Shown one piece after another: positions 1 through 64,000 of a stretch of 64,000 nt of DNA; position 1 is the stretch's first letter, and every line of letters begins with the position of its first letter. The notes under the pieces are model-generated. The model was not told where the DNA came from. It was given only the letters and a program-made list of their open reading frames with translations, and did not search any database. This DNA is from an uncultured Lachnospiraceae bacterium (GTDB lineage: Bacteria > Bacillota > Clostridia > Lachnospirales > Lachnospiraceae): positions 24,448 through 88,447 of the forward strand of contig CANQNN010000011.1 in the NCBI GenBank assembly GCA_947625205.1, in the 5' to 3' direction. Position numbers and translations under genes: made by a program.

Positions 1-381
1 GGGACACTGGATGCACTGCTGCGGGAAGATAGGGCGGATATTGCATACAGTGTGACTGAGGCTAGGCGATCTCCGTATTTTAATATCGTCTGTCAAAAGG
101 AAAACGGATTTTATGCACCTGTGCTGGCAAGTAGGGCAGTGGCGAGGCAACAGACACCCGTGTGTTATGATATGAACGCTTCGATCTATGCTTATAGAAG
201 ATCGCATTTGATGACGGGTACGATGCATGATAGGAATGCGGTGGTGTGGGTCATGAAAGATACCGGCATTCTTGACATCGATCATGAAGGGGATCTGGAA
301 TTGATGGAAGTGATTTTTCGATATTTTGTCAATACGGACGCAAAGTTTAACAAACAATATGCCGATCTGCTCGATCTGTAG
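1..381 (+). CDS. Acylneuraminate cytidylyltransferase, C-terminal part (5' end outside window)
   Basis: The frame is open from base 1 to the TAG at 379-381, so this is the last 126 residues of a gene that starts upstream. The stretch SVTEARRSPYFNIV followed by an ASIYAYRR segment resembles the C-terminal half of NeuA-type CMP-sugar synthetases, which activate nonulosonic acids with CTP. The N-terminal nucleotide-binding loop is outside the window, so activity cannot be judged. It leads directly into the oxidoreductase gene, whose ribosome site overlaps this stop codon. A second cytidylyltransferase domain lies at 1387, so the locus carries two. A nucleotidyltransferase for another sugar (PtmE-like role) is also possible. 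Confidence 0.75.
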   Translation, partial: GTLDALLREDRADIAYSVTEARRSPYFNIVCQKENGFYAPVLASRAVARQQTPVCYDMNASIYAYRRSHLMTGTMHDRNAVVWVMKDTGILDIDHEGDLELMEVIFRYFVNTDAKFNKQYADLLDL

Positions 382-391
382 GAGAACCGTT

Positions 392-1321
392 ATGAAAGTG
401 TGTTTTGTAGGAAGCGGCTCTATTGGAAGACGACATATGAAAAATCTGCATGATCTCTGTCAGGATAGCGGGGAGGAGCTGAACCTTCATGTACTGCGCA
501 GCGGGGCGCGGGGCGCGCTGCCGTCGGAACTGACCGGTATCGTACGACGGGAGGCGTTTTCTTCCTGCGAACTCGATCCTGATTACGATGCTGTTTTTAT
601 CTGTAATCCGACGTTTCGGCATTATGACACTATATGTGGGTTGAAAAATCATTCACGCTGCTTTTTTGTGGAAAAGCCGGTATTTGACCGCACGGATTAT
701 CGGCTTGAGGATATGGAACTGCCGTCGGGTAATCAGTATTATGTCGCGTGTCCTTTGCGCTACAGCAGGGTATTGATGAGAGCCAAAGAGATTTTGCGGA
801 ACAGAAGGGTAGTCAGCGCACAGGCAGTATCGTCCTCTTATCTGCCGGATTGGCGGGAGGGAGTGGACTACAGACAGACCTATTCCGCTAAAAAGGAAGA
901 AGGCGGCGGCGTGCGGATCGATCTGATCCATGAGTGGGATTATCTGGCGGATCTGTTCGGACAGCCGGAAGAAGTGTTTTCGCTGTCGGGGAAATATTCT
1001 GACCTCGAGATCACGAGCGAAGATCTGGCGGTCTATATAGCCCGTTATTCGGACAAGCTTTTGGAACTGCATCTCGATTATTTTGGCAGACAGCCAAAAC
1101 GGTATCTGCGGGTATGGACTTCCGAAGAAGAGTATCTGTTTGATATCCTGAACGGCAGCATATATACAGACGGCGTCATGACCGAATCTTTCCATGAGGA
1201 AAGGAATGAGATGTATCTGAGAGAAATGGCGTATTTTATGGAGTTGATAGATGGAAAGGTCAAGGACAGTAACACTCTGGAACATGCTTATCAGACAATG
1301 AAAATAGCCATTCTGAAATAA
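392..1321 (+). CDS. Gfo/Idh/MocA family sugar oxidoreductase
   Basis: A 309-residue NAD(P)-dependent oxidoreductase. It opens with a Rossmann glycine loop (FVGSGSIGRRH, residues 5-15) and has the family's EKP motif at residues 94-96 (FFVEKPVFD), where the Lys is normally catalytic. A later GGVRIDLIHEWDYL segment matches the substrate-binding region. ATG at 392 is chosen because AGGAG lies eight bases upstream; the longer open frame overlaps the previous gene and lacks a ribosome site. It sits between two cytidylyltransferase genes, a context like that of PtmF-type oxidoreductases in nonulosonic acid clusters, so a sugar or nucleotide-sugar substrate is likely. The substrate itself is not shown by the sequence. 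Confidence 0.85.
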   Translation: MKVCFVGSGSIGRRHMKNLHDLCQDSGEELNLHVLRSGARGALPSELTGIVRREAFSSCELDPDYDAVFICNPTFRHYDTICGLKNHSRCFFVEKPVFDRTDYRLEDMELPSGNQYYVACPLRYSRVLMRAKEILRNRRVVSAQAVSSSYLPDWREGVDYRQTYSAKKEEGGGVRIDLIHEWDYLADLFGQPEEVFSLSGKYSDLEITSEDLAVYIARYSDKLLELHLDYFGRQPKRYLRVWTSEEEYLFDILNGSIYTDGVMTESFHEERNEMYLREMAYFMELIDGKVKDSNTLEHAYQTMKIAILK

Positions 1322-1386
1322 TGTTTATACATTTTTGCTATTATAAAATGGGAAAATAGAAAAATATAGAAAATAGGGTATATGAG

Positions 1387-3021
1387 ATGAGGATTATTGC
1401 AGTGATCCCTGCAAGAGGAGGCTCCAAAGGGATACCAAGAAAAAATATAAGACTGATGAACGGGCACCCGTTGATAGCTTATGCCATTATGAACGGTTTG
1501 CGTGCCGAGTGGATATCAGATGTACTTGTCAGTACAGATGACGACGCAATTGCAGATATCTCTGTTATGTATGGGGCTAAGGTCATTCGCAGACCTGCCC
1601 ATCTGGCAGGGGATGATGTGACGTTGGATCCCGTTATTTACCACGCAGTGGACTGTTATGAAAAGGAACACGGCAGTGTAGATGTGGTGATCACTATGCA
1701 GCCGACTTCACCGCTTTTGCGGGGCGAAACGCTTGATGGGGCGTTGCGAGCGTTTTTTGATATGGACGTAGATACGATCATTAGTGCCGTTAACAGACCG
1801 CATCTATCGTGGGGAGAAAAAGACGGGGCGTATTATCCGCTCTACGAGAAACGGCTTAACCGTCAGTATCTGCCGAAACATTTGATGGAGACGGGCGCGT
1901 TTGTCATTACAAAACGAAAGTTTGTCAAAGAAAATACCAGATTAGGCAGCAATATATATTTATTTGAAGTGCCGGATCAGGAGTCGGTGGATATTGACGA
2001 TTATGCGGACTGGACGATTTGTGAGATGCGTCTCAAATGTAAAAAGATCGTTATCAGGACAGATGGATATCCGCAGATCGGGCTGGGACATATTTATCGC
2101 AGTATACTTCTTTTTGACAGCCTGACAGAGCACGATGTCAGCATAGTCGTATCGGACAAGTCGAAATTAGGGATGCAGAAACTGGATCAACGTTTTATAC
2201 AGTATGAAGTGGTACGGAATGACGAAGAATTTGCTGCACTGTTGAAACGTGAAAGGCCTGATATCCTAATCAATGATATGTTGGATACGACAAATGAATA
2301 TATGCGGCTTGTCACTCCCTATACAAAACGGACGGTCAATATCGAAGATATGGGCGAGGGTGGGCGCCTGGCGGATGCCGTGATCAATGCGCTTTACGAA
2401 AAACAGACTTTGGATGCAAAATATTTTTGGGGTCACAGATACTATTGCCTGAGAGATGAATTCTTGATCACGAAGTCAAAGGCTTTTTCATCGGAAGTCA
2501 GACAGGTACTGATAGTTTTTGGCGGTACCGATCCGGGGCGATATACGGAAAAAGTTTTGCATGTGATCCAATCCATGCCGGTGGAACTATCCATTGTATA
2601 TCAGTTTGTTCTAGGACTTGGATTTGACAGGGATGCGGAATTCATGGATGCCGTGTCAAAGTGTAAACAGGAAATCCGGGTAATCAAGGATGTACAGCTC
2701 ATTTCCAACTATATGGCCAAAGCGGATATTGCAATCTCCTCACAGGGCAGAACGATGTATGAACTTGCGACCATGAAGGTGCCAACGGTTATTCTTGCCC
2801 AGAATGAGCGGGAGAAAACGCATGAGTTCGGCTATATGAAAAATGGTTTTATCAATCTCGGAAACGGAAATGAAGTTCAGGAAAATACGTTGCGGGAGAC
2901 ACTTTTATGGCTGATCCACACACCACAGATCAGGGCGCAGATGAGAGAAAACATGGAGCGCTTGAATCTGTCTGACGGCATTAGGCGTGTGAAGAATATC
3001 ATTCTGGAGAATGACAAATAG
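1387..3021 (+). CDS. Fusion of CMP-nonulosonate cytidylyltransferase and PseG-like UDP-sugar hydrolase
   Basis: A 544-residue two-domain protein. Residues 1 to about 215 form a NeuA/PseF-type cytidylyltransferase with the CTP-binding stretch IPARGGSKGIPRKN (residues 6-19). From about residue 219 a PseG-like domain begins (KKIVIRTDG...IGLGHIYR) with the G-x-G-H motif that places the family's catalytic His. PseG releases UDP from a 2,4-diacetamido-trideoxyhexose before NeuB-type condensation, and PseF adds CMP afterwards, so the fusion joins two non-consecutive steps of one pathway. The spacing from the previous gene is short (65 bases, A/T-rich). The NeuB-like synthase follows two genes later. 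Pseudaminic acid and a related acid cannot be told apart here. Confidence 0.85.
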   Translation: MRIIAVIPARGGSKGIPRKNIRLMNGHPLIAYAIMNGLRAEWISDVLVSTDDDAIADISVMYGAKVIRRPAHLAGDDVTLDPVIYHAVDCYEKEHGSVDVVITMQPTSPLLRGETLDGALRAFFDMDVDTIISAVNRPHLSWGEKDGAYYPLYEKRLNRQYLPKHLMETGAFVITKRKFVKENTRLGSNIYLFEVPDQESVDIDDYADWTICEMRLKCKKIVIRTDGYPQIGLGHIYRSILLFDSLTEHDVSIVVSDKSKLGMQKLDQRFIQYEVVRNDEEFAALLKRERPDILINDMLDTTNEYMRLVTPYTKRTVNIEDMGEGGRLADAVINALYEKQTLDAKYFWGHRYYCLRDEFLITKSKAFSSEVRQVLIVFGGTDPGRYTEKVLHVIQSMPVELSIVYQFVLGLGFDRDAEFMDAVSKCKQEIRVIKDVQLISNYMAKADIAISSQGRTMYELATMKVPTVILAQNEREKTHEFGYMKNGFINLGNGNEVQENTLRETLLWLIHTPQIRAQMRENMERLNLSDGIRRVKNIILENDK

Positions 3022-3041
3022 GAAATTTGTAGGAGAGGGCA

Positions 3042-4340
3042 ATGATGAATGGTCAGGATATGATGGATCTTGCTGTGAGAATTTTTCCAATCTGCAGAAG
3101 CATTACGGGAGACGGTGTCAGGAAGACACTGAAGATCCTGCAGGAATATTGTGAAGATTTACAGATATATGAAGTATCTTGCGGTACACAGGTGTTTGAC
3201 TGGACGATTCCCGATGAATGGAATATTACCGAGGCGTATATCGAGACTGAAGACGGACATAGGATCATTGATTTCGAAGATAATAATCTCTATGTTGTAG
3301 GATATTCCCTGCCGATGGATGCGTGGTTGGATCTGGCGGGACTAAAGCAATACATCCATACCCTGCCCGAACAGCCGGATCTGATCCCTTATGTCACATC
3401 TTATTACACCAAAAGGTCAGGCTTCTGTATGTCTCAGACAATGCTTGACGGACTTCCCGAGGGAAAGTATCATGCGGTTATCAAAAGTACGTTAGATCCC
3501 CAAGGCAGTCTGACATATGGAGAGATCATCATTCCTGGAACAAAAGAGCCGGATAAAGAAATATTTTTTTCCTCTTATGTCTGTCATCCGTCTATGGCTA
3601 ATAATGAGTGTTCCGGTCCATGTGTATTGACTGCCTTGGCAGATTATATTCGCAGTATGTCTGACAGGCGATACAGCTATCGGCTGATCTTGATACCGGA
3701 AACGATCGGTTCGATTACATATTTGAGCAGAAATTTACAAAAGATGCAGGAACGGATTATTGCAGGATTCAATTTAACCTGTGTTGGTGATGATATGCAG
3801 TATACGATCGTGCATTCCAGATATGCGGATACGCTTGCCGACAAGGTATTGATGAATGTGCTGCGCTATCGCGGCAATGGTTTTAAAGAGTGTTCTTATC
3901 TGGAAAGAGGGTCGGACGAACGACAGTATTGCTTCCCGGGAGTGGATATACCACTTTGTACTTTTTCAAGGACGAAATTCTATGACTATCCAGAATATCA
4001 CACATCGGGAGATGACTTAAATCTGATCTCTGCACAAGGGCTTCAGGGCGCTTTTGATGTTATGGAAGAATGTATCAGAATATTGGAATATAATGATCGT
4101 TATCGGGTCAAATGCCTGTGCGAGCCCCAATTGGGAAGGCGCGGACTTTATCCCCAAGTCAGCAGAAAAGGAGTGTATGACGAGGTGCGCAAACTGCAGG
4201 ACTTTATTCTGTACGCTGACGGGTGCAACGATTTAATAGATATCAGCAATATCATAGATTATCCGGCTGTTAAACTGATCGATATGATACAGACATTGAC
4301 TGAACATGGTCTGTTAGCCGGTAGCGGGCAGTACAAGTAA
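3042..4340 (+). CDS. DUF4910/M28-like aminopeptidase-fold protein
   Basis: A 432-residue protein resembling the DUF4910 group, which has a zinc-peptidase (M28-like) fold with an N-terminal DUF2172-type insertion and a C-terminal winged-helix-like segment. Candidate metal ligands are visible in SSYVCHPSMANNECSGP (about residues 176-192), in the E of IPETIGS, and in the H of EYHTSGDDLNLI (about residue 321). AGGAGAGG lies just upstream of ATG 3042. Homologues are common in nonulosonic acid and capsule clusters, where they may deacetylate or hydrolyse a sugar intermediate rather than a peptide. That role is inferred; no substrate can be read from the sequence. Confidence 0.75.
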   Translation: MMNGQDMMDLAVRIFPICRSITGDGVRKTLKILQEYCEDLQIYEVSCGTQVFDWTIPDEWNITEAYIETEDGHRIIDFEDNNLYVVGYSLPMDAWLDLAGLKQYIHTLPEQPDLIPYVTSYYTKRSGFCMSQTMLDGLPEGKYHAVIKSTLDPQGSLTYGEIIIPGTKEPDKEIFFSSYVCHPSMANNECSGPCVLTALADYIRSMSDRRYSYRLILIPETIGSITYLSRNLQKMQERIIAGFNLTCVGDDMQYTIVHSRYADTLADKVLMNVLRYRGNGFKECSYLERGSDERQYCFPGVDIPLCTFSRTKFYDYPEYHTSGDDLNLISAQGLQGAFDVMEECIRILEYNDRYRVKCLCEPQLGRRGLYPQVSRKGVYDEVRKLQDFILYADGCNDLIDISNIIDYPAVKLIDMIQTLTEHGLLAGSGQYK

Positions 4341-4387
4341 TTCGGCCGAACATAGAAGACTGCGTGTCGGAAAGGAAAACGTGAATC

Positions 4388-5425
4388 ATGAACAGACCTT
4401 ATGTGATTGCAGAAATCGGTGTAAACTATTACGATACGGCAAGAGAATTAGGAATCACACCGTTAGAAGCGGCCAAGAAATATATCTTCGAGGCAAAGCA
4501 GACAGGCGTAGATGCGGTAAAGTTTCAATCATACAAGGCAGATACGATTGTATCAAAACAGTCACCTGCTTACTGGGATACCACTGAGGAACCGACGAAG
4601 ACGCAGTATGAATTGTTTCGGAAGTTCGATAGCTTTAATGCAAAGGAATACGGCGAGTTGTGTCAATACAGCAGACAGATCGGCATTGACTTTATGTCTA
4701 CGCCGTTTGATTATGCTTCGGCAGATTATCTGACAGATATGGTGGACATATTTAAAATATCTTCTTCAGATCTTACCAATCATCCGTTTCTGCGGTATAT
4801 TGCCGGAAAAGGGAAACCGGTATACCTGTCTGTCGGTGCGTCCTATCTGTCGGAAGTAGAGGAAGCGGTGCGCGTTCTGCAGGATGCGGGGTGTCGGGAT
4901 ATTTGTCTGCTTCATTGTGTTTTGTCCTATCCGTGTAAAAAAGAAGACGCGAACCTTAATATCATTAAGACGCTGAAGAAAATATTTCCGGATCTCAAAA
5001 TAGGCTATAGCGATCATACTCTGCCGGATGAGACCATGACTATTCTGACGACAGCTTATCTGTATGGGGCGCAAGTTATAGAGAAGCACTTTACGTTGGA
5101 CAAAACGCTTCGGGGCAATGATCACTATCATGCGGGTGATCCGCAGGATTTTGCTAAGGCAATTCGTAATTTTGAGCTGATTACACAGATAAGCGGGCAG
5201 GAAAAGAAGGAAGTCCTTCCCTGCGAAAGGATTTCCAGAAGAGAGGCCAGAAGGTCCCTGATTCTGACAAGGGACATGAAAAAGGGCGAGGTGATTACGC
5301 AACAGGATGTGATGGCAAAAAGACCGGGAACCGGCATTTCCCCCCGATATACGGATATTATATTAGGGAAAACCATGCAGTGTGACGCTGCGGAAGATAC
5401 GGTGCTCACATGGGAGATGATATAG
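4388..5425 (+). CDS. neuB: NeuB-type N-acetylneuraminate/nonulosonate synthase
   Basis: A 345-residue protein with both domains of the NeuB family. The TIM-barrel (residues 1 to about 280) starts with PYVIAEIGVNY and contains KFQSYKAD, STPFD, KISSSDL and the EKHFT...GNDHYHAGDP segment that holds metal-binding residues. A C-terminal SAF/antifreeze-like domain (about 285-345) contains RRSL...KGEVIT and KRPGTGI. These enzymes condense phosphoenolpyruvate with a six-carbon amino sugar to make a nine-carbon acid. Together with the flanking PseG/cytidylyltransferase fusion it forms the core of a nonulosonic acid pathway. NeuB, LegI and PseI specificities cannot be separated by eye. The early dehydratase, aminotransferase and acetyltransferase steps are not all identifiable in this window. 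Confidence 0.92.
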   Translation: MNRPYVIAEIGVNYYDTARELGITPLEAAKKYIFEAKQTGVDAVKFQSYKADTIVSKQSPAYWDTTEEPTKTQYELFRKFDSFNAKEYGELCQYSRQIGIDFMSTPFDYASADYLTDMVDIFKISSSDLTNHPFLRYIAGKGKPVYLSVGASYLSEVEEAVRVLQDAGCRDICLLHCVLSYPCKKEDANLNIIKTLKKIFPDLKIGYSDHTLPDETMTILTTAYLYGAQVIEKHFTLDKTLRGNDHYHAGDPQDFAKAIRNFELITQISGQEKKEVLPCERISRREARRSLILTRDMKKGEVITQQDVMAKRPGTGISPRYTDIILGKTMQCDAAEDTVLTWEMI

Positions 5426-5432
5426 GAGAGAG

Positions 5433-6935
5433 ATGATGGTAAACCTTTTTCTTACAAGTGTAATGTGGAAGTCGCTCACAATAGAGATGGTAGAGAAGGT
5501 GTTGACGGAGATCAGAGTGGACAACCTTTATATGATCGTAAATGATCGGGAGGAATTGCCGCTTTTTCAAAGACTTGGCGTCTGTTATCTGCGTGAAGAT
5601 ATCGTACAGGGAAGATTTACGGATGAGCAGATGAACGCGGCTGCGGACACACCGTTGGATGACACCGTTTTTGCATATATGAATCCTTATGTGATAGAAA
5701 TACTGAACCAGCAGAGGCGACATGAGCAGGGTTGGGCCCACAGGATCAGTAATACCTGGGAGAATCATTATCAGATTTATATGCGTAATTTGTTCTTTTG
5801 GAATAGTATGTTGGAGCAAAAACAGATCACGCATGTTTTTTTCACAAGGATACCGCATGAGGGATATGATGCGATTATTTATCATCTGTGCAAAATGAAG
5901 GATATTCCTGTCTTGATGGCATTTGCGTCTCTGATTCCGAATCGGGATTTTGCGCTTACGGATTATATGCGCACCGACGAAGAAATCCGTGCGGAATATG
6001 AACGGCTGAAAGTACAGTATAAGGACGCAACGGCGGACGAAATTGAACTGGAGGAAAACACCAAAGAAGAATTTGAAAAATGGGTTTCTCTGGATCCGAC
6101 AAAAATGAAGCCTACATACATGAAAGGCAATAAGCTCAAGATCACTTTTCGGGCTCGATACGGGGAGACGAATCTGATCCGTGTCTGGCGCGGAATTCTC
6201 GGCAAGGAATATGAAAAGTACGGCGTTGGCGCGAAATTCCTCGGCGCGTCGTTTATGCGGATCCCCAAGCTCCTCAGCGTCATTGCGCCGACTTATCAAT
6301 TATGGCGATATGCGAAACCATACTGGAAAGAGACCAAACGTGTCAATGCGTATTATGAGAGCGTATCCGGAATGCCGCAGCCGGGTGAAAAATATGTCTA
6401 TTTTGCGCTGCACTATCAACCGGAGGCAACTTCCAACCCATTGGGCGGCGGGGCATATACGGATCAGATTTTCCCATTGCAGATACTTTGCAGAAGTATA
6501 CCGGATGATGTGAAGGTATATGTCAAGGCACATCCGGCACAGCTTTCTTTTTTTGGAGGGATGTCTTATTATCAGGATATGCTGCGGCTTCCCAATGTGC
6601 GTATGATCAAGATGGAGTGTTCCACGTATGAGCTGATCAAAAATGCCGTTGCGGTGGCATCGTTGACCGGGACGGCATGCTGGGAGTGCCAGTTTTATGG
6701 TGTACCGGCGATATTGTTTGGCTACTCCTACAAGAATGCGTCGCCTCTGTCCTATCATGTGCGGACTGTGCAGGAGTGTAGGCAGGCGTTTGCCGATATT
6801 GCTGCCCATAAAAAGGCGGTGACTTTGAAAGAGTTAAAGTTATACACCAAGGCGGCTCATAATTTGTCTTATCATATTAAGGACAGAGATAAGGTGTTTC
6901 CGGAGCTGATTGTTAAGTTGGTGCGTGGAATGTAG
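5433..6935 (+). CDS. Capsule-polysaccharide-synthesis-type glycosyltransferase
   Basis: A 500-residue, mostly soluble protein. The C-terminal third (from about residue 320) contains YVYFALHYQPEAT, VYVKAHPAQ and VASLTGTACWECQFYGVPAI. This pattern fits the Capsule_synth/KpsS-KpsC and sialyl- or nonulosonyl-transferase-like GT-B families, with HP in the donor site and a G-T-x-x-x-E nucleotide-binding turn. The N-terminal part is not recognised. It follows the NeuB gene by seven bases with AGGAGAG as ribosome site, so it is probably co-translated. Transfer of the CMP-nonulosonate made by its neighbours is a reasonable inference but not proven by the sequence. Confidence 0.65.
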   Translation: MMVNLFLTSVMWKSLTIEMVEKVLTEIRVDNLYMIVNDREELPLFQRLGVCYLREDIVQGRFTDEQMNAAADTPLDDTVFAYMNPYVIEILNQQRRHEQGWAHRISNTWENHYQIYMRNLFFWNSMLEQKQITHVFFTRIPHEGYDAIIYHLCKMKDIPVLMAFASLIPNRDFALTDYMRTDEEIRAEYERLKVQYKDATADEIELEENTKEEFEKWVSLDPTKMKPTYMKGNKLKITFRARYGETNLIRVWRGILGKEYEKYGVGAKFLGASFMRIPKLLSVIAPTYQLWRYAKPYWKETKRVNAYYESVSGMPQPGEKYVYFALHYQPEATSNPLGGGAYTDQIFPLQILCRSIPDDVKVYVKAHPAQLSFFGGMSYYQDMLRLPNVRMIKMECSTYELIKNAVAVASLTGTACWECQFYGVPAILFGYSYKNASPLSYHVRTVQECRQAFADIAAHKKAVTLKELKLYTKAAHNLSYHIKDRDKVFPELIVKLVRGM

Positions 6936-6982
6936 TGGTCAGGACGGAATATTGACGAAACAGAACAGGATGGGATGAGAAA

Positions 6983-7783
6983 ATGCAGATTGATGATACT
7001 GATGCATATATTCGCTTCCAAGATATCGCGAAGCAGATCGACATTGATCGCGGCGATACGCTTTTGGTTTCATCCGACATGAGACATATCCTCTATCAGT
7101 GTCTGGAACACGGAGATGAGACAGACTTAAATATATTTCTGGACAGCCTTCAGGAGATTGTGGGATCGGAAGGCACACTTCTGCTACCGACATTTAATTG
7201 GGGGTTCTGCCAAGGAATAACATTTGACTATCATACGACTTCCTGCAGGACAGGCAGTTTGGGAAAAACGGCATTAAAGAGAGGGGATTTCATACGCACC
7301 AAACATCCGATCTATTCTTTCGCCGTGTGGGGGAAAGATGCCGGACTATTGTATGAGATGGAAAATCGGGATGCTTTTGGGAAGGATTCCCCCTTTGCGT
7401 ATCTGCACAGGATGGCGGCAAAAAACCTGTTCATTGACGTGAGCTACCAGCACAGTTTTACGTTTGCCCATTATGTTGAGGAATGGGAAGGTAACGTTCC
7501 TTACCGCTATAATAAAGATTTTACTGCCGGATATATAGATGAAAACGGCGACGAAGAGCAAAGAACCTATTCCATGTTTGTGCGGGATCTGGAACGGAAC
7601 GTGTATGTTACGCTCGACCCTATGGAATGTCTCTTTATCGGGCATGGGGCGGTGAAGACCTATCGGATCAATGGGATCGAGATGAAACTGCTTGCCTTAG
7701 ATAAGGCGTATGAGTTGATCAAAGAAGACATTTTGTATAATCGAAGCAGAAATCTGTGTACGTATGACGGACAGGATACATAG
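6983..7783 (+). CDS. AAC(3)-family N-acetyltransferase (probable sugar acetyltransferase)
   Basis: A 266-residue protein with the fold signature of the aminoglycoside 3-N-acetyltransferase family: GDTLLVSSDM near the start, then EGTLLLPTFNWGFC, RTGSLGKTAL, RTKHPIYSFAVWG and SPFAYLHRMAAKNLFIDV. Family members use acetyl-CoA to acetylate an amino group. In nonulosonic acid and O-antigen clusters, homologues are thought to acetylate an amino sugar rather than a drug. A role in making the 2,4-diacetamido sugar or its derivative fits the neighbours. Ribosome site is AGGATGGGATGAG upstream of ATG 6983. Confidence 0.8.
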   Translation: MQIDDTDAYIRFQDIAKQIDIDRGDTLLVSSDMRHILYQCLEHGDETDLNIFLDSLQEIVGSEGTLLLPTFNWGFCQGITFDYHTTSCRTGSLGKTALKRGDFIRTKHPIYSFAVWGKDAGLLYEMENRDAFGKDSPFAYLHRMAAKNLFIDVSYQHSFTFAHYVEEWEGNVPYRYNKDFTAGYIDENGDEEQRTYSMFVRDLERNVYVTLDPMECLFIGHGAVKTYRINGIEMKLLALDKAYELIKEDILYNRSRNLCTYDGQDT

Positions 7784-7816
7784 GACGGTGGAGATTTGAA
7801 GAAATAGATTGTGAGC

Positions 7817-9862
7817 ATGAGAAAGGCAAAAACAATGGAAAGAAAGCACAAGGGATATCGCATTGTGTCATGGGTATTACTGTATAACATGTTATTTTCG
7901 GCTGTCAGCGTCTTGCTGAATGGGTGGTCATTTTCGGCGTATGTGAAACTTTTTTCATATCAGACGCTTTCTGTAGTTATACCGGGGATGGCGATGGTCC
8001 TTATCCTTCGAATCAAAATAGCATCGGATGTCGGATGGATCGGTTACTCGTTTGTCATGGGATATGTTTATAATATCCTTCTTTATTATGTCACTGTGCC
8101 GTTCGGTTTACAGATTTACGTGAAAGTCATTGGGGTGGCGGCAGCAGCGTTGAGTATGGTTCTCCTTTGGCTGAAAAGAAGTGATGTAATAGGGTGTGAA
8201 CATGACGGAGCAGGGATGAAGATCTGTACGGTGGGAGTTATTGTTTATGCGGTATTCATGTTTATTGCCTATAATGGCAATGGCCTCTCGCCGGCTCTGC
8301 TTGGCAGAACAGATTATTACACATATCATAGGGATATTCAGTATTGGATCGGCAATCTGCATTCGCTGATCAAGCAGTATCCACCGCTTAATCCGAGAGA
8401 TTATGATGCAGGTATATTCAATTATCATTATTTTTCTTCTATACAATTGGCGGTGCAGGCGATCTGGACGGGAATCCATCCGGCAATGCTTTGTATGGGT
8501 GCCTATTTCCATGTGACTGTCGTAATGGTGGTTTTTGGCGCATATCTCTTTGCAAAAAGCGTGATTCCTGAGCAAAGACCGGTTGTGCTTGCGATGGGCG
8601 CGTTATTGTTGACATCGGGAATCGAAAATGTTACGATTGTCGAACATATATGTCATTATGCACTGGCAGCATTTGGAACGGATTATGGCCTGGGTGTTAT
8701 GCTGTTTTTCATACTCGCACTATACCAATATAGTATGGGCACACAATCTGCTGTAAATGGTGGTGGGGGGGGGACAATATGTATTCTGTTACTTGCCGTT
8801 TTGACGGGCAGCAAAGGACCTTACGGCGCGGTTGCGCTTTGCGGGATCGGCGTGGTATGTTTGTATTGGTTGTGTAATCGGAAACCGCTTCGCGCCGTTG
8901 TATTCGGCATAACAGCCTTGTCTGTGTTTGGAATCATTTATTTCTTTGTATGTAATACGGCCGGTTATGTGGGTGATGGCAATTCGGCATCCATATATCA
9001 TTTGGTCATCAGAACAGATCCGTCTATGTCTATACCGGAAGCATGTTTCAGAAAGCTGGTCAGGGAGGCTGTCAACATATTGTTGATGAAACCGGTTGTG
9101 CTTTGGCCGCTGGCCGTAATCGTATTTACGAAATTGTGCCGCAGACAGCGATTCTCCGTATTTGAATGGAGTTGTCTGGGAATGGCTTTTGTTGGCCTTT
9201 CGGTCAATGCGCTCATTAGAATCCCCGGAAATTCACAGGGATATTTTGCGTTGGCGGCGCTTGTGCCGGCGTGGTGCTGCGTTTTGTGTAACGTCAAATA
9301 TGATAAGGATATTTTTGCACGATGGGGAAGCTGGAAATATATAGTGGCGGCCGTGATGCTCCTGATTGGCGTGGGTGGTTTCCTGTGGGGTTATAACAGA
9401 AACGGTAACAGATTCGGTGTTTTCTATAGTATATCTGACGGTATATATAACATTGCGCATAGAATGACGGGACAGGAGATGCCTGTGCGGAGCGATGGAA
9501 AAATCGAAGATGGGAAAATGCTGGGGAAGCAAGAGTATGAGCAGCTGACTTCCCTATATGGGGATGGTGAGTTGGATGGCATTCTTTTATATAGCTTGCC
9601 GGAACAGAGAGCAGATTTGGCTCCGTTCCGCAAGAATTTGATTAGCAGTTTTAGCGGGAAATATATTTGGCAGAATACAGAGGCTGTCAATGCTTTTATC
9701 GAGGAAGATACAGAGCAGATGCAAGAGTTTTATGATATGGGTGTGAGATATCTGCTGGTTGATTTCGCGGCAGAAAGCGATATATCGATACCGGAGACGA
9801 ACGCAGATATGATTTATGACAGCAGCGAGATGCGTATATACAAGATTTATAACGGCTCATAA
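7817..9862 (+). CDS. Large multi-spanning membrane protein, GT-C/polymerase-like, with in-frame G9 tract
   Basis: About 680 residues with many hydrophobic segments and a soluble C-terminal tail of about 150 residues. The extracellular-type loop TDYYTYHRDIQYWIG...FNYHYFSS is reminiscent of GT-C glycosyltransferases or O-unit polymerases, but I cannot assign a family. ATG at 7817, GTG 7811 and ATG 7835 are all in frame and none has a strong ribosome site. A run of nine G at 8765-8773 encodes GGG and is in frame, so the gene reads as ON in this sequence; loss or gain of one G would truncate the protein near its middle. The neighbouring Wzx-like flippase supports a polymer assembly role. Confidence 0.7.
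   Translation: MRKAKTMERKHKGYRIVSWVLLYNMLFSAVSVLLNGWSFSAYVKLFSYQTLSVVIPGMAMVLILRIKIASDVGWIGYSFVMGYVYNILLYYVTVPFGLQIYVKVIGVAAAALSMVLLWLKRSDVIGCEHDGAGMKICTVGVIVYAVFMFIAYNGNGLSPALLGRTDYYTYHRDIQYWIGNLHSLIKQYPPLNPRDYDAGIFNYHYFSSIQLAVQAIWTGIHPAMLCMGAYFHVTVVMVVFGAYLFAKSVIPEQRPVVLAMGALLLTSGIENVTIVEHICHYALAAFGTDYGLGVMLFFILALYQYSMGTQSAVNGGGGGTICILLLAVLTGSKGPYGAVALCGIGVVCLYWLCNRKPLRAVVFGITALSVFGIIYFFVCNTAGYVGDGNSASIYHLVIRTDPSMSIPEACFRKLVREAVNILLMKPVVLWPLAVIVFTKLCRRQRFSVFEWSCLGMAFVGLSVNALIRIPGNSQGYFALAALVPAWCCVLCNVKYDKDIFARWGSWKYIVAAVMLLIGVGGFLWGYNRNGNRFGVFYSISDGIYNIAHRMTGQEMPVRSDGKIEDGKMLGKQEYEQLTSLYGDGELDGILLYSLPEQRADLAPFRKNLISSFSGKYIWQNTEAVNAFIEEDTEQMQEFYDMGVRYLLVDFAAESDISIPETNADMIYDSSEMRIYKIYNGS
8765..8773 (+). 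repeat. Poly-G tract, G9, inside membrane protein gene (ON)
   Basis: Nine consecutive G between AATGGTGGT and ACAATATG, coding for glycines within the 7817-9862 gene. The frame is open on both sides, so this copy is the ON state. Homopolymer tracts of this length are typical slipped-strand contingency sites. Confidence 0.85.
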
Positions 9863-9870
9863 GGATTTTT

Positions 9871-11172
9871 ATGGAAAATGATCACTTGACCCTTCCAAAG
9901 GATTATATATGGAATACTGCCGCAGGACTCATCAATGCCGCCGAAGCTGTCGTGATGTCCATGGTCGTGACCAGAGTGACGGGACTGGCGGATGCCGGTC
10001 TGTTGACGGTCGCCTTTGCGGTCGGGAATCTGGCGATGACGATCGGCAAATTCGGTGTGCGCAATTATCAAGTGACAGACACCGAGAATCGCTTTACGAC
10101 CGCCGTTTATTTCAAAGCAAGGGTCTTGACGGTACTGTTGATGATAGCTGTAGTGTGCGGATATTTGAGATATGCTGCGTGTCATCTCGGCTATGACCGC
10201 AGTAAAACCGTCATTGTTTTTGCGACATGCATGATCTATGCAGTGGAATCTTTGGAAGATGTAGTATGGGGTTACTATCAGCGCAAAGGCCGGTTATATA
10301 TCGGTGCGCAGATGTTTTGCATACGCTGGGGCGGTATCCTGCTCGCTTTTCCGATTGTGTTATATTTGAGTAAAGATTTGGCCTTTACTTTAACCTGTTG
10401 CCTTGGCATATGTATTGGGCTTTTCCTGATACTTTTGTGGCGGGTATTCAAAAAATATTCAAGCGATATTGTTTTGGATGTGTGGCGGTCAATGGTGATT
10501 AAGAAGGGCGATTGGATGCAGATTAGAAAACTGCTGCGGAGTGTCTTTCCGCTCTTTGCCATTTTGTTCCTTGGATTTTATGAGAACAATGCGCCTAAAT
10601 ATGCCATTGATGTCTGTCTGACCGCTGAGGAGCAGGCGTGTTACGGTTTTGTGGCAATGCCTGTGTTTGCTATTGAATTGCTGAATTCTTTTGTGTACCA
10701 GCCGACATTGGTTTTGATGGCGGTGGAATGGGAACGGAAAGATATACTCAAATTCAGGAAACGAATCATCCGACAGCTTTTCATTATCGCAGGGATAGCG
10801 ACCGTATGCATGATCGGTGCTTATCTGATAGGGATTCCGGCACTGTCGCTCTTATATGATACGGATCTGTCCGGTTATAAAGATGAATTGATGCTCCTTC
10901 TTCTGACCAGCGCTTTTCTCGCAGTTTCCGGTTATCAAAGCGTTGTCCTGACGATCATGCGGTGTCAGCGGTCTCTTCTGTGGCCGCAATGTGTTATTTC
11001 GTTGGCGGCGGCTGTCGGCATGAAAAGAGCTGTAAAACATTTTGGCACTATTGGAGCTGCCACTTGCTATTTGGTGTTAATGGTAGTATTATGTATATGC
11101 TATGGGATTATTTTGACAGTGTATATGAGAAAAGGTCAATACAAAAAAACTGCTAGTAGGATAAAAGAATGA
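9871..11172 (+). CDS. Wzx-like polysaccharide flippase (MOP superfamily)
   Basis: A 433-residue, strongly hydrophobic protein with about 12-14 predicted membrane segments. The N-terminal WNTAAGLINAAEAVVMSMVV...GLADAGLLTVAFAVGNL pattern is typical of the polysaccharide transporter (PST/Wzx) branch of the MOP exporters. Such proteins flip undecaprenyl-linked repeat units to the outer face of the membrane. It starts eight bases after the preceding stop, and its end overlaps the next start by four bases (ATGA at 11169). It is the only clear flippase in the window. It has no G tract, unlike the genes on both sides of it. Confidence 0.8.
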   Translation: MENDHLTLPKDYIWNTAAGLINAAEAVVMSMVVTRVTGLADAGLLTVAFAVGNLAMTIGKFGVRNYQVTDTENRFTTAVYFKARVLTVLLMIAVVCGYLRYAACHLGYDRSKTVIVFATCMIYAVESLEDVVWGYYQRKGRLYIGAQMFCIRWGGILLAFPIVLYLSKDLAFTLTCCLGICIGLFLILLWRVFKKYSSDIVLDVWRSMVIKKGDWMQIRKLLRSVFPLFAILFLGFYENNAPKYAIDVCLTAEEQACYGFVAMPVFAIELLNSFVYQPTLVLMAVEWERKDILKFRKRIIRQLFIIAGIATVCMIGAYLIGIPALSLLYDTDLSGYKDELMLLLLTSAFLAVSGYQSVVLTIMRCQRSLLWPQCVISLAAAVGMKRAVKHFGTIGAATCYLVLMVVLCICYGIILTVYMRKGQYKKTASRIKE

Positions 11173-12635
11173 AACGGTATTGGTATAGGAATTTATGCAG
11201 TGTATTCATCGTGTGTATGTTGACATTGTTCCTGTTTCATCTGCGCTATGATATTCCGCTTTATGGGGATGATGTGGGCGGACTGACGATCAATGATCCA
11301 AACAATCATTATTTGGACGAAGTGGTGGCGCAGGGAGAATGTACATTGAATCTGGATCATTCTCTGAACGCTACATGGAATAGGGTAAAGTCTGCTTATT
11401 TTTTATGGGATGGACGCATTATCGCCAAGTTTGCGATGATACCTGTTTTGGCTTGCTTGTCGCTCCCTGACGGTATCAATTGGCTGTTGTATAGTATATA
11501 TATCACTTCACTGCAGTTGTGTCTATTTGGAATTACTGTGTTCGTAGTTGCGGAGGGGGGGGGCAAGCACAAGATTCGGATTGGCAGACTTATGCCGCTG
11601 CTTTTATTGTTGATTGCCGTATTATTATTTTATAATCCAAGTTATTCTTATGCGTATATGACAAGGATATTGATGTGGACATTTACCAACATATATGTTA
11701 TATCAGTCATTTTGTATCTCTGTCTGTATGCATTGCTCCGATATGTTATGGAACACATGTGTGTTCCGCGCATCGGATCGATCATAAGCGTTAATATTCT
11801 AGGCTTTCTGGCGGGACTTTCCCATGAGGCATACGGAGTGATTTTCGGCATGGTACTTTTGGTGCAGTTAGCGCGGTTTATATTGCGGGATCATCCGACT
11901 AAGCTCTTGCGTTGGCTGTTCTTATATGCAGGATATCTGGTTGGTTTTGGGATATGTTTTTTTGCACCGGGTAATTTTCATCGTGCGAGTCAAAGCCATG
12001 AAGCAGCATTACAAACTATCCCATTGCTGGAGCGTATGACCAACAGCTTTTATATTCATATATATATCGCGTATAGATTGTGGATCGTACCTGTCGTTGC
12101 TGTGCCGATCTTGGTCATAGGAATCGCAGTATTGCTGAAAAAAAGGATTCTCACATGGAAAGATATTTTCGGCGCAGTATGCAATAATCTGGAATGGCCG
12201 CTCGGTTTTGCCATGTCTGCGGTCACATGGGGGTTGGTTGCAAGAGTTGCCGTATACGGTATGCTAGCAGCTAATGCGATGCTGATCATCGGCGTTATCA
12301 GAATCTTAGGAGAACTGTATTCTGCAACACAGCAGAATATTACGGCGCTTACGGGCAGATACGATCCGTATATTTGGAATGCGATGGCAGGATTGAGTGT
12401 GGCGGCAGTCCTAATCCTTGCGGGCATTAACTGGCAGCAGATCGCATCGGTGCATCGGACAGCGGATATCTGGCGCACAAGTATCGCGCAGGCGCGGGCG
12501 AGTGGCGCAGCGGAGGTGGAAGTGCCACGGTATCCGGATGGCCTGAATTATAAGTTTTATGAAAGCACCATCAATGAGGGTTACGATAAGATATCGAGCA
12601 GAGTTGTATATCAAACCGCTATACGTGTAAACTGA
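11169..12635 (+). CDS. DUF6056-like multi-spanning membrane protein with in-frame G9 tract
   Basis: A 488-residue membrane protein with about 10-12 hydrophobic segments. The first outside loop contains PLYGDDVGGLTIND and WNRVKSAYFLWDGRIIAKF. This Y-G-D-D, then W-x-G-R arrangement also occurs in the protein at 50702 (GDDYGYGV then GWQGTW) and in DUF6056 proteins, which are GT-C-like. A G9 run at 11555-11563 encodes the GGG of VVAEGGGKHK and is in frame (ON). A role as membrane glycosyltransferase or polymerase is inferred from the fold type and the flippase next to it; no catalytic assignment is possible by eye. Confidence 0.7.
   Translation: MKRYWYRNLCSVFIVCMLTLFLFHLRYDIPLYGDDVGGLTINDPNNHYLDEVVAQGECTLNLDHSLNATWNRVKSAYFLWDGRIIAKFAMIPVLACLSLPDGINWLLYSIYITSLQLCLFGITVFVVAEGGGKHKIRIGRLMPLLLLLIAVLLFYNPSYSYAYMTRILMWTFTNIYVISVILYLCLYALLRYVMEHMCVPRIGSIISVNILGFLAGLSHEAYGVIFGMVLLVQLARFILRDHPTKLLRWLFLYAGYLVGFGICFFAPGNFHRASQSHEAALQTIPLLERMTNSFYIHIYIAYRLWIVPVVAVPILVIGIAVLLKKRILTWKDIFGAVCNNLEWPLGFAMSAVTWGLVARVAVYGMLAANAMLIIGVIRILGELYSATQQNITALTGRYDPYIWNAMAGLSVAAVLILAGINWQQIASVHRTADIWRTSIAQARASGAAEVEVPRYPDGLNYKFYESTINEGYDKISSRVVYQTAIRVN
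11555..11563 (+). repeat. Poly-G tract, G9, inside DUF6056-like gene (ON)
   Basis: Nine G between GCGGA and CAAGCAC, coding for glycine in the second third of a cytoplasmic loop of the 11169-12635 protein. The frame is open through the tract. Confidence 0.85.
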
Positions 12636-12644
12636 TACGGTGAT

Positions 12645-12653
12645 GGGGGGGGG
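12645..12653 (+). repeat. Poly-G tract, G9, at the translation start of a glycosyltransferase gene
   Basis: Nine G at 12645-12653, seven bases before TTG 12660. The first G completes an ATG (12643-12645). At G9 this ATG is out of frame with the glycosyltransferase; at G10 (or G7) it reads in frame into it. The tract can also act as a G-rich ribosome site for TTG 12660, with six bases of spacing. Either mechanism would make expression depend on tract length. Confidence 0.8.
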
Positions 12654-12659
12654 ACAAAG

Positions 12660-13625
12660 TTGGCAGTTGATAGCAAGAAAAAAGTGTGTGTTACCGTGCC
12701 GTGTTATAATGAAGTCGGCAATGTTAAGCCGATGGCAGACACATTGACAAAGATTATGCAGGAACTTCCGTACGATTATGAAATCCTTTTTACGGACAAT
12801 TGTTCTACGGACGGTACGAAAGAGATATTGCGTTCACTGGCGGCGCAGGATAAACATATCAAAGTATTGATGAACAACAGAAATTATGGAACGGATAGAA
12901 GAGCAAGTACAGGCTGCGGCAAATATGCGGAAGGAGATGTGTTCATAGCCATTGCCTGTGATTTTCAGGAGCCGCCTGAACTGATACCGGAATTTCTCAA
13001 ATATTGGGAGCAGGGATACAAAGTGGTCTGCGGTCAAAAAACAAGTTCTAAGGAAAGCAGATTAAAATATGCATGCCGCTGCATATTCTACAAGCTGATC
13101 AATGAACTGTCGGACACGCCCCAGTATGAGAATATGTCCGGCATACTGTGTTTTGATAAAGAAGTTTATGAAGAATTAAAAAAATATGATTATGATGTTG
13201 ATTTTAGGTTTATAGTGGCAGATGCTGGATATGAGGTCAAGCTGATTCAATATCAACAGCAAAAGCGCCGGAGCGGTAAATCCAGTTATAATGTGTGGCG
13301 ATATTTGACCTTTGCGATCACTTCTATGATAGCGACATCTACGGCACCGTTGAGGTTGATGACGGTTGCGGGATTTTTGATGTCAGTGATAAGTTTTGCG
13401 GCCGGGCTTGTTTACTTGATTGCCAAGTTGCTGTTTTGGTATCATTTTCAGGCCGGAATGGCGCCAATCCTTATAGGGATGTTTTTCATCGGATCCGTAC
13501 AATTATTTTTTCTGGGAATCGTTGGAGAATATATCGGTGTGATTTTGCGGAGGGTAAGTAAAACTCCCGAGGCTATATTGAGTGAGAAACTTAATGTTGA
13601 GGAAATCCCGCCCGATGGCGAATAA
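12660..13625 (+). CDS. GtrB/DPM1-like GT2 glycosyltransferase, membrane-anchored
   Basis: A 321-residue GT2 enzyme. Residues 8-30 hold VCVTVPCYNEVGN; the donor-site region has CDFQEPPEL in the DxD position and RRSGKSSY near residue 205. Two hydrophobic segments (about 230-250 and 265-290) end the protein as in GtrB and dolichyl-phosphate mannosyltransferases, which load a sugar onto polyprenyl phosphate. The only start in frame near the N-terminus of the domain is TTG 12660, unless a G10 tract brings ATG 12643 into frame. The gene follows a membrane GT-C-like gene, which would be the expected user of a lipid-linked sugar. Confidence 0.82.
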   Translation: MAVDSKKKVCVTVPCYNEVGNVKPMADTLTKIMQELPYDYEILFTDNCSTDGTKEILRSLAAQDKHIKVLMNNRNYGTDRRASTGCGKYAEGDVFIAIACDFQEPPELIPEFLKYWEQGYKVVCGQKTSSKESRLKYACRCIFYKLINELSDTPQYENMSGILCFDKEVYEELKKYDYDVDFRFIVADAGYEVKLIQYQQQKRRSGKSSYNVWRYLTFAITSMIATSTAPLRLMTVAGFLMSVISFAAGLVYLIAKLLFWYHFQAGMAPILIGMFFIGSVQLFFLGIVGEYIGVILRRVSKTPEAILSEKLNVEEIPPDGE

Positions 13626-13649
13626 AAGCTGCCAAAGGAGACTATAGTA

Positions 13650-14429
13650 ATGAAACAAGTTTGTGTAATCTCGGATAACGAAGCTCTTTATCAGGCATTC
13701 AGAAAGATTATAGAAAAACAAGTTTTGACAAGTAAATATAAGTTTGCCTTTTTTACTTCAGAAAAGGAGATAAAAGATATCCCGCCCCGTTGGAATGATG
13801 AACTGGCTGTCATCAATCTAAAGGAAGAAAGCGATTTGTTTTTGCGGCAATACGATCTGTTCATATCGCTGCACAGCAAACAGATTTTTCCTGCGGATAT
13901 GGTGCAAAGATACCGATGTATTAATATACATCCGGGTTATAATCCGTACAACCGCGGGTGGTATCCACAGGTATTCAGTATCATCAATAAGAAACCTGTA
14001 GGAGTTACGATCCATGAGATGGATACACAGATGGATCATGGTCCGATTATTTATAGAGAACGCATCGAGATAGAAGCGGCTGATACTTCCGGCAGCGTGT
14101 ATCAGAAAATATATAAAAAGGAATGTGAATTGCTTGCGCTCCATTTAGAAGAATTGATTGAGGGAAATTATAGAAAAAGCATGCCGGAAGCAGAGGGCAA
14201 CATCAACTACAAGCAGGATTTTAAACAGCTCTGTTTGATCGATATGGATAAAGCAGCAACTTATAGAGAGGTGATAGATTTTTTGCGGGCGATGACTTTT
14301 GACGGCTATTACAATGCATATTTTATAGACGAACACGGTGATAAGATATATGTCAAACTGGATATGGACAAGCAGACGATGACCGCGGATTCTCCGAGGG
14401 GGGGGGAGATAACAAACGTAAGGGTTTAA
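13650..14429 (+). CDS. Sugar N-formyltransferase, with C-terminal G9 tract
   Basis: A 259-residue formyltransferase of the methionyl-tRNA/sugar formyltransferase superfamily. The N-x-H (INIHPG, about residues 90-95) and Asp (MDHGPII, about 129) form the catalytic Asn-His-Asp triad used with N10-formyltetrahydrofolate. The C-terminal FDGYYNAYF...KIYVKL strand pattern is like that of enzymes formylating dTDP-4-amino-4,6-dideoxy sugars. A G9 tract at 14398-14406 lies in the last 15 codons, after the catalytic fold. At G9 the stop is at 14427-14429; at G10 the frame runs on 34 codons past the glycines and stops inside the ATGA that starts the next gene. Confidence 0.82.
   Translation: MKQVCVISDNEALYQAFRKIIEKQVLTSKYKFAFFTSEKEIKDIPPRWNDELAVINLKEESDLFLRQYDLFISLHSKQIFPADMVQRYRCINIHPGYNPYNRGWYPQVFSIINKKPVGVTIHEMDTQMDHGPIIYRERIEIEAADTSGSVYQKIYKKECELLALHLEELIEGNYRKSMPEAEGNINYKQDFKQLCLIDMDKAATYREVIDFLRAMTFDGYYNAYFIDEHGDKIYVKLDMDKQTMTADSPRGGEITNVRV
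14398..14406 (+). repeat. Poly-G tract, G9, in the 3' end of the formyltransferase gene
   Basis: Nine G between CCGA and AGATAAC. Three outcomes can be read: G9 gives a stop at 14427, G8 gives an almost immediate TAA, and G10 gives an extended C-terminus whose TGA (14507-14509) overlaps the ATG of the WbqC gene at 14506. Confidence 0.8.
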
Positions 14430-14505
14430 CAGCGGGAAATATCGTATTCTTGCATATGGCCGGACTGTATGGTGACAGCCTGAGAAAATCAGGAGGAAGT
14501 TGCCT

Positions 14506-15216
14506 ATGAAGACGGCAATTATGCAGCCATATTTCCTCCCGTATATAGGCTATTGGCAGTTGATTCATGCAGTGGATCAGTTCGTATTGTTAGATGATGT
14601 GAATTACATTACAAGAGGTTATATTAACCGTAACAGCATATTGGTCAACGGACAGGAGCATCGCTTTACGATTCCGGTTCAGAAAGCTTCACAGAACAGA
14701 TTGATCAAAGATACGGCGTTTGCATTTGACAGGGTAGAGAAAGACAGATTCCTGCGCATGATAGAAGATGCTTATAAAAAAGCGCCTCAATACCATGATG
14801 TAATGCCGCTGATCAGACAGATTGTTAATTGTGAACAGCAAGATGTCACGCAATACGTATACAACAGCCTGACTGTGATCATGAATTATCTTGATATACA
14901 GACGGAACTTTATATTTCATCGGAGATCCCTAAAGATAACGATCTCCACGGGCAGGACAGAATCATTGAAATATGCCGGCAACTGCAAACTGATGTGTAT
15001 GTTAATCCGTGCGGCGGCAGGAAATTGTATATGCCGGCTGCGTTTGAGAGAAATAATATGAAATTATATTTTCTGGATACGCGGGGCGACAGCATCAGTT
15101 ACAGTCAGGGTCGGCCGGAATTTCAAAGGAATTTATCGATCATTGATGTACTGTTCCGCAATAATGTGGATACGATCAAGATCTTTCTGGATGAATATGA
15201 TTTGCACAGCGATTAA
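14506..15216 (+). CDS. WbqC family protein
   Basis: A 236-residue protein with the WbqC-like N-terminus KTAIMQPYFLPYIGYWQLI, followed by DQFVLLDDVNYITRG and RNSILVNG. The family is common in O-antigen and capsule clusters; its biochemical role is not settled. ATG 14506 is chosen because AGGAGGAAG lies nine bases upstream; a TTG two codons earlier is in the same frame. The start overlaps the extended stop of the upstream formyltransferase in its G10 state, so coupling between the two may switch. The co-occurrence of WbqC with formyl- and methyltransferases suggests a shared modified sugar. Confidence 0.82.
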   Translation: MKTAIMQPYFLPYIGYWQLIHAVDQFVLLDDVNYITRGYINRNSILVNGQEHRFTIPVQKASQNRLIKDTAFAFDRVEKDRFLRMIEDAYKKAPQYHDVMPLIRQIVNCEQQDVTQYVYNSLTVIMNYLDIQTELYISSEIPKDNDLHGQDRIIEICRQLQTDVYVNPCGGRKLYMPAAFERNNMKLYFLDTRGDSISYSQGRPEFQRNLSIIDVLFRNNVDTIKIFLDEYDLHSD

Positions 15217-15233
15217 TCGGGAGGAATGATAAG

Positions 15234-15887
15234 ATGTCATATATAGATATTGTAGAGCATTATGAAGACTGTTTTAGAAAGTACGGCGATAATAATAAAG
15301 GTGTTGACTGGCCCAAAGAAGCGGATGCACAGACACGATACAAGGTAATGTTAGATATAGCTCGATTTGATCCGTATAGGAAGAAGGAAAAGTATTCCCT
15401 GTTGGATTTCGGGTGCGGTCTCGGACATTTAGACCAGTATATCTTGGATCATCGGATGAATATTGATTATGCCGGACTTGATGCCTCTGAGACCTTCGTG
15501 AATCAATGCAGACAAAAGTTTCCGGGCGTTCCGTTTTTTCATTGTGATCTAATGAATGAAGAAGCCGAAACCTCGCTTCCTCAATATGATTATATTGTCA
15601 TGAACGGGGTTTTTACGGAAAAATTAGCATGGGGCTATGACGAAATGCTCGATTACTTTCAAAAATTGGTAACTAAAGTATATGAAAAATGTAATTATGG
15701 GATTGCTTTTAATGTTATGTCGAAGGATGTGGACTGGGAGAGGGATGATTTGTTTCATCTGCCTTTAAATGTGCTCAGCCGTTTCCTTACCCAAAATATA
15801 ACGCGTGATTTTATCATCAGAAATGATTATGGATTGTATGAATACACGGCATATGTGTATAAGCGCGGAAAGGAAGAAGCGGAATGA
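15234..15887 (+). CDS. Class I SAM-dependent methyltransferase
   Basis: A 217-residue protein. The SAM-binding motif I is YSLLDFGCGLGHLDQY (about residues 53-68), followed by an acidic residue at the end of strand 2 (YAGLDAS) and a DLMNEE motif. Substrate is unknown; position between a WbqC gene and a second formyltransferase suggests modification of the same sugar or of its carrier. It overlaps the next gene by four bases (ATGA at 15884), so the two are translationally coupled. Confidence 0.8.
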   Translation: MSYIDIVEHYEDCFRKYGDNNKGVDWPKEADAQTRYKVMLDIARFDPYRKKEKYSLLDFGCGLGHLDQYILDHRMNIDYAGLDASETFVNQCRQKFPGVPFFHCDLMNEEAETSLPQYDYIVMNGVFTEKLAWGYDEMLDYFQKLVTKVYEKCNYGIAFNVMSKDVDWERDDLFHLPLNVLSRFLTQNITRDFIIRNDYGLYEYTAYVYKRGKEEAE

Positions 15888-16543
15888 GGTTTGCGTTTTA
15901 TATGTCGGGCAAAGGCGGCCGGCTGCGCAAATTTCTTGCGCAGGCTACCGAAGAAGAAAAAAGGCAGATTGCATTGGTGGTTTCGGATAACGTTTTGCCT
16001 GATGAGACGGAGGAGATCATACAGCGCAGCGGGATCAGACACTGCACTTTTGATTATAAAGAACTTACAGGCAGCAGCAATAAAGAAAAGAACATGGAAT
16101 TATCCAACCTGATGCTTGAAAGCTTTGAAAGCGGCAAGATTGATTACTGTTTTTGCTTTGGCTGTCATATTTTGACAGGTGACTTGATTGAAAAGTACCG
16201 CCATAGAATGCTTAATTTTCATTCTTCTCTGCTTCCGATGTTTCCGGGGGTGAACGCGATAGATAAGGCTGTTGAGTCAGGAACGGTATTTTTGCTTGGG
16301 AACACAGTTCATTTTATTGATGAGACGGTAGACGGAGGACCGATCATCATGCAGAGTGTGATACCTGTGCGAGCTTTTGAGGAGAGTGGCGGAGATTATG
16401 ACGTAGTTTTGGATCTTCAGATAGAAATGATACAAAAGCTCATGGCACTTCTAAATGAAGACAGAATAGTCGTGGAAGAACGGAAAGTTAGGATTATCGG
16501 GGCAGATTATCAAAAGGGATATGTTTTCCCCGGCATAAACTAG
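15884..16543 (+). CDS. PurN-like formyltransferase (second sugar formyltransferase)
   Basis: A 219-residue protein of the glycinamide ribonucleotide formyltransferase fold. It keeps N-x-H-S-S-L-L-P (MLNFHSSLLPMF, about residues 108-119) and the Asp of ETVDGGPII (about 148-156), so the Asn-His-Asp triad is present. The N-terminus (RFAFYMSGKGGRLRKF) resembles the PurN phosphate loop region. A purine biosynthesis role is unlikely because no purine genes are near and the locus is full of glycan enzymes. It is unrelated in detail to the formyltransferase at 13650, so two different formyl groups or acceptors may be involved. Confidence 0.75.
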   Translation: MRFAFYMSGKGGRLRKFLAQATEEEKRQIALVVSDNVLPDETEEIIQRSGIRHCTFDYKELTGSSNKEKNMELSNLMLESFESGKIDYCFCFGCHILTGDLIEKYRHRMLNFHSSLLPMFPGVNAIDKAVESGTVFLLGNTVHFIDETVDGGPIIMQSVIPVRAFEESGGDYDVVLDLQIEMIQKLMALLNEDRIVVEERKVRIIGADYQKGYVFPGIN

Positions 16544-16575
16544 AAAAAGATATTATGTAAGAGAATGTTGGGCGT

Positions 16576-18390
16576 ATGAAACTATCAGACTATGTCATTT
16601 ATTATTTGGAACAACTGAATATCAAACACATGTTTATGCTTCCCGGTGGGGGTGCGATGCACTTGAATGATTCACTGGGCAATAGTAAGAAAATCGAGTA
16701 TGTGACCTGTCTGCATGAACAGGCATGCGCTATTGCAGCGGAGGCCTATGCCCGTGTGACGAATCAGCCGGGTCTTTTGATGGTGACAACAGGACCGGGC
16801 GGGACGAACGCCATTACGGGAGTGGCAGCGGCTTACGTAGAATCTACGCCCATGATCGTGATTTCCGGGCAGGTTAAGCTGGCAGATCAGATACGCGGTC
16901 AGGGCATACGTCAGCAGGGTATGCAAGAATTGGATATCGTCTCTATTGTAAAACCTATCACAAAGTATGCTGTCATGGTGACAGAAGCCAGACAGATCAG
17001 GTATCATTTGGACAAGGCGGTATATGAAGCCGTCTCCGGACGCAAAGGCCCGGTATGGCTGGATATTCCGTTAGATATTCAGGCTATGGATATCGATCCG
17101 GATGAGTTGGCCGGCTGGGAACCTGACAAGATAAGCGCCATAGATGCTCAGGCACAGCGGGAACGCTTGGAGAAGCAGGTGTTGGAGGTCATAGAGTGCT
17201 TCAATCAGGCTGAGAGGCCGGTGATTTTGGTCGGCAATGGGATACGGCTCGCGGAGGCACAGGACATATTTAGGCGATTGGTGGACGTACTGGGTATTCC
17301 GGTGCTGACGACATGGAACGGTATTGACCTGATAGAAGAGACGCATCCGCTTTTCTTCGGAAGGCCGGGCGGAATGGGACAACGCTATGCTAATTTTATC
17401 CAGCAGAATTCCGATTTTTATCTCTCTGTCGGCGCACGCCTGAATTTGCTGCAGACAGGGTATAATTTTGACGGCTTTGCGAGAAAAGCCGTCAGGGTCA
17501 TGGTGGATATTGATGAAAACGAACTGCACAAGACCAATGTCAGACCGCACATTCCGATATGTGCCGATGCAGGAGAATTTATGGAATTGCTGCTGGCGCA
17601 CAAAGACAGGATCCAAAATAAGGATCATACTAAATGGATTGCGTATGCCCGAAAGATGAAACAAAAATATCCGATCGTACAAAAAGCGCATTGGCAGCAG
17701 GAGAGGTTAGTCAATACCTATGCGCTGTTAGATACCATAACGGAACAGATGCAGCCGGATGATATTTATGTTTCCGGGAGTTCGGGCACTTGTATCGATG
17801 TGTCTATGCAGGTGTTCCGCGTCAAGAAGGGGCAGCGGGTTTTTTCGACGAAAGGGCTGGCGTCCATGGGTTTTGGCGTACCGGCTACCATCGGCGCATG
17901 TTTGGCGGGCAACGGGCGGCGGACGGTCTGCGTTTGTGGCGATGGTGGATTTCAGATGAATATACAGGAGCTGGAGACGATACGGCGGTTGAATCTGCCC
18001 ATCAAGATATTTGTATTGAATAATCAGGGGTATGCGCAGATATATGCCACGCAGACCAATATTTTCGGCGGACATTATGTGGCATGCAATGAAGAGTCGC
18101 ACCTGACATTGTCGCCGATCTCCGATGTGGCGGCGGCATACCGTCTCAAGACCGTCAGGATAAACGGCAATGAAGACTTACAGGATAAAGTGAAGACGGC
18201 ATTGGAGTATCCGGGCCCTGTAATCTGCGAAGTAATCGTGCCTATTGAATTGAGCGCCTTGCCGAAGCAGGTGTCCTATAAGAGATCAGACGGGCAGATG
18301 GAATCTCTTCCGTTGGAATATATGAATCCTATGCTGCCTGAGGAAGAGTTGCGTGAAAATATGTTGATTCCGGTGTATGAGCGGCAATGA
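16576..18390 (+). CDS. Thiamine-diphosphate-dependent enzyme, acetolactate-synthase-like (possible YerE-type branched-sugar enzyme)
   Basis: A 604-residue protein with all three domains of the acetohydroxyacid synthase family. The catalytic Glu is in CLHEQACAIAAEAYAR (about residues 48-51) and the cofactor motif GDG...NN is in VCGDGGFQMNIQEL...FVLNNQGY (about 455-485). It is well inside a glycan cluster with no branched-chain amino acid genes. YerE of Yersinia, from this family, transfers a two-carbon unit from pyruvate to CDP-3,6-dideoxy-4-keto-glucose. The same window encodes RfbF, RfbG and RfbH, which make that substrate. A YerE-like role is therefore inferred; another decarboxylase or ligase activity is possible. 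Confidence 0.8.
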   Translation: MKLSDYVIYYLEQLNIKHMFMLPGGGAMHLNDSLGNSKKIEYVTCLHEQACAIAAEAYARVTNQPGLLMVTTGPGGTNAITGVAAAYVESTPMIVISGQVKLADQIRGQGIRQQGMQELDIVSIVKPITKYAVMVTEARQIRYHLDKAVYEAVSGRKGPVWLDIPLDIQAMDIDPDELAGWEPDKISAIDAQAQRERLEKQVLEVIECFNQAERPVILVGNGIRLAEAQDIFRRLVDVLGIPVLTTWNGIDLIEETHPLFFGRPGGMGQRYANFIQQNSDFYLSVGARLNLLQTGYNFDGFARKAVRVMVDIDENELHKTNVRPHIPICADAGEFMELLLAHKDRIQNKDHTKWIAYARKMKQKYPIVQKAHWQQERLVNTYALLDTITEQMQPDDIYVSGSSGTCIDVSMQVFRVKKGQRVFSTKGLASMGFGVPATIGACLAGNGRRTVCVCGDGGFQMNIQELETIRRLNLPIKIFVLNNQGYAQIYATQTNIFGGHYVACNEESHLTLSPISDVAAAYRLKTVRINGNEDLQDKVKTALEYPGPVICEVIVPIELSALPKQVSYKRSDGQMESLPLEYMNPMLPEEELRENMLIPVYERQ

Positions 18391-18442
18391 GACACCATTG
18401 CGGTTCTGCGTATCGGGGGAAACAGTGTTGGGAGGAGTGGCA

Positions 18443-19514
18443 ATGAACAGATCGGAATTGGAGACGCTGTTGCGTGAAAATGTGCCGGATATCACGGGAA
18501 AATCAGTGTGGATATGGGGCGCCGGGGATACCGCACAGTTATATCAGGAGGGCTTGAGGCGGCTGGAACCGGAAGGTTTTACTTTTGAGGGATATATTGA
18601 CAGAAAAGCTGCCCGGATGCATTATACCTTTCATGGAAAGCCGGTGATGGCGCCGACAACCGCGAGGGGGGGGGCTATGTGTGCTGATCTGTACCATACG
18701 CGCAGACGTTATCGCGCAGGTTCGGAAAGAGTGCAGAGAGCTCGGCTTGGAATGTTATCTGCTAGATGAAGTCATCCTAAAATCTCATGCTGCGCAGGTT
18801 ATGGCGTGCTATGACATGCTGTGCGATCAGAAGTCAAAGGATGTCTATGCGGAGCTGATACGGTGGCGGGTTACAGGGATACAGCCGCAGGAAACGATAC
18901 AGTCCGAAGACGAATATTTTGCTATGGACTATCTGCAAGGGGAATGTCCGGACGATGTGTTTGTAGACTGTGGAGCGTGGGTCGGAGATATCGTATCGGA
19001 ATTTATCAGGCATAGAAACGGTGTCTTTCGCAAAGTGATCGCTTTTGAGCCGGATGCGGTGAATTATGGCCGTCTGGAGAAGACCGTGGAATGTGAATGC
19101 GCTAAATGGCAGCTTACCCGTTCACAGTTTGCGCTGTATCCGTATCCTGTTTCGGATGCACGTACGGCAGTGAGCTTTCAGCGGTATGGGGAGAATGACG
19201 GACAGGGGAGCAAGATCATAGATACGGCTGGCAAAAGCGAAGACGGTACCTATACGGTCGCGTTGGATGATTTTCTGCACGAACCGTATTCTTTTCTGAA
19301 GGCGGACATTGAGAGCTATGAATATAAGATGATACAGGGTGCGGCCGAGGGAATCAGGCAATATAAGCCCAAATTGGCGATATGTATCTATCATAATTGT
19401 GTGGATATATACTCTATACCGTTATTGATAAAGCAGATCATGCCCGAATATCGGATATCGGTTAGGCATTACGCAGCGGATCTGACCGGAAGCGTACTCC
19501 ATGCAATCGTATAA
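18443..19514 (+). CDS. FkbM-type methyltransferase, split by G9 tract (probable phase-OFF state)
   Basis: Reading from ATG 18443, an N-terminal Rossmann-like module (SVWIWGAGDTAQLYQEGL...YIDRKAARM) runs into G9 at 18666-18674 and then out of frame to a stop at 18767-18769. The remainder, including the FkbM domain (VFVDCGAWVGD, VIAFEPD, FLKADIESYE, LAICIYHN), is in another frame and open to 19514. Removing one G (G8) joins the halves without any other change, giving a protein of about 357 residues. I read this as a reversible OFF state rather than decay, because no other stop or frameshift is seen. The third motif has DIES where the other two paralogues have D-x-EG. A GTG at 18681 could start the 3' part alone. 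Confidence 0.75.
18666..18674 (+). repeat. Poly-G tract, G9, splitting an FkbM gene (OFF)
   Basis: Nine G between ACCGCGA and CTATGTG. One G fewer restores the frame from the N-terminal module into the methyltransferase domain. Confidence 0.87.
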
Positions 19515-19537
19515 ATAATAAACACAGGAGGTGTAGT

Positions 19538-20581
19538 GTGAAATACGGACGGAAAGAAATTGAGAACAGGTTGCAGGATGAGGAGTCCCGCATTTTGTTT
19601 CAGGCAAGGTTGGATTATGCCGCAAATGGGGATCAGAAAGCCTACTTTGATGTGCTGGATACGCTGTATGATGACTGGCATATTTCGGAGGAACTGCGTG
19701 ACCGGACGGCTGAGGGCGGTTTCAGCGGTATCATTATCTTCGGCTGTGCCTACGGCGGAACGCGCATCCATACCTTGTTGGAACGAATGGGCTATAAGAT
19801 AGACTGTTATTGCGACAACAACCACAGCGGAGAGACCGTCAAGGGCAAGAAGGTGTTGTCTGTGAAAGAGGTGGCGGATGCATATCGGGATTATCTGGTA
19901 ATTATCGGCTCTTATGAGTGGGCAGATCAGATGTATCGGCAGCTTGTGGACTTGTCTTTCCCGGAAAAGAATATTTTTCGTCCTCGCAGCCGCATGCTGC
20001 AGTGGATGCGTGGCAGACAATACTTTGACGTCTTTCAGCCGGTGGAGGAGGAGGTCTTCGTGGACGCCGGAGCCTTTGATGGAGAGACAATGCTGGATTT
20101 TACAGACTGGTGTCACGGGAGCTATCGGCGGCTCAGAGAGATCGAACCGACACGGGAAATGTGCGATGTGATACAAGAGAAAGCACGCACGCATCATTTG
20201 GATCATGTAGAGATCGTCAATCAGGCCGCTTGGGATCGGGAAGAAACGTTGTATTTCGACGATGATGCCGGTTCTGCTTCCGCCGTGCGCGCAGGTGGCA
20301 GGGTACGCGTTCAGGGGGGGGGTATTGATCAGATACTGAGTGACAGGTATGCCACCTATATCAAGCTGGATGTGGAGGGCAGTGAACTGCGGGCTCTGCA
20401 GGGAGCCAGAGAGACCATCCTGAACAGTCATCCAAGACTGGCGGTCTGTATCTATCATCAGCCCCGTGATGTGATCGAGCTTCCGGCTTATATTTTAGGG
20501 CTTGTGCCGGATTATAAGTTCTATATCCGCCATTACAATTCTCATATGTGGGAGACAGTCATGTATGCGGCAATAGACTGA
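19538..20581 (+). CDS. FkbM-type methyltransferase with N-terminal Rossmann-like module, G9 in frame (ON)
   Basis: A 347-residue protein starting at GTG 19538, with AGGAGGTG six bases upstream. Residues about 60-145 form a Rossmann-like module (GIIIFGCAYGGTRIHTLLERM...CDNNHSG). The FkbM methyltransferase domain follows: VFVDAGAFDGETM (about 171-183), a variant EIEPT instead of FEPD, YIKLDVEGSELRALQG, and LAVCIYHQPRD. The G9 run at 20314-20322 encodes the GGG of RVQGGGIDQIL within the methyltransferase domain, just before the usual LD/ID motif. FkbM enzymes O-methylate sugars or related compounds. This copy is intact and ON, unlike its paralogues at 18443 and 23654. Confidence 0.82.
   Translation: MKYGRKEIENRLQDEESRILFQARLDYAANGDQKAYFDVLDTLYDDWHISEELRDRTAEGGFSGIIIFGCAYGGTRIHTLLERMGYKIDCYCDNNHSGETVKGKKVLSVKEVADAYRDYLVIIGSYEWADQMYRQLVDLSFPEKNIFRPRSRMLQWMRGRQYFDVFQPVEEEVFVDAGAFDGETMLDFTDWCHGSYRRLREIEPTREMCDVIQEKARTHHLDHVEIVNQAAWDREETLYFDDDAGSASAVRAGGRVRVQGGGIDQILSDRYATYIKLDVEGSELRALQGARETILNSHPRLAVCIYHQPRDVIELPAYILGLVPDYKFYIRHYNSHMWETVMYAAID
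20314..20322 (+). repeat. Poly-G tract, G9, inside FkbM gene (ON)
   Basis: Nine G between GTTCA and TATTGATC, in frame as Q-G-G-G-I. The position within the methyltransferase fold differs from the tracts in the two paralogous FkbM genes, which lie in the N-terminal module. Confidence 0.87.
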
Positions 20582-20683
20582 GCGGGATCCACAGGATAGG
20601 CGATCTCGTCAACAGAGGACACTTTCCGGGCATAGTACCGGGTGTAGATAGATTCATTATACGAAACAAAAAGGAGAATGGAT

Positions 20684-22126
20684 ATGAAGATATGTCATAG
20701 AGGTTTGTATGTGCAAGTGATCGACGGTATCGGCACCGTGAGGGTTTGCAGTTGGGCAGGCTACTACCTGTTGGGCAACCTACGGGACAATACCATGGAA
20801 GAACTATATAACAATGAGGCAGCCAGAAAATTCCGCCAGACACTCATTGATGGAACTTATGATTTCTGTAATGAGGAGAATTGTCCCTACATGGCCAATC
20901 ATACCTTGGAAGAGCATATGGTGGAGGTTGATGAGATTCCTGAATATCCGCGTGAACTCGCATTGGCTTATGATAACCATTGCAATTACTCATGTACTTG
21001 TTGTGTGAGTAAGTGTAATGACAGGACGGATCCTGAAGTGCAGCGCAAGATAGAGAGCGAGCTGCGCAAGGTCATTCCTCATGTTAAATATCTCACTGCT
21101 AACGGCTTAGGTGAATTTTTTGTGAGTAACAACATGATGAAACTGGTTGCTGAGTGGAATCCGAATGTGATAGAGGGCGCACAGTTTTCGCTTGAAACCA
21201 ATGGTTCCCTGTTCAACAGACAAAATTGGGAGAAGATCAAGAACGTAGGGGACAGTGACTTTAGCGTAGCCATTACCGTACATAGCTTTGATGAAGCAGC
21301 CTATCAGTGGCTTTCGGGCACGAAATTAAAGATAGACCAGATCATAGAGAATCTGCGGTTTGTCAAGAGTCTGCGCGAAGAGGGCATCATAAATTTCTTT
21401 GAGATTGCCACAGTTATGCAGGAGCGGAACTTCAGGACGCTGCCGGAGTTTGTTGATCGTTGCCTGAACGAGTTTGGAGCGGATCAGGTCAGGATCAGGA
21501 GATTTCTTCCGGAGAAAGCGATGGACGAGAATTACGAATGGTTCTTTGACATCCGTAATCCGCTGCATCCTTATCACCGGGAGTATCTGGAGATAATGCA
21601 GCATCCGATTTTCAAGGATCCGCGGGTCTTTATTTGGACGGGCGATCACCTGAGTAACCGCGGGGAACTGCCGGCCAAGGCAAATTACCGCGTGATGCGG
21701 AATCTGTTCCTTGGGGAGGGAGATATGGGCAGGAAGCTGTCGGATTATCTCATCGCCCACGGCTATCCGAGAGTCATTCTCTATGCCATCACCGACATCG
21801 CGGAGGCGCTGGTCAAGCTGCTGCGCGACGAGGCAGTAGAGATACCGTATATTTATGACAGAAATACACGGCTGGAAGAGTGGAACGGCTACGAGGTGCG
21901 CAAGCCGCTGCATGAAGATCTGGTCAGAACAAGGGAGCCGTTGTTAGTTACCTTAGTGCCGCGGCACGGCGAGATGGAGGAGTTTCTGCGTCATCAGGGC
22001 TATACCGGTGAGATCCTTTGTCTGGATGCCATTATCAATGAGATATTGCAGGAAGACGGAGCATGCAGTACTGCGCGTATCGATCAATCTGTTGTTTGTG
22101 CAGGACACGTCACAAACAAGCCCTGA
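20684..22126 (+). CDS. SPASM/radical SAM protein with C-terminal Rossmann-like module (copy 1)
   Basis: A 480-residue protein. An N-terminal cysteine-containing segment (VRVCSWAGYYLLGNLRDNTMEEL, with a later FCNEENCPY) is SPASM-like and precedes the radical SAM core, the reverse of the usual order. The core has C-x3-C-x2-C (CNYSCTCC, about residues 104-111), which binds the 4Fe-4S cluster used to cleave SAM. From about residue 345 a Rossmann-like segment (LSDYLIAHGYPRVILYAITDIAEALVKLL...YIYDRN) resembles the modules on the FkbM proteins. ATG 20684 is chosen because AGGAG lies seven bases upstream and the paralogue starts at the same residue. The substrate is unknown; sugar epimerisation or dehydration, or peptide modification, could fit. 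Confidence 0.8.
   Translation: MKICHRGLYVQVIDGIGTVRVCSWAGYYLLGNLRDNTMEELYNNEAARKFRQTLIDGTYDFCNEENCPYMANHTLEEHMVEVDEIPEYPRELALAYDNHCNYSCTCCVSKCNDRTDPEVQRKIESELRKVIPHVKYLTANGLGEFFVSNNMMKLVAEWNPNVIEGAQFSLETNGSLFNRQNWEKIKNVGDSDFSVAITVHSFDEAAYQWLSGTKLKIDQIIENLRFVKSLREEGIINFFEIATVMQERNFRTLPEFVDRCLNEFGADQVRIRRFLPEKAMDENYEWFFDIRNPLHPYHREYLEIMQHPIFKDPRVFIWTGDHLSNRGELPAKANYRVMRNLFLGEGDMGRKLSDYLIAHGYPRVILYAITDIAEALVKLLRDEAVEIPYIYDRNTRLEEWNGYEVRKPLHEDLVRTREPLLVTLVPRHGEMEEFLRHQGYTGEILCLDAIINEILQEDGACSTARIDQSVVCAGHVTNKP
21416..22044 (+). repeat. Near-identical 629-base direct repeat, copy A (3' half of radical SAM gene 1)
   Basis: Matches 22930-23558 at a constant offset of 1514 bases with four mismatches that I can count. 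Bases 21440-21981 (542 bases) are identical. Upstream of the block the two genes differ at many positions, so the boundary is abrupt. Confidence 0.9.
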
Positions 22127-22197
22127 TTAGTTAGATCGTAAAGACTGCCTACGAAGATACCTCCTGCCATACCTAAAATCAAAATGGAGGAAAAAAT

Positions 22198-23595
22198 ATG
22201 AAAATTTGTAGGCAGGCATTGTATGTGCAAGTGATCGACGGTATTGGTACCGTGAGGGTTTGTGGTTGGGCGGGCTATTACCTGTTGGGCAACCTGCGGG
22301 ACAATACCATGAAAGAATTATATAATAATGAGGCGGCCAGAAAGTTTCGCCAGACGCTCATTGATGGGACTTATGATTTCTGTAATGAAGAGAACTGTCC
22401 ATATATGGCAAACAATACGTTAGAGAGTCAACTGATAGAGATTGATAAAATTCCGGATTATCCCGAAGAAATCAGTCTTGCATATGATAGGCGCTGTAAT
22501 TATGCATGCACGTGCTGTATTTCAAAATGTAATGACAAGCTAGATCCGGCAGCGCAGGAGAAAATAGAAAACGAAATACGCACGGCACTGCCTTATGTAA
22601 AACGCTTTTCAGCCAATGGGTTGGGAGAATTTTTTGTCAGTGACAGCATAATGAAATTGGTTGCGGAGTGGAAGCCAACTGAGATAGAGGGCGCTCAGTT
22701 TTTTCTTGAAACCAATGGTTCCCTTTTCAACAGAAGCAATTGGGAGAAGATCAAGAACATAGGAGACAGCGACTTTAACGTAGCCATTACCGTACATAGC
22801 TTTGATGAAGCGGCATACCAATATCTTTCCGGTACAAAATTAAAAATTACACAGATCATAGAAAACCTTCATTTTGTGAAAACATTGCGTGAAAAAGGCA
22901 TTATTAACTTTCTGCAGCTTGGCTTAGTCATGCAGGAGCGGAACTTCAGGACACTGCCGGAGTTTGTTGATCGTTGCCTGAACGAGTTTGGAGCGGATCA
23001 GGTCAGGATCAGGAGATTTCTTCCGGAGAAAGCGATGGACGAGAATTACGAATGGTTCTTTGACATCCGTAATCCGCTGCATCCTTATCACCGGGAGTAT
23101 CTGGAGATAATGCAGCATCCGATTTTCAAGGATCCGCGGGTCTTTATTTGGACGGGCGATCACCTGAGTAACCGCGGGGAACTGCCGGCCAAGGCAAATT
23201 ACCGCGTGATGCGGAATCTGTTCCTTGGGGAGGGAGATATGGGCAGGAAGCTGTCGGATTATCTCATCGCCCACGGCTATCCGAGAGTCATTCTCTATGC
23301 CATCACCGACATCGCGGAGGCGCTGGTCAAGCTGCTGCGCGACGAGGCAGTAGAGATACCGTATATTTATGACAGAAATACACGGCTGGAAGAGTGGAAC
23401 GGCTACGAGGTGCGCAAGCCGCTGCATGAAGATCTGGTCAGAACAAGGGAGCCGTTGTTAGTTACCTTAGTGCCGCGGCACGGCGAGATGGAGGAATTTT
23501 TGCGTCATCAGGGCTATACCGGTGAGATCCTTTGTCTGGATGCCATTATTAATGAGATCCAGCAGGATGACGGAGTGTGCAGCCGGTGTAAGTGA
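22198..23595 (+). CDS. SPASM/radical SAM protein with C-terminal Rossmann-like module (copy 2)
   Basis: A 465-residue tandem paralogue of the gene at 20684 with the same layout: an N-terminal VRVCGWAGYYLLGNLR segment, radical SAM C-x3-C-x2-C in CNYACTCC (about residues 101-108), and the C-terminal Rossmann-like module. The middle part differs from copy 1 at many residues, while the last third is almost identical at DNA level. The ribosome site is ATGGAGGAAAAA before ATG 22198. Two similar enzymes side by side suggest related but different substrates, with the C-terminal module kept uniform by recombination. No further function can be read. Confidence 0.8.
   Translation: MKICRQALYVQVIDGIGTVRVCGWAGYYLLGNLRDNTMKELYNNEAARKFRQTLIDGTYDFCNEENCPYMANNTLESQLIEIDKIPDYPEEISLAYDRRCNYACTCCISKCNDKLDPAAQEKIENEIRTALPYVKRFSANGLGEFFVSDSIMKLVAEWKPTEIEGAQFFLETNGSLFNRSNWEKIKNIGDSDFNVAITVHSFDEAAYQYLSGTKLKITQIIENLHFVKTLREKGIINFLQLGLVMQERNFRTLPEFVDRCLNEFGADQVRIRRFLPEKAMDENYEWFFDIRNPLHPYHREYLEIMQHPIFKDPRVFIWTGDHLSNRGELPAKANYRVMRNLFLGEGDMGRKLSDYLIAHGYPRVILYAITDIAEALVKLLRDEAVEIPYIYDRNTRLEEWNGYEVRKPLHEDLVRTREPLLVTLVPRHGEMEEFLRHQGYTGEILCLDAIINEIQQDDGVCSRCK
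22930..23558 (+). repeat. Near-identical 629-base direct repeat, copy B (3' half of radical SAM gene 2)
   Basis: Partner of 21416-22044. The four differences are at the equivalent of 21439, 21982, 21986 and 22037. High identity confined to the 3' part suggests gene conversion or a recent recombination, and it also gives a substrate for deletion between the copies. Confidence 0.9.
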
Positions 23596-23653
23596 GGGCA
23601 GGATAAAGCGAGACGGGACACAGAGCGGCAGATTGGAAGGGATGACATGTGAT

Positions 23654-24857
23654 ATGAAAGAATGGGAAGATTTTATTAGACAGGCAAAAAATCAAGTGGT
23701 GGAATTTTGGGAAGAGCTTTGTGATGATGATATTGTGATTTTCTGGGGAAATGGAGCTCATGTACGGTTCTACTTGAAATATTTTGAGCAGCATGGCAGA
23801 ACCCCCGATTATATTGTAGACAGGAATGCACCGGACATAGAAGCGCTTAGTGGGGGGGGGTATTCCGGTAGTTACCTGCGCTTATGTTCTTGAGCATTTA
23901 GATTTAAACAAGTCCCGATTTGTTATCACAGCCCCAAGCTGTATGGCAGCAATTGAAAGAGAGATTAGGGAACAGGTTGGCGATGTTTCAATCTGGACTT
24001 TTGATGTAGGGCAGTTTTTGCAGGATCCTATGGAAAATACGGAGCGGTATCGATCCTATCTGCTGAATCACTTGGAGGAATTGGAGAACATATATAACAA
24101 GTTGGCTGATGAGCGCTCACAACAGACGCTTCTGGATGTGGTGCGGGGATGGTTGACGGCTGATTTGTGGTATTTTATTCACAGTTATGTGCCGGATCAA
24201 TATTTTCCGGCGGATGTGATCCGTCTGAATGATCATGAGACGATCGTGGAGTGTGGCTCGAATAATGGCGATACCCTGAAGGATATCGTACAGGTGACGG
24301 GCGGGCATTTCCACAAAATTATCTGTTTTGAGCCCAATATAGACTGTATTCGCCAGCTAAAAGACGCGATTCGACAGTGTCCGCAACCTATCGAATTGAT
24401 TGAGAAGGGGGTGGGCAATGCCGTGGAGCAGATGTATTTCAAAGATGCGGGGAGTTCCTCTAAGATAGCTACAAAGGAAGATCATGACTATATGATCGAG
24501 GTTACAACGTTAGATGCAGAAATTCAAGAGGATGTTAGTTATATTAAAATGGATATTGAGGGAGCGGAGCTGGCTGCTCTGCAGGGCGGTGAGAATTTGA
24601 TTAGAAAGTGCAGCCCTCTATTGGCAGTTTGTGTCTATCATAAGATGTCAGATATCTTCAACATTGCAAGGTATCTGTGGCAACTCCAACCGGACTATCA
24701 GCTATATCTGCGGCATCATACCTGTGGCGCCGGTGAGACAGTTCTGTATGCGGTGTTACCTGAACGGTCTATAGAGGTGGGCAGCTCTCTGCCTGAAGAT
24801 CTGACTAGAGGCAGAGAAGATGAGAAGCAGAGCGGCGGCAGACATGGCACGGGGTGA
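23654..24857 (+). CDS. FkbM-type methyltransferase, split by G9 tract (probable phase-OFF state)
   Basis: From ATG 23654 (or in-frame ATG 23642) an N-terminal Rossmann-like module (DDIVIFWGNGAHVRFYLKYF...YIVDRN) meets G9 at 23852-23860 and then stops at 23891-23893. With one G fewer the frame continues as GGGIPVVTCAYVLEHL into an intact FkbM domain (TIVECGSNNGDT, ICFEPN, YIKMDIEGAELAALQGG, LAVCVYHK) to TGA 24855-24857. Full length would be about 400 residues. No other lesion is seen, so a reversible OFF state is more likely than a pseudogene. It follows the radical SAM pair and precedes an epimerase. Confidence 0.77.
23852..23860 (+). repeat. Poly-G tract, G9, splitting an FkbM gene (OFF)
   Basis: Nine G between CTTAGT and TATTCCGG. 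G8 would join the N-terminal module to the methyltransferase domain, reading GGG-I-P-V-V. This is the same direction and size of change needed at 18666. Confidence 0.87.
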
Positions 24858-24882
24858 AGAAGAGATAAGGAAGGGTCGTGCG

Positions 24883-25854
24883 ATGGAGTTTGAGATGAAA
24901 AAGGCCGTGGTGACAGGCGGCAGCGGACCGGTGGGCAGGGCGCTCATCCGGAAACTCTTGGAAGAGAATGTGGAGGTCCTATTCTTATATCGGAAGGAGT
25001 CGGACAGATCGAAGTGGCTTCCTGCGCATAAGTTGCTACGGCAGGACTGCTGTTCCCTGCAGGAACTTAGCAGCTATATGCCGGATGCGCAGGATTATGA
25101 TGTGTTCTTTCATCTTGGCTGGGCCAATACCTTTAAGACGGATAGAGAAGACCTTAAGATGCAGAATGAGAATGTGGCATATACATGCGATGCGGCCGAG
25201 TTAGCGCACCGCTTTGGCTGTCATACTTTTTTGGGGAGCGGAAGCCAGGCAGAATATGGGCGTCACATGGAGGCGCTGAGGCCGGATACTCTGTGCATTC
25301 CGGAGAGCGCATATGGCGTCATGAAGCTGTGCGCGTGTCACGCATCTCGGGTGATATGCCGAAAATATGGTATGCGCCATATGTGGCCCAGGATCCTGAG
25401 CGGATACGGATATTATGACAATGTATATTCCGTCCTGATTTCCACGATCGTCAATAGCCTGAACGGGCGCAGTCCCGTGTTCTCCAAAGGGGAGCAGATA
25501 TGGGATTTTGTGTATATGGATGACATCGCAAACGCATTGTTTTTGATTGCCCGGAAAGGAACAGACGGTGTGTGCTATCCGATCGGAAGCGGTGATGCGA
25601 AGCCGCTTAAAGAGTATCTTATCGTTTTGTGTGAGAAATTGGGCAACATGGAGAAAGCGGAGTTTGGAGCTCTGCCTTACGGAGACTCTCAGATCATGCA
25701 TCTGGAGGCGGATATCAGCCGGCTGCAGACAGACACCGGATGGAGGCCGTTGGTGTCTTTTGAAGAAGGTATCACAAGAACCATAGAATTCTATAGAAAG
25801 CGGCTGGCTGAGGATAGAAATGCCTTTGCCACACTGTACCGTAAGGAGGAATGA
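24883..25854 (+). CDS. NAD-dependent nucleotide-sugar epimerase/dehydratase
   Basis: An extended short-chain dehydrogenase of about 323 residues. The NAD-binding motif is near the N-terminus (AVVTGGSGPVGRALIRKLL, G-x-x-G-x-x-G). The active-site Ser-Tyr-Lys pattern is GSGSQAEYG followed by SAYGVMKLCAC, where Y-x-x-x-K is conserved. The later WDFVYMDDIANALF segment is typical of nucleotide-sugar epimerases and reductases. ATG 24883 and ATG 24895 are both in frame; GGAG precedes the second. A role as 4-reductase or epimerase for one of the deoxysugars is likely. A YerF-like reductase role after the ThDP enzyme is one option, not proven. Confidence 0.83.
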   Translation: MEFEMKKAVVTGGSGPVGRALIRKLLEENVEVLFLYRKESDRSKWLPAHKLLRQDCCSLQELSSYMPDAQDYDVFFHLGWANTFKTDREDLKMQNENVAYTCDAAELAHRFGCHTFLGSGSQAEYGRHMEALRPDTLCIPESAYGVMKLCACHASRVICRKYGMRHMWPRILSGYGYYDNVYSVLISTIVNSLNGRSPVFSKGEQIWDFVYMDDIANALFLIARKGTDGVCYPIGSGDAKPLKEYLIVLCEKLGNMEKAEFGALPYGDSQIMHLEADISRLQTDTGWRPLVSFEEGITRTIEFYRKRLAEDRNAFATLYRKEE

Positions 25855-25858
25855 ACGG

Positions 25859-27103
25859 ATGGATGATAAGATCATGGTGTCAGTAGTCATGTTGGCATAT
25901 AATCATGAAAGATATATACGCGAAGCATTAGAAAGCGTGTTGGCTCAGAAGGCAGATTTTACAATGGAAATCCTTATCCATGATGACGCGTCCACAGATC
26001 GCACCGCAATGATCATCAAGGAGTATGAAGATCGCTATCCGAATATAATCAAAGCAGTATATGAAAAAGAGAATCAATGGTCTAAGAATCTATATCATTT
26101 TAAAAAGATGATCTTTAACGAAAAAATCAAAGGAAAGTATTTTGCGTTATGCGAAGGCGATGATTATTGGACGGATGATGGTAAACTGCAGAAGCAGATC
26201 GATTTTTTGGAAACGCATCCGGAACATTCCATGTGCATGTCTAATGCATTAGTGCTGAATACTGGCACCGGGGAAGTGAAGCCGATGAATACATTCCCTG
26301 TGGAAGGTACATATTCGCAGGAAGAACAGATCAAGGCAGGGCTTGGATCTAGCTTCCCGGCAACCGCTTCATTCGTATTCAGAACGGAATTTCTCAAGGA
26401 TATGCCGGATTTTTTCTACGAATGCGGCCCTTTTGATTACCCATTGCGCCAGTATTATGCCGATCGGGGAAGCGTATATTATTTTGAAAAGCCTATGACT
26501 GTATACCGCACTGCGGTTTCCGATTCTTATATGAGCCGTATTAAGGAAGATGTGGCTTTTTATAATGATTATACAGTCGGCACGATTATTTTCTTTGAAA
26601 AATTTAACGACTATACGGAACAGAAATTCGATCACATTTTAGCCGATAAGATCATCTCGGATTATCTTGGGTTTTGTCTGTCGATAGAATATAAAGAAGG
26701 ACTGGCAAAGGCAGCTGCGGCTGGCTTGGATATGGATAAGATAGCAGCATGTTACGACTGCCTGTCTGTGGATCATGTGAAACGTTGTATCTTGGATCTG
26801 GAAGATGCGACAGATCATCTATTTATTTATGGAGCCAGTAAACTTGCGATAGTCTGCAAGAACCGGTTGAAAGAGGCCGGAATAGACTTTGAAGGGTTTG
26901 TTGTGACGGACGGGCAGACGAAACCGGAGCAAGTGGAAGGTGAAAGAGTATTTTATCTGAGTGAAGCGATAAAGTTATATGCCCACCCGGGTTTTCTGTT
27001 GGCGATCCAGCCTGTCAATGAAGAAGTTATTCTTGACATATTAAAAAAATATAATGTTGTTAACTATGGTAATCCGTATGCACTGAAAAATTACAGACAT
27101 TGA
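25859..27103 (+). CDS. GT2 glycosyltransferase with C-terminal Rossmann-like module
   Basis: A 414-residue protein. Residues 4-60 hold the GT-A start IMVSVVMLAYNHERYIREAL and HDDASTDRT; the metal-binding region is CEGDDYWTDDGKL (about residue 98). The transferase domain ends near residue 300. From about residue 318 a different segment follows (HLFIYGASKLAIVCKNRLKEAGIDFEGFVV) with the same plan as the modules on the FkbM and radical SAM proteins nearby. ATG 25859 has AAGGAGGA eight bases upstream. The preceding stop is four bases away, so the genes are one operon. Acceptor and donor sugars are unknown. Confidence 0.8.
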   Translation: MDDKIMVSVVMLAYNHERYIREALESVLAQKADFTMEILIHDDASTDRTAMIIKEYEDRYPNIIKAVYEKENQWSKNLYHFKKMIFNEKIKGKYFALCEGDDYWTDDGKLQKQIDFLETHPEHSMCMSNALVLNTGTGEVKPMNTFPVEGTYSQEEQIKAGLGSSFPATASFVFRTEFLKDMPDFFYECGPFDYPLRQYYADRGSVYYFEKPMTVYRTAVSDSYMSRIKEDVAFYNDYTVGTIIFFEKFNDYTEQKFDHILADKIISDYLGFCLSIEYKEGLAKAAAAGLDMDKIAACYDCLSVDHVKRCILDLEDATDHLFIYGASKLAIVCKNRLKEAGIDFEGFVVTDGQTKPEQVEGERVFYLSEAIKLYAHPGFLLAIQPVNEEVILDILKKYNVVNYGNPYALKNYRH

Positions 27104-27107
27104 AAAT

Positions 27108-27116
27108 GGGGGGGGG
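27108..27116 (+). repeat. Poly-G tract, G9, at the translation start of the DegT aminotransferase gene
   Basis: Nine G nine bases before ATG 27126. The first G completes an ATG at 27106-27108, which is out of frame at G9 and reads into the aminotransferase frame at G10, exactly as at 12643. The tract may also serve as the ribosome site for ATG 27126. The upstream stop (TGA 27101-27103) is almost adjacent. Confidence 0.8.
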
Positions 27117-27125
27117 ATCATATTC

Positions 27126-28235
27126 ATGGACGATAGGATATTGGTGACTCGTTCGTCGATGCCGCCATACGAAGAATATATAGAGGCGATTAAACCGCTG
27201 TGGGATACACATTGGCTGACGAATATGGGACAGTATCATCAGCAGTTAGAGAAAGAATTGAAGGAATATCTGGGCGTTTCGGGATTGTCGCTAATGGTCA
27301 ACGGTCATATGGCGTTGGAATTGGCTCTTCAGGCTTTTGATTTTCCGGAGGGTTCGGAGGTAATCACGACTCCGTTTACTTTCATATCTACGACGCATGC
27401 GATTGTTCGCAATCGCTTACAGCCTGTATTCTGTGATGTCAAATCGACGGATGGAACGATAGACGAGACGCGGATCGAGGATCTGATTACGGAGAAGACA
27501 GTTGCAATCCTGCCGGTACACGTATACGGTAATGTATGTAATATCGAAGGGATACAGAAAATAGCGGATAAATATGATCTACGGGTAATCTATGATGCTG
27601 CCCATGCTTTTGGCGTGAAGTATAAAGGGAGAGGCATCGGTAGCTACGGCGATGCTTCAATATTCAGTTTTCATGCCACTAAGGTGTTCAATACTATAGA
27701 GGGCGGCGCGGTATCTTTTGCCGAACGAAGATTGTATGATAAGTTATATTATCTGAAGAACTTTGGCATACAGAATGAGGAGATTGTCAGCAGTGTCGGC
27801 GCGAATGCCAAAATGAACGAATTCGCAGCCATTATGGGTTTGTGTAATCTGAAGCATATAGGGGAAGCTATCGCTGAACGTAAGAAGCGATATGATCTGT
27901 ACCGGGAGAGGTTATCGCGGAAGGGCATACGATTTTTTACGCCTACTCAGGATGCAGACGGCAACTATGCCTATCTGCCGATTTTGATAGAAGAAGGATG
28001 CCGTATGACGAGAGATGCTCTGTATGAGGAACTGAAGCAATATGGTATCTATACGCGGAAATATTTTTATCCGTTGACATCTGATCAGGCATGTTTTAAG
28101 AATCAATACAAGAGAGTGGCACTGGATACTGCGCGGAAGCTCTCTGACGAGGTGCTGGTACTGCCGCTCTATGATACTTTGTCTGTGGAGAGCATTGAGA
28201 GGATATGCGAACTCATTTCAGAAAGAGAAGGGTAA
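27126..28235 (+). CDS. DegT/DnrJ/EryC1/StrS-type sugar aminotransferase
   Basis: A 369-residue PLP enzyme. It shows the family's pattern: NGHMALELALQA near residue 58, EVITTPFTFISTTHAI, IYDAAHAFG with the cofactor-binding Asp, and SIFSFHATKVF with the Schiff-base Lys at about residue 187. These enzymes aminate a keto sugar nucleotide using glutamate. It could provide the amino group later formylated or acetylated by neighbours. The frame of the gene itself is complete, but its start is under a G9 tract that may set translation on or off. Confidence 0.88.
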   Translation: MDDRILVTRSSMPPYEEYIEAIKPLWDTHWLTNMGQYHQQLEKELKEYLGVSGLSLMVNGHMALELALQAFDFPEGSEVITTPFTFISTTHAIVRNRLQPVFCDVKSTDGTIDETRIEDLITEKTVAILPVHVYGNVCNIEGIQKIADKYDLRVIYDAAHAFGVKYKGRGIGSYGDASIFSFHATKVFNTIEGGAVSFAERRLYDKLYYLKNFGIQNEEIVSSVGANAKMNEFAAIMGLCNLKHIGEAIAERKKRYDLYRERLSRKGIRFFTPTQDADGNYAYLPILIEEGCRMTRDALYEELKQYGIYTRKYFYPLTSDQACFKNQYKRVALDTARKLSDEVLVLPLYDTLSVESIERICELISEREG

Positions 28236-28243
28236 GATCAGAT

Positions 28244-29857
28244 ATGGACAGAAAAATAGAATTATTGGATTGTACGTTGCGGGACGGCGCCTATATCGTA
28301 AACGCTCATTTTGGTACACCGGCGATTACGGGTATCATCAAGAAAATGCGGGATGCCAATATTGAGGTGATTGAGTGCGGTTGGCTGAAAGATACGGAGC
28401 ATCAAGAAGGAACTTCTTTTTATCATGTGCCGGCAGATTTGGAGAGATATCTGCCGCAGAATAGGGGACGCGCCTCCTATGTCGCCATGATCGATTGGGA
28501 CCGGTACAATGTGGACGCACTGCCGGCATATGACGGCAGAACGTTGGATGCGATTCGGGTGGTGTTTCCGTGTAACAGGCATAAGGAAGGAATCGAAGTT
28601 GGACGCAAGATTGCCGGGAAAGGGTACCGGGTCTACTATCAGGCGGCGAATACGCTGGCTTACAGTGACGAGGAGCTTCATGCATTGGCGACGGAAGCCA
28701 ACGCTGCTTCGCCGGTCGCTTTGTCGATTGTAGATACATTTGGCGCAATGTATCAGGAAGATCTGGAGCGGATCGTGGGAATTTTGGACAGGGAGCTTGA
28801 CCCGAAGATTCGGCTGGGTTTTCATTCCCACAATAATCAGCAGTTGTCGTTCGCCTTGACGATGCATTTTGTGGAATTGTTACAGGATTCGGCACGAAGG
28901 TGTATTGTGGACGCAAGCCTGTGCGGCATGGGACGCGGTGCGGGCAATGCGACGACGGAATTGGTCGCCAATTATTTGAACAGGACAGCGCACCATAATT
29001 ACGACATGAATCAGATCATGGATGCCATTGATATGTATATGGGTTATTTTCAGGAAAATTATACTTGGGGATACTCCACGCCGTATTTTATCGCGGGGAT
29101 GTATGGCTGCCATGTGAATAATATTGCGTATCTGCAGAAAAATCATCGCACAAATGCGCAAGATATGCGCAATATTATCGAGTCTTTGACGCCGGAAGAG
29201 CGAACTCATTACGATTATGATCTACTGGAGGAAAAATATATAGAGAACCAGAACAGGATTGTGGACGACGAACAGACGTTGGAGGTGTTGTCGCGGGAGA
29301 TGGAGGGACGTCCGATTCTTCTGATTGCGCCCGGCAAGAGCGGACAGACGCAGACAGATCGGGTGAAGCAATATATTGCAGAGCATAAGCCGATTGTCAT
29401 TGGAGTCAACGCAATCAATCCCTTGTATGAATTTGACTACTTGTTTATGATCGGTGTGGTACGCTATAATTATGCCAAGGAAGTATATCCCGATCAGTTT
29501 CGGGAGACTAAAAAAATCCTGCTGTCCAGTATTAAGACCAAGCCGGACGATAATGAAGTGATTGTCAATTTCAATCGCGTGGTGAAGCGGGGGTGGACGT
29601 ATTTTGACAATGCAGTCATTGATTTGTTGCGCTTGTTGGACAAACTTCAAGTGGGGCATGTTGCATTGGCAGGATTTGACGGATTTAAACATAAGTATAA
29701 TGAAAGTTATGCGGATCAGTCGCTCCCTACGTTGAATCCGGATAATCAATGGGATATGCTGAATGAGGAGATCATGGATATGTTTCAGGATTTTAAAGTA
29801 TCCACAAAAGGGACGATGGATATAGAATTTGTTACAGAGAGTATCTTTGATCGATAA
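28244..29857 (+). CDS. HMGL-like aldolase domain fused to an unrecognised C-terminal domain
   Basis: A 537-residue protein. Residues 1 to about 290 match HMG-CoA-lyase-like/4-hydroxy-2-oxovalerate aldolases: LLDCTLRDGAY at the start with the metal-binding Asp, then IVDTFGAM, GFHSHNNQQLS with the metal-binding His pair, and DASLCGMGRGAGNATTEL. From about residue 350 a second domain begins (RPILLIAPGKSGQTQTDRV...VIGVNAINPLY), which I cannot name; its A-P-G-K-S loop followed by a long predicted Rossmann-like region recalls DUF115-type pyrophosphokinase folds. ATG 28244 is used; a GTG-led longer frame overlaps the previous gene. It probably makes or cleaves a C-C bond in an unusual sugar or acyl group. 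Confidence 0.72.
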   Translation: MDRKIELLDCTLRDGAYIVNAHFGTPAITGIIKKMRDANIEVIECGWLKDTEHQEGTSFYHVPADLERYLPQNRGRASYVAMIDWDRYNVDALPAYDGRTLDAIRVVFPCNRHKEGIEVGRKIAGKGYRVYYQAANTLAYSDEELHALATEANAASPVALSIVDTFGAMYQEDLERIVGILDRELDPKIRLGFHSHNNQQLSFALTMHFVELLQDSARRCIVDASLCGMGRGAGNATTELVANYLNRTAHHNYDMNQIMDAIDMYMGYFQENYTWGYSTPYFIAGMYGCHVNNIAYLQKNHRTNAQDMRNIIESLTPEERTHYDYDLLEEKYIENQNRIVDDEQTLEVLSREMEGRPILLIAPGKSGQTQTDRVKQYIAEHKPIVIGVNAINPLYEFDYLFMIGVVRYNYAKEVYPDQFRETKKILLSSIKTKPDDNEVIVNFNRVVKRGWTYFDNAVIDLLRLLDKLQVGHVALAGFDGFKHKYNESYADQSLPTLNPDNQWDMLNEEIMDMFQDFKVSTKGTMDIEFVTESIFDR

Positions 29858-29877
29858 AACTACTGGCGAAATTCTTA

Positions 29878-29906
29878 ATGACAAAAATAAAATAAAATAG
29901 TATATT
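29878..29906 (+). promoter_or_regulatory. Possible promoter before the CDP-glucose genes
   Basis: ATGACA at 29878-29883 and TATATT at 29901-29906 are separated by 17 bases in an A/T-rich gap, 49 bases before ATG 29955. The -35 match is moderate. This is the only gap near 100 bases between 16.5 and 36 kb, so a separate transcript for the CDP-sugar block is plausible. Confidence 0.4.
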
Positions 29907-29954
29907 ATCTGTATTGAATGGTCTGCGCGTGCAGCAGATATTCAGGAGGGAAGA

Positions 29955-30734
29955 ATGAAAGTAGTCATTTTGGCAGGCGGTATGCAAAGTTCGATCAGCA
30001 ACGAGGCAGAGGGAATTCCTAAACCTATGGTGGATATAGGCGGGAAGCCTCTGCTTTGGCATATCATGAAATATTTTTCACAGTATGGATTAAATGAGTT
30101 TATTGTCTGTGGCGGATATCGCGTGGATATGATCAAAGAGTATTTTATGGATTACTATATCTATGCCTCTGACATCACGGTCGATCTGCGCACGAATACT
30201 GTCGAAGTGCATAATAAGAAGACGGAAGACTGGAAGGTCACTGTGGTGGACACAGGACTGTTTTCCGCTACCGGGCAGCGAGTGGGAATGATAGAAAAAT
30301 ACATTGATGAAGAGAACTTTATTGTTACCTACGGGGATTGCTTGACAGACATAGATATACGGGAATTGATCAATGTGCATATGTTACAGAAAACACTTGC
30401 CACAGTAGTCATGGCAAAGCCGACAGGAAGAAATCAGTTGCTTCCGTTGGATGATACCGGTAAACTCTGTTACGATCGGCCGCCACAGGTGTCCAATGAC
30501 GTGGCTTGGGTGAACGGCAACTGTTTCGTTTTCAATAAAAAGATTTTTACCCATCTGGTCGGCAATTATGATTTGGAAAAACAGCTCTTCGCAAAGCTCT
30601 CTGCGCAGCAGCAACTGTCTACATATCGGCATGACGGATACTGGGCGGCGATAGAGACAAAGCGGGATCTGGTCGATGCAGAGACTCTGTGGAATGCGGG
30701 CATCGCTCCGTGGGCTAAGAAAGTGACGGTTTAA
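29955..30734 (+). CDS. Degenerate glucose-1-phosphate cytidylyltransferase paralogue
   Basis: A 259-residue nucleotidyltransferase related along its length to the RfbF-like protein just downstream (shared KVVILAGG, PKPM, IGG, WHIMK, MIKEYF). The nucleotide-binding signature is changed: where the neighbour has GGKGTRISEESV, this one has GGMQSSISNEAE, losing the G-T-R that contacts the triphosphate. The rest of the fold, including VTYGDCLTD and the C-terminal segment, is kept, and there is no stop or frameshift. It may be inactive, regulatory, or have another nucleotide or substrate. Spacing to the next gene is 16 bases with AGAGGAGAG, so both are translated together. Confidence 0.75.
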   Translation: MKVVILAGGMQSSISNEAEGIPKPMVDIGGKPLLWHIMKYFSQYGLNEFIVCGGYRVDMIKEYFMDYYIYASDITVDLRTNTVEVHNKKTEDWKVTVVDTGLFSATGQRVGMIEKYIDEENFIVTYGDCLTDIDIRELINVHMLQKTLATVVMAKPTGRNQLLPLDDTGKLCYDRPPQVSNDVAWVNGNCFVFNKKIFTHLVGNYDLEKQLFAKLSAQQQLSTYRHDGYWAAIETKRDLVDAETLWNAGIAPWAKKVTV

Positions 30735-30750
30735 AGAGGAGAGAAGCGGT

Positions 30751-31527
30751 ATGAAAGTAGTCATTTTGGCCGGCGGGAAAGGCACACGCATCAGCGAGGA
30801 ATCAGTTTTAAAACCGAAACCCATGATAGAGATCGGCGGTATGCCGATCCTTTGGCATATCATGAAGCTGTATTCTTACTATGACTATCACGACTTTGTT
30901 ATCTGCTGCGGATACAAGGGACAGATGATCAAAGAATATTTCATCCACTACGCTGCGTATCAAGCGGACAGTACGTTCTCACTGGCGGATCATAGCGTGA
31001 CAGTGCATAAAAGCCATGCAGAGCCGTGGAGGGTCACCTTAGTCAACACAGGGCTCCACACATTGACGGCAGGACGCATATTAAAGATCAGGGATTATAT
31101 AGGTGATGATGAAGAGTTCTTTCTGACATATGGAGATGGAGTTTCAAATGTCAATATTCCGGCATTATTGGATTTCCATCATCAGAAAGGCAAGACGGTG
31201 ACGATAACCACAACTCAGCCATTAGGCCGGTTTGGCGCACTCAAGATCGATCGGGAAGATCGTGTGAAGGGATTTAAGGAGAAAGCAAGAGCTGATTCGG
31301 CTTGGGTGAATGCCGGTTTTATGGTTATGAACAGGCGGGTCTTTGATTATCTTGGCGATGGCAGTGAGATGTTGGAGGCAGGACCGTTTGAGACAATAGC
31401 TGCCGCGGACGAAATGACAGCATATAAACATGAGGGATTTTGGTCGCCGATGGATATGATGCGCGACAAAGCATATTTGGAAGAATTGTGGAGCAGCGGA
31501 CAAGCGCCATGGAAAATATGGCAGTGA
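30751..31527 (+). CDS. rfbF: Glucose-1-phosphate cytidylyltransferase
   Basis: A 258-residue enzyme. The signature AGGKGTRISEE...KPKPMIEIGG (residues 7-31) is the CTP and glucose-1-phosphate binding site of RfbF, and LTYGDGVSN holds the metal-binding Asp. It makes CDP-glucose, the first step of CDP-3,6-dideoxyhexose synthesis. rfbH and rfbG follow two and three genes downstream, supporting the assignment. The length matches the family. Confidence 0.92.
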   Translation: MKVVILAGGKGTRISEESVLKPKPMIEIGGMPILWHIMKLYSYYDYHDFVICCGYKGQMIKEYFIHYAAYQADSTFSLADHSVTVHKSHAEPWRVTLVNTGLHTLTAGRILKIRDYIGDDEEFFLTYGDGVSNVNIPALLDFHHQKGKTVTITTTQPLGRFGALKIDREDRVKGFKEKARADSAWVNAGFMVMNRRVFDYLGDGSEMLEAGPFETIAAADEMTAYKHEGFWSPMDMMRDKAYLEELWSSGQAPWKIWQ

Positions 31528-31558
31528 ATAGAGATATCACGATGAAGGAGGCATGATC

Positions 31559-33488
31559 GTGAATAGTAAAAAGATTTTCATATCATGTATTATAGGGGGG
31601 GGGCATTTCGATTGCCTTTTTCAATTGTGTGCATGAAAGCGATTTTTGGCGGGGAATAACGGGAGAACACAATCTTGTACAGTATATGCTTACCTGTGTC
31701 TCCTTTGTGATATTTTTCGGACTTTTTTATATTTTGTTTCATGCGGCTGTATTTGATAAGTTTTATTTGGTCGATATCCTATGCGCTGCCGCGTGTCTTG
31801 GCGTATTGATTTTTCATTATATTACTTGGGAACAGGAAGTGAATGTGCTGGCCGGAAAGGCGGGTAATTATATATGGCATCGATATCCCGGGCTGCTGGT
31901 GTTTGCCATTGTGCTTGGCCTTACCGCTTTATATAAAATTGTAACGGCCCATATGAGCATTGATCATGGACAGGCGACAAAGATACTTCTGTTGTATTAT
32001 GCCGTAATCATCGTCTTATGCGGTTATTTGAATTATTATCCGGAATATCTGACAACAGATTATTATCACGGCAGCGCTATTTTTAATTCCGTATATAATG
32101 TGCTGCATGGGATCCCATATAATGAGATGAGTAACAGTATTTATGGCAACTATGCGATCATTCTTGCGATTCCCATGAAAATACTGGGTATGGGAGAATA
32201 TTTTGATTTCGCAAGACTCATGGGATTATTTACGTCTCTAACGACCATGTTTGCCATATATGTGATACACAATGTGATAAAGAACAAGGCTGTCCGGGTA
32301 CTGTGCGTTTCGGTGTTGCCATATCAGGCCGTTTTCAGCACTTCAAATTATTGGCAGGAGTATCCGCTGAGAACTTTGTGCCCGTTGCTTCTTATAGCTT
32401 GGGTGATCTTTACAGACAGGCATCGGAAATGGAGCAGCAAAAGCAGATACCGCAAAGTTTGCATGAAATTGGTCACTTATATGATTTTAACTTTTTCGCT
32501 CGTATGGAATAAGGAGAGCGGCGTTGTCTGCCTGATTGCTTATGTATCATTTCTGACTTTGCAATACATCCTGTATGCATCCAAAGATGTTAAGCTGCTT
32601 TTGAACGGTTTGTTGGAAATGTTGCTGATGATGACCAGCGTGGCGGCGGCTTTATGCATAGTTAGTCTTTACAATCTGATCGTCGCGGGCCAATGGGTCA
32701 CATGGGATACTTTTTTCTTTCCGCTTTTTGTAAATAGCTATCGCGATGGTTTGATGTTGCCTTTAGAATCAGGGATCTGGCCGTGGATGGGAGTGGTTTT
32801 ACTTTTCCTCGGTATGTTTACATGCATGGTTCTCAGAGCGTTCTATGGAACAGGTCTTACGCCGGAGGAGTCCGCGTACCTGTTAGCCGCGATCACGGGA
32901 CTTGGTCTGATGACTTATTTTATGAATAGGCCGGCTTATGGCAATATGTTTATTTGTTTCTTTGAAGCCGTTATATGCATCGGGGGCTGTTCCGAACTGC
33001 TGATGCAGGGTGACGGTGCCGGAGATTTGAATAAATTTGTAGAAACTATGGCTTCCATGATACTGATTGCGCTTATAGCAGGGGAAGTATTGCAGATCGA
33101 GAACTCGTTGGCTTCCAATGCTTATGCAGGCTTAAATTCCTACAAGAAGGATTTCCTGGAACTGCGCGACCGGATAGCGCGGGAGGTAGAGCCGGATACC
33201 TATGCGTTTGGCATAGACATTCCCGAACTGTACAGTGTGTTGGGGTGGAATAACCGAAGCCATACAAGTGGCTGGGGAGAGATTGGCGATGTATACGGAG
33301 ACCGCGTAGCGGCACTGTACACGGATCTGGAGCGGGAAGATACCCTTATGACGACCAGCAGTACGATGTCGAGATGGCCGGAAGTATCTGAGTATCTCAG
33401 GACAAAATATTATATCGCCAAGATATATACTTATCAAAACAGTGTGGATAGTGTTAAATTTTACCTGATGAAAAGAAGACCGGAATAG
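31559..33488 (+). CDS. Multi-spanning GT-C-like membrane protein, split by G9 tract near its start (probable phase-OFF state)
   Basis: GTG 31559 has GAAGGAGG about eight bases upstream and starts a hydrophobic N-terminus (VNSKKIFISCII) that meets G9 at 31595-31603. At G9 the frame stops at 31634-31636 after 25 codons. With one G fewer it continues as GGGISIAFFNCV into the long open frame up to TAG 33486, giving about 642 residues with many membrane segments and a soluble C-terminal domain. The external loop YYPEYLTTDYYHGSAIFNS is GT-C-like. It interrupts the rfbF and rfbH genes, so it may assemble or transfer the CDP-derived sugar. An internal GTG at 31629 could start a shorter form lacking the first membrane segment. 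Confidence 0.75.
31595..31603 (+). repeat. Poly-G tract, G9, near the start of a membrane protein gene (OFF)
   Basis: Nine G between TATTATA and CATTTCG, in the first membrane segment. G8 restores the frame to the downstream 620-codon open frame. Confidence 0.87.
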
Positions 33489-33531
33489 CCGGATGGCGGC
33501 ACTGCCAATACAAAATGAGCGAGGTATGGAT

Positions 33532-34875
33532 ATGTTTGCAAACAAAACACAGGAACAGGCAAGAGAAGAGATACTGGATCTGGTGAGAGAGTACTGCGAT
33601 ACTTACCACAATGTCAAAAAGCCGTTTCGGGAGGGGCAGAGGATTCCCTATGCATCCCGAGTTTACGACAGCGCGGAGATGGTCAATCTGGTGGACAGCG
33701 CGTTGGAGTTCTGGCTGACATCGGGAAGGTATACGGAAGAGTTTGAGAAGAAACTGGCTGCCTATCTCGGCATTCGTTACTGCTCTCTTGTCAATTCCGG
33801 CTCTTCTGCCAATCTGCTCGCGTTTATGGCGTTGACCTCGCCGCTGCTCGGCGATCGGGCGATCGCAAGAGGTGATGAGGTGATCACGGTAGCGGCGGGA
33901 TTCCCGACGACGGTTGCGCCGATCATTCAGTATGGAGCGGTTCCGGTCTTTGTGGATGTGACGATCCCGCAGTATAATATTGACGCAGCACAGCTGGAGG
34001 CTGCTTTGTCTGAACGGACCAAGGCCGTTATGATCGCGCATACGCTCGGCAATCCTTTTGACCTTAAGGCAGTGAGCGATTTCTGTAAGCGGCACGGTCT
34101 CTGGCTGGTGGAAGATAACTGTGACGCACTGGGCTCGGAATATCAGATAGACGGGAAGACCAAGCTGACAGGTACGGTGGGCGATATCGGCACATCGAGT
34201 TTCTATCCTCCGCATCATATGACGATGGGGGAAGGCGGTGCGGTCTACACGGACAATCCGCTTTTACATAAATGTATCCGTTCGTTCCGGGATTGGGGAC
34301 GCGACTGCGTCTGCCCGTCAGGGCGCGATAACCTGTGCGGACACAGGTTTGATCAGCAGTACGGAGAGCTGCCGTTGGGGTATGACCATAAGTATGTATA
34401 TTCTCATTTCGGATATAATCTGAAGGCGACGGATATGCAGGCAGCCATCGGCTGCGCACAGCTGGAGAAATTCCCTTCTTTTGTGGAGCGCAGGCGCCAC
34501 AATTTCGACAGACTTCAGGAGAAGCTGTCGGCGGCCGGCGTGTCGGACAAGATTATCCTGCCGGAGGCCTGCAGGGATTCGCGGCCCAGCTGGTTTGGAT
34601 ATGTGATTACCTGCAGGGAAAATGCGGAGCGCAATCATATAGTACCCTATCTGGAGGAACACGGTATACAGACCAGAATGCTCTTTGCGGGAAATCTTGT
34701 CAAACATCCCTGCTTCGACGGGCTGCGCGCGCGCGGGGAAGGATACAGGATTGTGGGCGGGTTACGCAATACGGATCGCATCATGCGCGATACGTTTTGG
34801 GTCGGTGTGTATCCCGGCATGACAGATGAGATGATCGACTATATGGCGAAGATGCTGTGCCGGGCGGTCGGATAG
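33532..34875 (+). CDS. rfbH: CDP-6-deoxy-4-keto-glucose-3-dehydrase (E1)
   Basis: A 447-residue PMP- and [2Fe-2S]-dependent enzyme. The usual Schiff-base Lys of the aminotransferase fold is replaced by His in SSFYPPHHMTMGEGG (about residues 222-236), the hallmark of E1/RfbH/DdhC. A Cys-rich segment DCVCPSGRDNLCGHRF follows, the likely iron-sulfur ligands. It removes the 3-hydroxyl from CDP-6-deoxy-4-keto-glucose together with a reductase (E3, RfbI/DdhD). No E3 gene is seen in this window. ATG 33532 has GAGG seven bases upstream; ATG 33526 is also in frame. Confidence 0.92.
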   Translation: MFANKTQEQAREEILDLVREYCDTYHNVKKPFREGQRIPYASRVYDSAEMVNLVDSALEFWLTSGRYTEEFEKKLAAYLGIRYCSLVNSGSSANLLAFMALTSPLLGDRAIARGDEVITVAAGFPTTVAPIIQYGAVPVFVDVTIPQYNIDAAQLEAALSERTKAVMIAHTLGNPFDLKAVSDFCKRHGLWLVEDNCDALGSEYQIDGKTKLTGTVGDIGTSSFYPPHHMTMGEGGAVYTDNPLLHKCIRSFRDWGRDCVCPSGRDNLCGHRFDQQYGELPLGYDHKYVYSHFGYNLKATDMQAAIGCAQLEKFPSFVERRRHNFDRLQEKLSAAGVSDKIILPEACRDSRPSWFGYVITCRENAERNHIVPYLEEHGIQTRMLFAGNLVKHPCFDGLRARGEGYRIVGGLRNTDRIMRDTFWVGVYPGMTDEMIDYMAKMLCRAVG

Positions 34876-34883
34876 GAGAACGG

Positions 34884-35981
34884 ATGGGCGATTTTGATTT
34901 CGGACTTGAATTTTATCGAGGGAAAAAGGTACTGGTGACGGGACATACCGGTTTTAAAGGCACATGGATGTGTATGCTGCTGCATCGTTTTGGCGCGCAG
35001 GTGACCGGATATGCGTTGGAGCCGTTAACCAATCCAAATGTGTATGAGATCAGCAGTATTGGAGACAAGATCCGTTCAGTCATAGGAGACGTGCGGGATC
35101 TGCCGCATCTGACGGCAGTGTTCGATGAAACGCAGCCGGAGATTGTTATCCATATGGCAGCGCAGCCGATCGTGAGAGAATCCTATCGTGCTCCGGTCTA
35201 TACGTACGAGGTTAATGTGATGGGAACCGTCAATGTATTGGAGTGCGTCAGGACGCATCCTTGTGTCCGATCTGTGGTGAATGTGACAACGGACAAAGTA
35301 TATAGGAATCGAGAGTGGGCTTGGGGATATCGCGAAAATGAGGAATTAAACGGTTATGATCCCTATTCGAATTCAAAGTCTTGTTCAGAATTGGTAACGA
35401 GCAGTTATCGGAACTCTTTTTTCAGCGATAATCCACGGAATAGTGGAAAGGCATCTGTGATGCTTTCTACTGTCCGGGCGGGTAATGTGATCGGAGGCGG
35501 AGACTTTGCCGCAGACAGAATCATTCCCGACTGTGTCAGAGCGGCGTTGAACGACGGAGAGATCGTTGTCCGCAATCCTTATTCTACAAGGCCGTATCAG
35601 CATGTGCTCGAACCGATCTCCGTTTATCTGATGTTGGCAGCGCGCCAGTATCAAGAATGTAAATATGAGGGAAGCTATAATGTAGGGCCGGAGGAGTCGG
35701 ACTGTTACGCCACGGGTGAGTTGGTCACGATGTTTTGTGAAAAGTGGAATAGTGCGATGAACCGGCAGATCACGTGGAAGAATAAATATGATGGAGGTCC
35801 GCATGAAGCGAATTTTCTTAAATTGGACTGTTCCAAATTAAAAACCGTTTTTGGTTGGAAACCGGTCTGGACAGTTGAGGAAGCGGTAGAAAAGATCGTG
35901 GAGTGGACCGCCGCCTATCGAAATGGTCAGGATATGGCACGGATCATGGAAAAGCAGATCGGCGAATTTTTGGGAAAGTAG
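34884..35981 (+). CDS. rfbG: CDP-glucose 4,6-dehydratase
   Basis: A 365-residue extended short-chain dehydrogenase. The NAD-binding loop is VLVTGHTGFKGTW (about residues 15-27) and the family-typical TTDKVYRNREWAWGYRE is followed by DPYSNSKSCSEL with the catalytic Tyr-x-x-x-Lys. It converts CDP-glucose to CDP-4-keto-6-deoxyglucose, the substrate of RfbH. It starts eight bases after the rfbH stop with AGGAG as ribosome site. Confidence 0.93.
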   Translation: MGDFDFGLEFYRGKKVLVTGHTGFKGTWMCMLLHRFGAQVTGYALEPLTNPNVYEISSIGDKIRSVIGDVRDLPHLTAVFDETQPEIVIHMAAQPIVRESYRAPVYTYEVNVMGTVNVLECVRTHPCVRSVVNVTTDKVYRNREWAWGYRENEELNGYDPYSNSKSCSELVTSSYRNSFFSDNPRNSGKASVMLSTVRAGNVIGGGDFAADRIIPDCVRAALNDGEIVVRNPYSTRPYQHVLEPISVYLMLAARQYQECKYEGSYNVGPEESDCYATGELVTMFCEKWNSAMNRQITWKNKYDGGPHEANFLKLDCSKLKTVFGWKPVWTVEEAVEKIVEWTAAYRNGQDMARIMEKQIGEFLGK

Positions 35982-36044
35982 TAGCAGAAGCCTACAGGGT
36001 GTAGAAGAAGCTGAAACAGTCACAGTGATTCCGGAGTTTACAAT

Positions 36045-36836
36045 ATGCAGAAAGTATCTTTACTTGTGACAACTTATAATGCGTGCAAATACCTTCCGGC
36101 TACGCTGGCGAGTATTGAGGAGCAGGATTACGGGAATATAGAAGTCGTGATCGTAGACGGCGTGTCCAAGGACGGAACGGCAGAACTGATTCGCAAGTTT
36201 GCGCGCAGACATACCGGACAAGCTGACGGCAGTATCGTTGTCCGTTGGATATCTGAACCTGACAATGGGCTTTATGATGCCATGAACAAGGCATTGTCTA
36301 TGTGTAGCGGCGATATTGTGGCGGTCTGTAACGACCGATTGTGTAAATCGGATGCGATTACGAAACTGGTTCGCGCAATCGAACAGTGCGGTGACGGCTG
36401 TGTCGGAGCGCATGCTGATCTGGTTTACGTGGACGGTACACGTATCGTCAGGAGTTGGCATATGGGCGAGGGAAGACTTGTGCAGGGCTGGATGCCGGGA
36501 CATCCGACTCTTTTTTTGAAGCGGGAAATATATGAGCGGTATGGCTGTTATGATACCGATTACCGATGCGCTGCCGATTATGAATTTATGGTTCGTTTTC
36601 TCAAAGACGAAAATAATCGGCTTGCGTATGTGCCGGAGGTGCTGATTGCGATGTTCTACGGCGGGACAAGCAATGCAGGACTTCGCAACTATCTCGTTTC
36701 TTTCAAAGAAGGGTATCGCGCATTGCGAAAAAACGGTGTGCCGTATCCGCTCGCTGTCACGGTGAAAAGAACGTTCCGGGTGCTGCGGCAGTTTGGAAAA
36801 CATGACAGGTTTTCACGTGAACGGGCCTCCTCTTGA
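36045..36836 (+). CDS. GT2 family glycosyltransferase
   Basis: A 263-residue soluble GT-A enzyme. It begins QKVSLLVTTYNACKYLPATL with IVDGVSKDGT. The metal-site region is WISEPDNGLYDAMNKAL, a pattern seen in WcaA-like transferases, and GWMPGHPTLFLKREIYERYG follows. It is the last gene of the G+C-poorer block; a promoter-like sequence follows. It likely adds one sugar of the repeat unit. Donor unknown. Confidence 0.88.
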   Translation: MQKVSLLVTTYNACKYLPATLASIEEQDYGNIEVVIVDGVSKDGTAELIRKFARRHTGQADGSIVVRWISEPDNGLYDAMNKALSMCSGDIVAVCNDRLCKSDAITKLVRAIEQCGDGCVGAHADLVYVDGTRIVRSWHMGEGRLVQGWMPGHPTLFLKREIYERYGCYDTDYRCAADYEFMVRFLKDENNRLAYVPEVLIAMFYGGTSNAGLRNYLVSFKEGYRALRKNGVPYPLAVTVKRTFRVLRQFGKHDRFSRERASS

Positions 36837-36864
36837 AATTCCTATCGCAATTATGTATGAGATT

Positions 36865-36873
36865 TGATATAAT
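36865..36873 (+). promoter_or_regulatory. Extended -10 promoter upstream of ugd
   Basis: TGATATAAT at 36865-36873 is an extended -10 element; the -35 region (around 36845) is weak. Transcription would start near 36880, giving a leader of about 210 bases before the UDP-glucose dehydrogenase ATG at 37090. In the 253-base gap 36837-37089 I see no open frame or clear hairpin terminator. The base composition changes here. Confidence 0.5.
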
Positions 36874-37089
36874 AATCATGGATTCGTACTTTAAATGTGC
36901 GGTCTAAGGAACTTATATGTACAAGAACACTGCTGTGTCCGTTTGCTGCCTATGGCTTATTTGACGAGGGAAAAGCGCGGCGTAATCATGGGCTAGGAAT
37001 ATGGATGCAGATCTGGCGCAGACCGAACCGATTGGTAGGTAGAGAGTTATATTGATACGATGCCGGCAGAAGTGAATGGAGGATAGATC

Positions 37090-38400
37090 ATGAAAATAGC
37101 AGTTGCGGGAACGGGGTACGTCGGGCTTGTGGCCGGCGTCTGTTTCGCGGAGAAGGGACATGACGTCACCTGCGTGGATGTGGACGCGCAGAAGGTGAAG
37201 CTGATGGAAGCAGGGATATCGCCTATCTACGAGGCCGGCTTGGAAGAGCTGATGCGGAAAAACAACGCCACCGGCCGTCTGCATTACACGACTGATCATC
37301 GAAGCGCATACCGGGACGCCGAGGCTATTTTTATCGGCGTGGGAACGCCTGAGCAGCCTGACGGCTCCGCCGATCTGAGTTATATCGCCACGGTGTCCAG
37401 ACAGATCGCGGAATCCGTGGAGCGGGATTGTCTGGTGGTAGTCAAATCCACGGTTCCGGTCGGTACGAACGATAAGGTGGAGCAGTTTATCAGGGATTTC
37501 CTGAAGCGGGACGTGAAGATCGAGGTCGCCTCCAATCCCGAATTTCTGGCGCAGGGCTCCGCGGTGCATGATACGCTGCATGCCGCAAGGATCATTATCG
37601 GCACGGAGAGCAAGGAGGCGGAAGAGACGCTCAAGAAGATCTATGAGCCTTTCGGTTTGCCGATCGTGTCCGTCAACAGGCGCTCGGCCGAGATGATCAA
37701 ATATGCCTGCAACGATTTCCTTGCATTGAAGATCTCCTATATGAATGATATTGCGAATCTCTGCGAACTGGTGGGCGCGGATATAGGCGCCGTGGCGGAG
37801 GGCATGAGTTATGATGCGCGGATCGGCGCAAGATTTCTGAATGCCGGTGTGGGATACGGCGGGAGCTGTTTCCCGAAAGATACGAAGGCACTGAAATATC
37901 TGGCGCAACAGAACGGTTATACGCTGCGCACCGTGGAAGCGGCGGTGGCGGTAAATGAAGAGCAGAAGACGAGGCTGTTTCGCAAGGCGAGCAACCGCAT
38001 GATCACTTTCCAGAATCTGAAGGTGGCGGTGCTGGGACTCGCTTTTAAGGCGGGCACTGACGATCTGCGGGAAGCGCCCTCATTGGACAATGTCAAGCTG
38101 CTGTTGGAGAGCGGCGCGGACATTTGCGCCTATGACCCTGTCGCGGTCAATAATTTTAAGAAAAAATATCCGGAGGGCCGGTGCGGCAGGGGCACGATAC
38201 AGTATGCAGACGATCCGGCCGCAGCGCTTCTTGAAGCCAATATCTGTTTTATTTTTACGGAATGGGACGAGATCCGCAGGATCGCACCGGAAATTTATCA
38301 AGAAAAGATGCAGATACCGCTTGTATATGACGGCCGGAATCTTTATGATCCCGCCAAAATGCGGGCAGCGGGCATCGAGTATTACAGCATCGGCCGTTAG
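37090..38400 (+). CDS. ugd: UDP-glucose 6-dehydrogenase
   Basis: A 436-residue enzyme. GTGYVGLVAGVCFAEKGHDV forms the NAD loop at residues 8-27; ASNPEFLAQGSA lies in the middle; the catalytic Cys is in GYGGSCFPKDTKAL at about residue 260. It oxidises UDP-glucose to UDP-glucuronate with two NAD+. The next gene is a UDP-glucuronate 4-epimerase, so the pair makes UDP-galacturonate. GGAGG lies eight bases before ATG 37090. Confidence 0.95.
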   Translation: MKIAVAGTGYVGLVAGVCFAEKGHDVTCVDVDAQKVKLMEAGISPIYEAGLEELMRKNNATGRLHYTTDHRSAYRDAEAIFIGVGTPEQPDGSADLSYIATVSRQIAESVERDCLVVVKSTVPVGTNDKVEQFIRDFLKRDVKIEVASNPEFLAQGSAVHDTLHAARIIIGTESKEAEETLKKIYEPFGLPIVSVNRRSAEMIKYACNDFLALKISYMNDIANLCELVGADIGAVAEGMSYDARIGARFLNAGVGYGGSCFPKDTKALKYLAQQNGYTLRTVEAAVAVNEEQKTRLFRKASNRMITFQNLKVAVLGLAFKAGTDDLREAPSLDNVKLLLESGADICAYDPVAVNNFKKKYPEGRCGRGTIQYADDPAAALLEANICFIFTEWDEIRRIAPEIYQEKMQIPLVYDGRNLYDPAKMRAAGIEYYSIGR

Positions 38401-38414
38401 AAAGCGGAGGAGAT

Positions 38415-39410
38415 ATGAATCCATTGCATGTTGACAAGACCTATCTTGTGACGGGCGGGGCGGGATTTATCGGTTTTCACCTGTCCAAGAGCCTGTTGGC
38501 AAAAGGGGCAAAGGTCATCGGTTTTGACAATTTGAACGATTACTATGATGTGCGGCTCAAAGAGGACAGGCTGGCAATACTGAGAAAGTACGGCAATTAT
38601 ACGTTTGTGAAAGGCGATCTGGCCGATAAGGAGAGCGTATTCGCGCTTTTTCGGGAATATGCGCCGCAGATCGTGGTCCATCTCGGGGCACAGGCCGGAG
38701 TGCGTTACAGCATAGACAATCCGGATGCCTATATACAGTCCAATATCATCGGGTTTTTCAATATCTTGGAAGGCTGCCGGCACTTTCCGGTCGAGCATCT
38801 GGTCTATGCGTCCTCCAGCTCCGTCTACGGAGGCAATGAGAAGATCCCGTTCTCCACGGAGGATAAGGTGGACGAACCGGTGAGCCTTTATGCCGCGACC
38901 AAGAAGTCCAACGAACTCATGGCGCATGCGTACAGCAAGCTGTATAAGATCCCGGTGACGGGGCTTCGGTTTTTTACCGTATACGGCCCCTTCGGCAGAC
39001 CGGACATGGCGTATTTCAAATTCACACAAAAGATCATGGCGGGCGAACCGATCCAGATCTACAACAACGGCGATATGTACAGGGATTTTACCTATATTGA
39101 CGATATCGTGTACGGCGTGGAGAATATCCTCTGTAATCCGCCTGTGCAGAATGAGAAGGGGGTAAGCTATAAGCTGTACAATATCGGCAACAATCGGCCG
39201 GAAAAGCTGATGGACTATATCGAGACGCTGGAGCGGTGTCTTGGCAGGAAAGCGGTGAAAGAGTTCCTGCCGATGCAGCCGGGCGACGTGTATCAGACAT
39301 ACGCGGATGTGACGGAGCTGATGCGGGATTATGATTTTAAGCCGGATACGACGATCGCGGAAGGACTCGGAAAGTTTGCTGCGTGGTATCGGGAGTATTA
39401 TAAGGTGTAG
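38415..39410 (+). CDS. UDP-glucuronate 4-epimerase
   Basis: A 331-residue extended short-chain dehydrogenase. LVTGGAGFIGFHLSKSLL starts the NAD fold, followed by GFDNLNDYYDVRLKEDRL, which is characteristic of the UDP-glucuronate 4-epimerase subgroup (CapI/LpsL-like). The active-site pattern is ASSSSVYGGN and SLYAATKKSNEL with Tyr and Lys at about residues 158-162. It begins 15 bases after ugd with GGAGGAG. Confidence 0.9.
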   Translation: MNPLHVDKTYLVTGGAGFIGFHLSKSLLAKGAKVIGFDNLNDYYDVRLKEDRLAILRKYGNYTFVKGDLADKESVFALFREYAPQIVVHLGAQAGVRYSIDNPDAYIQSNIIGFFNILEGCRHFPVEHLVYASSSSVYGGNEKIPFSTEDKVDEPVSLYAATKKSNELMAHAYSKLYKIPVTGLRFFTVYGPFGRPDMAYFKFTQKIMAGEPIQIYNNGDMYRDFTYIDDIVYGVENILCNPPVQNEKGVSYKLYNIGNNRPEKLMDYIETLERCLGRKAVKEFLPMQPGDVYQTYADVTELMRDYDFKPDTTIAEGLGKFAAWYREYYKV

Positions 39411-39460
39411 GGCCGAAGGCAGCCGTTTTTACATTATGAAATAGAGAGGTACGATGGAGT

Positions 39461-40456
39461 ATGCGTGAAGAGGGATCAAGAGAGCGGACGATACCGGTGC
39501 TGTATCTGGTAGTGCCCTGCTATAATGAGGAGGAAGTCATCGAGAAGTCGGCGAGCGTGCTGGGAGGGAAGCTGCGGCGTCTGTCGCAGGAAGGAAAGAT
39601 CGCTTTCGGGAGCAAGGTCATGTTTGTCAATGACGGCAGTAAGGACGGCACGCTGACACTCCTGCACAGGATCGCGTCGCAGGACGCGCTGTTCTCGGTG
39701 GTGAGTCTTGCGGGAAATTACGGACATCAGAGCGCGATCCTGGCGGGCATGATGACGGCCAGACAGTATGCGGACGCGGTAGTGACGATCGATGCGGACT
39801 TGCAGCAGGATATCGAGGCGCTTGATCGATTCCTGGAATGCTATATGGCCGGCTGTGAGGTGGTGTACGGGGTGCGCAACGACAGGCATTCCGACGGCAT
39901 TTTTAAGAAAGGCACGGCGACGCTGTATTACAATCTGATGCACCTGTTGGGCAGCAAAGTGCTCACTAACCATGCGGATTATCGGCTGATGTCCAAAAAG
40001 GCGCTCGATGCGCTGGCGGAGTATCAGGAGACCAATCTGTTCCTTCGCGGGCTGATCCCGACCATGGGTTTCCCGTCGGACGTGGTGTATTTTGACGTGA
40101 AAGCAAGAGAGGCGGGGCACTCCAAGTATACGCTGAGCAAAATGATGACGCTCGCGATGGACGGCATCACCTCTATGAGCGTCAGGCCGCTCAGGCTGAT
40201 CGGCGCGCTCGGTTTTCTCGTTTTTGTGTTCAGCTTTGTCATGAGCGTCTTAAGTCTGGTGGATTGGGCGAGAGGCAATAATGTGCCCGGCTATACGACG
40301 ACCATGATCGTCTCCCTGCTGATCGGCGGCGTCACGCTGCTTTCGCTTGGCGTTATCGGAGAATATGTCGGGAAGATCTATATGGAGACGAAGCACAGAC
40401 CCCGCTATATTATTGACACGTTTGTCTGGAAGGAAGAGGCGCGGGAGGATAAGTGA
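39461..40456 (+). CDS. GtrB/DPM1-like GT2 glycosyltransferase, membrane-anchored
   Basis: A 331-residue enzyme. VPCYNEEEVIEKSASVL opens the GT-A fold; TIDADLQQDIEALDRFLE holds the metal site; REAGHSKYTLSKM and two C-terminal membrane segments (about residues 245-265 and 280-305) are as in GtrB/CsbB. It would transfer a sugar to undecaprenyl phosphate on the cytoplasmic side. The deacetylase gene downstream overlaps or nearly overlaps its stop, and a GtrA flippase gene is at 52186. Confidence 0.88.
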   Translation: MREEGSRERTIPVLYLVVPCYNEEEVIEKSASVLGGKLRRLSQEGKIAFGSKVMFVNDGSKDGTLTLLHRIASQDALFSVVSLAGNYGHQSAILAGMMTARQYADAVVTIDADLQQDIEALDRFLECYMAGCEVVYGVRNDRHSDGIFKKGTATLYYNLMHLLGSKVLTNHADYRLMSKKALDALAEYQETNLFLRGLIPTMGFPSDVVYFDVKAREAGHSKYTLSKMMTLAMDGITSMSVRPLRLIGALGFLVFVFSFVMSVLSLVDWARGNNVPGYTTTMIVSLLIGGVTLLSLGVIGEYVGKIYMETKHRPRYIIDTFVWKEEAREDK

Positions 40457-40458
40457 CG

Positions 40459-41403
40459 ATGCTTGCAACGGACGTTCATGCGGACGATTATGCCCTGACA
40501 ACACACACATCAGAAGATATACTGGACTGTATGAAAAAGGGACAGCTTGACAGCATCAGTGTCTTGCCGAATATGTCTTGCTTTCAGACATGTATGGAGC
40601 TGCTGTATGCTGCGGTTCCGACTCTGCCGTTTTTGCCGAAGCTGTCGGTACATCTGGATCTTGTGGAAGGGCGCAGTCTGGCGGGGGCATCGGCCGTACC
40701 GCTGCTTGTCAAAGACGGCGGCGGTCTGATGGGACATTCATGGGGCGGCGTTTTTCTGCTGTCCTATCTGCCATGGAAGCGGCGCGCGGCGAAGCAGCAG
40801 CTGAAGAGGGAGATCAGAGCGCAGATCGCGGCGGCCCAGACTGCTATCGGCCGGGCCGAGGATATTGCGAAAGAACATCATATCCCGCACGCACAGCGCG
40901 GCCTCAGGATAGATTCGCACCAGCATGTACACATGATTCCCGTTGTGTGGGAGGCGCTGACCGAAGTGATCGCGGAAGACGGCTATACGGTGGAGTACAT
41001 TCGCAATGCCAAGGAAATGCTGGGGGCTTTTCTTTCGGAAGTCTCGTTGTGGAGGACTTACCGGCCGATTAATTTTATCAAGAATCGTCTGCTGTCTATC
41101 TATTCCCACCGGGCGGACCGCTACGCAAAGGCGCACGGTCTGGAGCAGATGTATCTGTGGGGGCTTGTGATGAGCGGTCGTATGGATCATGCAAGGATCG
41201 CGCGCTTATATCCGAAAATAGCGGCGAAAGCGGAGCGTGACGGCCGCGTGCTGGAGATCCTGTTCCACCCGGGGCAGACGACTCCGGAGGAAGTTTCGGA
41301 GGAGATTGGCAGGGAAGCGGCAAAGGATTTCTATCTGAAGCGTGACAGGCACACGGAGCTGGAGGCTGTGGGACGTATGAAAGAGTTGACAGCGCGGGGC
41401 TGA
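40459..41403 (+). CDS. YdjC/ChbG-like carbohydrate deacetylase
   Basis: About 314 residues. The metal-binding N-terminus ATDVHADDYALT and the later IDSHQHVHMIPVVWEAL match YdjC/ChbG proteins, metal-dependent deacetylases of N-acetylated sugars. GGGAGG precedes both GTG 40453 and ATG 40459; ATG has the better spacing. Being coupled to a GtrB-like gene, it may deacetylate a lipid-linked amino sugar, as proposed for similar pairs; this is inference. Confidence 0.82.
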   Translation: MLATDVHADDYALTTHTSEDILDCMKKGQLDSISVLPNMSCFQTCMELLYAAVPTLPFLPKLSVHLDLVEGRSLAGASAVPLLVKDGGGLMGHSWGGVFLLSYLPWKRRAAKQQLKREIRAQIAAAQTAIGRAEDIAKEHHIPHAQRGLRIDSHQHVHMIPVVWEALTEVIAEDGYTVEYIRNAKEMLGAFLSEVSLWRTYRPINFIKNRLLSIYSHRADRYAKAHGLEQMYLWGLVMSGRMDHARIARLYPKIAAKAERDGRVLEILFHPGQTTPEEVSEEIGREAAKDFYLKRDRHTELEAVGRMKELTARG

Positions 41404-41427
41404 TGTGCCGCCGCTTTTCCGCTTTGG

Positions 41428-42390
41428 TCAGTGAAATCTTTGCAGTTCGATCACTTCGTTCCACAGGATATCCGTGAAAAACAGCGCCCCCTCGTCGGTG
41501 AGATGGTCCGCGTCTGAGAAGAGGGACAAGTCCGCATAAAACCGCTCATCTTTGGCGTAATCGTAATATCTGACGCCTGTGTCATTTGCGATCTTCGCTG
41601 TTGTTTCCTGAAATCGTTCCAAGAACTCCGGGGACACCAGATCCAGATAAGGTTTGGAGAACGGCGTCGTGATCAGGACGGGCGTGACCCCGCGTTTCTG
41701 ACAGTAAGCAATAATATCGTATAATTCTTCGATCCTCTCCGGAAGGAAATATTCTTCTTTGTTGTCAAAATGTCTGCTGTAACGATCCTTTGCGCGGCGG
41801 GCAAACTCTGCTTCATCTATGCCGTCGTCTGCGGCATGGGCGGTCAGCGCCGTGTTCAGGGACGGGAACAGTTTCATGATATCTTCTCCAGCAGACAAGA
41901 TCGGCAGCTTGTGCGTGACCAGATCCACATAGGGATCGTAGTCCGGGATATTTTCGGGCGACAGGAGACGGTAGTAGCGGATACTCATCGCCTGTGCCTC
42001 CCTGCTGTTTGTGACTTCGTTGTTGAAGGAAAAATAGGACACGGGAATGAAGAGGACGCTGTCTGCGGTCAGATAATGCCCGAACTCTTTCAGCACCGCG
42101 TAATCATAATTATAGGTCTGGCTTGTGTTGGCGAAGTTGAAACAGCTATACCCGCGCTCCGCAAGGTGTTCGTAGTTAAAATCGTATGCGCCGTGGGAGC
42201 TTCCCAGATTTCCGATCTGCACCGAGGAGTAATATGTCTCGAGTGTCGAGAATTTCAAAAGATCCTGATAGTTCTCATCGTTGATATTTTCGTAGGGCCT
42301 GTTCAGGCTGAGGATCACGAGGAAGGCCGCGGCGGGGATCAGGATGCATTTTAATAGAAAACGTACCACATCATAGCTTTTTGTCATCAT
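41428..42390 (-). CDS. Membrane-anchored SGNH/AlgX-DltD-like protein, MBOAT partner
   Basis: A 320-residue protein with one N-terminal membrane segment (FLLKCILIPAAAFLVILSL) and an extracytoplasmic domain. QIGNLGSSHGAYDF holds a G-S-S-H motif like that of DltD/AlgX-type proteins, and DADHLTDEGALFF near the end gives the D-x-x-H pair. It directly follows the MBOAT gene on the minus strand (15 bases). In known systems the MBOAT protein passes an acyl group to such a partner outside the membrane. The acceptor glycan is unknown. Confidence 0.78.
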   Translation of the reverse strand: MMTKSYDVVRFLLKCILIPAAAFLVILSLNRPYENINDENYQDLLKFSTLETYYSSVQIGNLGSSHGAYDFNYEHLAERGYSCFNFANTSQTYNYDYAVLKEFGHYLTADSVLFIPVSYFSFNNEVTNSREAQAMSIRYYRLLSPENIPDYDPYVDLVTHKLPILSAGEDIMKLFPSLNTALTAHAADDGIDEAEFARRAKDRYSRHFDNKEEYFLPERIEELYDIIAYCQKRGVTPVLITTPFSKPYLDLVSPEFLERFQETTAKIANDTGVRYYDYAKDERFYADLSLFSDADHLTDEGALFFTDILWNEVIELQRFH

Positions 42391-42405
42391 ATCACTGCCT
42401 TTCCG

Positions 42406-43851
42406 CTAAAATTGAAAATAGATGAATTCGGTCGCAACGCCCTTGGGCGCAAACAGTGCGATCACAACGAGAAAGAGCACATACACGGGCCACCGGACGA
42501 AAAATTTCTGCCGTGAGAGCGCCTCTATCGCATCGGTTTTCAGAGAGACATAATCATAGACTGCAAGCACGGCGATGGACAGGCATATGCCGAGCATGGC
42601 GATGCGGGAGACGCCGAGGCACGTGATGCAGGTCTGCAGATAGTTGAGCGGTCTGGCGGCATCCCAGAACAATCTGGATATGATCCAGAAGGCATCCTGT
42701 ATGCTGTTTGCACGGAAAAAGATCCATGTGAAGCACAGCAGGAGAAAAGTGACGGGAAGCTGCCATAAATGCCGGCGGCGTTTGACGGAGACGCCGTGCC
42801 GTGTCTTTGGGAACAGCAGCGACTCCGCAATCTGCAGCAGACCGTGCAGACCGCCCCAGACGATGTAGGTCAGGCTGCTTCCGTGCCAGAACCCGCTCAC
42901 CAGAAATGTGATCATCAGATTCAGGCAGTGACGCCATTTCGGCACCCTGTTGCCGCCGAGCGGGATATAGACATAGTCTCGGAACCATGTGGAGAGCGAA
43001 ATGTGCCAGCGGCTCCAGAACTCCTTGATCGAAAAGGAGAAGTAGGGGCTTTTGAAATTGGTCATCAGATCGATCCCGAACAGCTTGGCACAGCCGACGG
43101 CAATATCCGAGTAGCCTGAGAAATCGCAATAGATCTCGATGGCGAACAGGATCGTGACGACGATAAAGACAAGGCCCACATAGATGCGGGCGTTGTCGTA
43201 GACATCGTTGACGATGCCGGCGAGGACATCGGCGATCACCAGCTTCTTGAAATAGCCCCATGTCATCAGCTTGAGCCCGTATGTCACATCTTTATAGTTG
43301 AAAGGGCGTTCTGCCCGGTATTGCGGCAGCAGACTGTCGGCGCGGCCGATCGGGCCGGCCAGAAGCTGCGGAAAGAAGGAAACGAAAAGGGCGTAGATGC
43401 CGAAGTGGCGTTCCGCCCGTATCTTGCCGCGGTAAACGTCTATCAGGTATCCCATGGACTGAAAGAAATAGAAGGAGATGCCGGCGGGCAGCAGGATCCT
43501 GCGCGTGATAGGCTGTATGTGCAGACGTCCGGCGTCGATCAGCAGATCGAGCCGTTCTATCACGGGATCTGCGGTCTTATAGAAAAGCAGAATGAGCACA
43601 AGGGGAAGGATGCCGCAGAGAAGACAGCGGCGCTTGGCCGTGACGCTCTGCGCTTTCTCGAGGCGGAGAGCCAGCGCGTAGGTCAGGACAGTGGTCGCCA
43701 AAAGCAGGATGCCGTATCCGATATGCAGATTCATATAGAACAGATAGCTTGCCGCGAGCAGAAAACACCATCTGTATCTGTGGGGAACACAACGGTACAG
43801 TATGAATACCACTATGATAAAAAACCCAAAAGAAACGGAGTTGAACAGCAT
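42406..43851 (-). CDS. MBOAT family O-acyltransferase (AlgI/DltB-like)
   Basis: A 481-residue polytopic protein. It begins MLFNSVSFGFFIIVVFILYR, has RDYVYIPLGGNR in the middle and SGFWHGSSLTYIVWGGLHGL with the catalytic His around residue 320. These proteins move acyl groups across the membrane to polysaccharides or teichoic acids. GGGAGG lies seven bases before the start (reverse strand). The 24-base palindrome at 43865 lies between promoter region and gene. Confidence 0.9.
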   Translation of the reverse strand: MLFNSVSFGFFIIVVFILYRCVPHRYRWCFLLAASYLFYMNLHIGYGILLLATTVLTYALALRLEKAQSVTAKRRCLLCGILPLVLILLFYKTADPVIERLDLLIDAGRLHIQPITRRILLPAGISFYFFQSMGYLIDVYRGKIRAERHFGIYALFVSFFPQLLAGPIGRADSLLPQYRAERPFNYKDVTYGLKLMTWGYFKKLVIADVLAGIVNDVYDNARIYVGLVFIVVTILFAIEIYCDFSGYSDIAVGCAKLFGIDLMTNFKSPYFSFSIKEFWSRWHISLSTWFRDYVYIPLGGNRVPKWRHCLNLMITFLVSGFWHGSSLTYIVWGGLHGLLQIAESLLFPKTRHGVSVKRRRHLWQLPVTFLLLCFTWIFFRANSIQDAFWIISRLFWDAARPLNYLQTCITCLGVSRIAMLGICLSIAVLAVYDYVSLKTDAIEALSRQKFFVRWPVYVLFLVVIALFAPKGVATEFIYFQF

Positions 43852-43864
43852 AAAGAGCCTCCCG

Positions 43865-43888
43865 GTAAAATTGCTATAGCAATTTTAC
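43865..43888. promoter_or_regulatory. 24-base perfect palindrome in the divergent MBOAT intergenic region
   Basis: GTAAAATTGCTA followed by its reverse complement TAGCAATTTTAC, with no loop. It lies 14 bases upstream of the minus-strand MBOAT start. It could be an operator for a dimeric regulator or a cruciform site. A second, imperfectly related AATTGC-containing hairpin is at 43991. Confidence 0.55.
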
Positions 43889-43954
43889 TCTATTTTCCGC
43901 CGATATGCAAATTGTAAATACTGTTGCGAAACGGTTTTTTTTAAGACGTCTTCA

Positions 43955-43963
43955 TGATATAAT
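43955..43963 (+). promoter_or_regulatory. Extended -10 promoter element
   Basis: TGATATAAT at 43955-43963 in the 209-base divergent gap; upstream is a T-rich run instead of a good -35. Any transcript would read through the hairpin at 43991 before the plus-strand MBOAT gene. Confidence 0.4.
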
Positions 43964-43990
43964 AGACGCAGATTCGGCAATCTGCGTCCA

Positions 43991-44011
43991 GAGAATTGCT
44001 TCGCAATTCTC
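43991..44011. promoter_or_regulatory. Hairpin with AATTGC stem
   Basis: GAGAATTGC, a three-base loop, then GCAATTCTC: nine paired bases. There is no U-run after it, so it is not a standard intrinsic terminator. It shares the AATTGC/GCAATT core with the palindrome at 43865, which may mark a common binding sequence. Confidence 0.4.
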
Positions 44012-44026
44012 CTTGGGTTGCCATGG

Positions 44027-44054
44027 TTTACAGCATCTATGATTATGGTATAAT
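44027..44054 (+). promoter_or_regulatory. Promoter directly abutting the MBOAT start (leaderless candidate)
   Basis: TTTACA at 44027-44032, 16 bases, then TATAAT at 44049-44054 with an extended TG. Initiation about seven bases downstream would fall at 44061, the ATG itself. Confidence 0.6.
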
Positions 44055-44060
44055 AAGCGC

Positions 44061-45596
44061 ATGGGAATTACATCTTTTTATTTTTTGTGTTTTTTTGCGG
44101 TCATATTCATATTGTACTATCTGATCCCCGGGAAGCTGCAGTGGGAGCTGCTGCTTGTGTGCAGCGTGCTGTATTACCTGAGTACCGGGAATGCTGTGCT
44201 GATCCTGTATCCGGTCGCTTCGGTGACGGCATGCTATGCGGGGATCCGGCTGCTGGCCGCGACGCCGGCCGAGCATGTCAGACGGCGGCGGGCTGCGCTG
44301 CTCCTGACGATCCTTGTCAATGTCGGCATTCTGGTGGTGTTAAAGTATGTGAATTTCGGCATTTATACGATCGACGGCATCGCCCGGCTGTTCGGAAGTT
44401 CCCGGACGCTCATCGAGAGCGTGGATTTTCTGGTCCCGCTTGGCGTGTCGTTCTATACGTTCTCGCTGCTGGGATATGTGGTCGATGTGTATTACGGCAT
44501 CGCGGAGCCGCAGCGCAATTATCTCAAGCTGATGCTCTACGGTCTTTATTTTCCGACGATCATATCAGGGCCGATTCTGAAATACAGAGAGCATGGCGGA
44601 CAGTTTTTTGAGCCGCATCCCTTTGACTATCGCCGGGTGACGCGGGGACTGCAGCGCATGGCGTGGGGCTTTTTTAAGAAGCTGGTGATTGCGGAGCGGC
44701 TGGGTGTGCTGGTAGATACAGTCTATGAGAGTTATGGGGATCATCCGGGTGCATTTATCTGGATCGCCACGGCATGCTACGCTTTCCAGCTCTACACGGA
44801 CTTTTCGGGCTGCATGGATATCGTGCTCGGTATGTCGGAGAGTTTCGGCATCATTTTGCCGGAAAATTTTCAGACGCCTTTCTTTGCGAAGAGCATCTCG
44901 GAGTACTGGCGCAGGTGGCATATCACGCTGGGCGTGTGGATGAAAGAATATGTGTTCTACCCGCTGCTCAGGACGAAATTTTTCACCGGACTGAATCGGT
45001 CATGGCGGGAAAGCTTCGGCAAAAAGAAAGGAAAGCAGTACGCGACTTTTGCGGCGATGTTCCTGTTATGGCTGACGGTGGGTATCTGGCATGGGGGCGA
45101 CTGGAAATTTGTCATCGGCTCCGGGCTGCTGCACTGGTTCTATATCGTGGCGGAGGAGCTTCTGGAAGCGCCGTGTACCCGTCTTATGGAGAAATGCCGC
45201 ATCAATGCCAAGGGAAGCCTTGTGAATGCGGTGCGCATAGGCAGGACTTTTTTCCTTGTGTGCATCGGCGATCTGTTCTTCCGTGCCGCGTCGCTCAGCG
45301 ACGCTTTCGCGATGCTCGGACAGGCGGTATCGGTGTGGAATCCCTCCGTGCTGTGGGACGGCTCGCTTTTGACACTGGGGCTTCAGTGGACGGAGCTTGT
45401 GATCTTAGCGGTTTCCCTGCTGATCCTGTGGGCTGTGTCGCTGTCTCAGAGAAAGGGACCGCTGCGGGACCGGATCGCGGTCATGCCGCTGCCGCTGCGG
45501 TGGGCCATATGGTATGCGCTGCTGTTTGCGGTGATCCTTTTCGGATGCTACGGGCCGGGGTACAGCGCGGGCGAATTTATTTATCAGGGATTCTAG
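44061..45596 (+). CDS. MBOAT family O-acyltransferase (second copy)
   Basis: A 511-residue polytopic protein. The start ITSFYFLCFFAVIFILYYLI is family-typical, FKKLVIAERLG and DFSGCMDIVLG follow, and TVGIWHGGDWKFVIGSGLLHW holds the catalytic His near residue 345. It differs from the 42406 copy, so a different acyl donor or acceptor is possible. No ribosome site is visible and the promoter -10 ends seven bases before ATG, so leaderless translation is possible. The start cannot be much further downstream because the conserved first segment begins at residue 2. Confidence 0.88.
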   Translation: MGITSFYFLCFFAVIFILYYLIPGKLQWELLLVCSVLYYLSTGNAVLILYPVASVTACYAGIRLLAATPAEHVRRRRAALLLTILVNVGILVVLKYVNFGIYTIDGIARLFGSSRTLIESVDFLVPLGVSFYTFSLLGYVVDVYYGIAEPQRNYLKLMLYGLYFPTIISGPILKYREHGGQFFEPHPFDYRRVTRGLQRMAWGFFKKLVIAERLGVLVDTVYESYGDHPGAFIWIATACYAFQLYTDFSGCMDIVLGMSESFGIILPENFQTPFFAKSISEYWRRWHITLGVWMKEYVFYPLLRTKFFTGLNRSWRESFGKKKGKQYATFAAMFLLWLTVGIWHGGDWKFVIGSGLLHWFYIVAEELLEAPCTRLMEKCRINAKGSLVNAVRIGRTFFLVCIGDLFFRAASLSDAFAMLGQAVSVWNPSVLWDGSLLTLGLQWTELVILAVSLLILWAVSLSQRKGPLRDRIAVMPLPLRWAIWYALLFAVILFGCYGPGYSAGEFIYQGF

Positions 45597-45663
45597 TAAA
45601 AGCCGCCGTTATGTGGTAGAATACTGATGTCGGTAACAATATATCTGAGAGGTGTGCGAGACA

Positions 45664-46599
45664 ATGGACAAGATAGCCGTTTTGATCCCGTGTTATAACG
45701 AAGAGAAAACGATCGCCAAGGTGGTGCAGGATGCGAGGGCGGCGCTGCCGGACGCTGTGGTCTATGTGTATGACAATAACTCCAAAGACCGCACGGTAGA
45801 GTTTGCAAGAGAAGCCGGCGCCGTCGTGCGCTATGAGTATATGCAGGGCAAGGGAAATGTGATCCGGCGTATGTTCCGCGAGATCGAAGCGGAGTGCTAT
45901 ATCATGGTGGACGGCGACGACACTTATCCGATGGAGTACGCCCGTGAGATGGCGGACAAGGTGCTGGCTCACAACGCGGACATGGTGGTGGGCGACCGTC
46001 TGTCTTCCACTTATTTTACGGAAAACAAGCGGCCCTTTCACAATTTCGGCAACACTGTTGTGCGCGGCAGTATCAATCGGCTGTTTGACTGCGATATCAA
46101 GGATATCATGACAGGATACCGCGCTTTCAGCTACGGTTTCGTCAAGACATTTCCGATACTGTCCACCGGTTTTGAGATAGAGACGGAGATGACGATCCAC
46201 GCGGTCTACAATCATCTGCAGATCGAGAACGTGGTCGTGGACTACCGCGACAGGCCGGAGGGAAGCGAGTCCAAGCTCAACACGTTCTCCGACGGCTTCA
46301 AAGTGCTCCATACGATCGTGAAGCTGTACAGAGACTATAAGCCGATGCAGTTCTTCGGGATCTGCTCGGCCGTGCTCGCGGTCATCGCGGTCGCGCTGTT
46401 CATACCGATCCTGATCGCGTATATTGAGACGGGGCTGGTGCTCCGCTTTCCGACCTTATTTGTTTGCGGCTTTATCGGACTGGCCGCCGTCCAGTCGTTG
46501 TTTGCAGGGCTGATCCTGTCCAATATGGCGTTGAAAAACAGAAGGGATTTCGAGTACCGCCTGACGCTGGTGACGAGGAGAGTCAACCATGTGGAATGA
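45664..46599 (+). CDS. GT2 glycosyltransferase, DPM1-like with C-terminal membrane segments
   Basis: About 311 residues. IAVLIPCYNEEKTIAKVV opens the fold, VDGDDTYPMEYAREM holds the metal site, GDRLSSTYF and STGFEIETEM are typical of the undecaprenyl-phosphate glycosyltransferase branch, and hydrophobic segments at about 225-250 and 260-290 anchor it. ATG 45664 has AGAGGTG nine bases upstream; the in-frame TTG/GTG-type start at 45652 has none. This is the third such transferase in the window. Confidence 0.85.
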   Translation: MDKIAVLIPCYNEEKTIAKVVQDARAALPDAVVYVYDNNSKDRTVEFAREAGAVVRYEYMQGKGNVIRRMFREIEAECYIMVDGDDTYPMEYAREMADKVLAHNADMVVGDRLSSTYFTENKRPFHNFGNTVVRGSINRLFDCDIKDIMTGYRAFSYGFVKTFPILSTGFEIETEMTIHAVYNHLQIENVVVDYRDRPEGSESKLNTFSDGFKVLHTIVKLYRDYKPMQFFGICSAVLAVIAVALFIPILIAYIETGLVLRFPTLFVCGFIGLAAVQSLFAGLILSNMALKNRRDFEYRLTLVTRRVNHVE

Positions 46600-46843
46600 T
46601 CCCGCCGTCCGCTTTTGCGAATGTCTGCGTATATTTTCCGTTCTATCCGATATACTGTAATAGAGGTTTGCACAGACGGAAACGGAACGGAATTCTTAAG
46701 ATTTCCGGAATATTTTTTAAGATATCATGAGGGTTCTGTTCAAAGCGTTCAAAAAGTGGTATTCTGACTGCAGCAGATGAGCATGATGAAGATCTCATGG
46801 ATCATACATACCGTTGTAGGCAGCGGGAAAGGCAGGGTGAAAG

Positions 46844-47974
46844 ATGGAAGGCAGTAATAAGTCCGGAAAAAGGGGAAAGTTCAGCAATAACGGTCTGCTC
46901 CTTGCCGTACTGATCGGTTTCTGCATTCTGGCTATTATAGAGATCATCTACGGACAGGCGCGGATCAGGATGGAGAAGGAGAGACTGGAGCTGGAACAGG
47001 CGAATAACAAGGCTGTTCAGGAACTTCAAACGGAGTGGAACGATCTGAAGGGAGAGCCGAGCGTAGGCGCCGGATCCGCCGAGAAGGCGGGTGAGGAGCA
47101 GAGCGGCGGTACACCGGCCGGTACGGAGAAGACGCTGGTCAGTACGGGCGATTCCGTGTCAGCCGATTCTCTGTCCGAGAACGACAGCGCTTCCGGAGAC
47201 GATGAGAAGCAGTACGATATGCAGATCGTCTTCATGGGCGACAGCATTCTGGACAGTGATCGGGATTATGCGGGCGTGGCGTCTCTGATAGGGACCGAGT
47301 GCAACGCGATGGTGTACAATCTGGCCATAGGCGGCACGACGGCGGCCGTTCCTTATGATGAGTCGTACGCGTATGACAGCTGGAGTTCTCTCGGGCTGCT
47401 GGGTGTGGTCAACGCCATGATCGGGAATGTTGACGTGTCGCTGTTTGACAATTATAAGACTGCGCGTCTTTTGCGGGAATGCGATTTCTCCAAGACAGAC
47501 TATTTTGTGATAGAGTACGGCATCAACGATTTCCTGTGCGCCAAGATCCCGCGCACCAAATATCTGGCGGAAGGCGAGGTTCTGGATCTTGACGACCTGC
47601 ACACCTATAACGGCGCGTTGGACAGCGCGATATCGAAGCTGGTATCCAACTATCCGAACGCCAAGGTCATTGTCATAGGCCCCCATTACTGTCAGTTTTT
47701 CAGCGGCAGCACCTTTTTGGGAGATTCCTATACGACGGATTACGGGTATGGCACACTGTCGGAATTCTATGAAGGCGCCCGATATATCGCGGAGCAGCAC
47801 AGAAAGGATGGAGAAGACGTCCTCTTTTTTGACGCGATGGCGGACAGCGGTATTAATGCATATACCGCCGACAGTTATCTGGAAGACGGGATACACCTGA
47901 CCGAGGCGGGCAGACGGCAGTATGCCAGCTGCTTATCGAACCTGATCCTCAAGGATTTCTACCCCGAGGAGTAG
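46844..47974 (+). CDS. Membrane-anchored SGNH/GDSL hydrolase
   Basis: A 376-residue protein with one N-terminal membrane segment (LLLAVLIGFCILAIIEIIYG, about residues 18-37), a charged coiled segment, then a Ser/Glu/Gly-rich low-complexity linker (about 70-120). The SGNH blocks follow: FMGDSILDSDR (Ser nucleophile), YGINDFL (Gly/Asn block), and DGIHLTEAG (Asp-His). It likely acts outside the cell as a deacylase or acyltransferase on a surface glycan. The gap before it (46600-46843) holds no gene; a weak extended -10 (TGGTATTCT, 46757-46765) is present. A strong terminator follows. Confidence 0.85.
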   Translation: MEGSNKSGKRGKFSNNGLLLAVLIGFCILAIIEIIYGQARIRMEKERLELEQANNKAVQELQTEWNDLKGEPSVGAGSAEKAGEEQSGGTPAGTEKTLVSTGDSVSADSLSENDSASGDDEKQYDMQIVFMGDSILDSDRDYAGVASLIGTECNAMVYNLAIGGTTAAVPYDESYAYDSWSSLGLLGVVNAMIGNVDVSLFDNYKTARLLRECDFSKTDYFVIEYGINDFLCAKIPRTKYLAEGEVLDLDDLHTYNGALDSAISKLVSNYPNAKVIVIGPHYCQFFSGSTFLGDSYTTDYGYGTLSEFYEGARYIAEQHRKDGEDVLFFDAMADSGINAYTADSYLEDGIHLTEAGRRQYASCLSNLILKDFYPEE

Positions 47975-48009
47975 GGTTGCCACAGAAGAATACAGAGCAT
48001 GACCCGAAC

Positions 48010-48038
48010 GGGCTTACCGGTTGCGGTAAGCCCTTTTT
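48010..48038 (+). terminator. Intrinsic terminator after the SGNH hydrolase gene
   Basis: GGGCTTACC, loop GGTTGC, GGTAAGCCC, then TTTTT. A nine-pair G/C-rich stem with a U-run. It separates the transcript ending at 47974 from the FkbH gene. Confidence 0.88.
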
Positions 48039-48088
48039 GTTGCCGTGAGGGGACGATTGTGATACAATCAGTGGGACAGGAGACTTTT

Positions 48089-49876
48089 ATGAAAGAATTG
48101 GAATATCCCTTTGACAGCGAATATATCCTCAAAAGATCCAAGCAGATCAAACGCCGGCTTCTGGAGAACGGGACCGAGTTTCTGCACAAAAAGATAGCGG
48201 TTTTGGGAGGCAGCACGACGCATGACATTGTCAGGGTGTTGGAGCTGTTTTTGCTGAACCAAGGCATACAGCCGGAATTCTATGAGTCCGAATATGCGCA
48301 GTATTGGCAGGACGTCATGTTTGACAACCCGCTGTTGTCACGGTTTCAGCCGGATCTGATCTATATCCACACGTCCAACCGCAATATTGCAGAGTATCCT
48401 GCGCCGGGCATGGACGAGGAGCGAATCGAAGCTATGCTGGCGGAGCAGTATGAGCATTTTGCCGTGATGTGGGATAAGATCGCGGACAAGTACCGCTGCC
48501 CCGTGATCCAGAATAATTTTGAATATCCCTTCTACAGGATCATGGGCAATCGGGAGGCGGTGCTCCCGCAGGGACGCATCAGCTTTCTGAACAGGCTGAA
48601 CGAGAAGTTTTACCGCTATGCGAGAGAGCATGACGATTTCTATATCAATGATATCCATTATATGTCTGCCGCCTATGGTCTGGATAAGTGGGCGGATCCG
48701 TTCTACTGGCATATGTACAAGTATGCCGTGTGTATGCAGGCGATCCCGGATCTCGCTTACAATCTGTCCAATATCATGAAAGCCATATTCGGGAAAAACA
48801 AGAAAGCGCTTGTGCTGGATCTGGATAACACCCTGTGGGGCGGCATCGTGGGAGATGACGGCGTGGAGAATCTGGAGATCGGGCAGGAGACTTCCATGGG
48901 GCAGGTCTACGCCGAATTTCAGAGTTATATCAAAGCGCAGAAGGATATCGGCGTCATGCTCAACATCAACTCCAAAAACGAGTATGACAATGCGGTTGCC
49001 GGTTTGAATCACCCGGACGGGATCCTGCGCCCCGAGGATTTTATCCTAATCAAGGCAAATTGGGAGCCGAAGAGCCGCAATATCGCCGCCATTGCCGAGG
49101 AACTGAATATCCTGCCGGAAAGCCTTGTGTTCGTGGACGACAATCCGGCGGAGCAGGATATCGTAGGCGTGCAGATGCCCGGCGTGGCCGTGCCAAGGAT
49201 CGGGACGCCGGAGCAGTATATCAGAGTGCTGGATCACGCCGGCTTTTTTGAGGTGACGAACCTGTCGGAGGATGACCGGAAGCGCAGCGAGATGTACAAG
49301 GCAAATATGGAGCGGCAGCGGCAGCAGCGCAGCTTTGGGGACTACCGGGAATATCTGCGTTCGCTTGAGATGCGCGGAACGATACGCCCGTTTGAGCCGA
49401 TCTATATGGCGCGGATCGCACAGCTCACCAACAAGAGCAACCAGTTCAATCTGACCACAAAGCGTTATACGCAGAGCGATATCGAGGCGTTTGCGGCAAA
49501 TGAGGCGTATATCACCAGATACGGCAAATTGGAGGACAAGTTCGGCGACAACGGGGTGGTGTCTGTCGTGATCGGCAGGAAGGACGATGCCGAAAAGGCG
49601 CTTCATCTGGAACTGTGGCTGATGAGCTGCCGTGTGCTGAAGCGGGATATGGAGTATGCCATGATGGATTCTGTGGTGGCAGCGTGTCGCGGATGCGGGA
49701 TCGGGACGATATTCGGTTATTATTATCCCACCGCCAAGAATGCCATGGTAAAAGATTTCTACGGAACGATGGGCTTTGCCAAGATCAAACAGGCAGAAGA
49801 CGGCGGCACACTCTGGCGTTTCGATATCCCGGACGACTATGAGAATAAAAATACGGTGATCGCCGTGCATGCATAG
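48089..49876 (+). CDS. FkbH-like HAD-IIIC family protein (acyl-ACP loading)
   Basis: A 595-residue protein with three parts. Residues 1 to about 230 form an SGNH-like N-terminal domain typical of the family (IAVLGGSTTHDIVRVLELF). A HAD domain at about 235-390 has VLDLDNTLWGGIVGDDG with the nucleophile Asp. A GNAT-like C-terminal region (about 430-580) has LTNKSNQFNLTTKRY. FkbH proteins dephosphorylate 1,3-bisphosphoglycerate and load a glyceryl unit onto an acyl carrier protein. The ACP gene follows. ATG 48089 has GGAGAC upstream; the longer open frame from 47999 contains the terminator, so it is rejected. Confidence 0.88.
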   Translation: MKELEYPFDSEYILKRSKQIKRRLLENGTEFLHKKIAVLGGSTTHDIVRVLELFLLNQGIQPEFYESEYAQYWQDVMFDNPLLSRFQPDLIYIHTSNRNIAEYPAPGMDEERIEAMLAEQYEHFAVMWDKIADKYRCPVIQNNFEYPFYRIMGNREAVLPQGRISFLNRLNEKFYRYAREHDDFYINDIHYMSAAYGLDKWADPFYWHMYKYAVCMQAIPDLAYNLSNIMKAIFGKNKKALVLDLDNTLWGGIVGDDGVENLEIGQETSMGQVYAEFQSYIKAQKDIGVMLNINSKNEYDNAVAGLNHPDGILRPEDFILIKANWEPKSRNIAAIAEELNILPESLVFVDDNPAEQDIVGVQMPGVAVPRIGTPEQYIRVLDHAGFFEVTNLSEDDRKRSEMYKANMERQRQQRSFGDYREYLRSLEMRGTIRPFEPIYMARIAQLTNKSNQFNLTTKRYTQSDIEAFAANEAYITRYGKLEDKFGDNGVVSVVIGRKDDAEKALHLELWLMSCRVLKRDMEYAMMDSVVAACRGCGIGTIFGYYYPTAKNAMVKDFYGTMGFAKIKQAEDGGTLWRFDIPDDYENKNTVIAVHA

Positions 49877-49877
49877 G

Positions 49878-49906
49878 TTGCCAAATCGTGTAAAAACCTA
49901 TATAGT
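49878..49906 (+). promoter_or_regulatory. Sigma-A-type promoter for the acyl carrier protein gene
   Basis: TTGCCA at 49878-49883, 17 bases, TATAGT at 49901-49906, starting only two bases after the FkbH stop. It would allow ACP to be made separately from FkbH, in larger amount. Confidence 0.7.
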
Positions 49907-49930
49907 AGTACGAAGAAGGGAGAGATTCGG

Positions 49931-50173
49931 ATGAGCAGGGAAGAAGTGTTTGTAAAGCTGAACGAGGTGTTCCGCGACGTGTTTGACGACGAGAGTATTA
50001 CGGTGACAGATGCAACTACGGCGGATGATATCGAGGATTGGGATTCTCTGGAGCACATCAATCTGCTGGCGGCCGTGGAGCAGGAATTCGGCATGAAGTT
50101 CAACATGGGCCAGGTGGTATCCATGAAGAACGTGGGAGAGATGGCGGATATTATCATCGGCTGTCTTGGCTGA
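49931..50173 (+). CDS. Acyl carrier protein
   Basis: An 80-residue acidic protein of ACP size. The phosphopantetheine attachment site is the Ser of DWDSLEHINLL (about residue 39), followed by EFGMKFNM and a C-terminal helix. It probably carries the glyceryl or lactyl unit loaded by FkbH. Ribosome site AAGGGAGAG. The last 20 bases overlap the 3' end of the minus-strand VOC gene. Confidence 0.92.
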   Translation: MSREEVFVKLNEVFRDVFDDESITVTDATTADDIEDWDSLEHINLLAAVEQEFGMKFNMGQVVSMKNVGEMADIIIGCLG

Positions 50174-50564
50174 CATCCAGCAGCTCGATCATTCCCATAG
50201 ACGCGCTCGTCAGAAATACCACATTCCTGTCCCGCAGAGCGGGCGCGGGAGTGGGCGTATCGATGGAGAGAAAGCCGTTGGCGAGCAGGGTCTGATAGTC
50301 CTCGTCAAAGCTGCTTGTCTCATAGCAGATGTGATAGGGACAGTTCTTGTATTTTTTGAGCAGTCCGCTGACGACGGAGTCTTCCGATGCCGGAGACACC
50401 AGTTCTATGCGGTAATTGTCTTTTTCGAGAAAGCAGATGTTGACTTTGCGGATATCGTCGTATACCGTTTCCCGTGTGACGCGGTAGCCGAGAGCCTGAA
50501 AAGAGAGGATTGCCGCCTCCGTTTTTTTGACGAGATATCCGATGTGGTGAACTTTCAGTGTCAA
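50154..50564 (-). CDS. VOC superfamily (glyoxalase/methylmalonyl-CoA-epimerase-like) protein
   Basis: A 136-residue protein with the paired beta-alpha-beta-beta-beta layout of the VOC fold. Possible metal ligands are the His of VHHIGYLV, the Glu of YRIELVSPAS, the His of CPYHICYE and the Glu of GMIELLDV. The start is TTG 50564 with AAGGAGT upstream on the reverse strand; no ATG fits. It converges on the ACP gene. A role as epimerase of an ACP- or CoA-linked hydroxyacyl unit is a guess from context. Confidence 0.8.
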   Translation of the reverse strand: MTLKVHHIGYLVKKTEAAILSFQALGYRVTRETVYDDIRKVNICFLEKDNYRIELVSPASEDSVVSGLLKKYKNCPYHICYETSSFDEDYQTLLANGFLSIDTPTPAPALRDRNVVFLTSASMGMIELLDVSQDSR

Positions 50565-50626
50565 TATACAGTACTCCTTTTTGATGAAGGGTGTGCCGCG
50601 GACAGATCCTTGTCACGGCTTATACT

Positions 50627-50655
50627 ATTATATATGACCCGCGGGGTTTTGACAA
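50627..50655 (-). promoter_or_regulatory. Promoter for the VOC gene (reverse strand)
   Basis: On the reverse strand TTGTCA (50650-50655), 17 bases, TATAAT (50627-50632). A near-consensus sigma-A promoter, about 62 bases before the TTG start. Confidence 0.72.
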
Positions 50656-50701
50656 GGCGATACCGGCAGGGCCGTCTGCCGCAGAGCCGATGGGAGATAA
50701 A

Positions 50702-52189
50702 ATGGAGAAGAAATGCAAATATCTTACTTGGGCAAGTATACTGTTGTCCGTCGTTCTGCTGCTCCCGATCCTGTATCTTACTTTTGTGAACAGAGCGTCG
50801 GGGGACGATTACGGATACGGTGTTTACACGCGGGCCGCATGGCTTTCCACCCATTCTCTGATAGAGGTGGGAAAGGCGGTGTGGCGCACCGTAAAGCAGT
50901 TTTATGTAGGCTGGCAGGGGACCTGGTTCAGCATAGCGCTTTTCTCCCTGCAGCCGGAGGTGTTTCACGACGGCGCATATGTGATCGTGGCGGTCCTGAT
51001 GCTGGCGCTCTGGATCGGCAGCACGTTTTACCTGTTCAGGCAGGTCCTGTGCAGATACATGGGTTTTGGCAAGTGGAGTTATCGTTTCATTACGATCTGC
51101 TTTCTGATGATCGGCATAGAATTTATTCCGCGGCCGAAATCCGCCATCTTCTGGTTCAACGGCTGCGCGCATTACATGATTCCGTTTGCCATGTGTCAGG
51201 TGACGGCGGCGTGGCTTATGCGGTACTGTACGACGTATAAGAAGAAAATTCTGGGGGGGGGTATCATCCCTTTTATGGCGCTGCTCGGCGGCGCCAACTA
51301 TCAGGCGGCCCTCCTTGTGCTGATCTCGGCAGTTTATATCGGGGCGGCGGCGTGGCTTCTGCAGAAGGACAGGCGGGTCTTCCTTCTGGGGATTCCGATC
51401 GGGCTGGAGCTGATCGGACTGGCCGTGAGTTTCGCCGCGCCGGGCAATAAAGTCCGTGCCGGAGAAGATTTCGGATTTTCCGCCCTTGCGGCGCTGCAAA
51501 CGATCGGGCGATCCTTTGTGTGCGGACTGCAGGATATCGGCGGCTACGCAAAGGACAGGCCGCTGATCTTGGTGGGACTGCTTTTTCTCTTCGGCGTTTT
51601 GGTGGCTGCATGCCGCACACGGGAGAAAGGAGCCTCCTTCCGGCATCCGGTGCTGCTCGCCCTTATGCTGTTTTGTCTCTACAGCGCTATGCAGGCGCCT
51701 GCCATCTATGCGGGCGTGGACGTTTCGGGAGGTGTTCCGAATACCAACTATCAGGTGTTTTTGCTCACGGCGGCCGGTATACTGCTCATTCTGGCGCAGG
51801 TGACGACGGCGCACGGGCTGTGGGATAGGATACCGGCGGGGCTGCTGAGAGGGATAGTGATCGCGGGCATTGTATTTTGCGCTCTTTCGGTGCTTGTCTG
51901 GCGGAGCAGCATCAAGAGGAGCACATCTTATGTGTGCTTGGAATATATCACAAGCGGACAGGCGGCCGATTACAGGGAACAGATGAAGCTGCAGACGCGG
52001 CTGATGGAGGACGCGGATACGACGGATGTGGTCGTTCCGGGTATCAACGACATACAGGGGCCGCTGATGCACATGCCTGTGACCGAGGACAAGGAAGCCT
52101 GGACGAACACGGTAACGGCGCAGTTTTACGGCAAAAACAGCGTGGTCTCAATGGAACGGCCCAAGTGGCTGGAATTATACGGTGAATGA
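50702..52189 (+). CDS. DUF6056-like multi-spanning membrane protein with in-frame G9 tract
   Basis: About 495 residues and 11 or so membrane segments. The first outside loop has NRASGDDYGYGVYTR and then YVGWQGTWFSIALFSLQPEVF, like the protein at 11169; FNGCAHYMIPFAMCQV and GGANYQAALLVLIS follow. G9 at 51253-51261 encodes the GGG of KKILGGGIIP and is in frame (ON). GGGAG is five bases before ATG 50702. It overlaps the GtrA gene. As GtrA and GtrB need a membrane transferase partner, this protein could be the GT-C enzyme of such a trio; inferred. Confidence 0.75.
   Translation: MEKKCKYLTWASILLSVVLLLPILYLTFVNRASGDDYGYGVYTRAAWLSTHSLIEVGKAVWRTVKQFYVGWQGTWFSIALFSLQPEVFHDGAYVIVAVLMLALWIGSTFYLFRQVLCRYMGFGKWSYRFITICFLMIGIEFIPRPKSAIFWFNGCAHYMIPFAMCQVTAAWLMRYCTTYKKKILGGGIIPFMALLGGANYQAALLVLISAVYIGAAAWLLQKDRRVFLLGIPIGLELIGLAVSFAAPGNKVRAGEDFGFSALAALQTIGRSFVCGLQDIGGYAKDRPLILVGLLFLFGVLVAACRTREKGASFRHPVLLALMLFCLYSAMQAPAIYAGVDVSGGVPNTNYQVFLLTAAGILLILAQVTTAHGLWDRIPAGLLRGIVIAGIVFCALSVLVWRSSIKRSTSYVCLEYITSGQAADYREQMKLQTRLMEDADTTDVVVPGINDIQGPLMHMPVTEDKEAWTNTVTAQFYGKNSVVSMERPKWLELYGE
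51253..51261 (+). repeat. Poly-G tract, G9, inside DUF6056-like gene (ON)
   Basis: Nine G between AAAATTCT and TATCATCC. It is the only such tract beyond 32 kb, about 20 kb from the others, and sits in a homologue of a gene that carries a tract at 11555. Confidence 0.87.
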
Positions 52190-52650
52190 TGAAGAAAATA
52201 AAAGAATTGTATGTGACCTATAAAGATTTTATCATGGAAGTGATCCACTTCGGTATCGTGGGCGTGGCAAATACGCTGATGGGTCTGGTGATCATGGAGG
52301 TATTGTACAATCTGATCCACATGAATTACTGGCTTTCCAGCGGGATATCTTATTTCGTCGGCAGCGTGTTCTCTTATCATGCCAACGGAAAACTGACCTT
52401 CAAAGTGGAGCATAAGGACAGGTGGCTGCCGTGGCGTTTCGCCGTCAACATCATTGTGTGCTATCTTGTGGCTTTCGGTGTGGCCAAGCCGCTCGTGCGC
52501 CTCGCGCTCGCCTCGCAGTCCAAGGTGATCGTTGACAATGTGGCAATGGTCCTCGGCATGGGGATCTTTATCGTGATGAATTTCTTCGGGCAGAAGCTGT
52601 TCGTATTCCGCAGAAAAGGCTCGGCGGCAGGGGAAGGACAGGACAAATGA
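52186..52650 (+). CDS. gtrA: GtrA family membrane protein
   Basis: A 154-residue protein with four hydrophobic segments. IMEVIHFGIVGVANTLMGLV and SYFVGSVFSYHANGKLTF are GtrA signatures. GtrA proteins are thought to flip undecaprenyl-phosphate-linked sugars. It overlaps the genes on both sides by four bases, so all three are translationally coupled. ATG 52189 is an equal start. Confidence 0.9.
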   Translation: MMKKIKELYVTYKDFIMEVIHFGIVGVANTLMGLVIMEVLYNLIHMNYWLSSGISYFVGSVFSYHANGKLTFKVEHKDRWLPWRFAVNIIVCYLVAFGVAKPLVRLALASQSKVIVDNVAMVLGMGIFIVMNFFGQKLFVFRRKGSAAGEGQDK

Positions 52651-54428
52651 AGCGTTTGGCAGAGCAAAGGTGGTTTGTCTGGCTGACAAGATACTGGTTC
52701 GTATTCCCGATCGCCGGCTTTCTTGCGCTGACGGCGGCGGTGCTCTTCGGCTACGGCGAGAAAAGCTATATCGGCGTACATGACAATATGGATCTTTTTC
52801 TCGCGCAGTTTAGAATGCTGCAGAACACCGGGACATTTTGGCGTCATGGGGTGGAAGCGCCGTTTTTGGGCGGTATCAGCAGGGACGATCTGCCGTCGGA
52901 GCTTTCGCTCTACAGTGTGTTGTATATGATCTTCCCGACTTACACGGCCTATGTCTTGGGTATCCTGGGCAAGATCCTGATCGGTATGCTGTCTTTCCGG
53001 CTGCTCGCGAAAGAGCTGTATCCGGATCGGTATATATTGTATCGTCCGATCGTATATATGTCAGGCTTTGCGTACGGCATCTTATGGGTGTTCCCCGCGT
53101 TTGGCTTTGCTTTTGCCTCGATACCGCTGTGTGTGTATCTGCTTGTCAAGATATACCGCCGGGAGGGGAAAGGGTGGTACTGGTGGTATGCAGCGCTGTT
53201 CGCTTATCCGCTGGTCTCCTACTTCTCCTATCACGGCATTTTTATTCTGGGATACCTTGTGATCGCTGCGGTGTGGCTGTCTATACGTGACAGAAAGCCC
53301 GCGTGGCGTCTTTGGCTTGGCACGGCGGTCCTTGCGCTGGGTTACGCTGTGTGTGAGTACCGCCTGTTCGGGCAGATGCTGTTTAGCGATGAGGTGACGA
53401 TCCGCTCCACCATGGTGAATCCGAGTCTCAGCGCGGCGGAGATCCTGCGGGAGATCGTTACGGTCTGGCGCGAAGGTATCTTTCATGCGGACGGCGTACA
53501 CGGCAAGGTGGTACTGCCCGTGTGCGTGTTGTATTTTTTGGTGCAGAACGGCCGGTACCTGTGGAAGAGAAGCTGGCGCGGGATATTTCATGATCCTTTT
53601 AATCTTGTCATGCTGTTTTTGGTGTTTAACAGCGTGGTGTACGGCCTGTATGACTGCGGGCCGCTTAGGTCGTTTGTGGAGACGCTCGTGCCGCCGCTTC
53701 AAGGCTGGCAGTTCAACAGGACGGTCTTTTTCAACCCGTTTCTGTGGTACGCGGCGCTTTTCCTTGTACTGACCCGGCTGTACGACAAAGGGGGATGGCA
53801 GATGCGGATCGCCGATCTGATCGTCTGTATTGCCGTGCTTGTCGTGATTCTGACACCGAATCGGTACAATGACTTGTATGCCACCTGCCGAAACAGACTT
53901 TATGAGCATATACGCGGCACGGAAGTGGACGAGCTGGATTACGAACAGTTCTATGCACAGGCGCTTTTTCGGGAGATCAAGGAAGATATCGGCTACGCGG
54001 GAGAGTGGTCCGCGGCCTACGGGCTGCATCCGGCCGTTTTGGAGTACAACGGGATAGCGACGCTGGACGGCTATCTGGGCTTCTATCCGCAGCAGTATAA
54101 GGAAGATTTCCGAAAGATCATCGCGCCGGCGCTGGAACGGGTGGAAGAGACGCGGATCTATTATGACGACTGGGGCGCGCGGGCATATCTGTACTCCGGC
54201 ACGGATCTGAGCATCGTCAGCGCCACGAAGACGGTGTACGCCACGGACCGGGACATCTATATCGACACGGAGGCGTTCCGGGGCTTGGGCGGCCGGTACA
54301 TCTTCTCGCGGATAGCGCTTGACAATGCGGCGGACAAACAGCTCGGCCTTGTGGGAAGCTACACGGCGGCGGACGAAAGCGTCACGATCTATGTATACCG
54401 CGCGGATGGCGGGACAGACGGGCAATAG
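52647..54428 (+). CDS. Large membrane protein, DUF6044/YfhO-like
   Basis: A 593-residue protein with about 12 membrane segments and a soluble C-terminal domain (from about residue 430). The first loop has YIGVHDNMDLFLAQFRMLQN and FLGGISRDDLPSELSLYSVLYMIFP, which I associate with DUF6044 and YfhO-like GT-C proteins. YfhO acts in glycosylation of lipoteichoic acid. It overlaps gtrA by four bases. Function here is inferred from fold and neighbours. Confidence 0.72.
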   Translation: MKRLAEQRWFVWLTRYWFVFPIAGFLALTAAVLFGYGEKSYIGVHDNMDLFLAQFRMLQNTGTFWRHGVEAPFLGGISRDDLPSELSLYSVLYMIFPTYTAYVLGILGKILIGMLSFRLLAKELYPDRYILYRPIVYMSGFAYGILWVFPAFGFAFASIPLCVYLLVKIYRREGKGWYWWYAALFAYPLVSYFSYHGIFILGYLVIAAVWLSIRDRKPAWRLWLGTAVLALGYAVCEYRLFGQMLFSDEVTIRSTMVNPSLSAAEILREIVTVWREGIFHADGVHGKVVLPVCVLYFLVQNGRYLWKRSWRGIFHDPFNLVMLFLVFNSVVYGLYDCGPLRSFVETLVPPLQGWQFNRTVFFNPFLWYAALFLVLTRLYDKGGWQMRIADLIVCIAVLVVILTPNRYNDLYATCRNRLYEHIRGTEVDELDYEQFYAQALFREIKEDIGYAGEWSAAYGLHPAVLEYNGIATLDGYLGFYPQQYKEDFRKIIAPALERVEETRIYYDDWGARAYLYSGTDLSIVSATKTVYATDRDIYIDTEAFRGLGGRYIFSRIALDNAADKQLGLVGSYTAADESVTIYVYRADGGTDGQ

Positions 54429-54504
54429 GATACGCGGGATATCCAAGACAGATGACAGAGATGGAGATCCGTATCGGATCAAACAGAGAAAAAGGAGAGG
54501 GATC

Positions 54505-55485
54505 ATGCCGATCAGAGTACACAACTTTGCGGGCGTGCTCGGCTGGAACGCCAGAAAATATCTGCCGAAGCTGTCCAGCGAGAGCTATCTGAAGCTGCAG
54601 TTTGTAACAAGGAGAAGGCTGCAGAAAAACTATATCGAATACTTTATGGCGCAGGACGAGCCGCCGCATCCGCTCGTCGTCAATCTGGAGACGGTGAACC
54701 GCTGCAACAGCACGTGCGAGTTCTGTACCGCCAACATTCATGCGGAGAAGCGCCCTTATATGAAAATGGACGACGATCTGTACTATTCCGTCATCGACCA
54801 GCTCCGCACATGGAATTACAGGGGGCATCTGACACTGTACGGCAACAACGAGCCGTGGCTGGACAAGCGTATCGTGGAATTTCACCGATATGCGAGAAAA
54901 CAGCTTCCGGACGCCTTTCTGTTCATGTCCACCAACGGGCTGCTCCTTGATATCGACAAGACGAAAGCGATCGTGCCGTATGTGGATCAGCTTATCATCA
55001 ACAACTACTGCATGGATATGAAGCTGCATGATAATATCAAGGAGATCTACGATTATGTGAAGGCGCATCCGGAAGAGTTCAAGGACGTGGATATCCTCAT
55101 TCAGATAAGATACCTGAAAGAAGTGCTCACGAACCGCGCCGGCAGCGCGCCGAATAAACAGGGCGCAAAGAAGCCGATCCGGGAAACGTGCCTGATGCCG
55201 TACACGGATATGTGGATCATGCCAAACGGCAAGCTGGGCATCTGCTGCTGCGATAATTTCGAGGTGACCGATCTGGCAGACCTGCATGAAGTGTCCGTGA
55301 AAGACGGCTGGAACAGTCAGCCCTACCGGGAACTCAGACAGGCGATCCGGGACGGCAGACAGAACTACCCGTTCTGCCGTTACTGCGATTTCATTGACGC
55401 GGGGCTGCGCATGGACGCCGTGGACGATGTCTTAAAGCATCACGATAAGCTGCACGGCGCCAGGCAGTCCGTATTTAAAAAGTAA
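54505..55485 (+). CDS. SPASM-type radical SAM protein
   Basis: A 326-residue protein. The radical SAM motif is CNSTCEFC (C-x3-C-x2-C, about residues 73-80). A C-terminal SPASM-like region has CLMPYTDMWIMPNGKLGICCCDN and later FCRYCDF, with enough Cys for an auxiliary cluster. ATG 54505 has AAAGGAGAGG at good spacing. The longer frame back to 54319 overlaps the previous gene and is rejected. Its substrate is unknown; members of this group act in glycan and peptide modification. Confidence 0.85.
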   Translation: MPIRVHNFAGVLGWNARKYLPKLSSESYLKLQFVTRRRLQKNYIEYFMAQDEPPHPLVVNLETVNRCNSTCEFCTANIHAEKRPYMKMDDDLYYSVIDQLRTWNYRGHLTLYGNNEPWLDKRIVEFHRYARKQLPDAFLFMSTNGLLLDIDKTKAIVPYVDQLIINNYCMDMKLHDNIKEIYDYVKAHPEEFKDVDILIQIRYLKEVLTNRAGSAPNKQGAKKPIRETCLMPYTDMWIMPNGKLGICCCDNFEVTDLADLHEVSVKDGWNSQPYRELRQAIRDGRQNYPFCRYCDFIDAGLRMDAVDDVLKHHDKLHGARQSVFKK

Positions 55486-55511
55486 AGCAAGGTACAGATG
55501 AGGGCGGGTAC

Positions 55512-56474
55512 ATGAGAAAAAAGAGACTGTGCAGGATACTGACATATATTTTGCTGGCATCATGTCTGACCGGCTGCGGCGGCGGAAGCGGCAGAGAAGA
55601 TGTTGCGGCGGATACCGGCGCGGAGCAAACCGCTGCCGATGCCGAAGCGGAGGCGTCCGAAGAGACTGCTGCAGAGGAGACGCAGACAGATACCGCAGCC
55701 GATGTACCGGGGGACACGGAACAGGCGCCGGCGCAGGACGATGCCCTGCGAGGGCTGGGCTTATCCATTGTGGGTGACAGTCTCTCGACTTATTCGGGCT
55801 GGCAGCCCTACGGCTTTAATACCTATTACCCCATCAAAGGTATTTTGGAGGATGTCACGCTGACCTGGTGGATCATGCTGTTGGACGATACGGGTATGGA
55901 GCTGTGTACGAACAATTCCAGTTCGGGGAGCACCTGTGCCGGAGATTCCACGGCGGAGGATATACAGGTCGGCTGCAGCAGCCTTCGGCTTTCCTTCATG
56001 ACCGATACGCACGGGCGGATGCCGGATATCATCATTGTCTACATGGGAACCAACGATCTGCTGGATGCCGTTCCGCTGGGCGAGAATGACGGGACGATGA
56101 TGGTGGAGGAGGGTGAGGTCAAAACCTTCGGCGACGCCTACAGCATGATGCTGGACAAGCTGTCAAGCGACTATCCGGCTGCACAGATCTACTGCTGTAC
56201 GCTGACGCAGGTAGGCGACTGGGGCAAAACAGAAGCGCAGCCCTTCGTGCCCTTCACGAACAGCCTTGGCCTGACGGCGGCGGACTATTCGGAGCGGATC
56301 CGGCTGATCGCCGAAAATAAGGGCATGCAGGTGGTGGATCTGTACAACTGCGGGATCGTCACAGACAATCTGCCGGCCTTGACGGTAGACGGCGTGCATC
56401 TTAAGCCGGAAGGGATGCAGTATATAGAAGCAGCCATGCTGGCGGCGCTGCGCGGCGATACGGACATGGAATAA
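55512..56474 (+). CDS. SGNH/GDSL hydrolase lipoprotein
   Basis: A 320-residue protein with a lipoprotein signal peptide: a KKR start, a hydrophobic stretch, then LASCLTGCGGG, with the lipidated Cys at about residue 22. An Ala/Glu/Thr-rich linker runs to about residue 75. The SGNH blocks are IVGDSLSTYSGW (Ser), YMGTNDLLD (Gly-x-Asn) and DGVHLKPEG (Asp-His). It is likely exposed on the cell surface and acts on an acylated glycan. A bidirectional terminator follows. Confidence 0.9.
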   Translation: MRKKRLCRILTYILLASCLTGCGGGSGREDVAADTGAEQTAADAEAEASEETAAEETQTDTAADVPGDTEQAPAQDDALRGLGLSIVGDSLSTYSGWQPYGFNTYYPIKGILEDVTLTWWIMLLDDTGMELCTNNSSSGSTCAGDSTAEDIQVGCSSLRLSFMTDTHGRMPDIIIVYMGTNDLLDAVPLGENDGTMMVEEGEVKTFGDAYSMMLDKLSSDYPAAQIYCCTLTQVGDWGKTEAQPFVPFTNSLGLTAADYSERIRLIAENKGMQVVDLYNCGIVTDNLPALTVDGVHLKPEGMQYIEAAMLAALRGDTDME

Positions 56475-56484
56475 AGAACGAGAG

Positions 56485-56510
56485 AGGCTTCCCGTTTTGG
56501 GAAGCCTTTT
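56485..56510. terminator. Intrinsic terminator between convergent genes
   Basis: AGGCTTCCC, loop GTTTT, GGGAAGCCT, then TTTT. The stem is followed by T on the plus strand. It ends the lipoprotein transcript and adjoins the stop of the minus-strand flavoprotein. Confidence 0.85.
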
Positions 56511-58066
56511 TAAGACTTTGTCTCGTGGTATTCTTTCTCGGTGTTGACGTTCCAGATGTTATCCTTGTTCTCGATACCGTTCACGATATTCTTGACCGTC
56601 TCGAAGGAGGTCATCATGGAGTGGTCGATGTTGTTGTAGCGGTGCTGCCCGTTGCGGCCCACACAGTAGAGATTGTCGATGCTCTTCAGATATGCGGTCA
56701 GGGTATCCATCTCGCTGTAAGTGTCAAAGTAGGCGGGATATGCTTTCCTGACGGATTCCGCATGGGTGTCGAGCACATCCGCCTCGCTGTCAATCAGTCC
56801 CATCTTGATCATTTCCGAGATGCCGAAAGCGGAGAATCGGTCTTCGGGCATATTCCACAGATCGTCCCCTTCGCTGCAGAAGTATTCCAAGCCGACCCAT
56901 ACCGTGTGCTCCAGATCCGCCACCATGTAGGGCGACCAGTTGTTGTAGATCTGGAAACGGCCGATCTGTACCGTGCGGTCGTGGACATAGATCCAGTTGT
57001 CCGGCACGATATTGCCGATGGTCTTTATCTTTGTCTTATTCTTCAGATTCAGCTTGCGGAGCAGGACGCCGAGCGTCCTGTAATCGCGGTAGGGAAGACC
57101 GGCTGCGATGGCGGCCTCGTGCTTTGGCACATCGTTCATGCCGCCGACCAGATCCTTCACGGGCATGGAGGAGATAAAGATATCGCCCTCCACGGTGATC
57201 CGGCTGCCCTGATTCTCGTATGTGAGCGAGGTGATATGATCCTGCGCGTCCTTGTGCAGATTGGTCACCTTGCAGTTCCGCAGTATCGTACCGCCCATCT
57301 TCTCGATCTCTTCGGCGGTCACGTCCCAGAGCTGTCCCGGCCCGAGCTTCGGGTAGCTGAAGGATTCGATCAGGGAGGTCTCCACATGGCGGTCATTCCT
57401 GCCCGGCAGCAGTTTGCCGAACATGTCCTTGATGATGGCAAAGACGGACAGCCCCTTGGCGCGCTGGGCGCCCCAGCTCGGATCAATCTCACTCGGATGG
57501 CGGCCCCACAGATTCTCCGTGTAACGCTCAAAGAACATGGAGTACAGTTTCCGGCCGAAGCGGTTGATATAGAAATCCTCCAGCGACTTCTCCTCGCGCT
57601 TGTGTACGACGGAGGCAAGGTAACTGAACACCGCGACGATATCCGTGGCCAGCCCCATGTTGGCAAAGGTCTCCCACTTCAGGCTGATAGGATAATCGAA
57701 AAATTTCTGGTCATAATAGATGCGGGATACGCGGCCGCGCTTCAGCATGACCCTGTCTTCCTTCTCCGGATCCGGGCCGTTTGGCGCAAGCTCCACGTTC
57801 CTCGACAGCTTGATATCGTCATAGGCGGGAGCGCCCTGACGGGGCAGCATCTTGTCCCACCATTCATTTACTTCCGGCACCTTGGAGAAAAAGCGGTGTC
57901 CGCCCATATCCATGCGGTTGCCCTTGTAGTTGACCGTCTTGGAGATACCGCCCATGGCATCGCTTTCCTCTAAAACGATCACCTCGTAGTCACTGCTCTG
58001 TCTCAACAATTCGTATGCGGCGGTCAGGCCCGCGGGGCCTGCGCCGATCACATATACTTTCTTCAT
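56510..58066 (-). CDS. FAD-dependent oxidoreductase, UDP-galactopyranose-mutase-like
   Basis: About 518 residues. The FAD-binding N-terminus is [18 protein letters not shown] with [13 protein letters not shown] and [15 protein letters not shown]; the C-terminal [18 protein letters not shown] segment is typical of the UGM/amine-oxidase-like group COG1232. UGM converts UDP-galactopyranose to the furanose form, but this protein is longer than classical UGM, so the substrate is uncertain. The start at 58066 has GGAG six bases upstream on the reverse strand; ATG 58078 is also in frame. It is monocistronic and divergent from the next gene. Confidence 0.82.
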
Positions 58067-58191
58067 AGAAAACTCCATCGGTTCTGTTATCGTTTGGCCG
58101 TAAAGCCGTCACTGTCAGTAAAAATGTACGGCATACATATCTATTAGTTTATCATGTTTGGGAAAGGATGTACACGGAAATATGAAAAACT

Positions 58192-58220
58192 TTGAAAAAT
58201 GGCGTCATATGTGCTATAGT
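58192..58220 (+). promoter_or_regulatory. Sigma-A promoter for the 58272-62768 operon
   Basis: TTGAAA at 58192-58197, 17 bases, TATAGT at 58215-58220, with an extended TG. Predicted start near 58227, giving a 45-base leader with AAGGAG before ATG 58272. Confidence 0.78.
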
Positions 58221-58271
58221 ATTGATGTTTGTTAGGCGCGGGCCGCAGTGCCCGTGACCGAAGGAGTCCTC

Positions 58272-59378
58272 ATGATAAGTTTACTGTTCTGGCTCGTGGT
58301 CATACCGTTCTGCATCGGTCTGCTACCGGCTCATTTTATAACGGATAAGAAAGCCGCCGGGCCGGGTCTTGTATTGCTGTCCGGTTTCTTTGTCATGTGG
58401 GCGCTGTTCGAGGCGGCGGCGCTTCCGGCAGTCATTTTTGTGCGTTACGCTAATTTCAGGGCGGCGTCTGTCGGTTTTGCGGCGGGCAGTATCCTGTGTG
58501 CCATGGCCGGCGTGCTGCTTGCAATTCGGCGCCGAAGAGCGCCTGTCCGTGCGGACGGCGGGATATTCGCTCCGGTCCGCGCGATGTCGTGGGCCGAACG
58601 GAGCGAGTGGCTGCTTTTTTTCGGTCTGCTCGGTTTTCAGCTCTATAAGGCTGCGGCATACGCCTCCTTTGACGGAGACGATGCGTATTATGTGGTGGAG
58701 TCGCTGATCGCGCAACAGGCGGACGTCATGTACCGTATCCTGCCCTACACGGGGCGGCCTACGGATCTCGATGTCAGGCATGCGCTGGCGGTCTTCCCGA
58801 TGTGGATCGCTTATATCGCCGACAGGAGCGGTATCCATGCGACGATCGTTTCGCATCTGATCATGCCTTTGGTGCTGATCCCGCTGAGTTATCTTGTGTA
58901 CTATGAGATCGGCAGACTGCTCTTCTGCCGCAGGGCGGATGAAAACGGCGGGAGCTTTTCGGGAGAGGATCTGCCGATCTTTATGATCATCATGGCATTG
59001 TTTCAGATGTTCGGAAATGTATCCATATACACCAACGAGACTTTTTTCCTGACAAGGACATGGCAGGGAAAAGCGGTGGCGGGCAGTTTGGTGATCCCGG
59101 CGCTGTTTTGGATCTTTCTGCAGATATACGGTGGCAGGGAGCGGGAAGGACGCACGGGAGCCGGTGTGTGGATCGTGTTTGTCTGCGTCAATATGACGGC
59201 GGGTATATGCAGTTCTATCGCGGTATTTCTGATCAGTATCCTGACGGCGGTGGCGGCGCTTGCCCTCGCGGTCGTGCAGCGGGATCTCAAGGTGCTCCTG
59301 AAAATGGGGGCCGCATGTATTCCGAACGTGGTCTATATGGCGATTTATGTGGTGATGGCGTACAGCTATCTGTGGTGA
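58272..59378 (+). CDS. Multi-spanning membrane protein (DUF6077-like), N-terminal half
   Basis: About 368 residues with nine or ten membrane segments. Loop residues YASFDGDDAYYVVESLIAQQ, then TGRPTDLDVRHALAVFPMW, resemble a GT-C external loop; I associate this with DUF6077 but cannot be certain. It ends MAYSYLW just after a membrane segment. The next gene continues with membrane segments and a soluble tail, as the C-terminal half of such proteins would. The two may be a split gene or a two-subunit protein. ATG 58272 has AAGGAG upstream. Confidence 0.68.
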   Translation: MISLLFWLVVIPFCIGLLPAHFITDKKAAGPGLVLLSGFFVMWALFEAAALPAVIFVRYANFRAASVGFAAGSILCAMAGVLLAIRRRRAPVRADGGIFAPVRAMSWAERSEWLLFFGLLGFQLYKAAAYASFDGDDAYYVVESLIAQQADVMYRILPYTGRPTDLDVRHALAVFPMWIAYIADRSGIHATIVSHLIMPLVLIPLSYLVYYEIGRLLFCRRADENGGSFSGEDLPIFMIIMALFQMFGNVSIYTNETFFLTRTWQGKAVAGSLVIPALFWIFLQIYGGREREGRTGAGVWIVFVCVNMTAGICSSIAVFLISILTAVAALALAVVQRDLKVLLKMGAACIPNVVYMAIYVVMAYSYLW

Positions 59379-59390
59379 CGGGAGAGGTCT

Positions 59391-60155
59391 ATGTGGGGTA
59401 TTTTTCTTGAGAGCGTCGTGATCTTTCAAAACTATATGGGCTTTCATGAGAACGGCTATCTGGCCGGTATCTATCTCTTTGCGCTGTTGTACCTGTGGCT
59501 GGCAGAGAAGGACAGGCGGAGGCGGGCGATCTTCGTCTACGCGCCGACACTGCTCCTGTTCCTGTTTTTCTGCCCGCTGTTCCGCAAAGTGTTTGTGCGG
59601 CTTCTGGAGGATTCGGAGACGTATTACAGGCTGCTGTGGCTTCTGCAGATGAGCATGGTGAGCGCCTACGGTCTGTTGAAGCTGTGCGGCAGACATCGCA
59701 GGATCGGGCTGGCGGTCATCTGCGCCGCCATTATTGCCTGCGGCGATTATGTATATGACAGCGAGCACATCACGAAAGCGGAAAATGCATATCACCTTCC
59801 GCAGGAGGTCATCGACATCGTGGATATGATCGAACCGGAGACAGGGCGCATCACAGTGCTTGTGCCGGCGGATCTGATCTATTTTGTGCGGCAGTACAGT
59901 ACGAATATAGAACTTCCGTACGGCAGGGAAATGCTGATCGCCAGATGGGATTATCACCATGCCATGTACGAGGCGATGGAGAAGGCGGAGGTGATCGAGG
60001 CGGACACCTTCACGGAACTGGCGAGGGAGTATCCCTGCGCCTATATCGTGCTGAAAGAGGACAGACAGATCGACGAGCCGCTGACAGAGCATGGCTATGA
60101 CCTGTACGGACAGGTGGGCGGATACCTGATCTATCGGGACACGCAGACGGAGTGA
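59391..60155 (+). CDS. Membrane protein with soluble C-terminal tail, probable second half of the preceding GT-C-like protein
   Basis: A 254-residue protein with about four membrane segments (to about residue 120), then a soluble part (YHLPQEVIDIVDMIEP...GRITVLVPAD). The tail is like those ending other large membrane proteins in this window, for example at 9862. It starts 12 bases after the previous stop with GGGAGAGG at normal spacing, so it is translated on its own. There is no sign of a simple frameshift. It ends four bases before the MBOAT start. Confidence 0.65.
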   Translation: MWGIFLESVVIFQNYMGFHENGYLAGIYLFALLYLWLAEKDRRRRAIFVYAPTLLLFLFFCPLFRKVFVRLLEDSETYYRLLWLLQMSMVSAYGLLKLCGRHRRIGLAVICAAIIACGDYVYDSEHITKAENAYHLPQEVIDIVDMIEPETGRITVLVPADLIYFVRQYSTNIELPYGREMLIARWDYHHAMYEAMEKAEVIEADTFTELAREYPCAYIVLKEDRQIDEPLTEHGYDLYGQVGGYLIYRDTQTE

Positions 60156-60159
60156 CGAT

Positions 60160-61686
60160 ATGCTTTTTAATTCCTATATTTTTGTGTTTCTTTTTCTTCC
60201 TATATGTCTGCTGGGCTTCTACCTTCCGTCGAATCACAGGGGGCAGGGCAGGGCGGTGCAGGACAAGCTGTTCCTGATCTTCATGTCTTTCTGGTTCTAC
60301 GGCTATTTTAACCCTGCCTATCTGCTCATCATGATGTGCAGCATCGGCGTGAATTATCTGTTTCACAGGATACTGTCCCGCAGACCGCATAAGGCGGTCA
60401 TGATACTCGCGGTGGCGGTCGATCTCGGCGTGCTGTTCTATTTTAAATACTATGATTTCTTTGCCGAGACGGTCAATGCCGCATTCGGCGCTTCCGTGGC
60501 GCTTCGGCATGTCCTGCTGCCCTTGGGGATCAGCTTTTTCACGTTTCAGCAGATCTCTTTCGTGGTCGATACTTACCGCGGGGAAGTGCGGGATTGTCCG
60601 CTTGTCGATTATACGCTTTTTGTCTCTTTCTTTCCGCAGCTGATCGCGGGGCCGATCGTCAATCACGGCGAGATGCTCCCGCAGTTTGCACGGATCGGGC
60701 AAAGACCTGTCAGGTGGGAACGGATCGCGGAGGGGCTGGGGCTGTTTATCCTCGGACTGGCCAAGAAAGTGCTGCTTGCGGATACGTTTGGCGCGGCCGT
60801 GGATTTCGGTTACACGAATATTGCGATACTCGGGCGTATGGACGCAGTTCTCGTCATTGTGAGTTACTCCCTGCAGCTGTACTTTGATTTCAGCGGGTAC
60901 TGTGATATGGCGCGCGGGATCGGCAAAATGCTGGGAATAGAGCTTCCCGTCAATTTTGACTCGCCATACAAGGCGGTAAACATCGTAGATTTTTGGAAGA
61001 GATGGCATATCACGCTGAACCGTTTCTTCACGAAATATGTCTATATCCCGCTGGGCGGCAATCGCGTCGGCACGGGGAGGATGTATCTGAACCTGATGAT
61101 CGTATTTTTGCTCAGCGGCCTGTGGCACGGCGCGGGCTGGAATTATCTTGTCTGGGGCGCCCTGCACGGGATACTGTATGTGCTGACACGATTCTGGTCA
61201 AGGAGTGTCAGGCCGCGGCTTGGCGGAGGAAAAGCAGCGGCGCGCATGCAAGGAAGCGGCATTGCCTTGCGTGTGTACAGCGCGGGCCTGACGTGGGCGT
61301 CGCGGCTCCTTCTCTTTGCGTATGTGAGCGTGGCGTGGGTCTATTTCCGTGCGGAGGATATCGCACAGGCAGGGCGGATGCTGATGACCGCGGTCAAGGG
61401 ACCTGTGCAGAAGCTCTCTATGGATCTGGCGGCATGTTTTCAGTTAGATGAGTTCTGGTATGTCATCAAGGTGCTGCATCTCGACAACATGGCGTGTAGC
61501 CGCTATATTTTGCTCTGGGTCATGCTTGGCGCCGGCATTTATCTGTCGATGGCGGGCCGGAATGCGGCGCAGCGCATGGAGCGTGTGCGATACGGGACAG
61601 GCTCGGCCGTAGTGTTTGCGGCGCTGGCAGTGTGGTGCGTCCTCACCTTTTCAAAGGTCAGCACGTTCCTGTACTTTAATTTCTGA
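60160..61686 (+). CDS. MBOAT family O-acyltransferase (third copy)
   Basis: A 508-residue polytopic protein. NSYIFVFLFLPICLLGFY starts the family pattern; RFFTKYVYIPLGGNRVG and FLLSGLWHGAGWNYLVWGALHG, with the catalytic His around residue 325, follow. Its partner SGNH-like gene follows 27 bases downstream. This is closest in style to AlgI. It is the third MBOAT in 20 kb. Confidence 0.92.
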   Translation: MLFNSYIFVFLFLPICLLGFYLPSNHRGQGRAVQDKLFLIFMSFWFYGYFNPAYLLIMMCSIGVNYLFHRILSRRPHKAVMILAVAVDLGVLFYFKYYDFFAETVNAAFGASVALRHVLLPLGISFFTFQQISFVVDTYRGEVRDCPLVDYTLFVSFFPQLIAGPIVNHGEMLPQFARIGQRPVRWERIAEGLGLFILGLAKKVLLADTFGAAVDFGYTNIAILGRMDAVLVIVSYSLQLYFDFSGYCDMARGIGKMLGIELPVNFDSPYKAVNIVDFWKRWHITLNRFFTKYVYIPLGGNRVGTGRMYLNLMIVFLLSGLWHGAGWNYLVWGALHGILYVLTRFWSRSVRPRLGGGKAAARMQGSGIALRVYSAGLTWASRLLLFAYVSVAWVYFRAEDIAQAGRMLMTAVKGPVQKLSMDLAACFQLDEFWYVIKVLHLDNMACSRYILLWVMLGAGIYLSMAGRNAAQRMERVRYGTGSAVVFAALAVWCVLTFSKVSTFLYFNF

Positions 61687-61712
61687 GAATGGGGCAAGGA
61701 GCTGGATCATAT

Positions 61713-62768
61713 ATGAACAAATACAAGAAGTGGATTATCACTGTGGCAGCGGCAATCTGCATATCGCTCCTTTTGACAGCGGCGCTGGTGATTTTTGTGG
61801 ATCCGTTTTTTCAGTATCATGCGCCGCTGGAGGGATTTCCCTATCTGGTGGATAACCAGTTGTCCCAGAATCCGGGTATGGCCAGGCACATGGAATATGA
61901 CAGCGTGATCCTCGGATCCTCCATGACCGTCAATTTCGACACGCGCTGGTTTGCGGAAAAGCTGGGCCTCGATGCGGTCAAGCTGTGTTACAGCGGCGCA
62001 TATCCCAAGGATCAGGCAAACATCATGGATATCATATTTGACAGCGGACATCGGGTGGACGCGGTGTTTCTGGGCGTGGACGTGGCGACCTACACAGGCG
62101 GTGTGGACGAGACGAAATACCCGATCCCGGCGTATCTGTACGATGAAGATCATCTCAATGACGTGCAGTATCTGTTTAACAAAGACGTGGTGCTGAACTA
62201 TATCCTCAGACCGCTTGCAGATCCGGACAAAACGGATCTGGCGACCGTCTATCAGAGCTGGTGGACGGACGAGTACTACAATATCCAATGGGTCATGCAC
62301 AACTATGAGCCGCCCGCCGCCGTGGCGCAGGAAACACCGGCGGACGCGTATATCCCGCGTACGGAGCAGAATCTCAGAGCCAACCTGTGTCCGTACATTG
62401 AGAGCAATCCGGACACGACATTTTATATTTTTTTCCCGCCCTACAGTATTCTGTACTGGAATGATGCGATACAGGAGAATCATCTGGAAGCGACATTGGC
62501 GGAATATGCGTATATTGCCGACACGCTGTTTGCCTACGACAATGTGCGGATCTTCTTTTTCCCGGATCAGGAATGGATCGTGACAGACCTCAACAATTAC
62601 GCGGATTATACGCATTATCACAAGGATATCAACCGCTATATGACGGAGTGCTTTGCGGACGGCGCCTGTGAGATAAAGAGCGCGGACGAAATGGACGGCG
62701 CGCTCGTTCGGCTGCGCGCCGTGATAGATGCTTTTGATTTTGACGAGTTGTTCTCAAAGGAATACTGA
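61713..62768 (+). CDS. Membrane-anchored DltD/AlgJ-like SGNH protein, MBOAT partner
   Basis: About 351 residues. One N-terminal membrane segment (WIITVAAAICISLLLTAALVIF, about residues 7-28) is followed by an external domain. The motif DSVILGSSMTVNFD has the Ser of the nucleophile block, LCYSGAYPKDQ and FLGVDVATY follow, and DYTHYHKDINRYM near the end supplies possible Asp and His. Such proteins receive or transfer the acyl group moved by the MBOAT protein. GGAGCT is near ATG 61713, which is preferred over the earlier in-frame start. Confidence 0.78.
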   Translation: MNKYKKWIITVAAAICISLLLTAALVIFVDPFFQYHAPLEGFPYLVDNQLSQNPGMARHMEYDSVILGSSMTVNFDTRWFAEKLGLDAVKLCYSGAYPKDQANIMDIIFDSGHRVDAVFLGVDVATYTGGVDETKYPIPAYLYDEDHLNDVQYLFNKDVVLNYILRPLADPDKTDLATVYQSWWTDEYYNIQWVMHNYEPPAAVAQETPADAYIPRTEQNLRANLCPYIESNPDTTFYIFFPPYSILYWNDAIQENHLEATLAEYAYIADTLFAYDNVRIFFFPDQEWIVTDLNNYADYTHYHKDINRYMTECFADGACEIKSADEMDGALVRLRAVIDAFDFDELFSKEY

Positions 62769-62783
62769 CGATTGTGTCATATT

Positions 62784-63800
62784 TTATCGGCCGGAGGACA
62801 GGTCGGGGAAGATGCACTGCACGAACCGATCTGCGAGGAGTTCCCGCCCGGCGTCGTTGAAGTGGATATAGTCCGTCATATAATTCAGATAATTGTCCTC
62901 GTTGATCGAGCCGTAAAAGTTATCGATGAGCGAGACGCCGCAGTCCATCGTCGCGTCCAGTTCTTTCTGCAGATAGTGGCTCAGCGTTCCGTTGCCCAGA
63001 TCCACACGGTCCCCGTTCTCGAAGTGGCCTTCCTCGTTGATGGTGTGGCAGAACGTGTGTGACATCACAACGATACGGATATACGGGTAGGTATCCTGGA
63101 TCGCCTTGACGCCGGCGCGGAGCGCGCCCGTGTATGTGATGACGTCGTAAGGCGCGTTGGGGTCGTCGCAGGGACGTCCGTTGATGTAGTCGCTGCCGTC
63201 ATACATGACACAGAGGATATCCACGCTGCGCATATCCAGTGAAGCGAGCATTTCCGTCGTGCGGGCGAATGCCTCGTCGTAGCTGTATCCTGCCGCCCGC
63301 CGCATCGTGTCGAAATCGCCTGACGCGAGGCTCTGCGCCACGCAGGGGAACGAGAACGCGTCCAGATAATACCAGTCCTGATAGGACGGATTTTTCATCG
63401 CCATGGTAGTCCCGGTAAAGGAACCGTTGTAGACGGTCGCGCCGGTTTTGGCCGCGATCTGCTCCGCCAGGCCGCCTTCGCCCTGATCCAGAGAAAAAGG
63501 ATCGTCCCCGAGGCACAGGATCGTGGTCACGCCGTCGTCCTCATGCCCTTCCAGCTTGTCGGGGGCAAGCGGGATGATGCTGTCCATCGCCTCGATGTCA
63601 AAATCGGTCGTCTGCACGTTGGGATCGTAGTCGGACGGCACGCCTTTGTTCCAGCTGTACAGCTTGTATGCGGTAAATGCAATGATCAGCACGATGGCAG
63701 CGAGAAGGATAACGTGGATATTTATAGGAGAATGCCTGTCCGGTCTTGCAAGCCCGTCAAGCTCGTCGTCATTTCTTTCCGGTTTTTGATTTTCGCTCAT
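62784..63800 (-). CDS. Membrane-anchored SGNH-fold protein with altered catalytic motifs
   Basis: A 338-residue protein with a charged cytoplasmic start, one membrane segment (IHVILLAAIVLIIAFTAYKL, about residues 28-47) and an external SGNH-like domain. The block I motif reads LCLGDDPFSLDQG, with Asp where GDS has the nucleophile Ser, and the Gly-x-Asn block reads YDGSDYING. Only the terminal D-x-x-H (DYIHFNDAG) is standard. It may have lost hydrolase activity or use a nearby Ser. AAGGAGG lies before ATG 63800 on the reverse strand. It converges on the gene at 61713. The 200 bases beyond it (63801-64000) are A/T-rich with no gene visible. Confidence 0.72.
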   Translation of the reverse strand: MSENQKPERNDDELDGLARPDRHSPINIHVILLAAIVLIIAFTAYKLYSWNKGVPSDYDPNVQTTDFDIEAMDSIIPLAPDKLEGHEDDGVTTILCLGDDPFSLDQGEGGLAEQIAAKTGATVYNGSFTGTTMAMKNPSYQDWYYLDAFSFPCVAQSLASGDFDTMRRAAGYSYDEAFARTTEMLASLDMRSVDILCVMYDGSDYINGRPCDDPNAPYDVITYTGALRAGVKAIQDTYPYIRIVVMSHTFCHTINEEGHFENGDRVDLGNGTLSHYLQKELDATMDCGVSLIDNFYGSINEDNYLNYMTDYIHFNDAGRELLADRFVQCIFPDLSSGR

Positions 63801-64000
63801 GGAAGCCTCCTTCTTACACAGTCTGCGGTCTTTCCTTCCGGCGGCTCAAAAGCGCCGCGCTGTTACTGTCTTTTCATTATTCTACTATGAAAAATTTCAA
63901 AAATCCATGTTTTCTGATTTTTTTGATAGCGTAAATTTACTGTAGGAAAATGAGAGACAGACTGCACCTGAGATGTGCCTAAAATAAGTTTACTGCCTTT

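Follow-up and report, generated by a model that had tools for sequence, protein, structure and literature searches.

The ten runs of nine G in the window (the whole 64-kb stretch of DNA analysed) most probably belong to a genome-wide poly-G phase-variation system, or phasome, of the Campylobacter type, in which the tracts would act as slippage switches; we put the probability of this reading at roughly 0.87. In this model, replication would add or drop one G in a tract, and the one-base change would switch a gene on or off through a broken frame, a shifted start region or an altered promoter spacing. The original prediction was of a multi-gene phase-variation system in one glycan locus. The switch reading is supported by bimodal run lengths, frame breaks exactly at tracts, promoter spacers and tract lengths that differ at a few shared sites in sister species, but its scope was too narrow, since the window holds only ten of 78 tracts, regulators are also targets and the trait is common to a clade. 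The host is likely a gut bacterium of the Lachnospiraceae group.

We counted all G runs in the window. The ten predicted runs were recovered with every coordinate exact and all nine long, and the claim that no other run of seven or more occurs was borne out. Lengths run from one to five and then only to nine (22 G5, none of six to eight, ten G9); the longest C run is six. Under an order-3 Markov model fitted to the window minus the tracts, runs of G9 or more averaged 0.03 per window with a maximum of one (60 simulations), compared with the ten observed. The tracts are thus far above chance, as in simple-sequence contingency loci. The features are:

8765..8773, plus strand: G9 tract inside an intact, hydrophobic 683-aa ORF (7811-9862), likely membrane; frame open through the tract
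11555..11563, plus strand: G9 tract inside an intact DUF6056 protein (11169-12635), likely membrane
12645..12653, plus strand: G9 tract starting with the G of an ATG at 12643
14398..14406, plus strand: G9 tract in frame, nine codons before the stop of an N-formyltransferase (13650-14429)
18666..18674, plus strand: G9 tract splitting an FkbM methyltransferase into pieces in different frames (18377-18664 and 18681-19514)
20314..20322, plus strand: G9 tract inside an intact FkbM methyltransferase (19538-20581)
23852..23860, plus strand: G9 tract splitting a frame, with 110 codons upstream and, in a different frame, 334 codons of an FkbM methyltransferase downstream
27108..27116, plus strand: G9 tract upstream of a DegT/DnrJ/EryC1/StrS aminotransferase, its end 9 nt from the start codon (27126)
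31595..31603, plus strand: G9 tract lying 12 codons downstream of a GTG (31559), a likely start
51253..51261, plus strand: G9 tract inside an intact second DUF6056 protein (50591-52189), likely membrane
326..62768, plus strand: likely surface-glycan gene cluster around the tracts, from Pfam family hits

The cluster includes a cytidylyltransferase-domain protein, NeuB, a Polysacc_synt protein, WbqC, formyltransferases, NDP-sugar enzymes, glycosyltransferases and MBOAT acyltransferases, with two minus-strand genes at 41428-43851. Within it, the predicted division into five intact frames, three split genes and two tracts at a start codon holds. Four tracts (8765, 11555, 20314 and 51253) lie inside long intact frames; 14398 completes the intact five as a C-terminal case, where lengths other than nine would give the N-formyltransferase alternative tails. 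Breaks occur at 18666, 23852 and 31595, the last separating the GTG 31559 frame from a 619-aa hydrophobic ORF (31629-33488). The FkbM gene at 18666 was the one split gene of the window checked against relatives, and both its pieces align to a single protein in 106 of the 119 relatives listed. The remaining two tracts overlap an ATG: that at 12643 is, at G9, out of frame with a glycosyltransferase family 2 gene (ORF from 12660), and that at 27106 is also out of frame. Several orthologues of the aminotransferase at the 27108 site have a G/A-rich, Shine-Dalgarno-like stretch at the tract's position, and the tract is absent from all 29 orthologue loci fetched.

The proteins at 8765, 11555, 31595 and 51253 had been called membrane assembly proteins. 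All four are strongly hydrophobic, with 8-13 hydrophobic 19-residue windows in each, so they are likely membrane proteins, with assembly at most a possible role; a Pfam scan of the 683-aa and 619-aa ORFs gave no hit. It had also been claimed that no tract falls on a minus-strand gene. This is true of the window, where it has little power given that only two minus-strand genes with family hits were confirmed, but elsewhere in the genome there are five tracts that run as poly-C through long frames of the opposite strand, four with regulator hits and one with a transposase hit. A coding-strand rule for the tracts was accordingly rejected. A better fit is a strand rule: the locally G-rich strand carries 77 of 78 tracts, and the strand with the greater open-frame length carries 69 of 78. 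As strand G excess alone may explain the orientation, we draw no mechanism from it.

The proposed search of the rest of the genome for G8-G11 tracts was productive, giving 78 runs in all, every one between G8 and G10 (12 G8, 60 G9 and 6 G10), while the whole genome (2.9 Mb) contains no G7 run. On both strands of 477,730 own bases, comprising the window plus stretches around tracts, there are 189 G5 and 5 G6 below that gap. Contig C11, which holds the window, has 14 tracts in 88 kb against 2.4 expected, an excess given as seven-fold. Gene classes were assigned by Pfam, from the hit of the ORF that lies over a tract or directly behind it, for those ORFs that were scanned. Around 30 of the 78 tracts are in or beside glycan- or surface-modifying families, a raw count that may or may not reflect enrichment and in which several hits (radical SAM, methyltransferase and GNAT) are tied to glycans only by inference. 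About nine tracts are at regulators, and about 29 have no gene family among the ORFs scanned.

We then asked what a one-base change would do at these sites. The frame count covers the 36 of 78 tracts that are flanked by at least 50 open codons on each side; the frame is continuous in 22 and broken in 14, at least three of the latter being doubtful genes (C1:66818, C2:290311 and C33:3565), which lowers confidence in the switch reading slightly. Because 22 of 36 is above one third, lengths are not simply drifting, a point against that reading. Judged by the frame offsets, each of the six frames that are broken at G8 (four) or at G10 (two) would be continuous at G9, one base away. In Acyl_transf_3, YfhO and GtrII, the tract lies where two halves of a single Pfam domain meet, although the weaker pieces (both for Acyl_transf_3) score below the Pfam cut-off, and one tract separates a receiver domain from an AraC-type HTH. 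Tracts also occur at start regions, seven of them 2-12 nt ahead of the first start codon of an ORF. Others are placed between -35 and -10 boxes: four tracts score at least 11/12 against TTGACA/TATAAT, where flank shuffling gives 0.03 expected. A one-base change would therefore alter the frame, the start region or the promoter spacing at many sites among those of the 78 that were analysed in this way.

Comparison with related genomes, as suggested originally, gave a mixed result: lengths differ between species at a few sites but are equal in 11 of 16 shared tracts. In an acyltransferase region that is 98.8% identical over 2447 columns, the tract is G9 here and G10 in the sister species G020; the tract is the one gap in the alignment, and the frame is open here and broken in G020. 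Conversely, a response regulator is broken at G8 here and continuous at G9 in both G020 and a second sister, G098. In G020 all 39 tracts were read (6 G8, 25 G9, 8 G10), and in G098, 66 of 70 (7 G8, 49 G9, 9 G10, 1 G11). Overall, 18 of our tracts could be aligned across the tract, and 16 have a run of G8 or more in a relative; since the compared loci were mostly chosen for carrying tracts, this count is biased upwards. Two cross-species matches with poor flanks (C1:41144 and C30:20993) were not relied on. The equality of 11 of 16 suggests that lengths are not randomised between species, or that G9 is favoured. For the window's ten tracts, no alignment to a tract-bearing site was obtained in any fetched locus, and they may therefore be young or lineage-specific.

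A contig search with an aminotransferase alignment gave the best 80 of 469 named loci; one with the DUF6056 protein as query found nothing. Most of the named relatives are Lachnospiraceae records, and L080 of G019 lies in L109. Two relatives that appear to be isolates, Lachnospiraceae bacterium 28-4 and Eubacterium sp. 14-2, have G9 or G10 runs in their loci L117 and L123. In a tree of 30 of the 77 genus genomes, picked by best match, eight tract-rich species with 39-95 tracts per genome form one clade, with moderate support, in a genus placed in Lachnospiraceae. Elsewhere in the order, one genome (G053) has very many runs, some bunched at contig ends, that look like sequencing artefacts. A pattern search found an element upstream of a Mur ligase to be conserved in 29 of 30 genus loci, with G8-G9 in nine loci (our own included) and G5-G6 in 20; four loci including this element had no match in Rfam.

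Mismatch-repair loss was considered as the cause of the tracts and rejected. In the genome, MutS_I matches an open frame of 935 aa and MutL_C one of 632 aa, and each family is found in 74 of the 77 genus genomes, our own included. With MutS and MutL present, slippage would be damped, and this counts against the phase-variation reading.

Could the broken genes instead reflect errors of assembly or base calling, or be pseudogenes in ordinary decay, with the intact ones accidents of composition? Homopolymers are prone to error, the assembly comprises 44 contigs and nearly all tracts follow the local G excess. However, errors would not yield G9 runs while G7 is absent from all 2.9 Mb and G6-G8 from the window. 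Several of the broken genes stay open for hundreds of codons past the tract, and G8-G10 recur at some of the same sites in assemblies of other species; we regard this explanation as very improbable. An action at the RNA level, where transcriptional slippage or frameshifting would give a protein mixture from a fixed DNA length with no genetic switch, is very unlikely too. RNA slippage, which is mentioned for Buchnera poly-A in PMC2831843, is as an addition compatible with all the data here. As a replacement it is opposed by the DNA lengths that differ between sisters at the few shared sites, once as the sole indel in 2.4 kb, and by promoter-spacer tracts, which cannot act through frameshifting.

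The least probable alternative, and to us a very remote one, is that the tracts are structural elements (such as G-quadruplexes, replication pausing sites or tuned ribosome-binding sites) selected for a length of nine rather than switches. The sharp peak at nine in three species, the equal lengths of most shared tracts, the conserved element upstream of the Mur ligase and the seven tracts just before a first start codon would all suit such a role. It would leave unexplained why many tracts are inside frames and break 14 of the 36, and the Mur ligase site is itself only G5-G6 in most genus loci with the element. The phase-variation reading thus remains strongly preferred.

Poly-G targets in Campylobacter include surface-glycan enzymes. 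Campylobacter is not known to have MutS1/MutL mismatch repair; here both families are present, and the host is a member of the Clostridia, not of the Campylobacterota. PMC6321876 gives Campylobacter tract lengths as 53% nine and 26% ten, and 5-81 phase-variable genes per strain. As there, poly-G is dominant here, with dozens of tracts and a peak at nine (60 of 78), and against that range 78 tracts is near the top. Unlike in Campylobacter, regulators and promoter spacers are among the targets, and switching is predicted from sequence. The statement that poly-G loci are established in Campylobacter and Helicobacter omitted published Gram-positive cases. In the Bifidobacterium breve pilus (PMC9187656), G10 and G11 tracts split a surface gene, and maximum depth sequencing was used to measure slippage. 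This is likewise a Gram-positive gut commensal with G tracts splitting genes, although it is of another phylum and has one or two pilus clusters per genome, rather than dozens of tracts in many gene kinds. For Gardnerella, PMC11287997 reports evidence of variation and a median of 20 G/C tracts of 8 or more per genome, outnumbered by A/T tracts (median 38), with ~70% of the G/C tracts upstream of genes; here there are G tracts, many inside frames, at the higher numbers of the tract-rich clade. In Helicobacter canadensis, homopolymer tracts change C-terminal sequence (PMC2823697), as 14398 would here, but the phylum is different and the C-terminal case is only one of several placements here. A search of open-licence literature by title found no study of poly-G phase variation in Lachnospiraceae, which is weak evidence of absence; PMC6437147 contains such wording with its subject listed as Campylobacter.

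We infer that the tracts slip often and reversibly within a clone and that expression follows frame or spacing. The outcome would be variation of the cell-surface glycan, brought about by acyl-, methyl-, formyl-, glycosyl- and amino-transferases, and of regulators as well; that phages or host immunity select for the tracts is a guess by analogy with other phase-variable bacteria. In a broader reading, which we hold at slightly better than even odds, a Lachnospiraceae clade independently evolved a phasome of Campylobacter scale with mismatch repair intact. It would randomise both the glycan coat and the sensors and regulators (histidine kinase, response regulators and a c-di-GMP enzyme) by frame, start-region and promoter-spacing switches, with a conserved regulatory core, a fast-changing glycan shell and tract-bearing alleles moving between species.

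Members of the Lachnospiraceae rank among the chief inhabitants of the mammalian gut. If the tracts switch, an enormous number of surface states would be possible from one clone. This would matter for escape from phages, for immune tolerance, for the tracking of strains by gene content and for how reproducible work with isolates is, and many 'pseudogenes' of such genomes would then be temporary OFF alleles.

A recount of the window bore out every position of the ten G9 runs in the original prediction, and its claim that long G runs are otherwise lacking also held, since these ten were the only runs of six or more G in the 64 kb. Run lengths in the window go from one to five and then to nine, with none in between. 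The search of the rest of the genome that had been proposed brought the total to 78 runs of eight or more G (hereafter tracts) in 2.91 Mb on 44 contigs, comprising 60 G9, 12 G8 and 6 G10, with no G7 run anywhere in the genome. On both strands of 477,730 bases of this genome, we counted 189 G5, five G6 and no G7 runs, followed by the 78 long runs. Composition does not produce a gap of this kind; in simulations on the window G6 and G7 were more frequent than G9. The window's contig carries 14 tracts against 2.4 expected.

We examined reading frames at the 36 tracts that are flanked on both sides by 50 or more open codons. One continuous frame crossed 22 of these (all at G9 except one at G10), and the frame was broken at the other 14 (four at G8, two at G10 and eight at G9). 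By frame offset, all four G8 and both G10 breaks become continuous at G9, as expected if tracts slip by one base from a shared length of nine. Three of the eight frames broken at G9 belong to doubtful genes (C1:66818, C2:290311 and C33:3565). Three of the broken genes each have a single Pfam domain (Acyl_transf_3, YfhO or GtrII) whose two portions adjoin at the tract, the weaker piece scoring under Pfam's cut-off. Where a tract lies at a gene end, as at 14398, a length change would alter the protein tail.

Other tracts are placed around gene starts. The G of an ATG triplet falls within 12 tracts, including 12645 and 27108, some of these triplets not being start codons, and seven tracts sit 2–12 nt upstream of the first start codon of an ORF. 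The start codon at 27108 is backed by orthologues, several of which have a G/A-rich stretch at the tract position. Five tracts are preceded by a perfect TTGACA and followed by a near-consensus −10 element, 16–19 bases apart. Scored as matches out of 12 to TTGACA/TATAAT, four tracts reached at least 11 against 0.03 expected from flank shuffling; at a looser score of 9 there were eight against 3.4.

The comparison of tract lengths across genomes was run between species, using fetched loci picked mostly for carrying tracts. By Mur ligase, the nearest relative among the genomes compared is G020 (88% identity), followed by G098 and others (83–85%). For 18 of the 78 tracts, an alignment with at least one fetched locus extended over the tract; the relative had a run of at least eight G at 16 of these, of equal length in 11. 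None of the window's ten was seen as a tract in any fetched relative. Lengths clearly differed at the following sites:
C12:12025, acyltransferase: G9 with an open frame here; G10 with a broken frame in G020
C15:43786, response regulator (L064:7786-9353): broken at G8 here, cutting the receiver domain from the AraC-type HTH; continuous at G9 in the sister species G020 and G098
C1:15149: G8 here; G9 in G020

The acyltransferase region (L059:3137-5582 against L273 of G020) is 98.8% identical over 2447 columns, the tract being the sole gap. Because the Mur ligases of the two genomes are 88% identical, this tract-bearing gene has likely moved recently between species.

The gene split at 18666 encodes two pieces of an FkbM protein. 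Among 119 relatives (120 listed of 327, less the window's own), 106 hold both pieces in a single protein, with ten residues separating them in 70 and two glycines at the junction in just one. To judge from these alignments, the 18666 tract looks like a lineage-specific insert.

Families were tallied by Pfam. Roughly 30 of the 78 tracts lie in or beside glycan- or surface-modifying families, some by inference and as a raw tally rather than an enrichment; about nine concern regulators, about ten other genes, and about 29 have no family assigned:
Glycan/surface, acyltransferases: Acyl_transf_3 (four), MBOAT
Glycan/surface, methyl and formyl transfer: FkbM (three), other methyltransferases, formyltransferases
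Glycan/surface, glycosyltransferases: GT2, GT87; also GtrII, YfhO
Glycan/surface, further: DUF6056 (two), DUF6020, DUF2142, deacetylase, LytR-CpsA-Psr, others
Regulators: histidine kinase, response regulators, AraC-, LacI- and GntR-type, GGDEF/EAL; four read as poly-C (opposite strand), two lie upstream of the gene
Other: Dam methylase, Mur ligase upstream region, carboxylesterase, Schlafen AlbA_2 protein and IS110 transposase, among others

The Dam-type adenine methyltransferase (L065:1602-2159) has its G10 tract (C16:1667) near its end; it may act as a phase-variable switch of the methylome, or may belong to a prophage. Within the window, a NeuB-family synthase together with a protein that has a cytidylyltransferase domain (1387-5425) suggests that the glycan bears a sialic-acid-like (nonulosonic) sugar. 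The glycan cluster also encodes two neighbouring radical SAM/SPASM proteins (20678-23595) in which SPASM precedes the radical SAM domain.

Upstream of the Mur ligase, 29 of 30 loci of the genus (L189-L218) carry TTATGA-G(n)-A, located 97–690 nt from the ORF, with G8–G9 in nine (the present genome included, at L046:3530-3538, C5:24529) and G5–G6 in 20. The order is a terminator-like hairpin, TTATGA with the G run, and a second hairpin-like palindrome; Rfam gave no match in the four loci tried.

The genus (77 genomes) was placed in Lachnospiraceae via named relatives. Its genomes hold 0 to 95 tracts and 0 to 30 G7 runs. In a tree of 30 of them, eight with 39–95 tracts and few G7 (the present genome, G020, G098, G010, G012, G005, G096 and G019) cluster with support 91/91 and contain two sub-clades (100/98); the Mur ligase upstream run is G8–G9 in all eight. 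However, three tree members outside this clade (41–45 tracts, 7–20 G7) and two genomes left out of the tree, G014 (81 tracts, no G7) and G007 (60 tracts, 15 G7), do not fit the simple picture of a single clade. In a comparison of 294 genomes from the order, at least 85% complete, runs of nine or more G number 66 here and at most 23 in other genera of the family among genomes listed. Some counts elsewhere in the order exceed 23, at 95 in G053 (a few of them at contig ends) and 45 in G115. Runs of eight or more in G053 are partly bunched at contig ends (C55:10-97 and a few others); these are probably sequencing artefacts, and tract counts from such drafts call for caution. Raised counts of nine or more in other genera of the order, seen in G115 (45), G122 (25) and genus g117 (e.g. 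G249, 25), may mark further poly-G switch systems.

The best explanation of the G tracts is that they are sites of slipped-strand mispairing. Mismatch-repair families are present in this genome, in long open frames. Gram-positive precedents are B. breve pili (PMC9187656) and Gardnerella, in which the median number of G/C tracts is 20 (PMC11287997), so the kind of system is already known. As far as our search of literature listings shows, the new features are the lineage, how large the system is for Clostridia, and its inclusion of regulators with tracts shared between species. Slippage at the tracts would be predicted to affect both translation and transcription, and the C15:43786 response regulator is possibly a switch above many genes.
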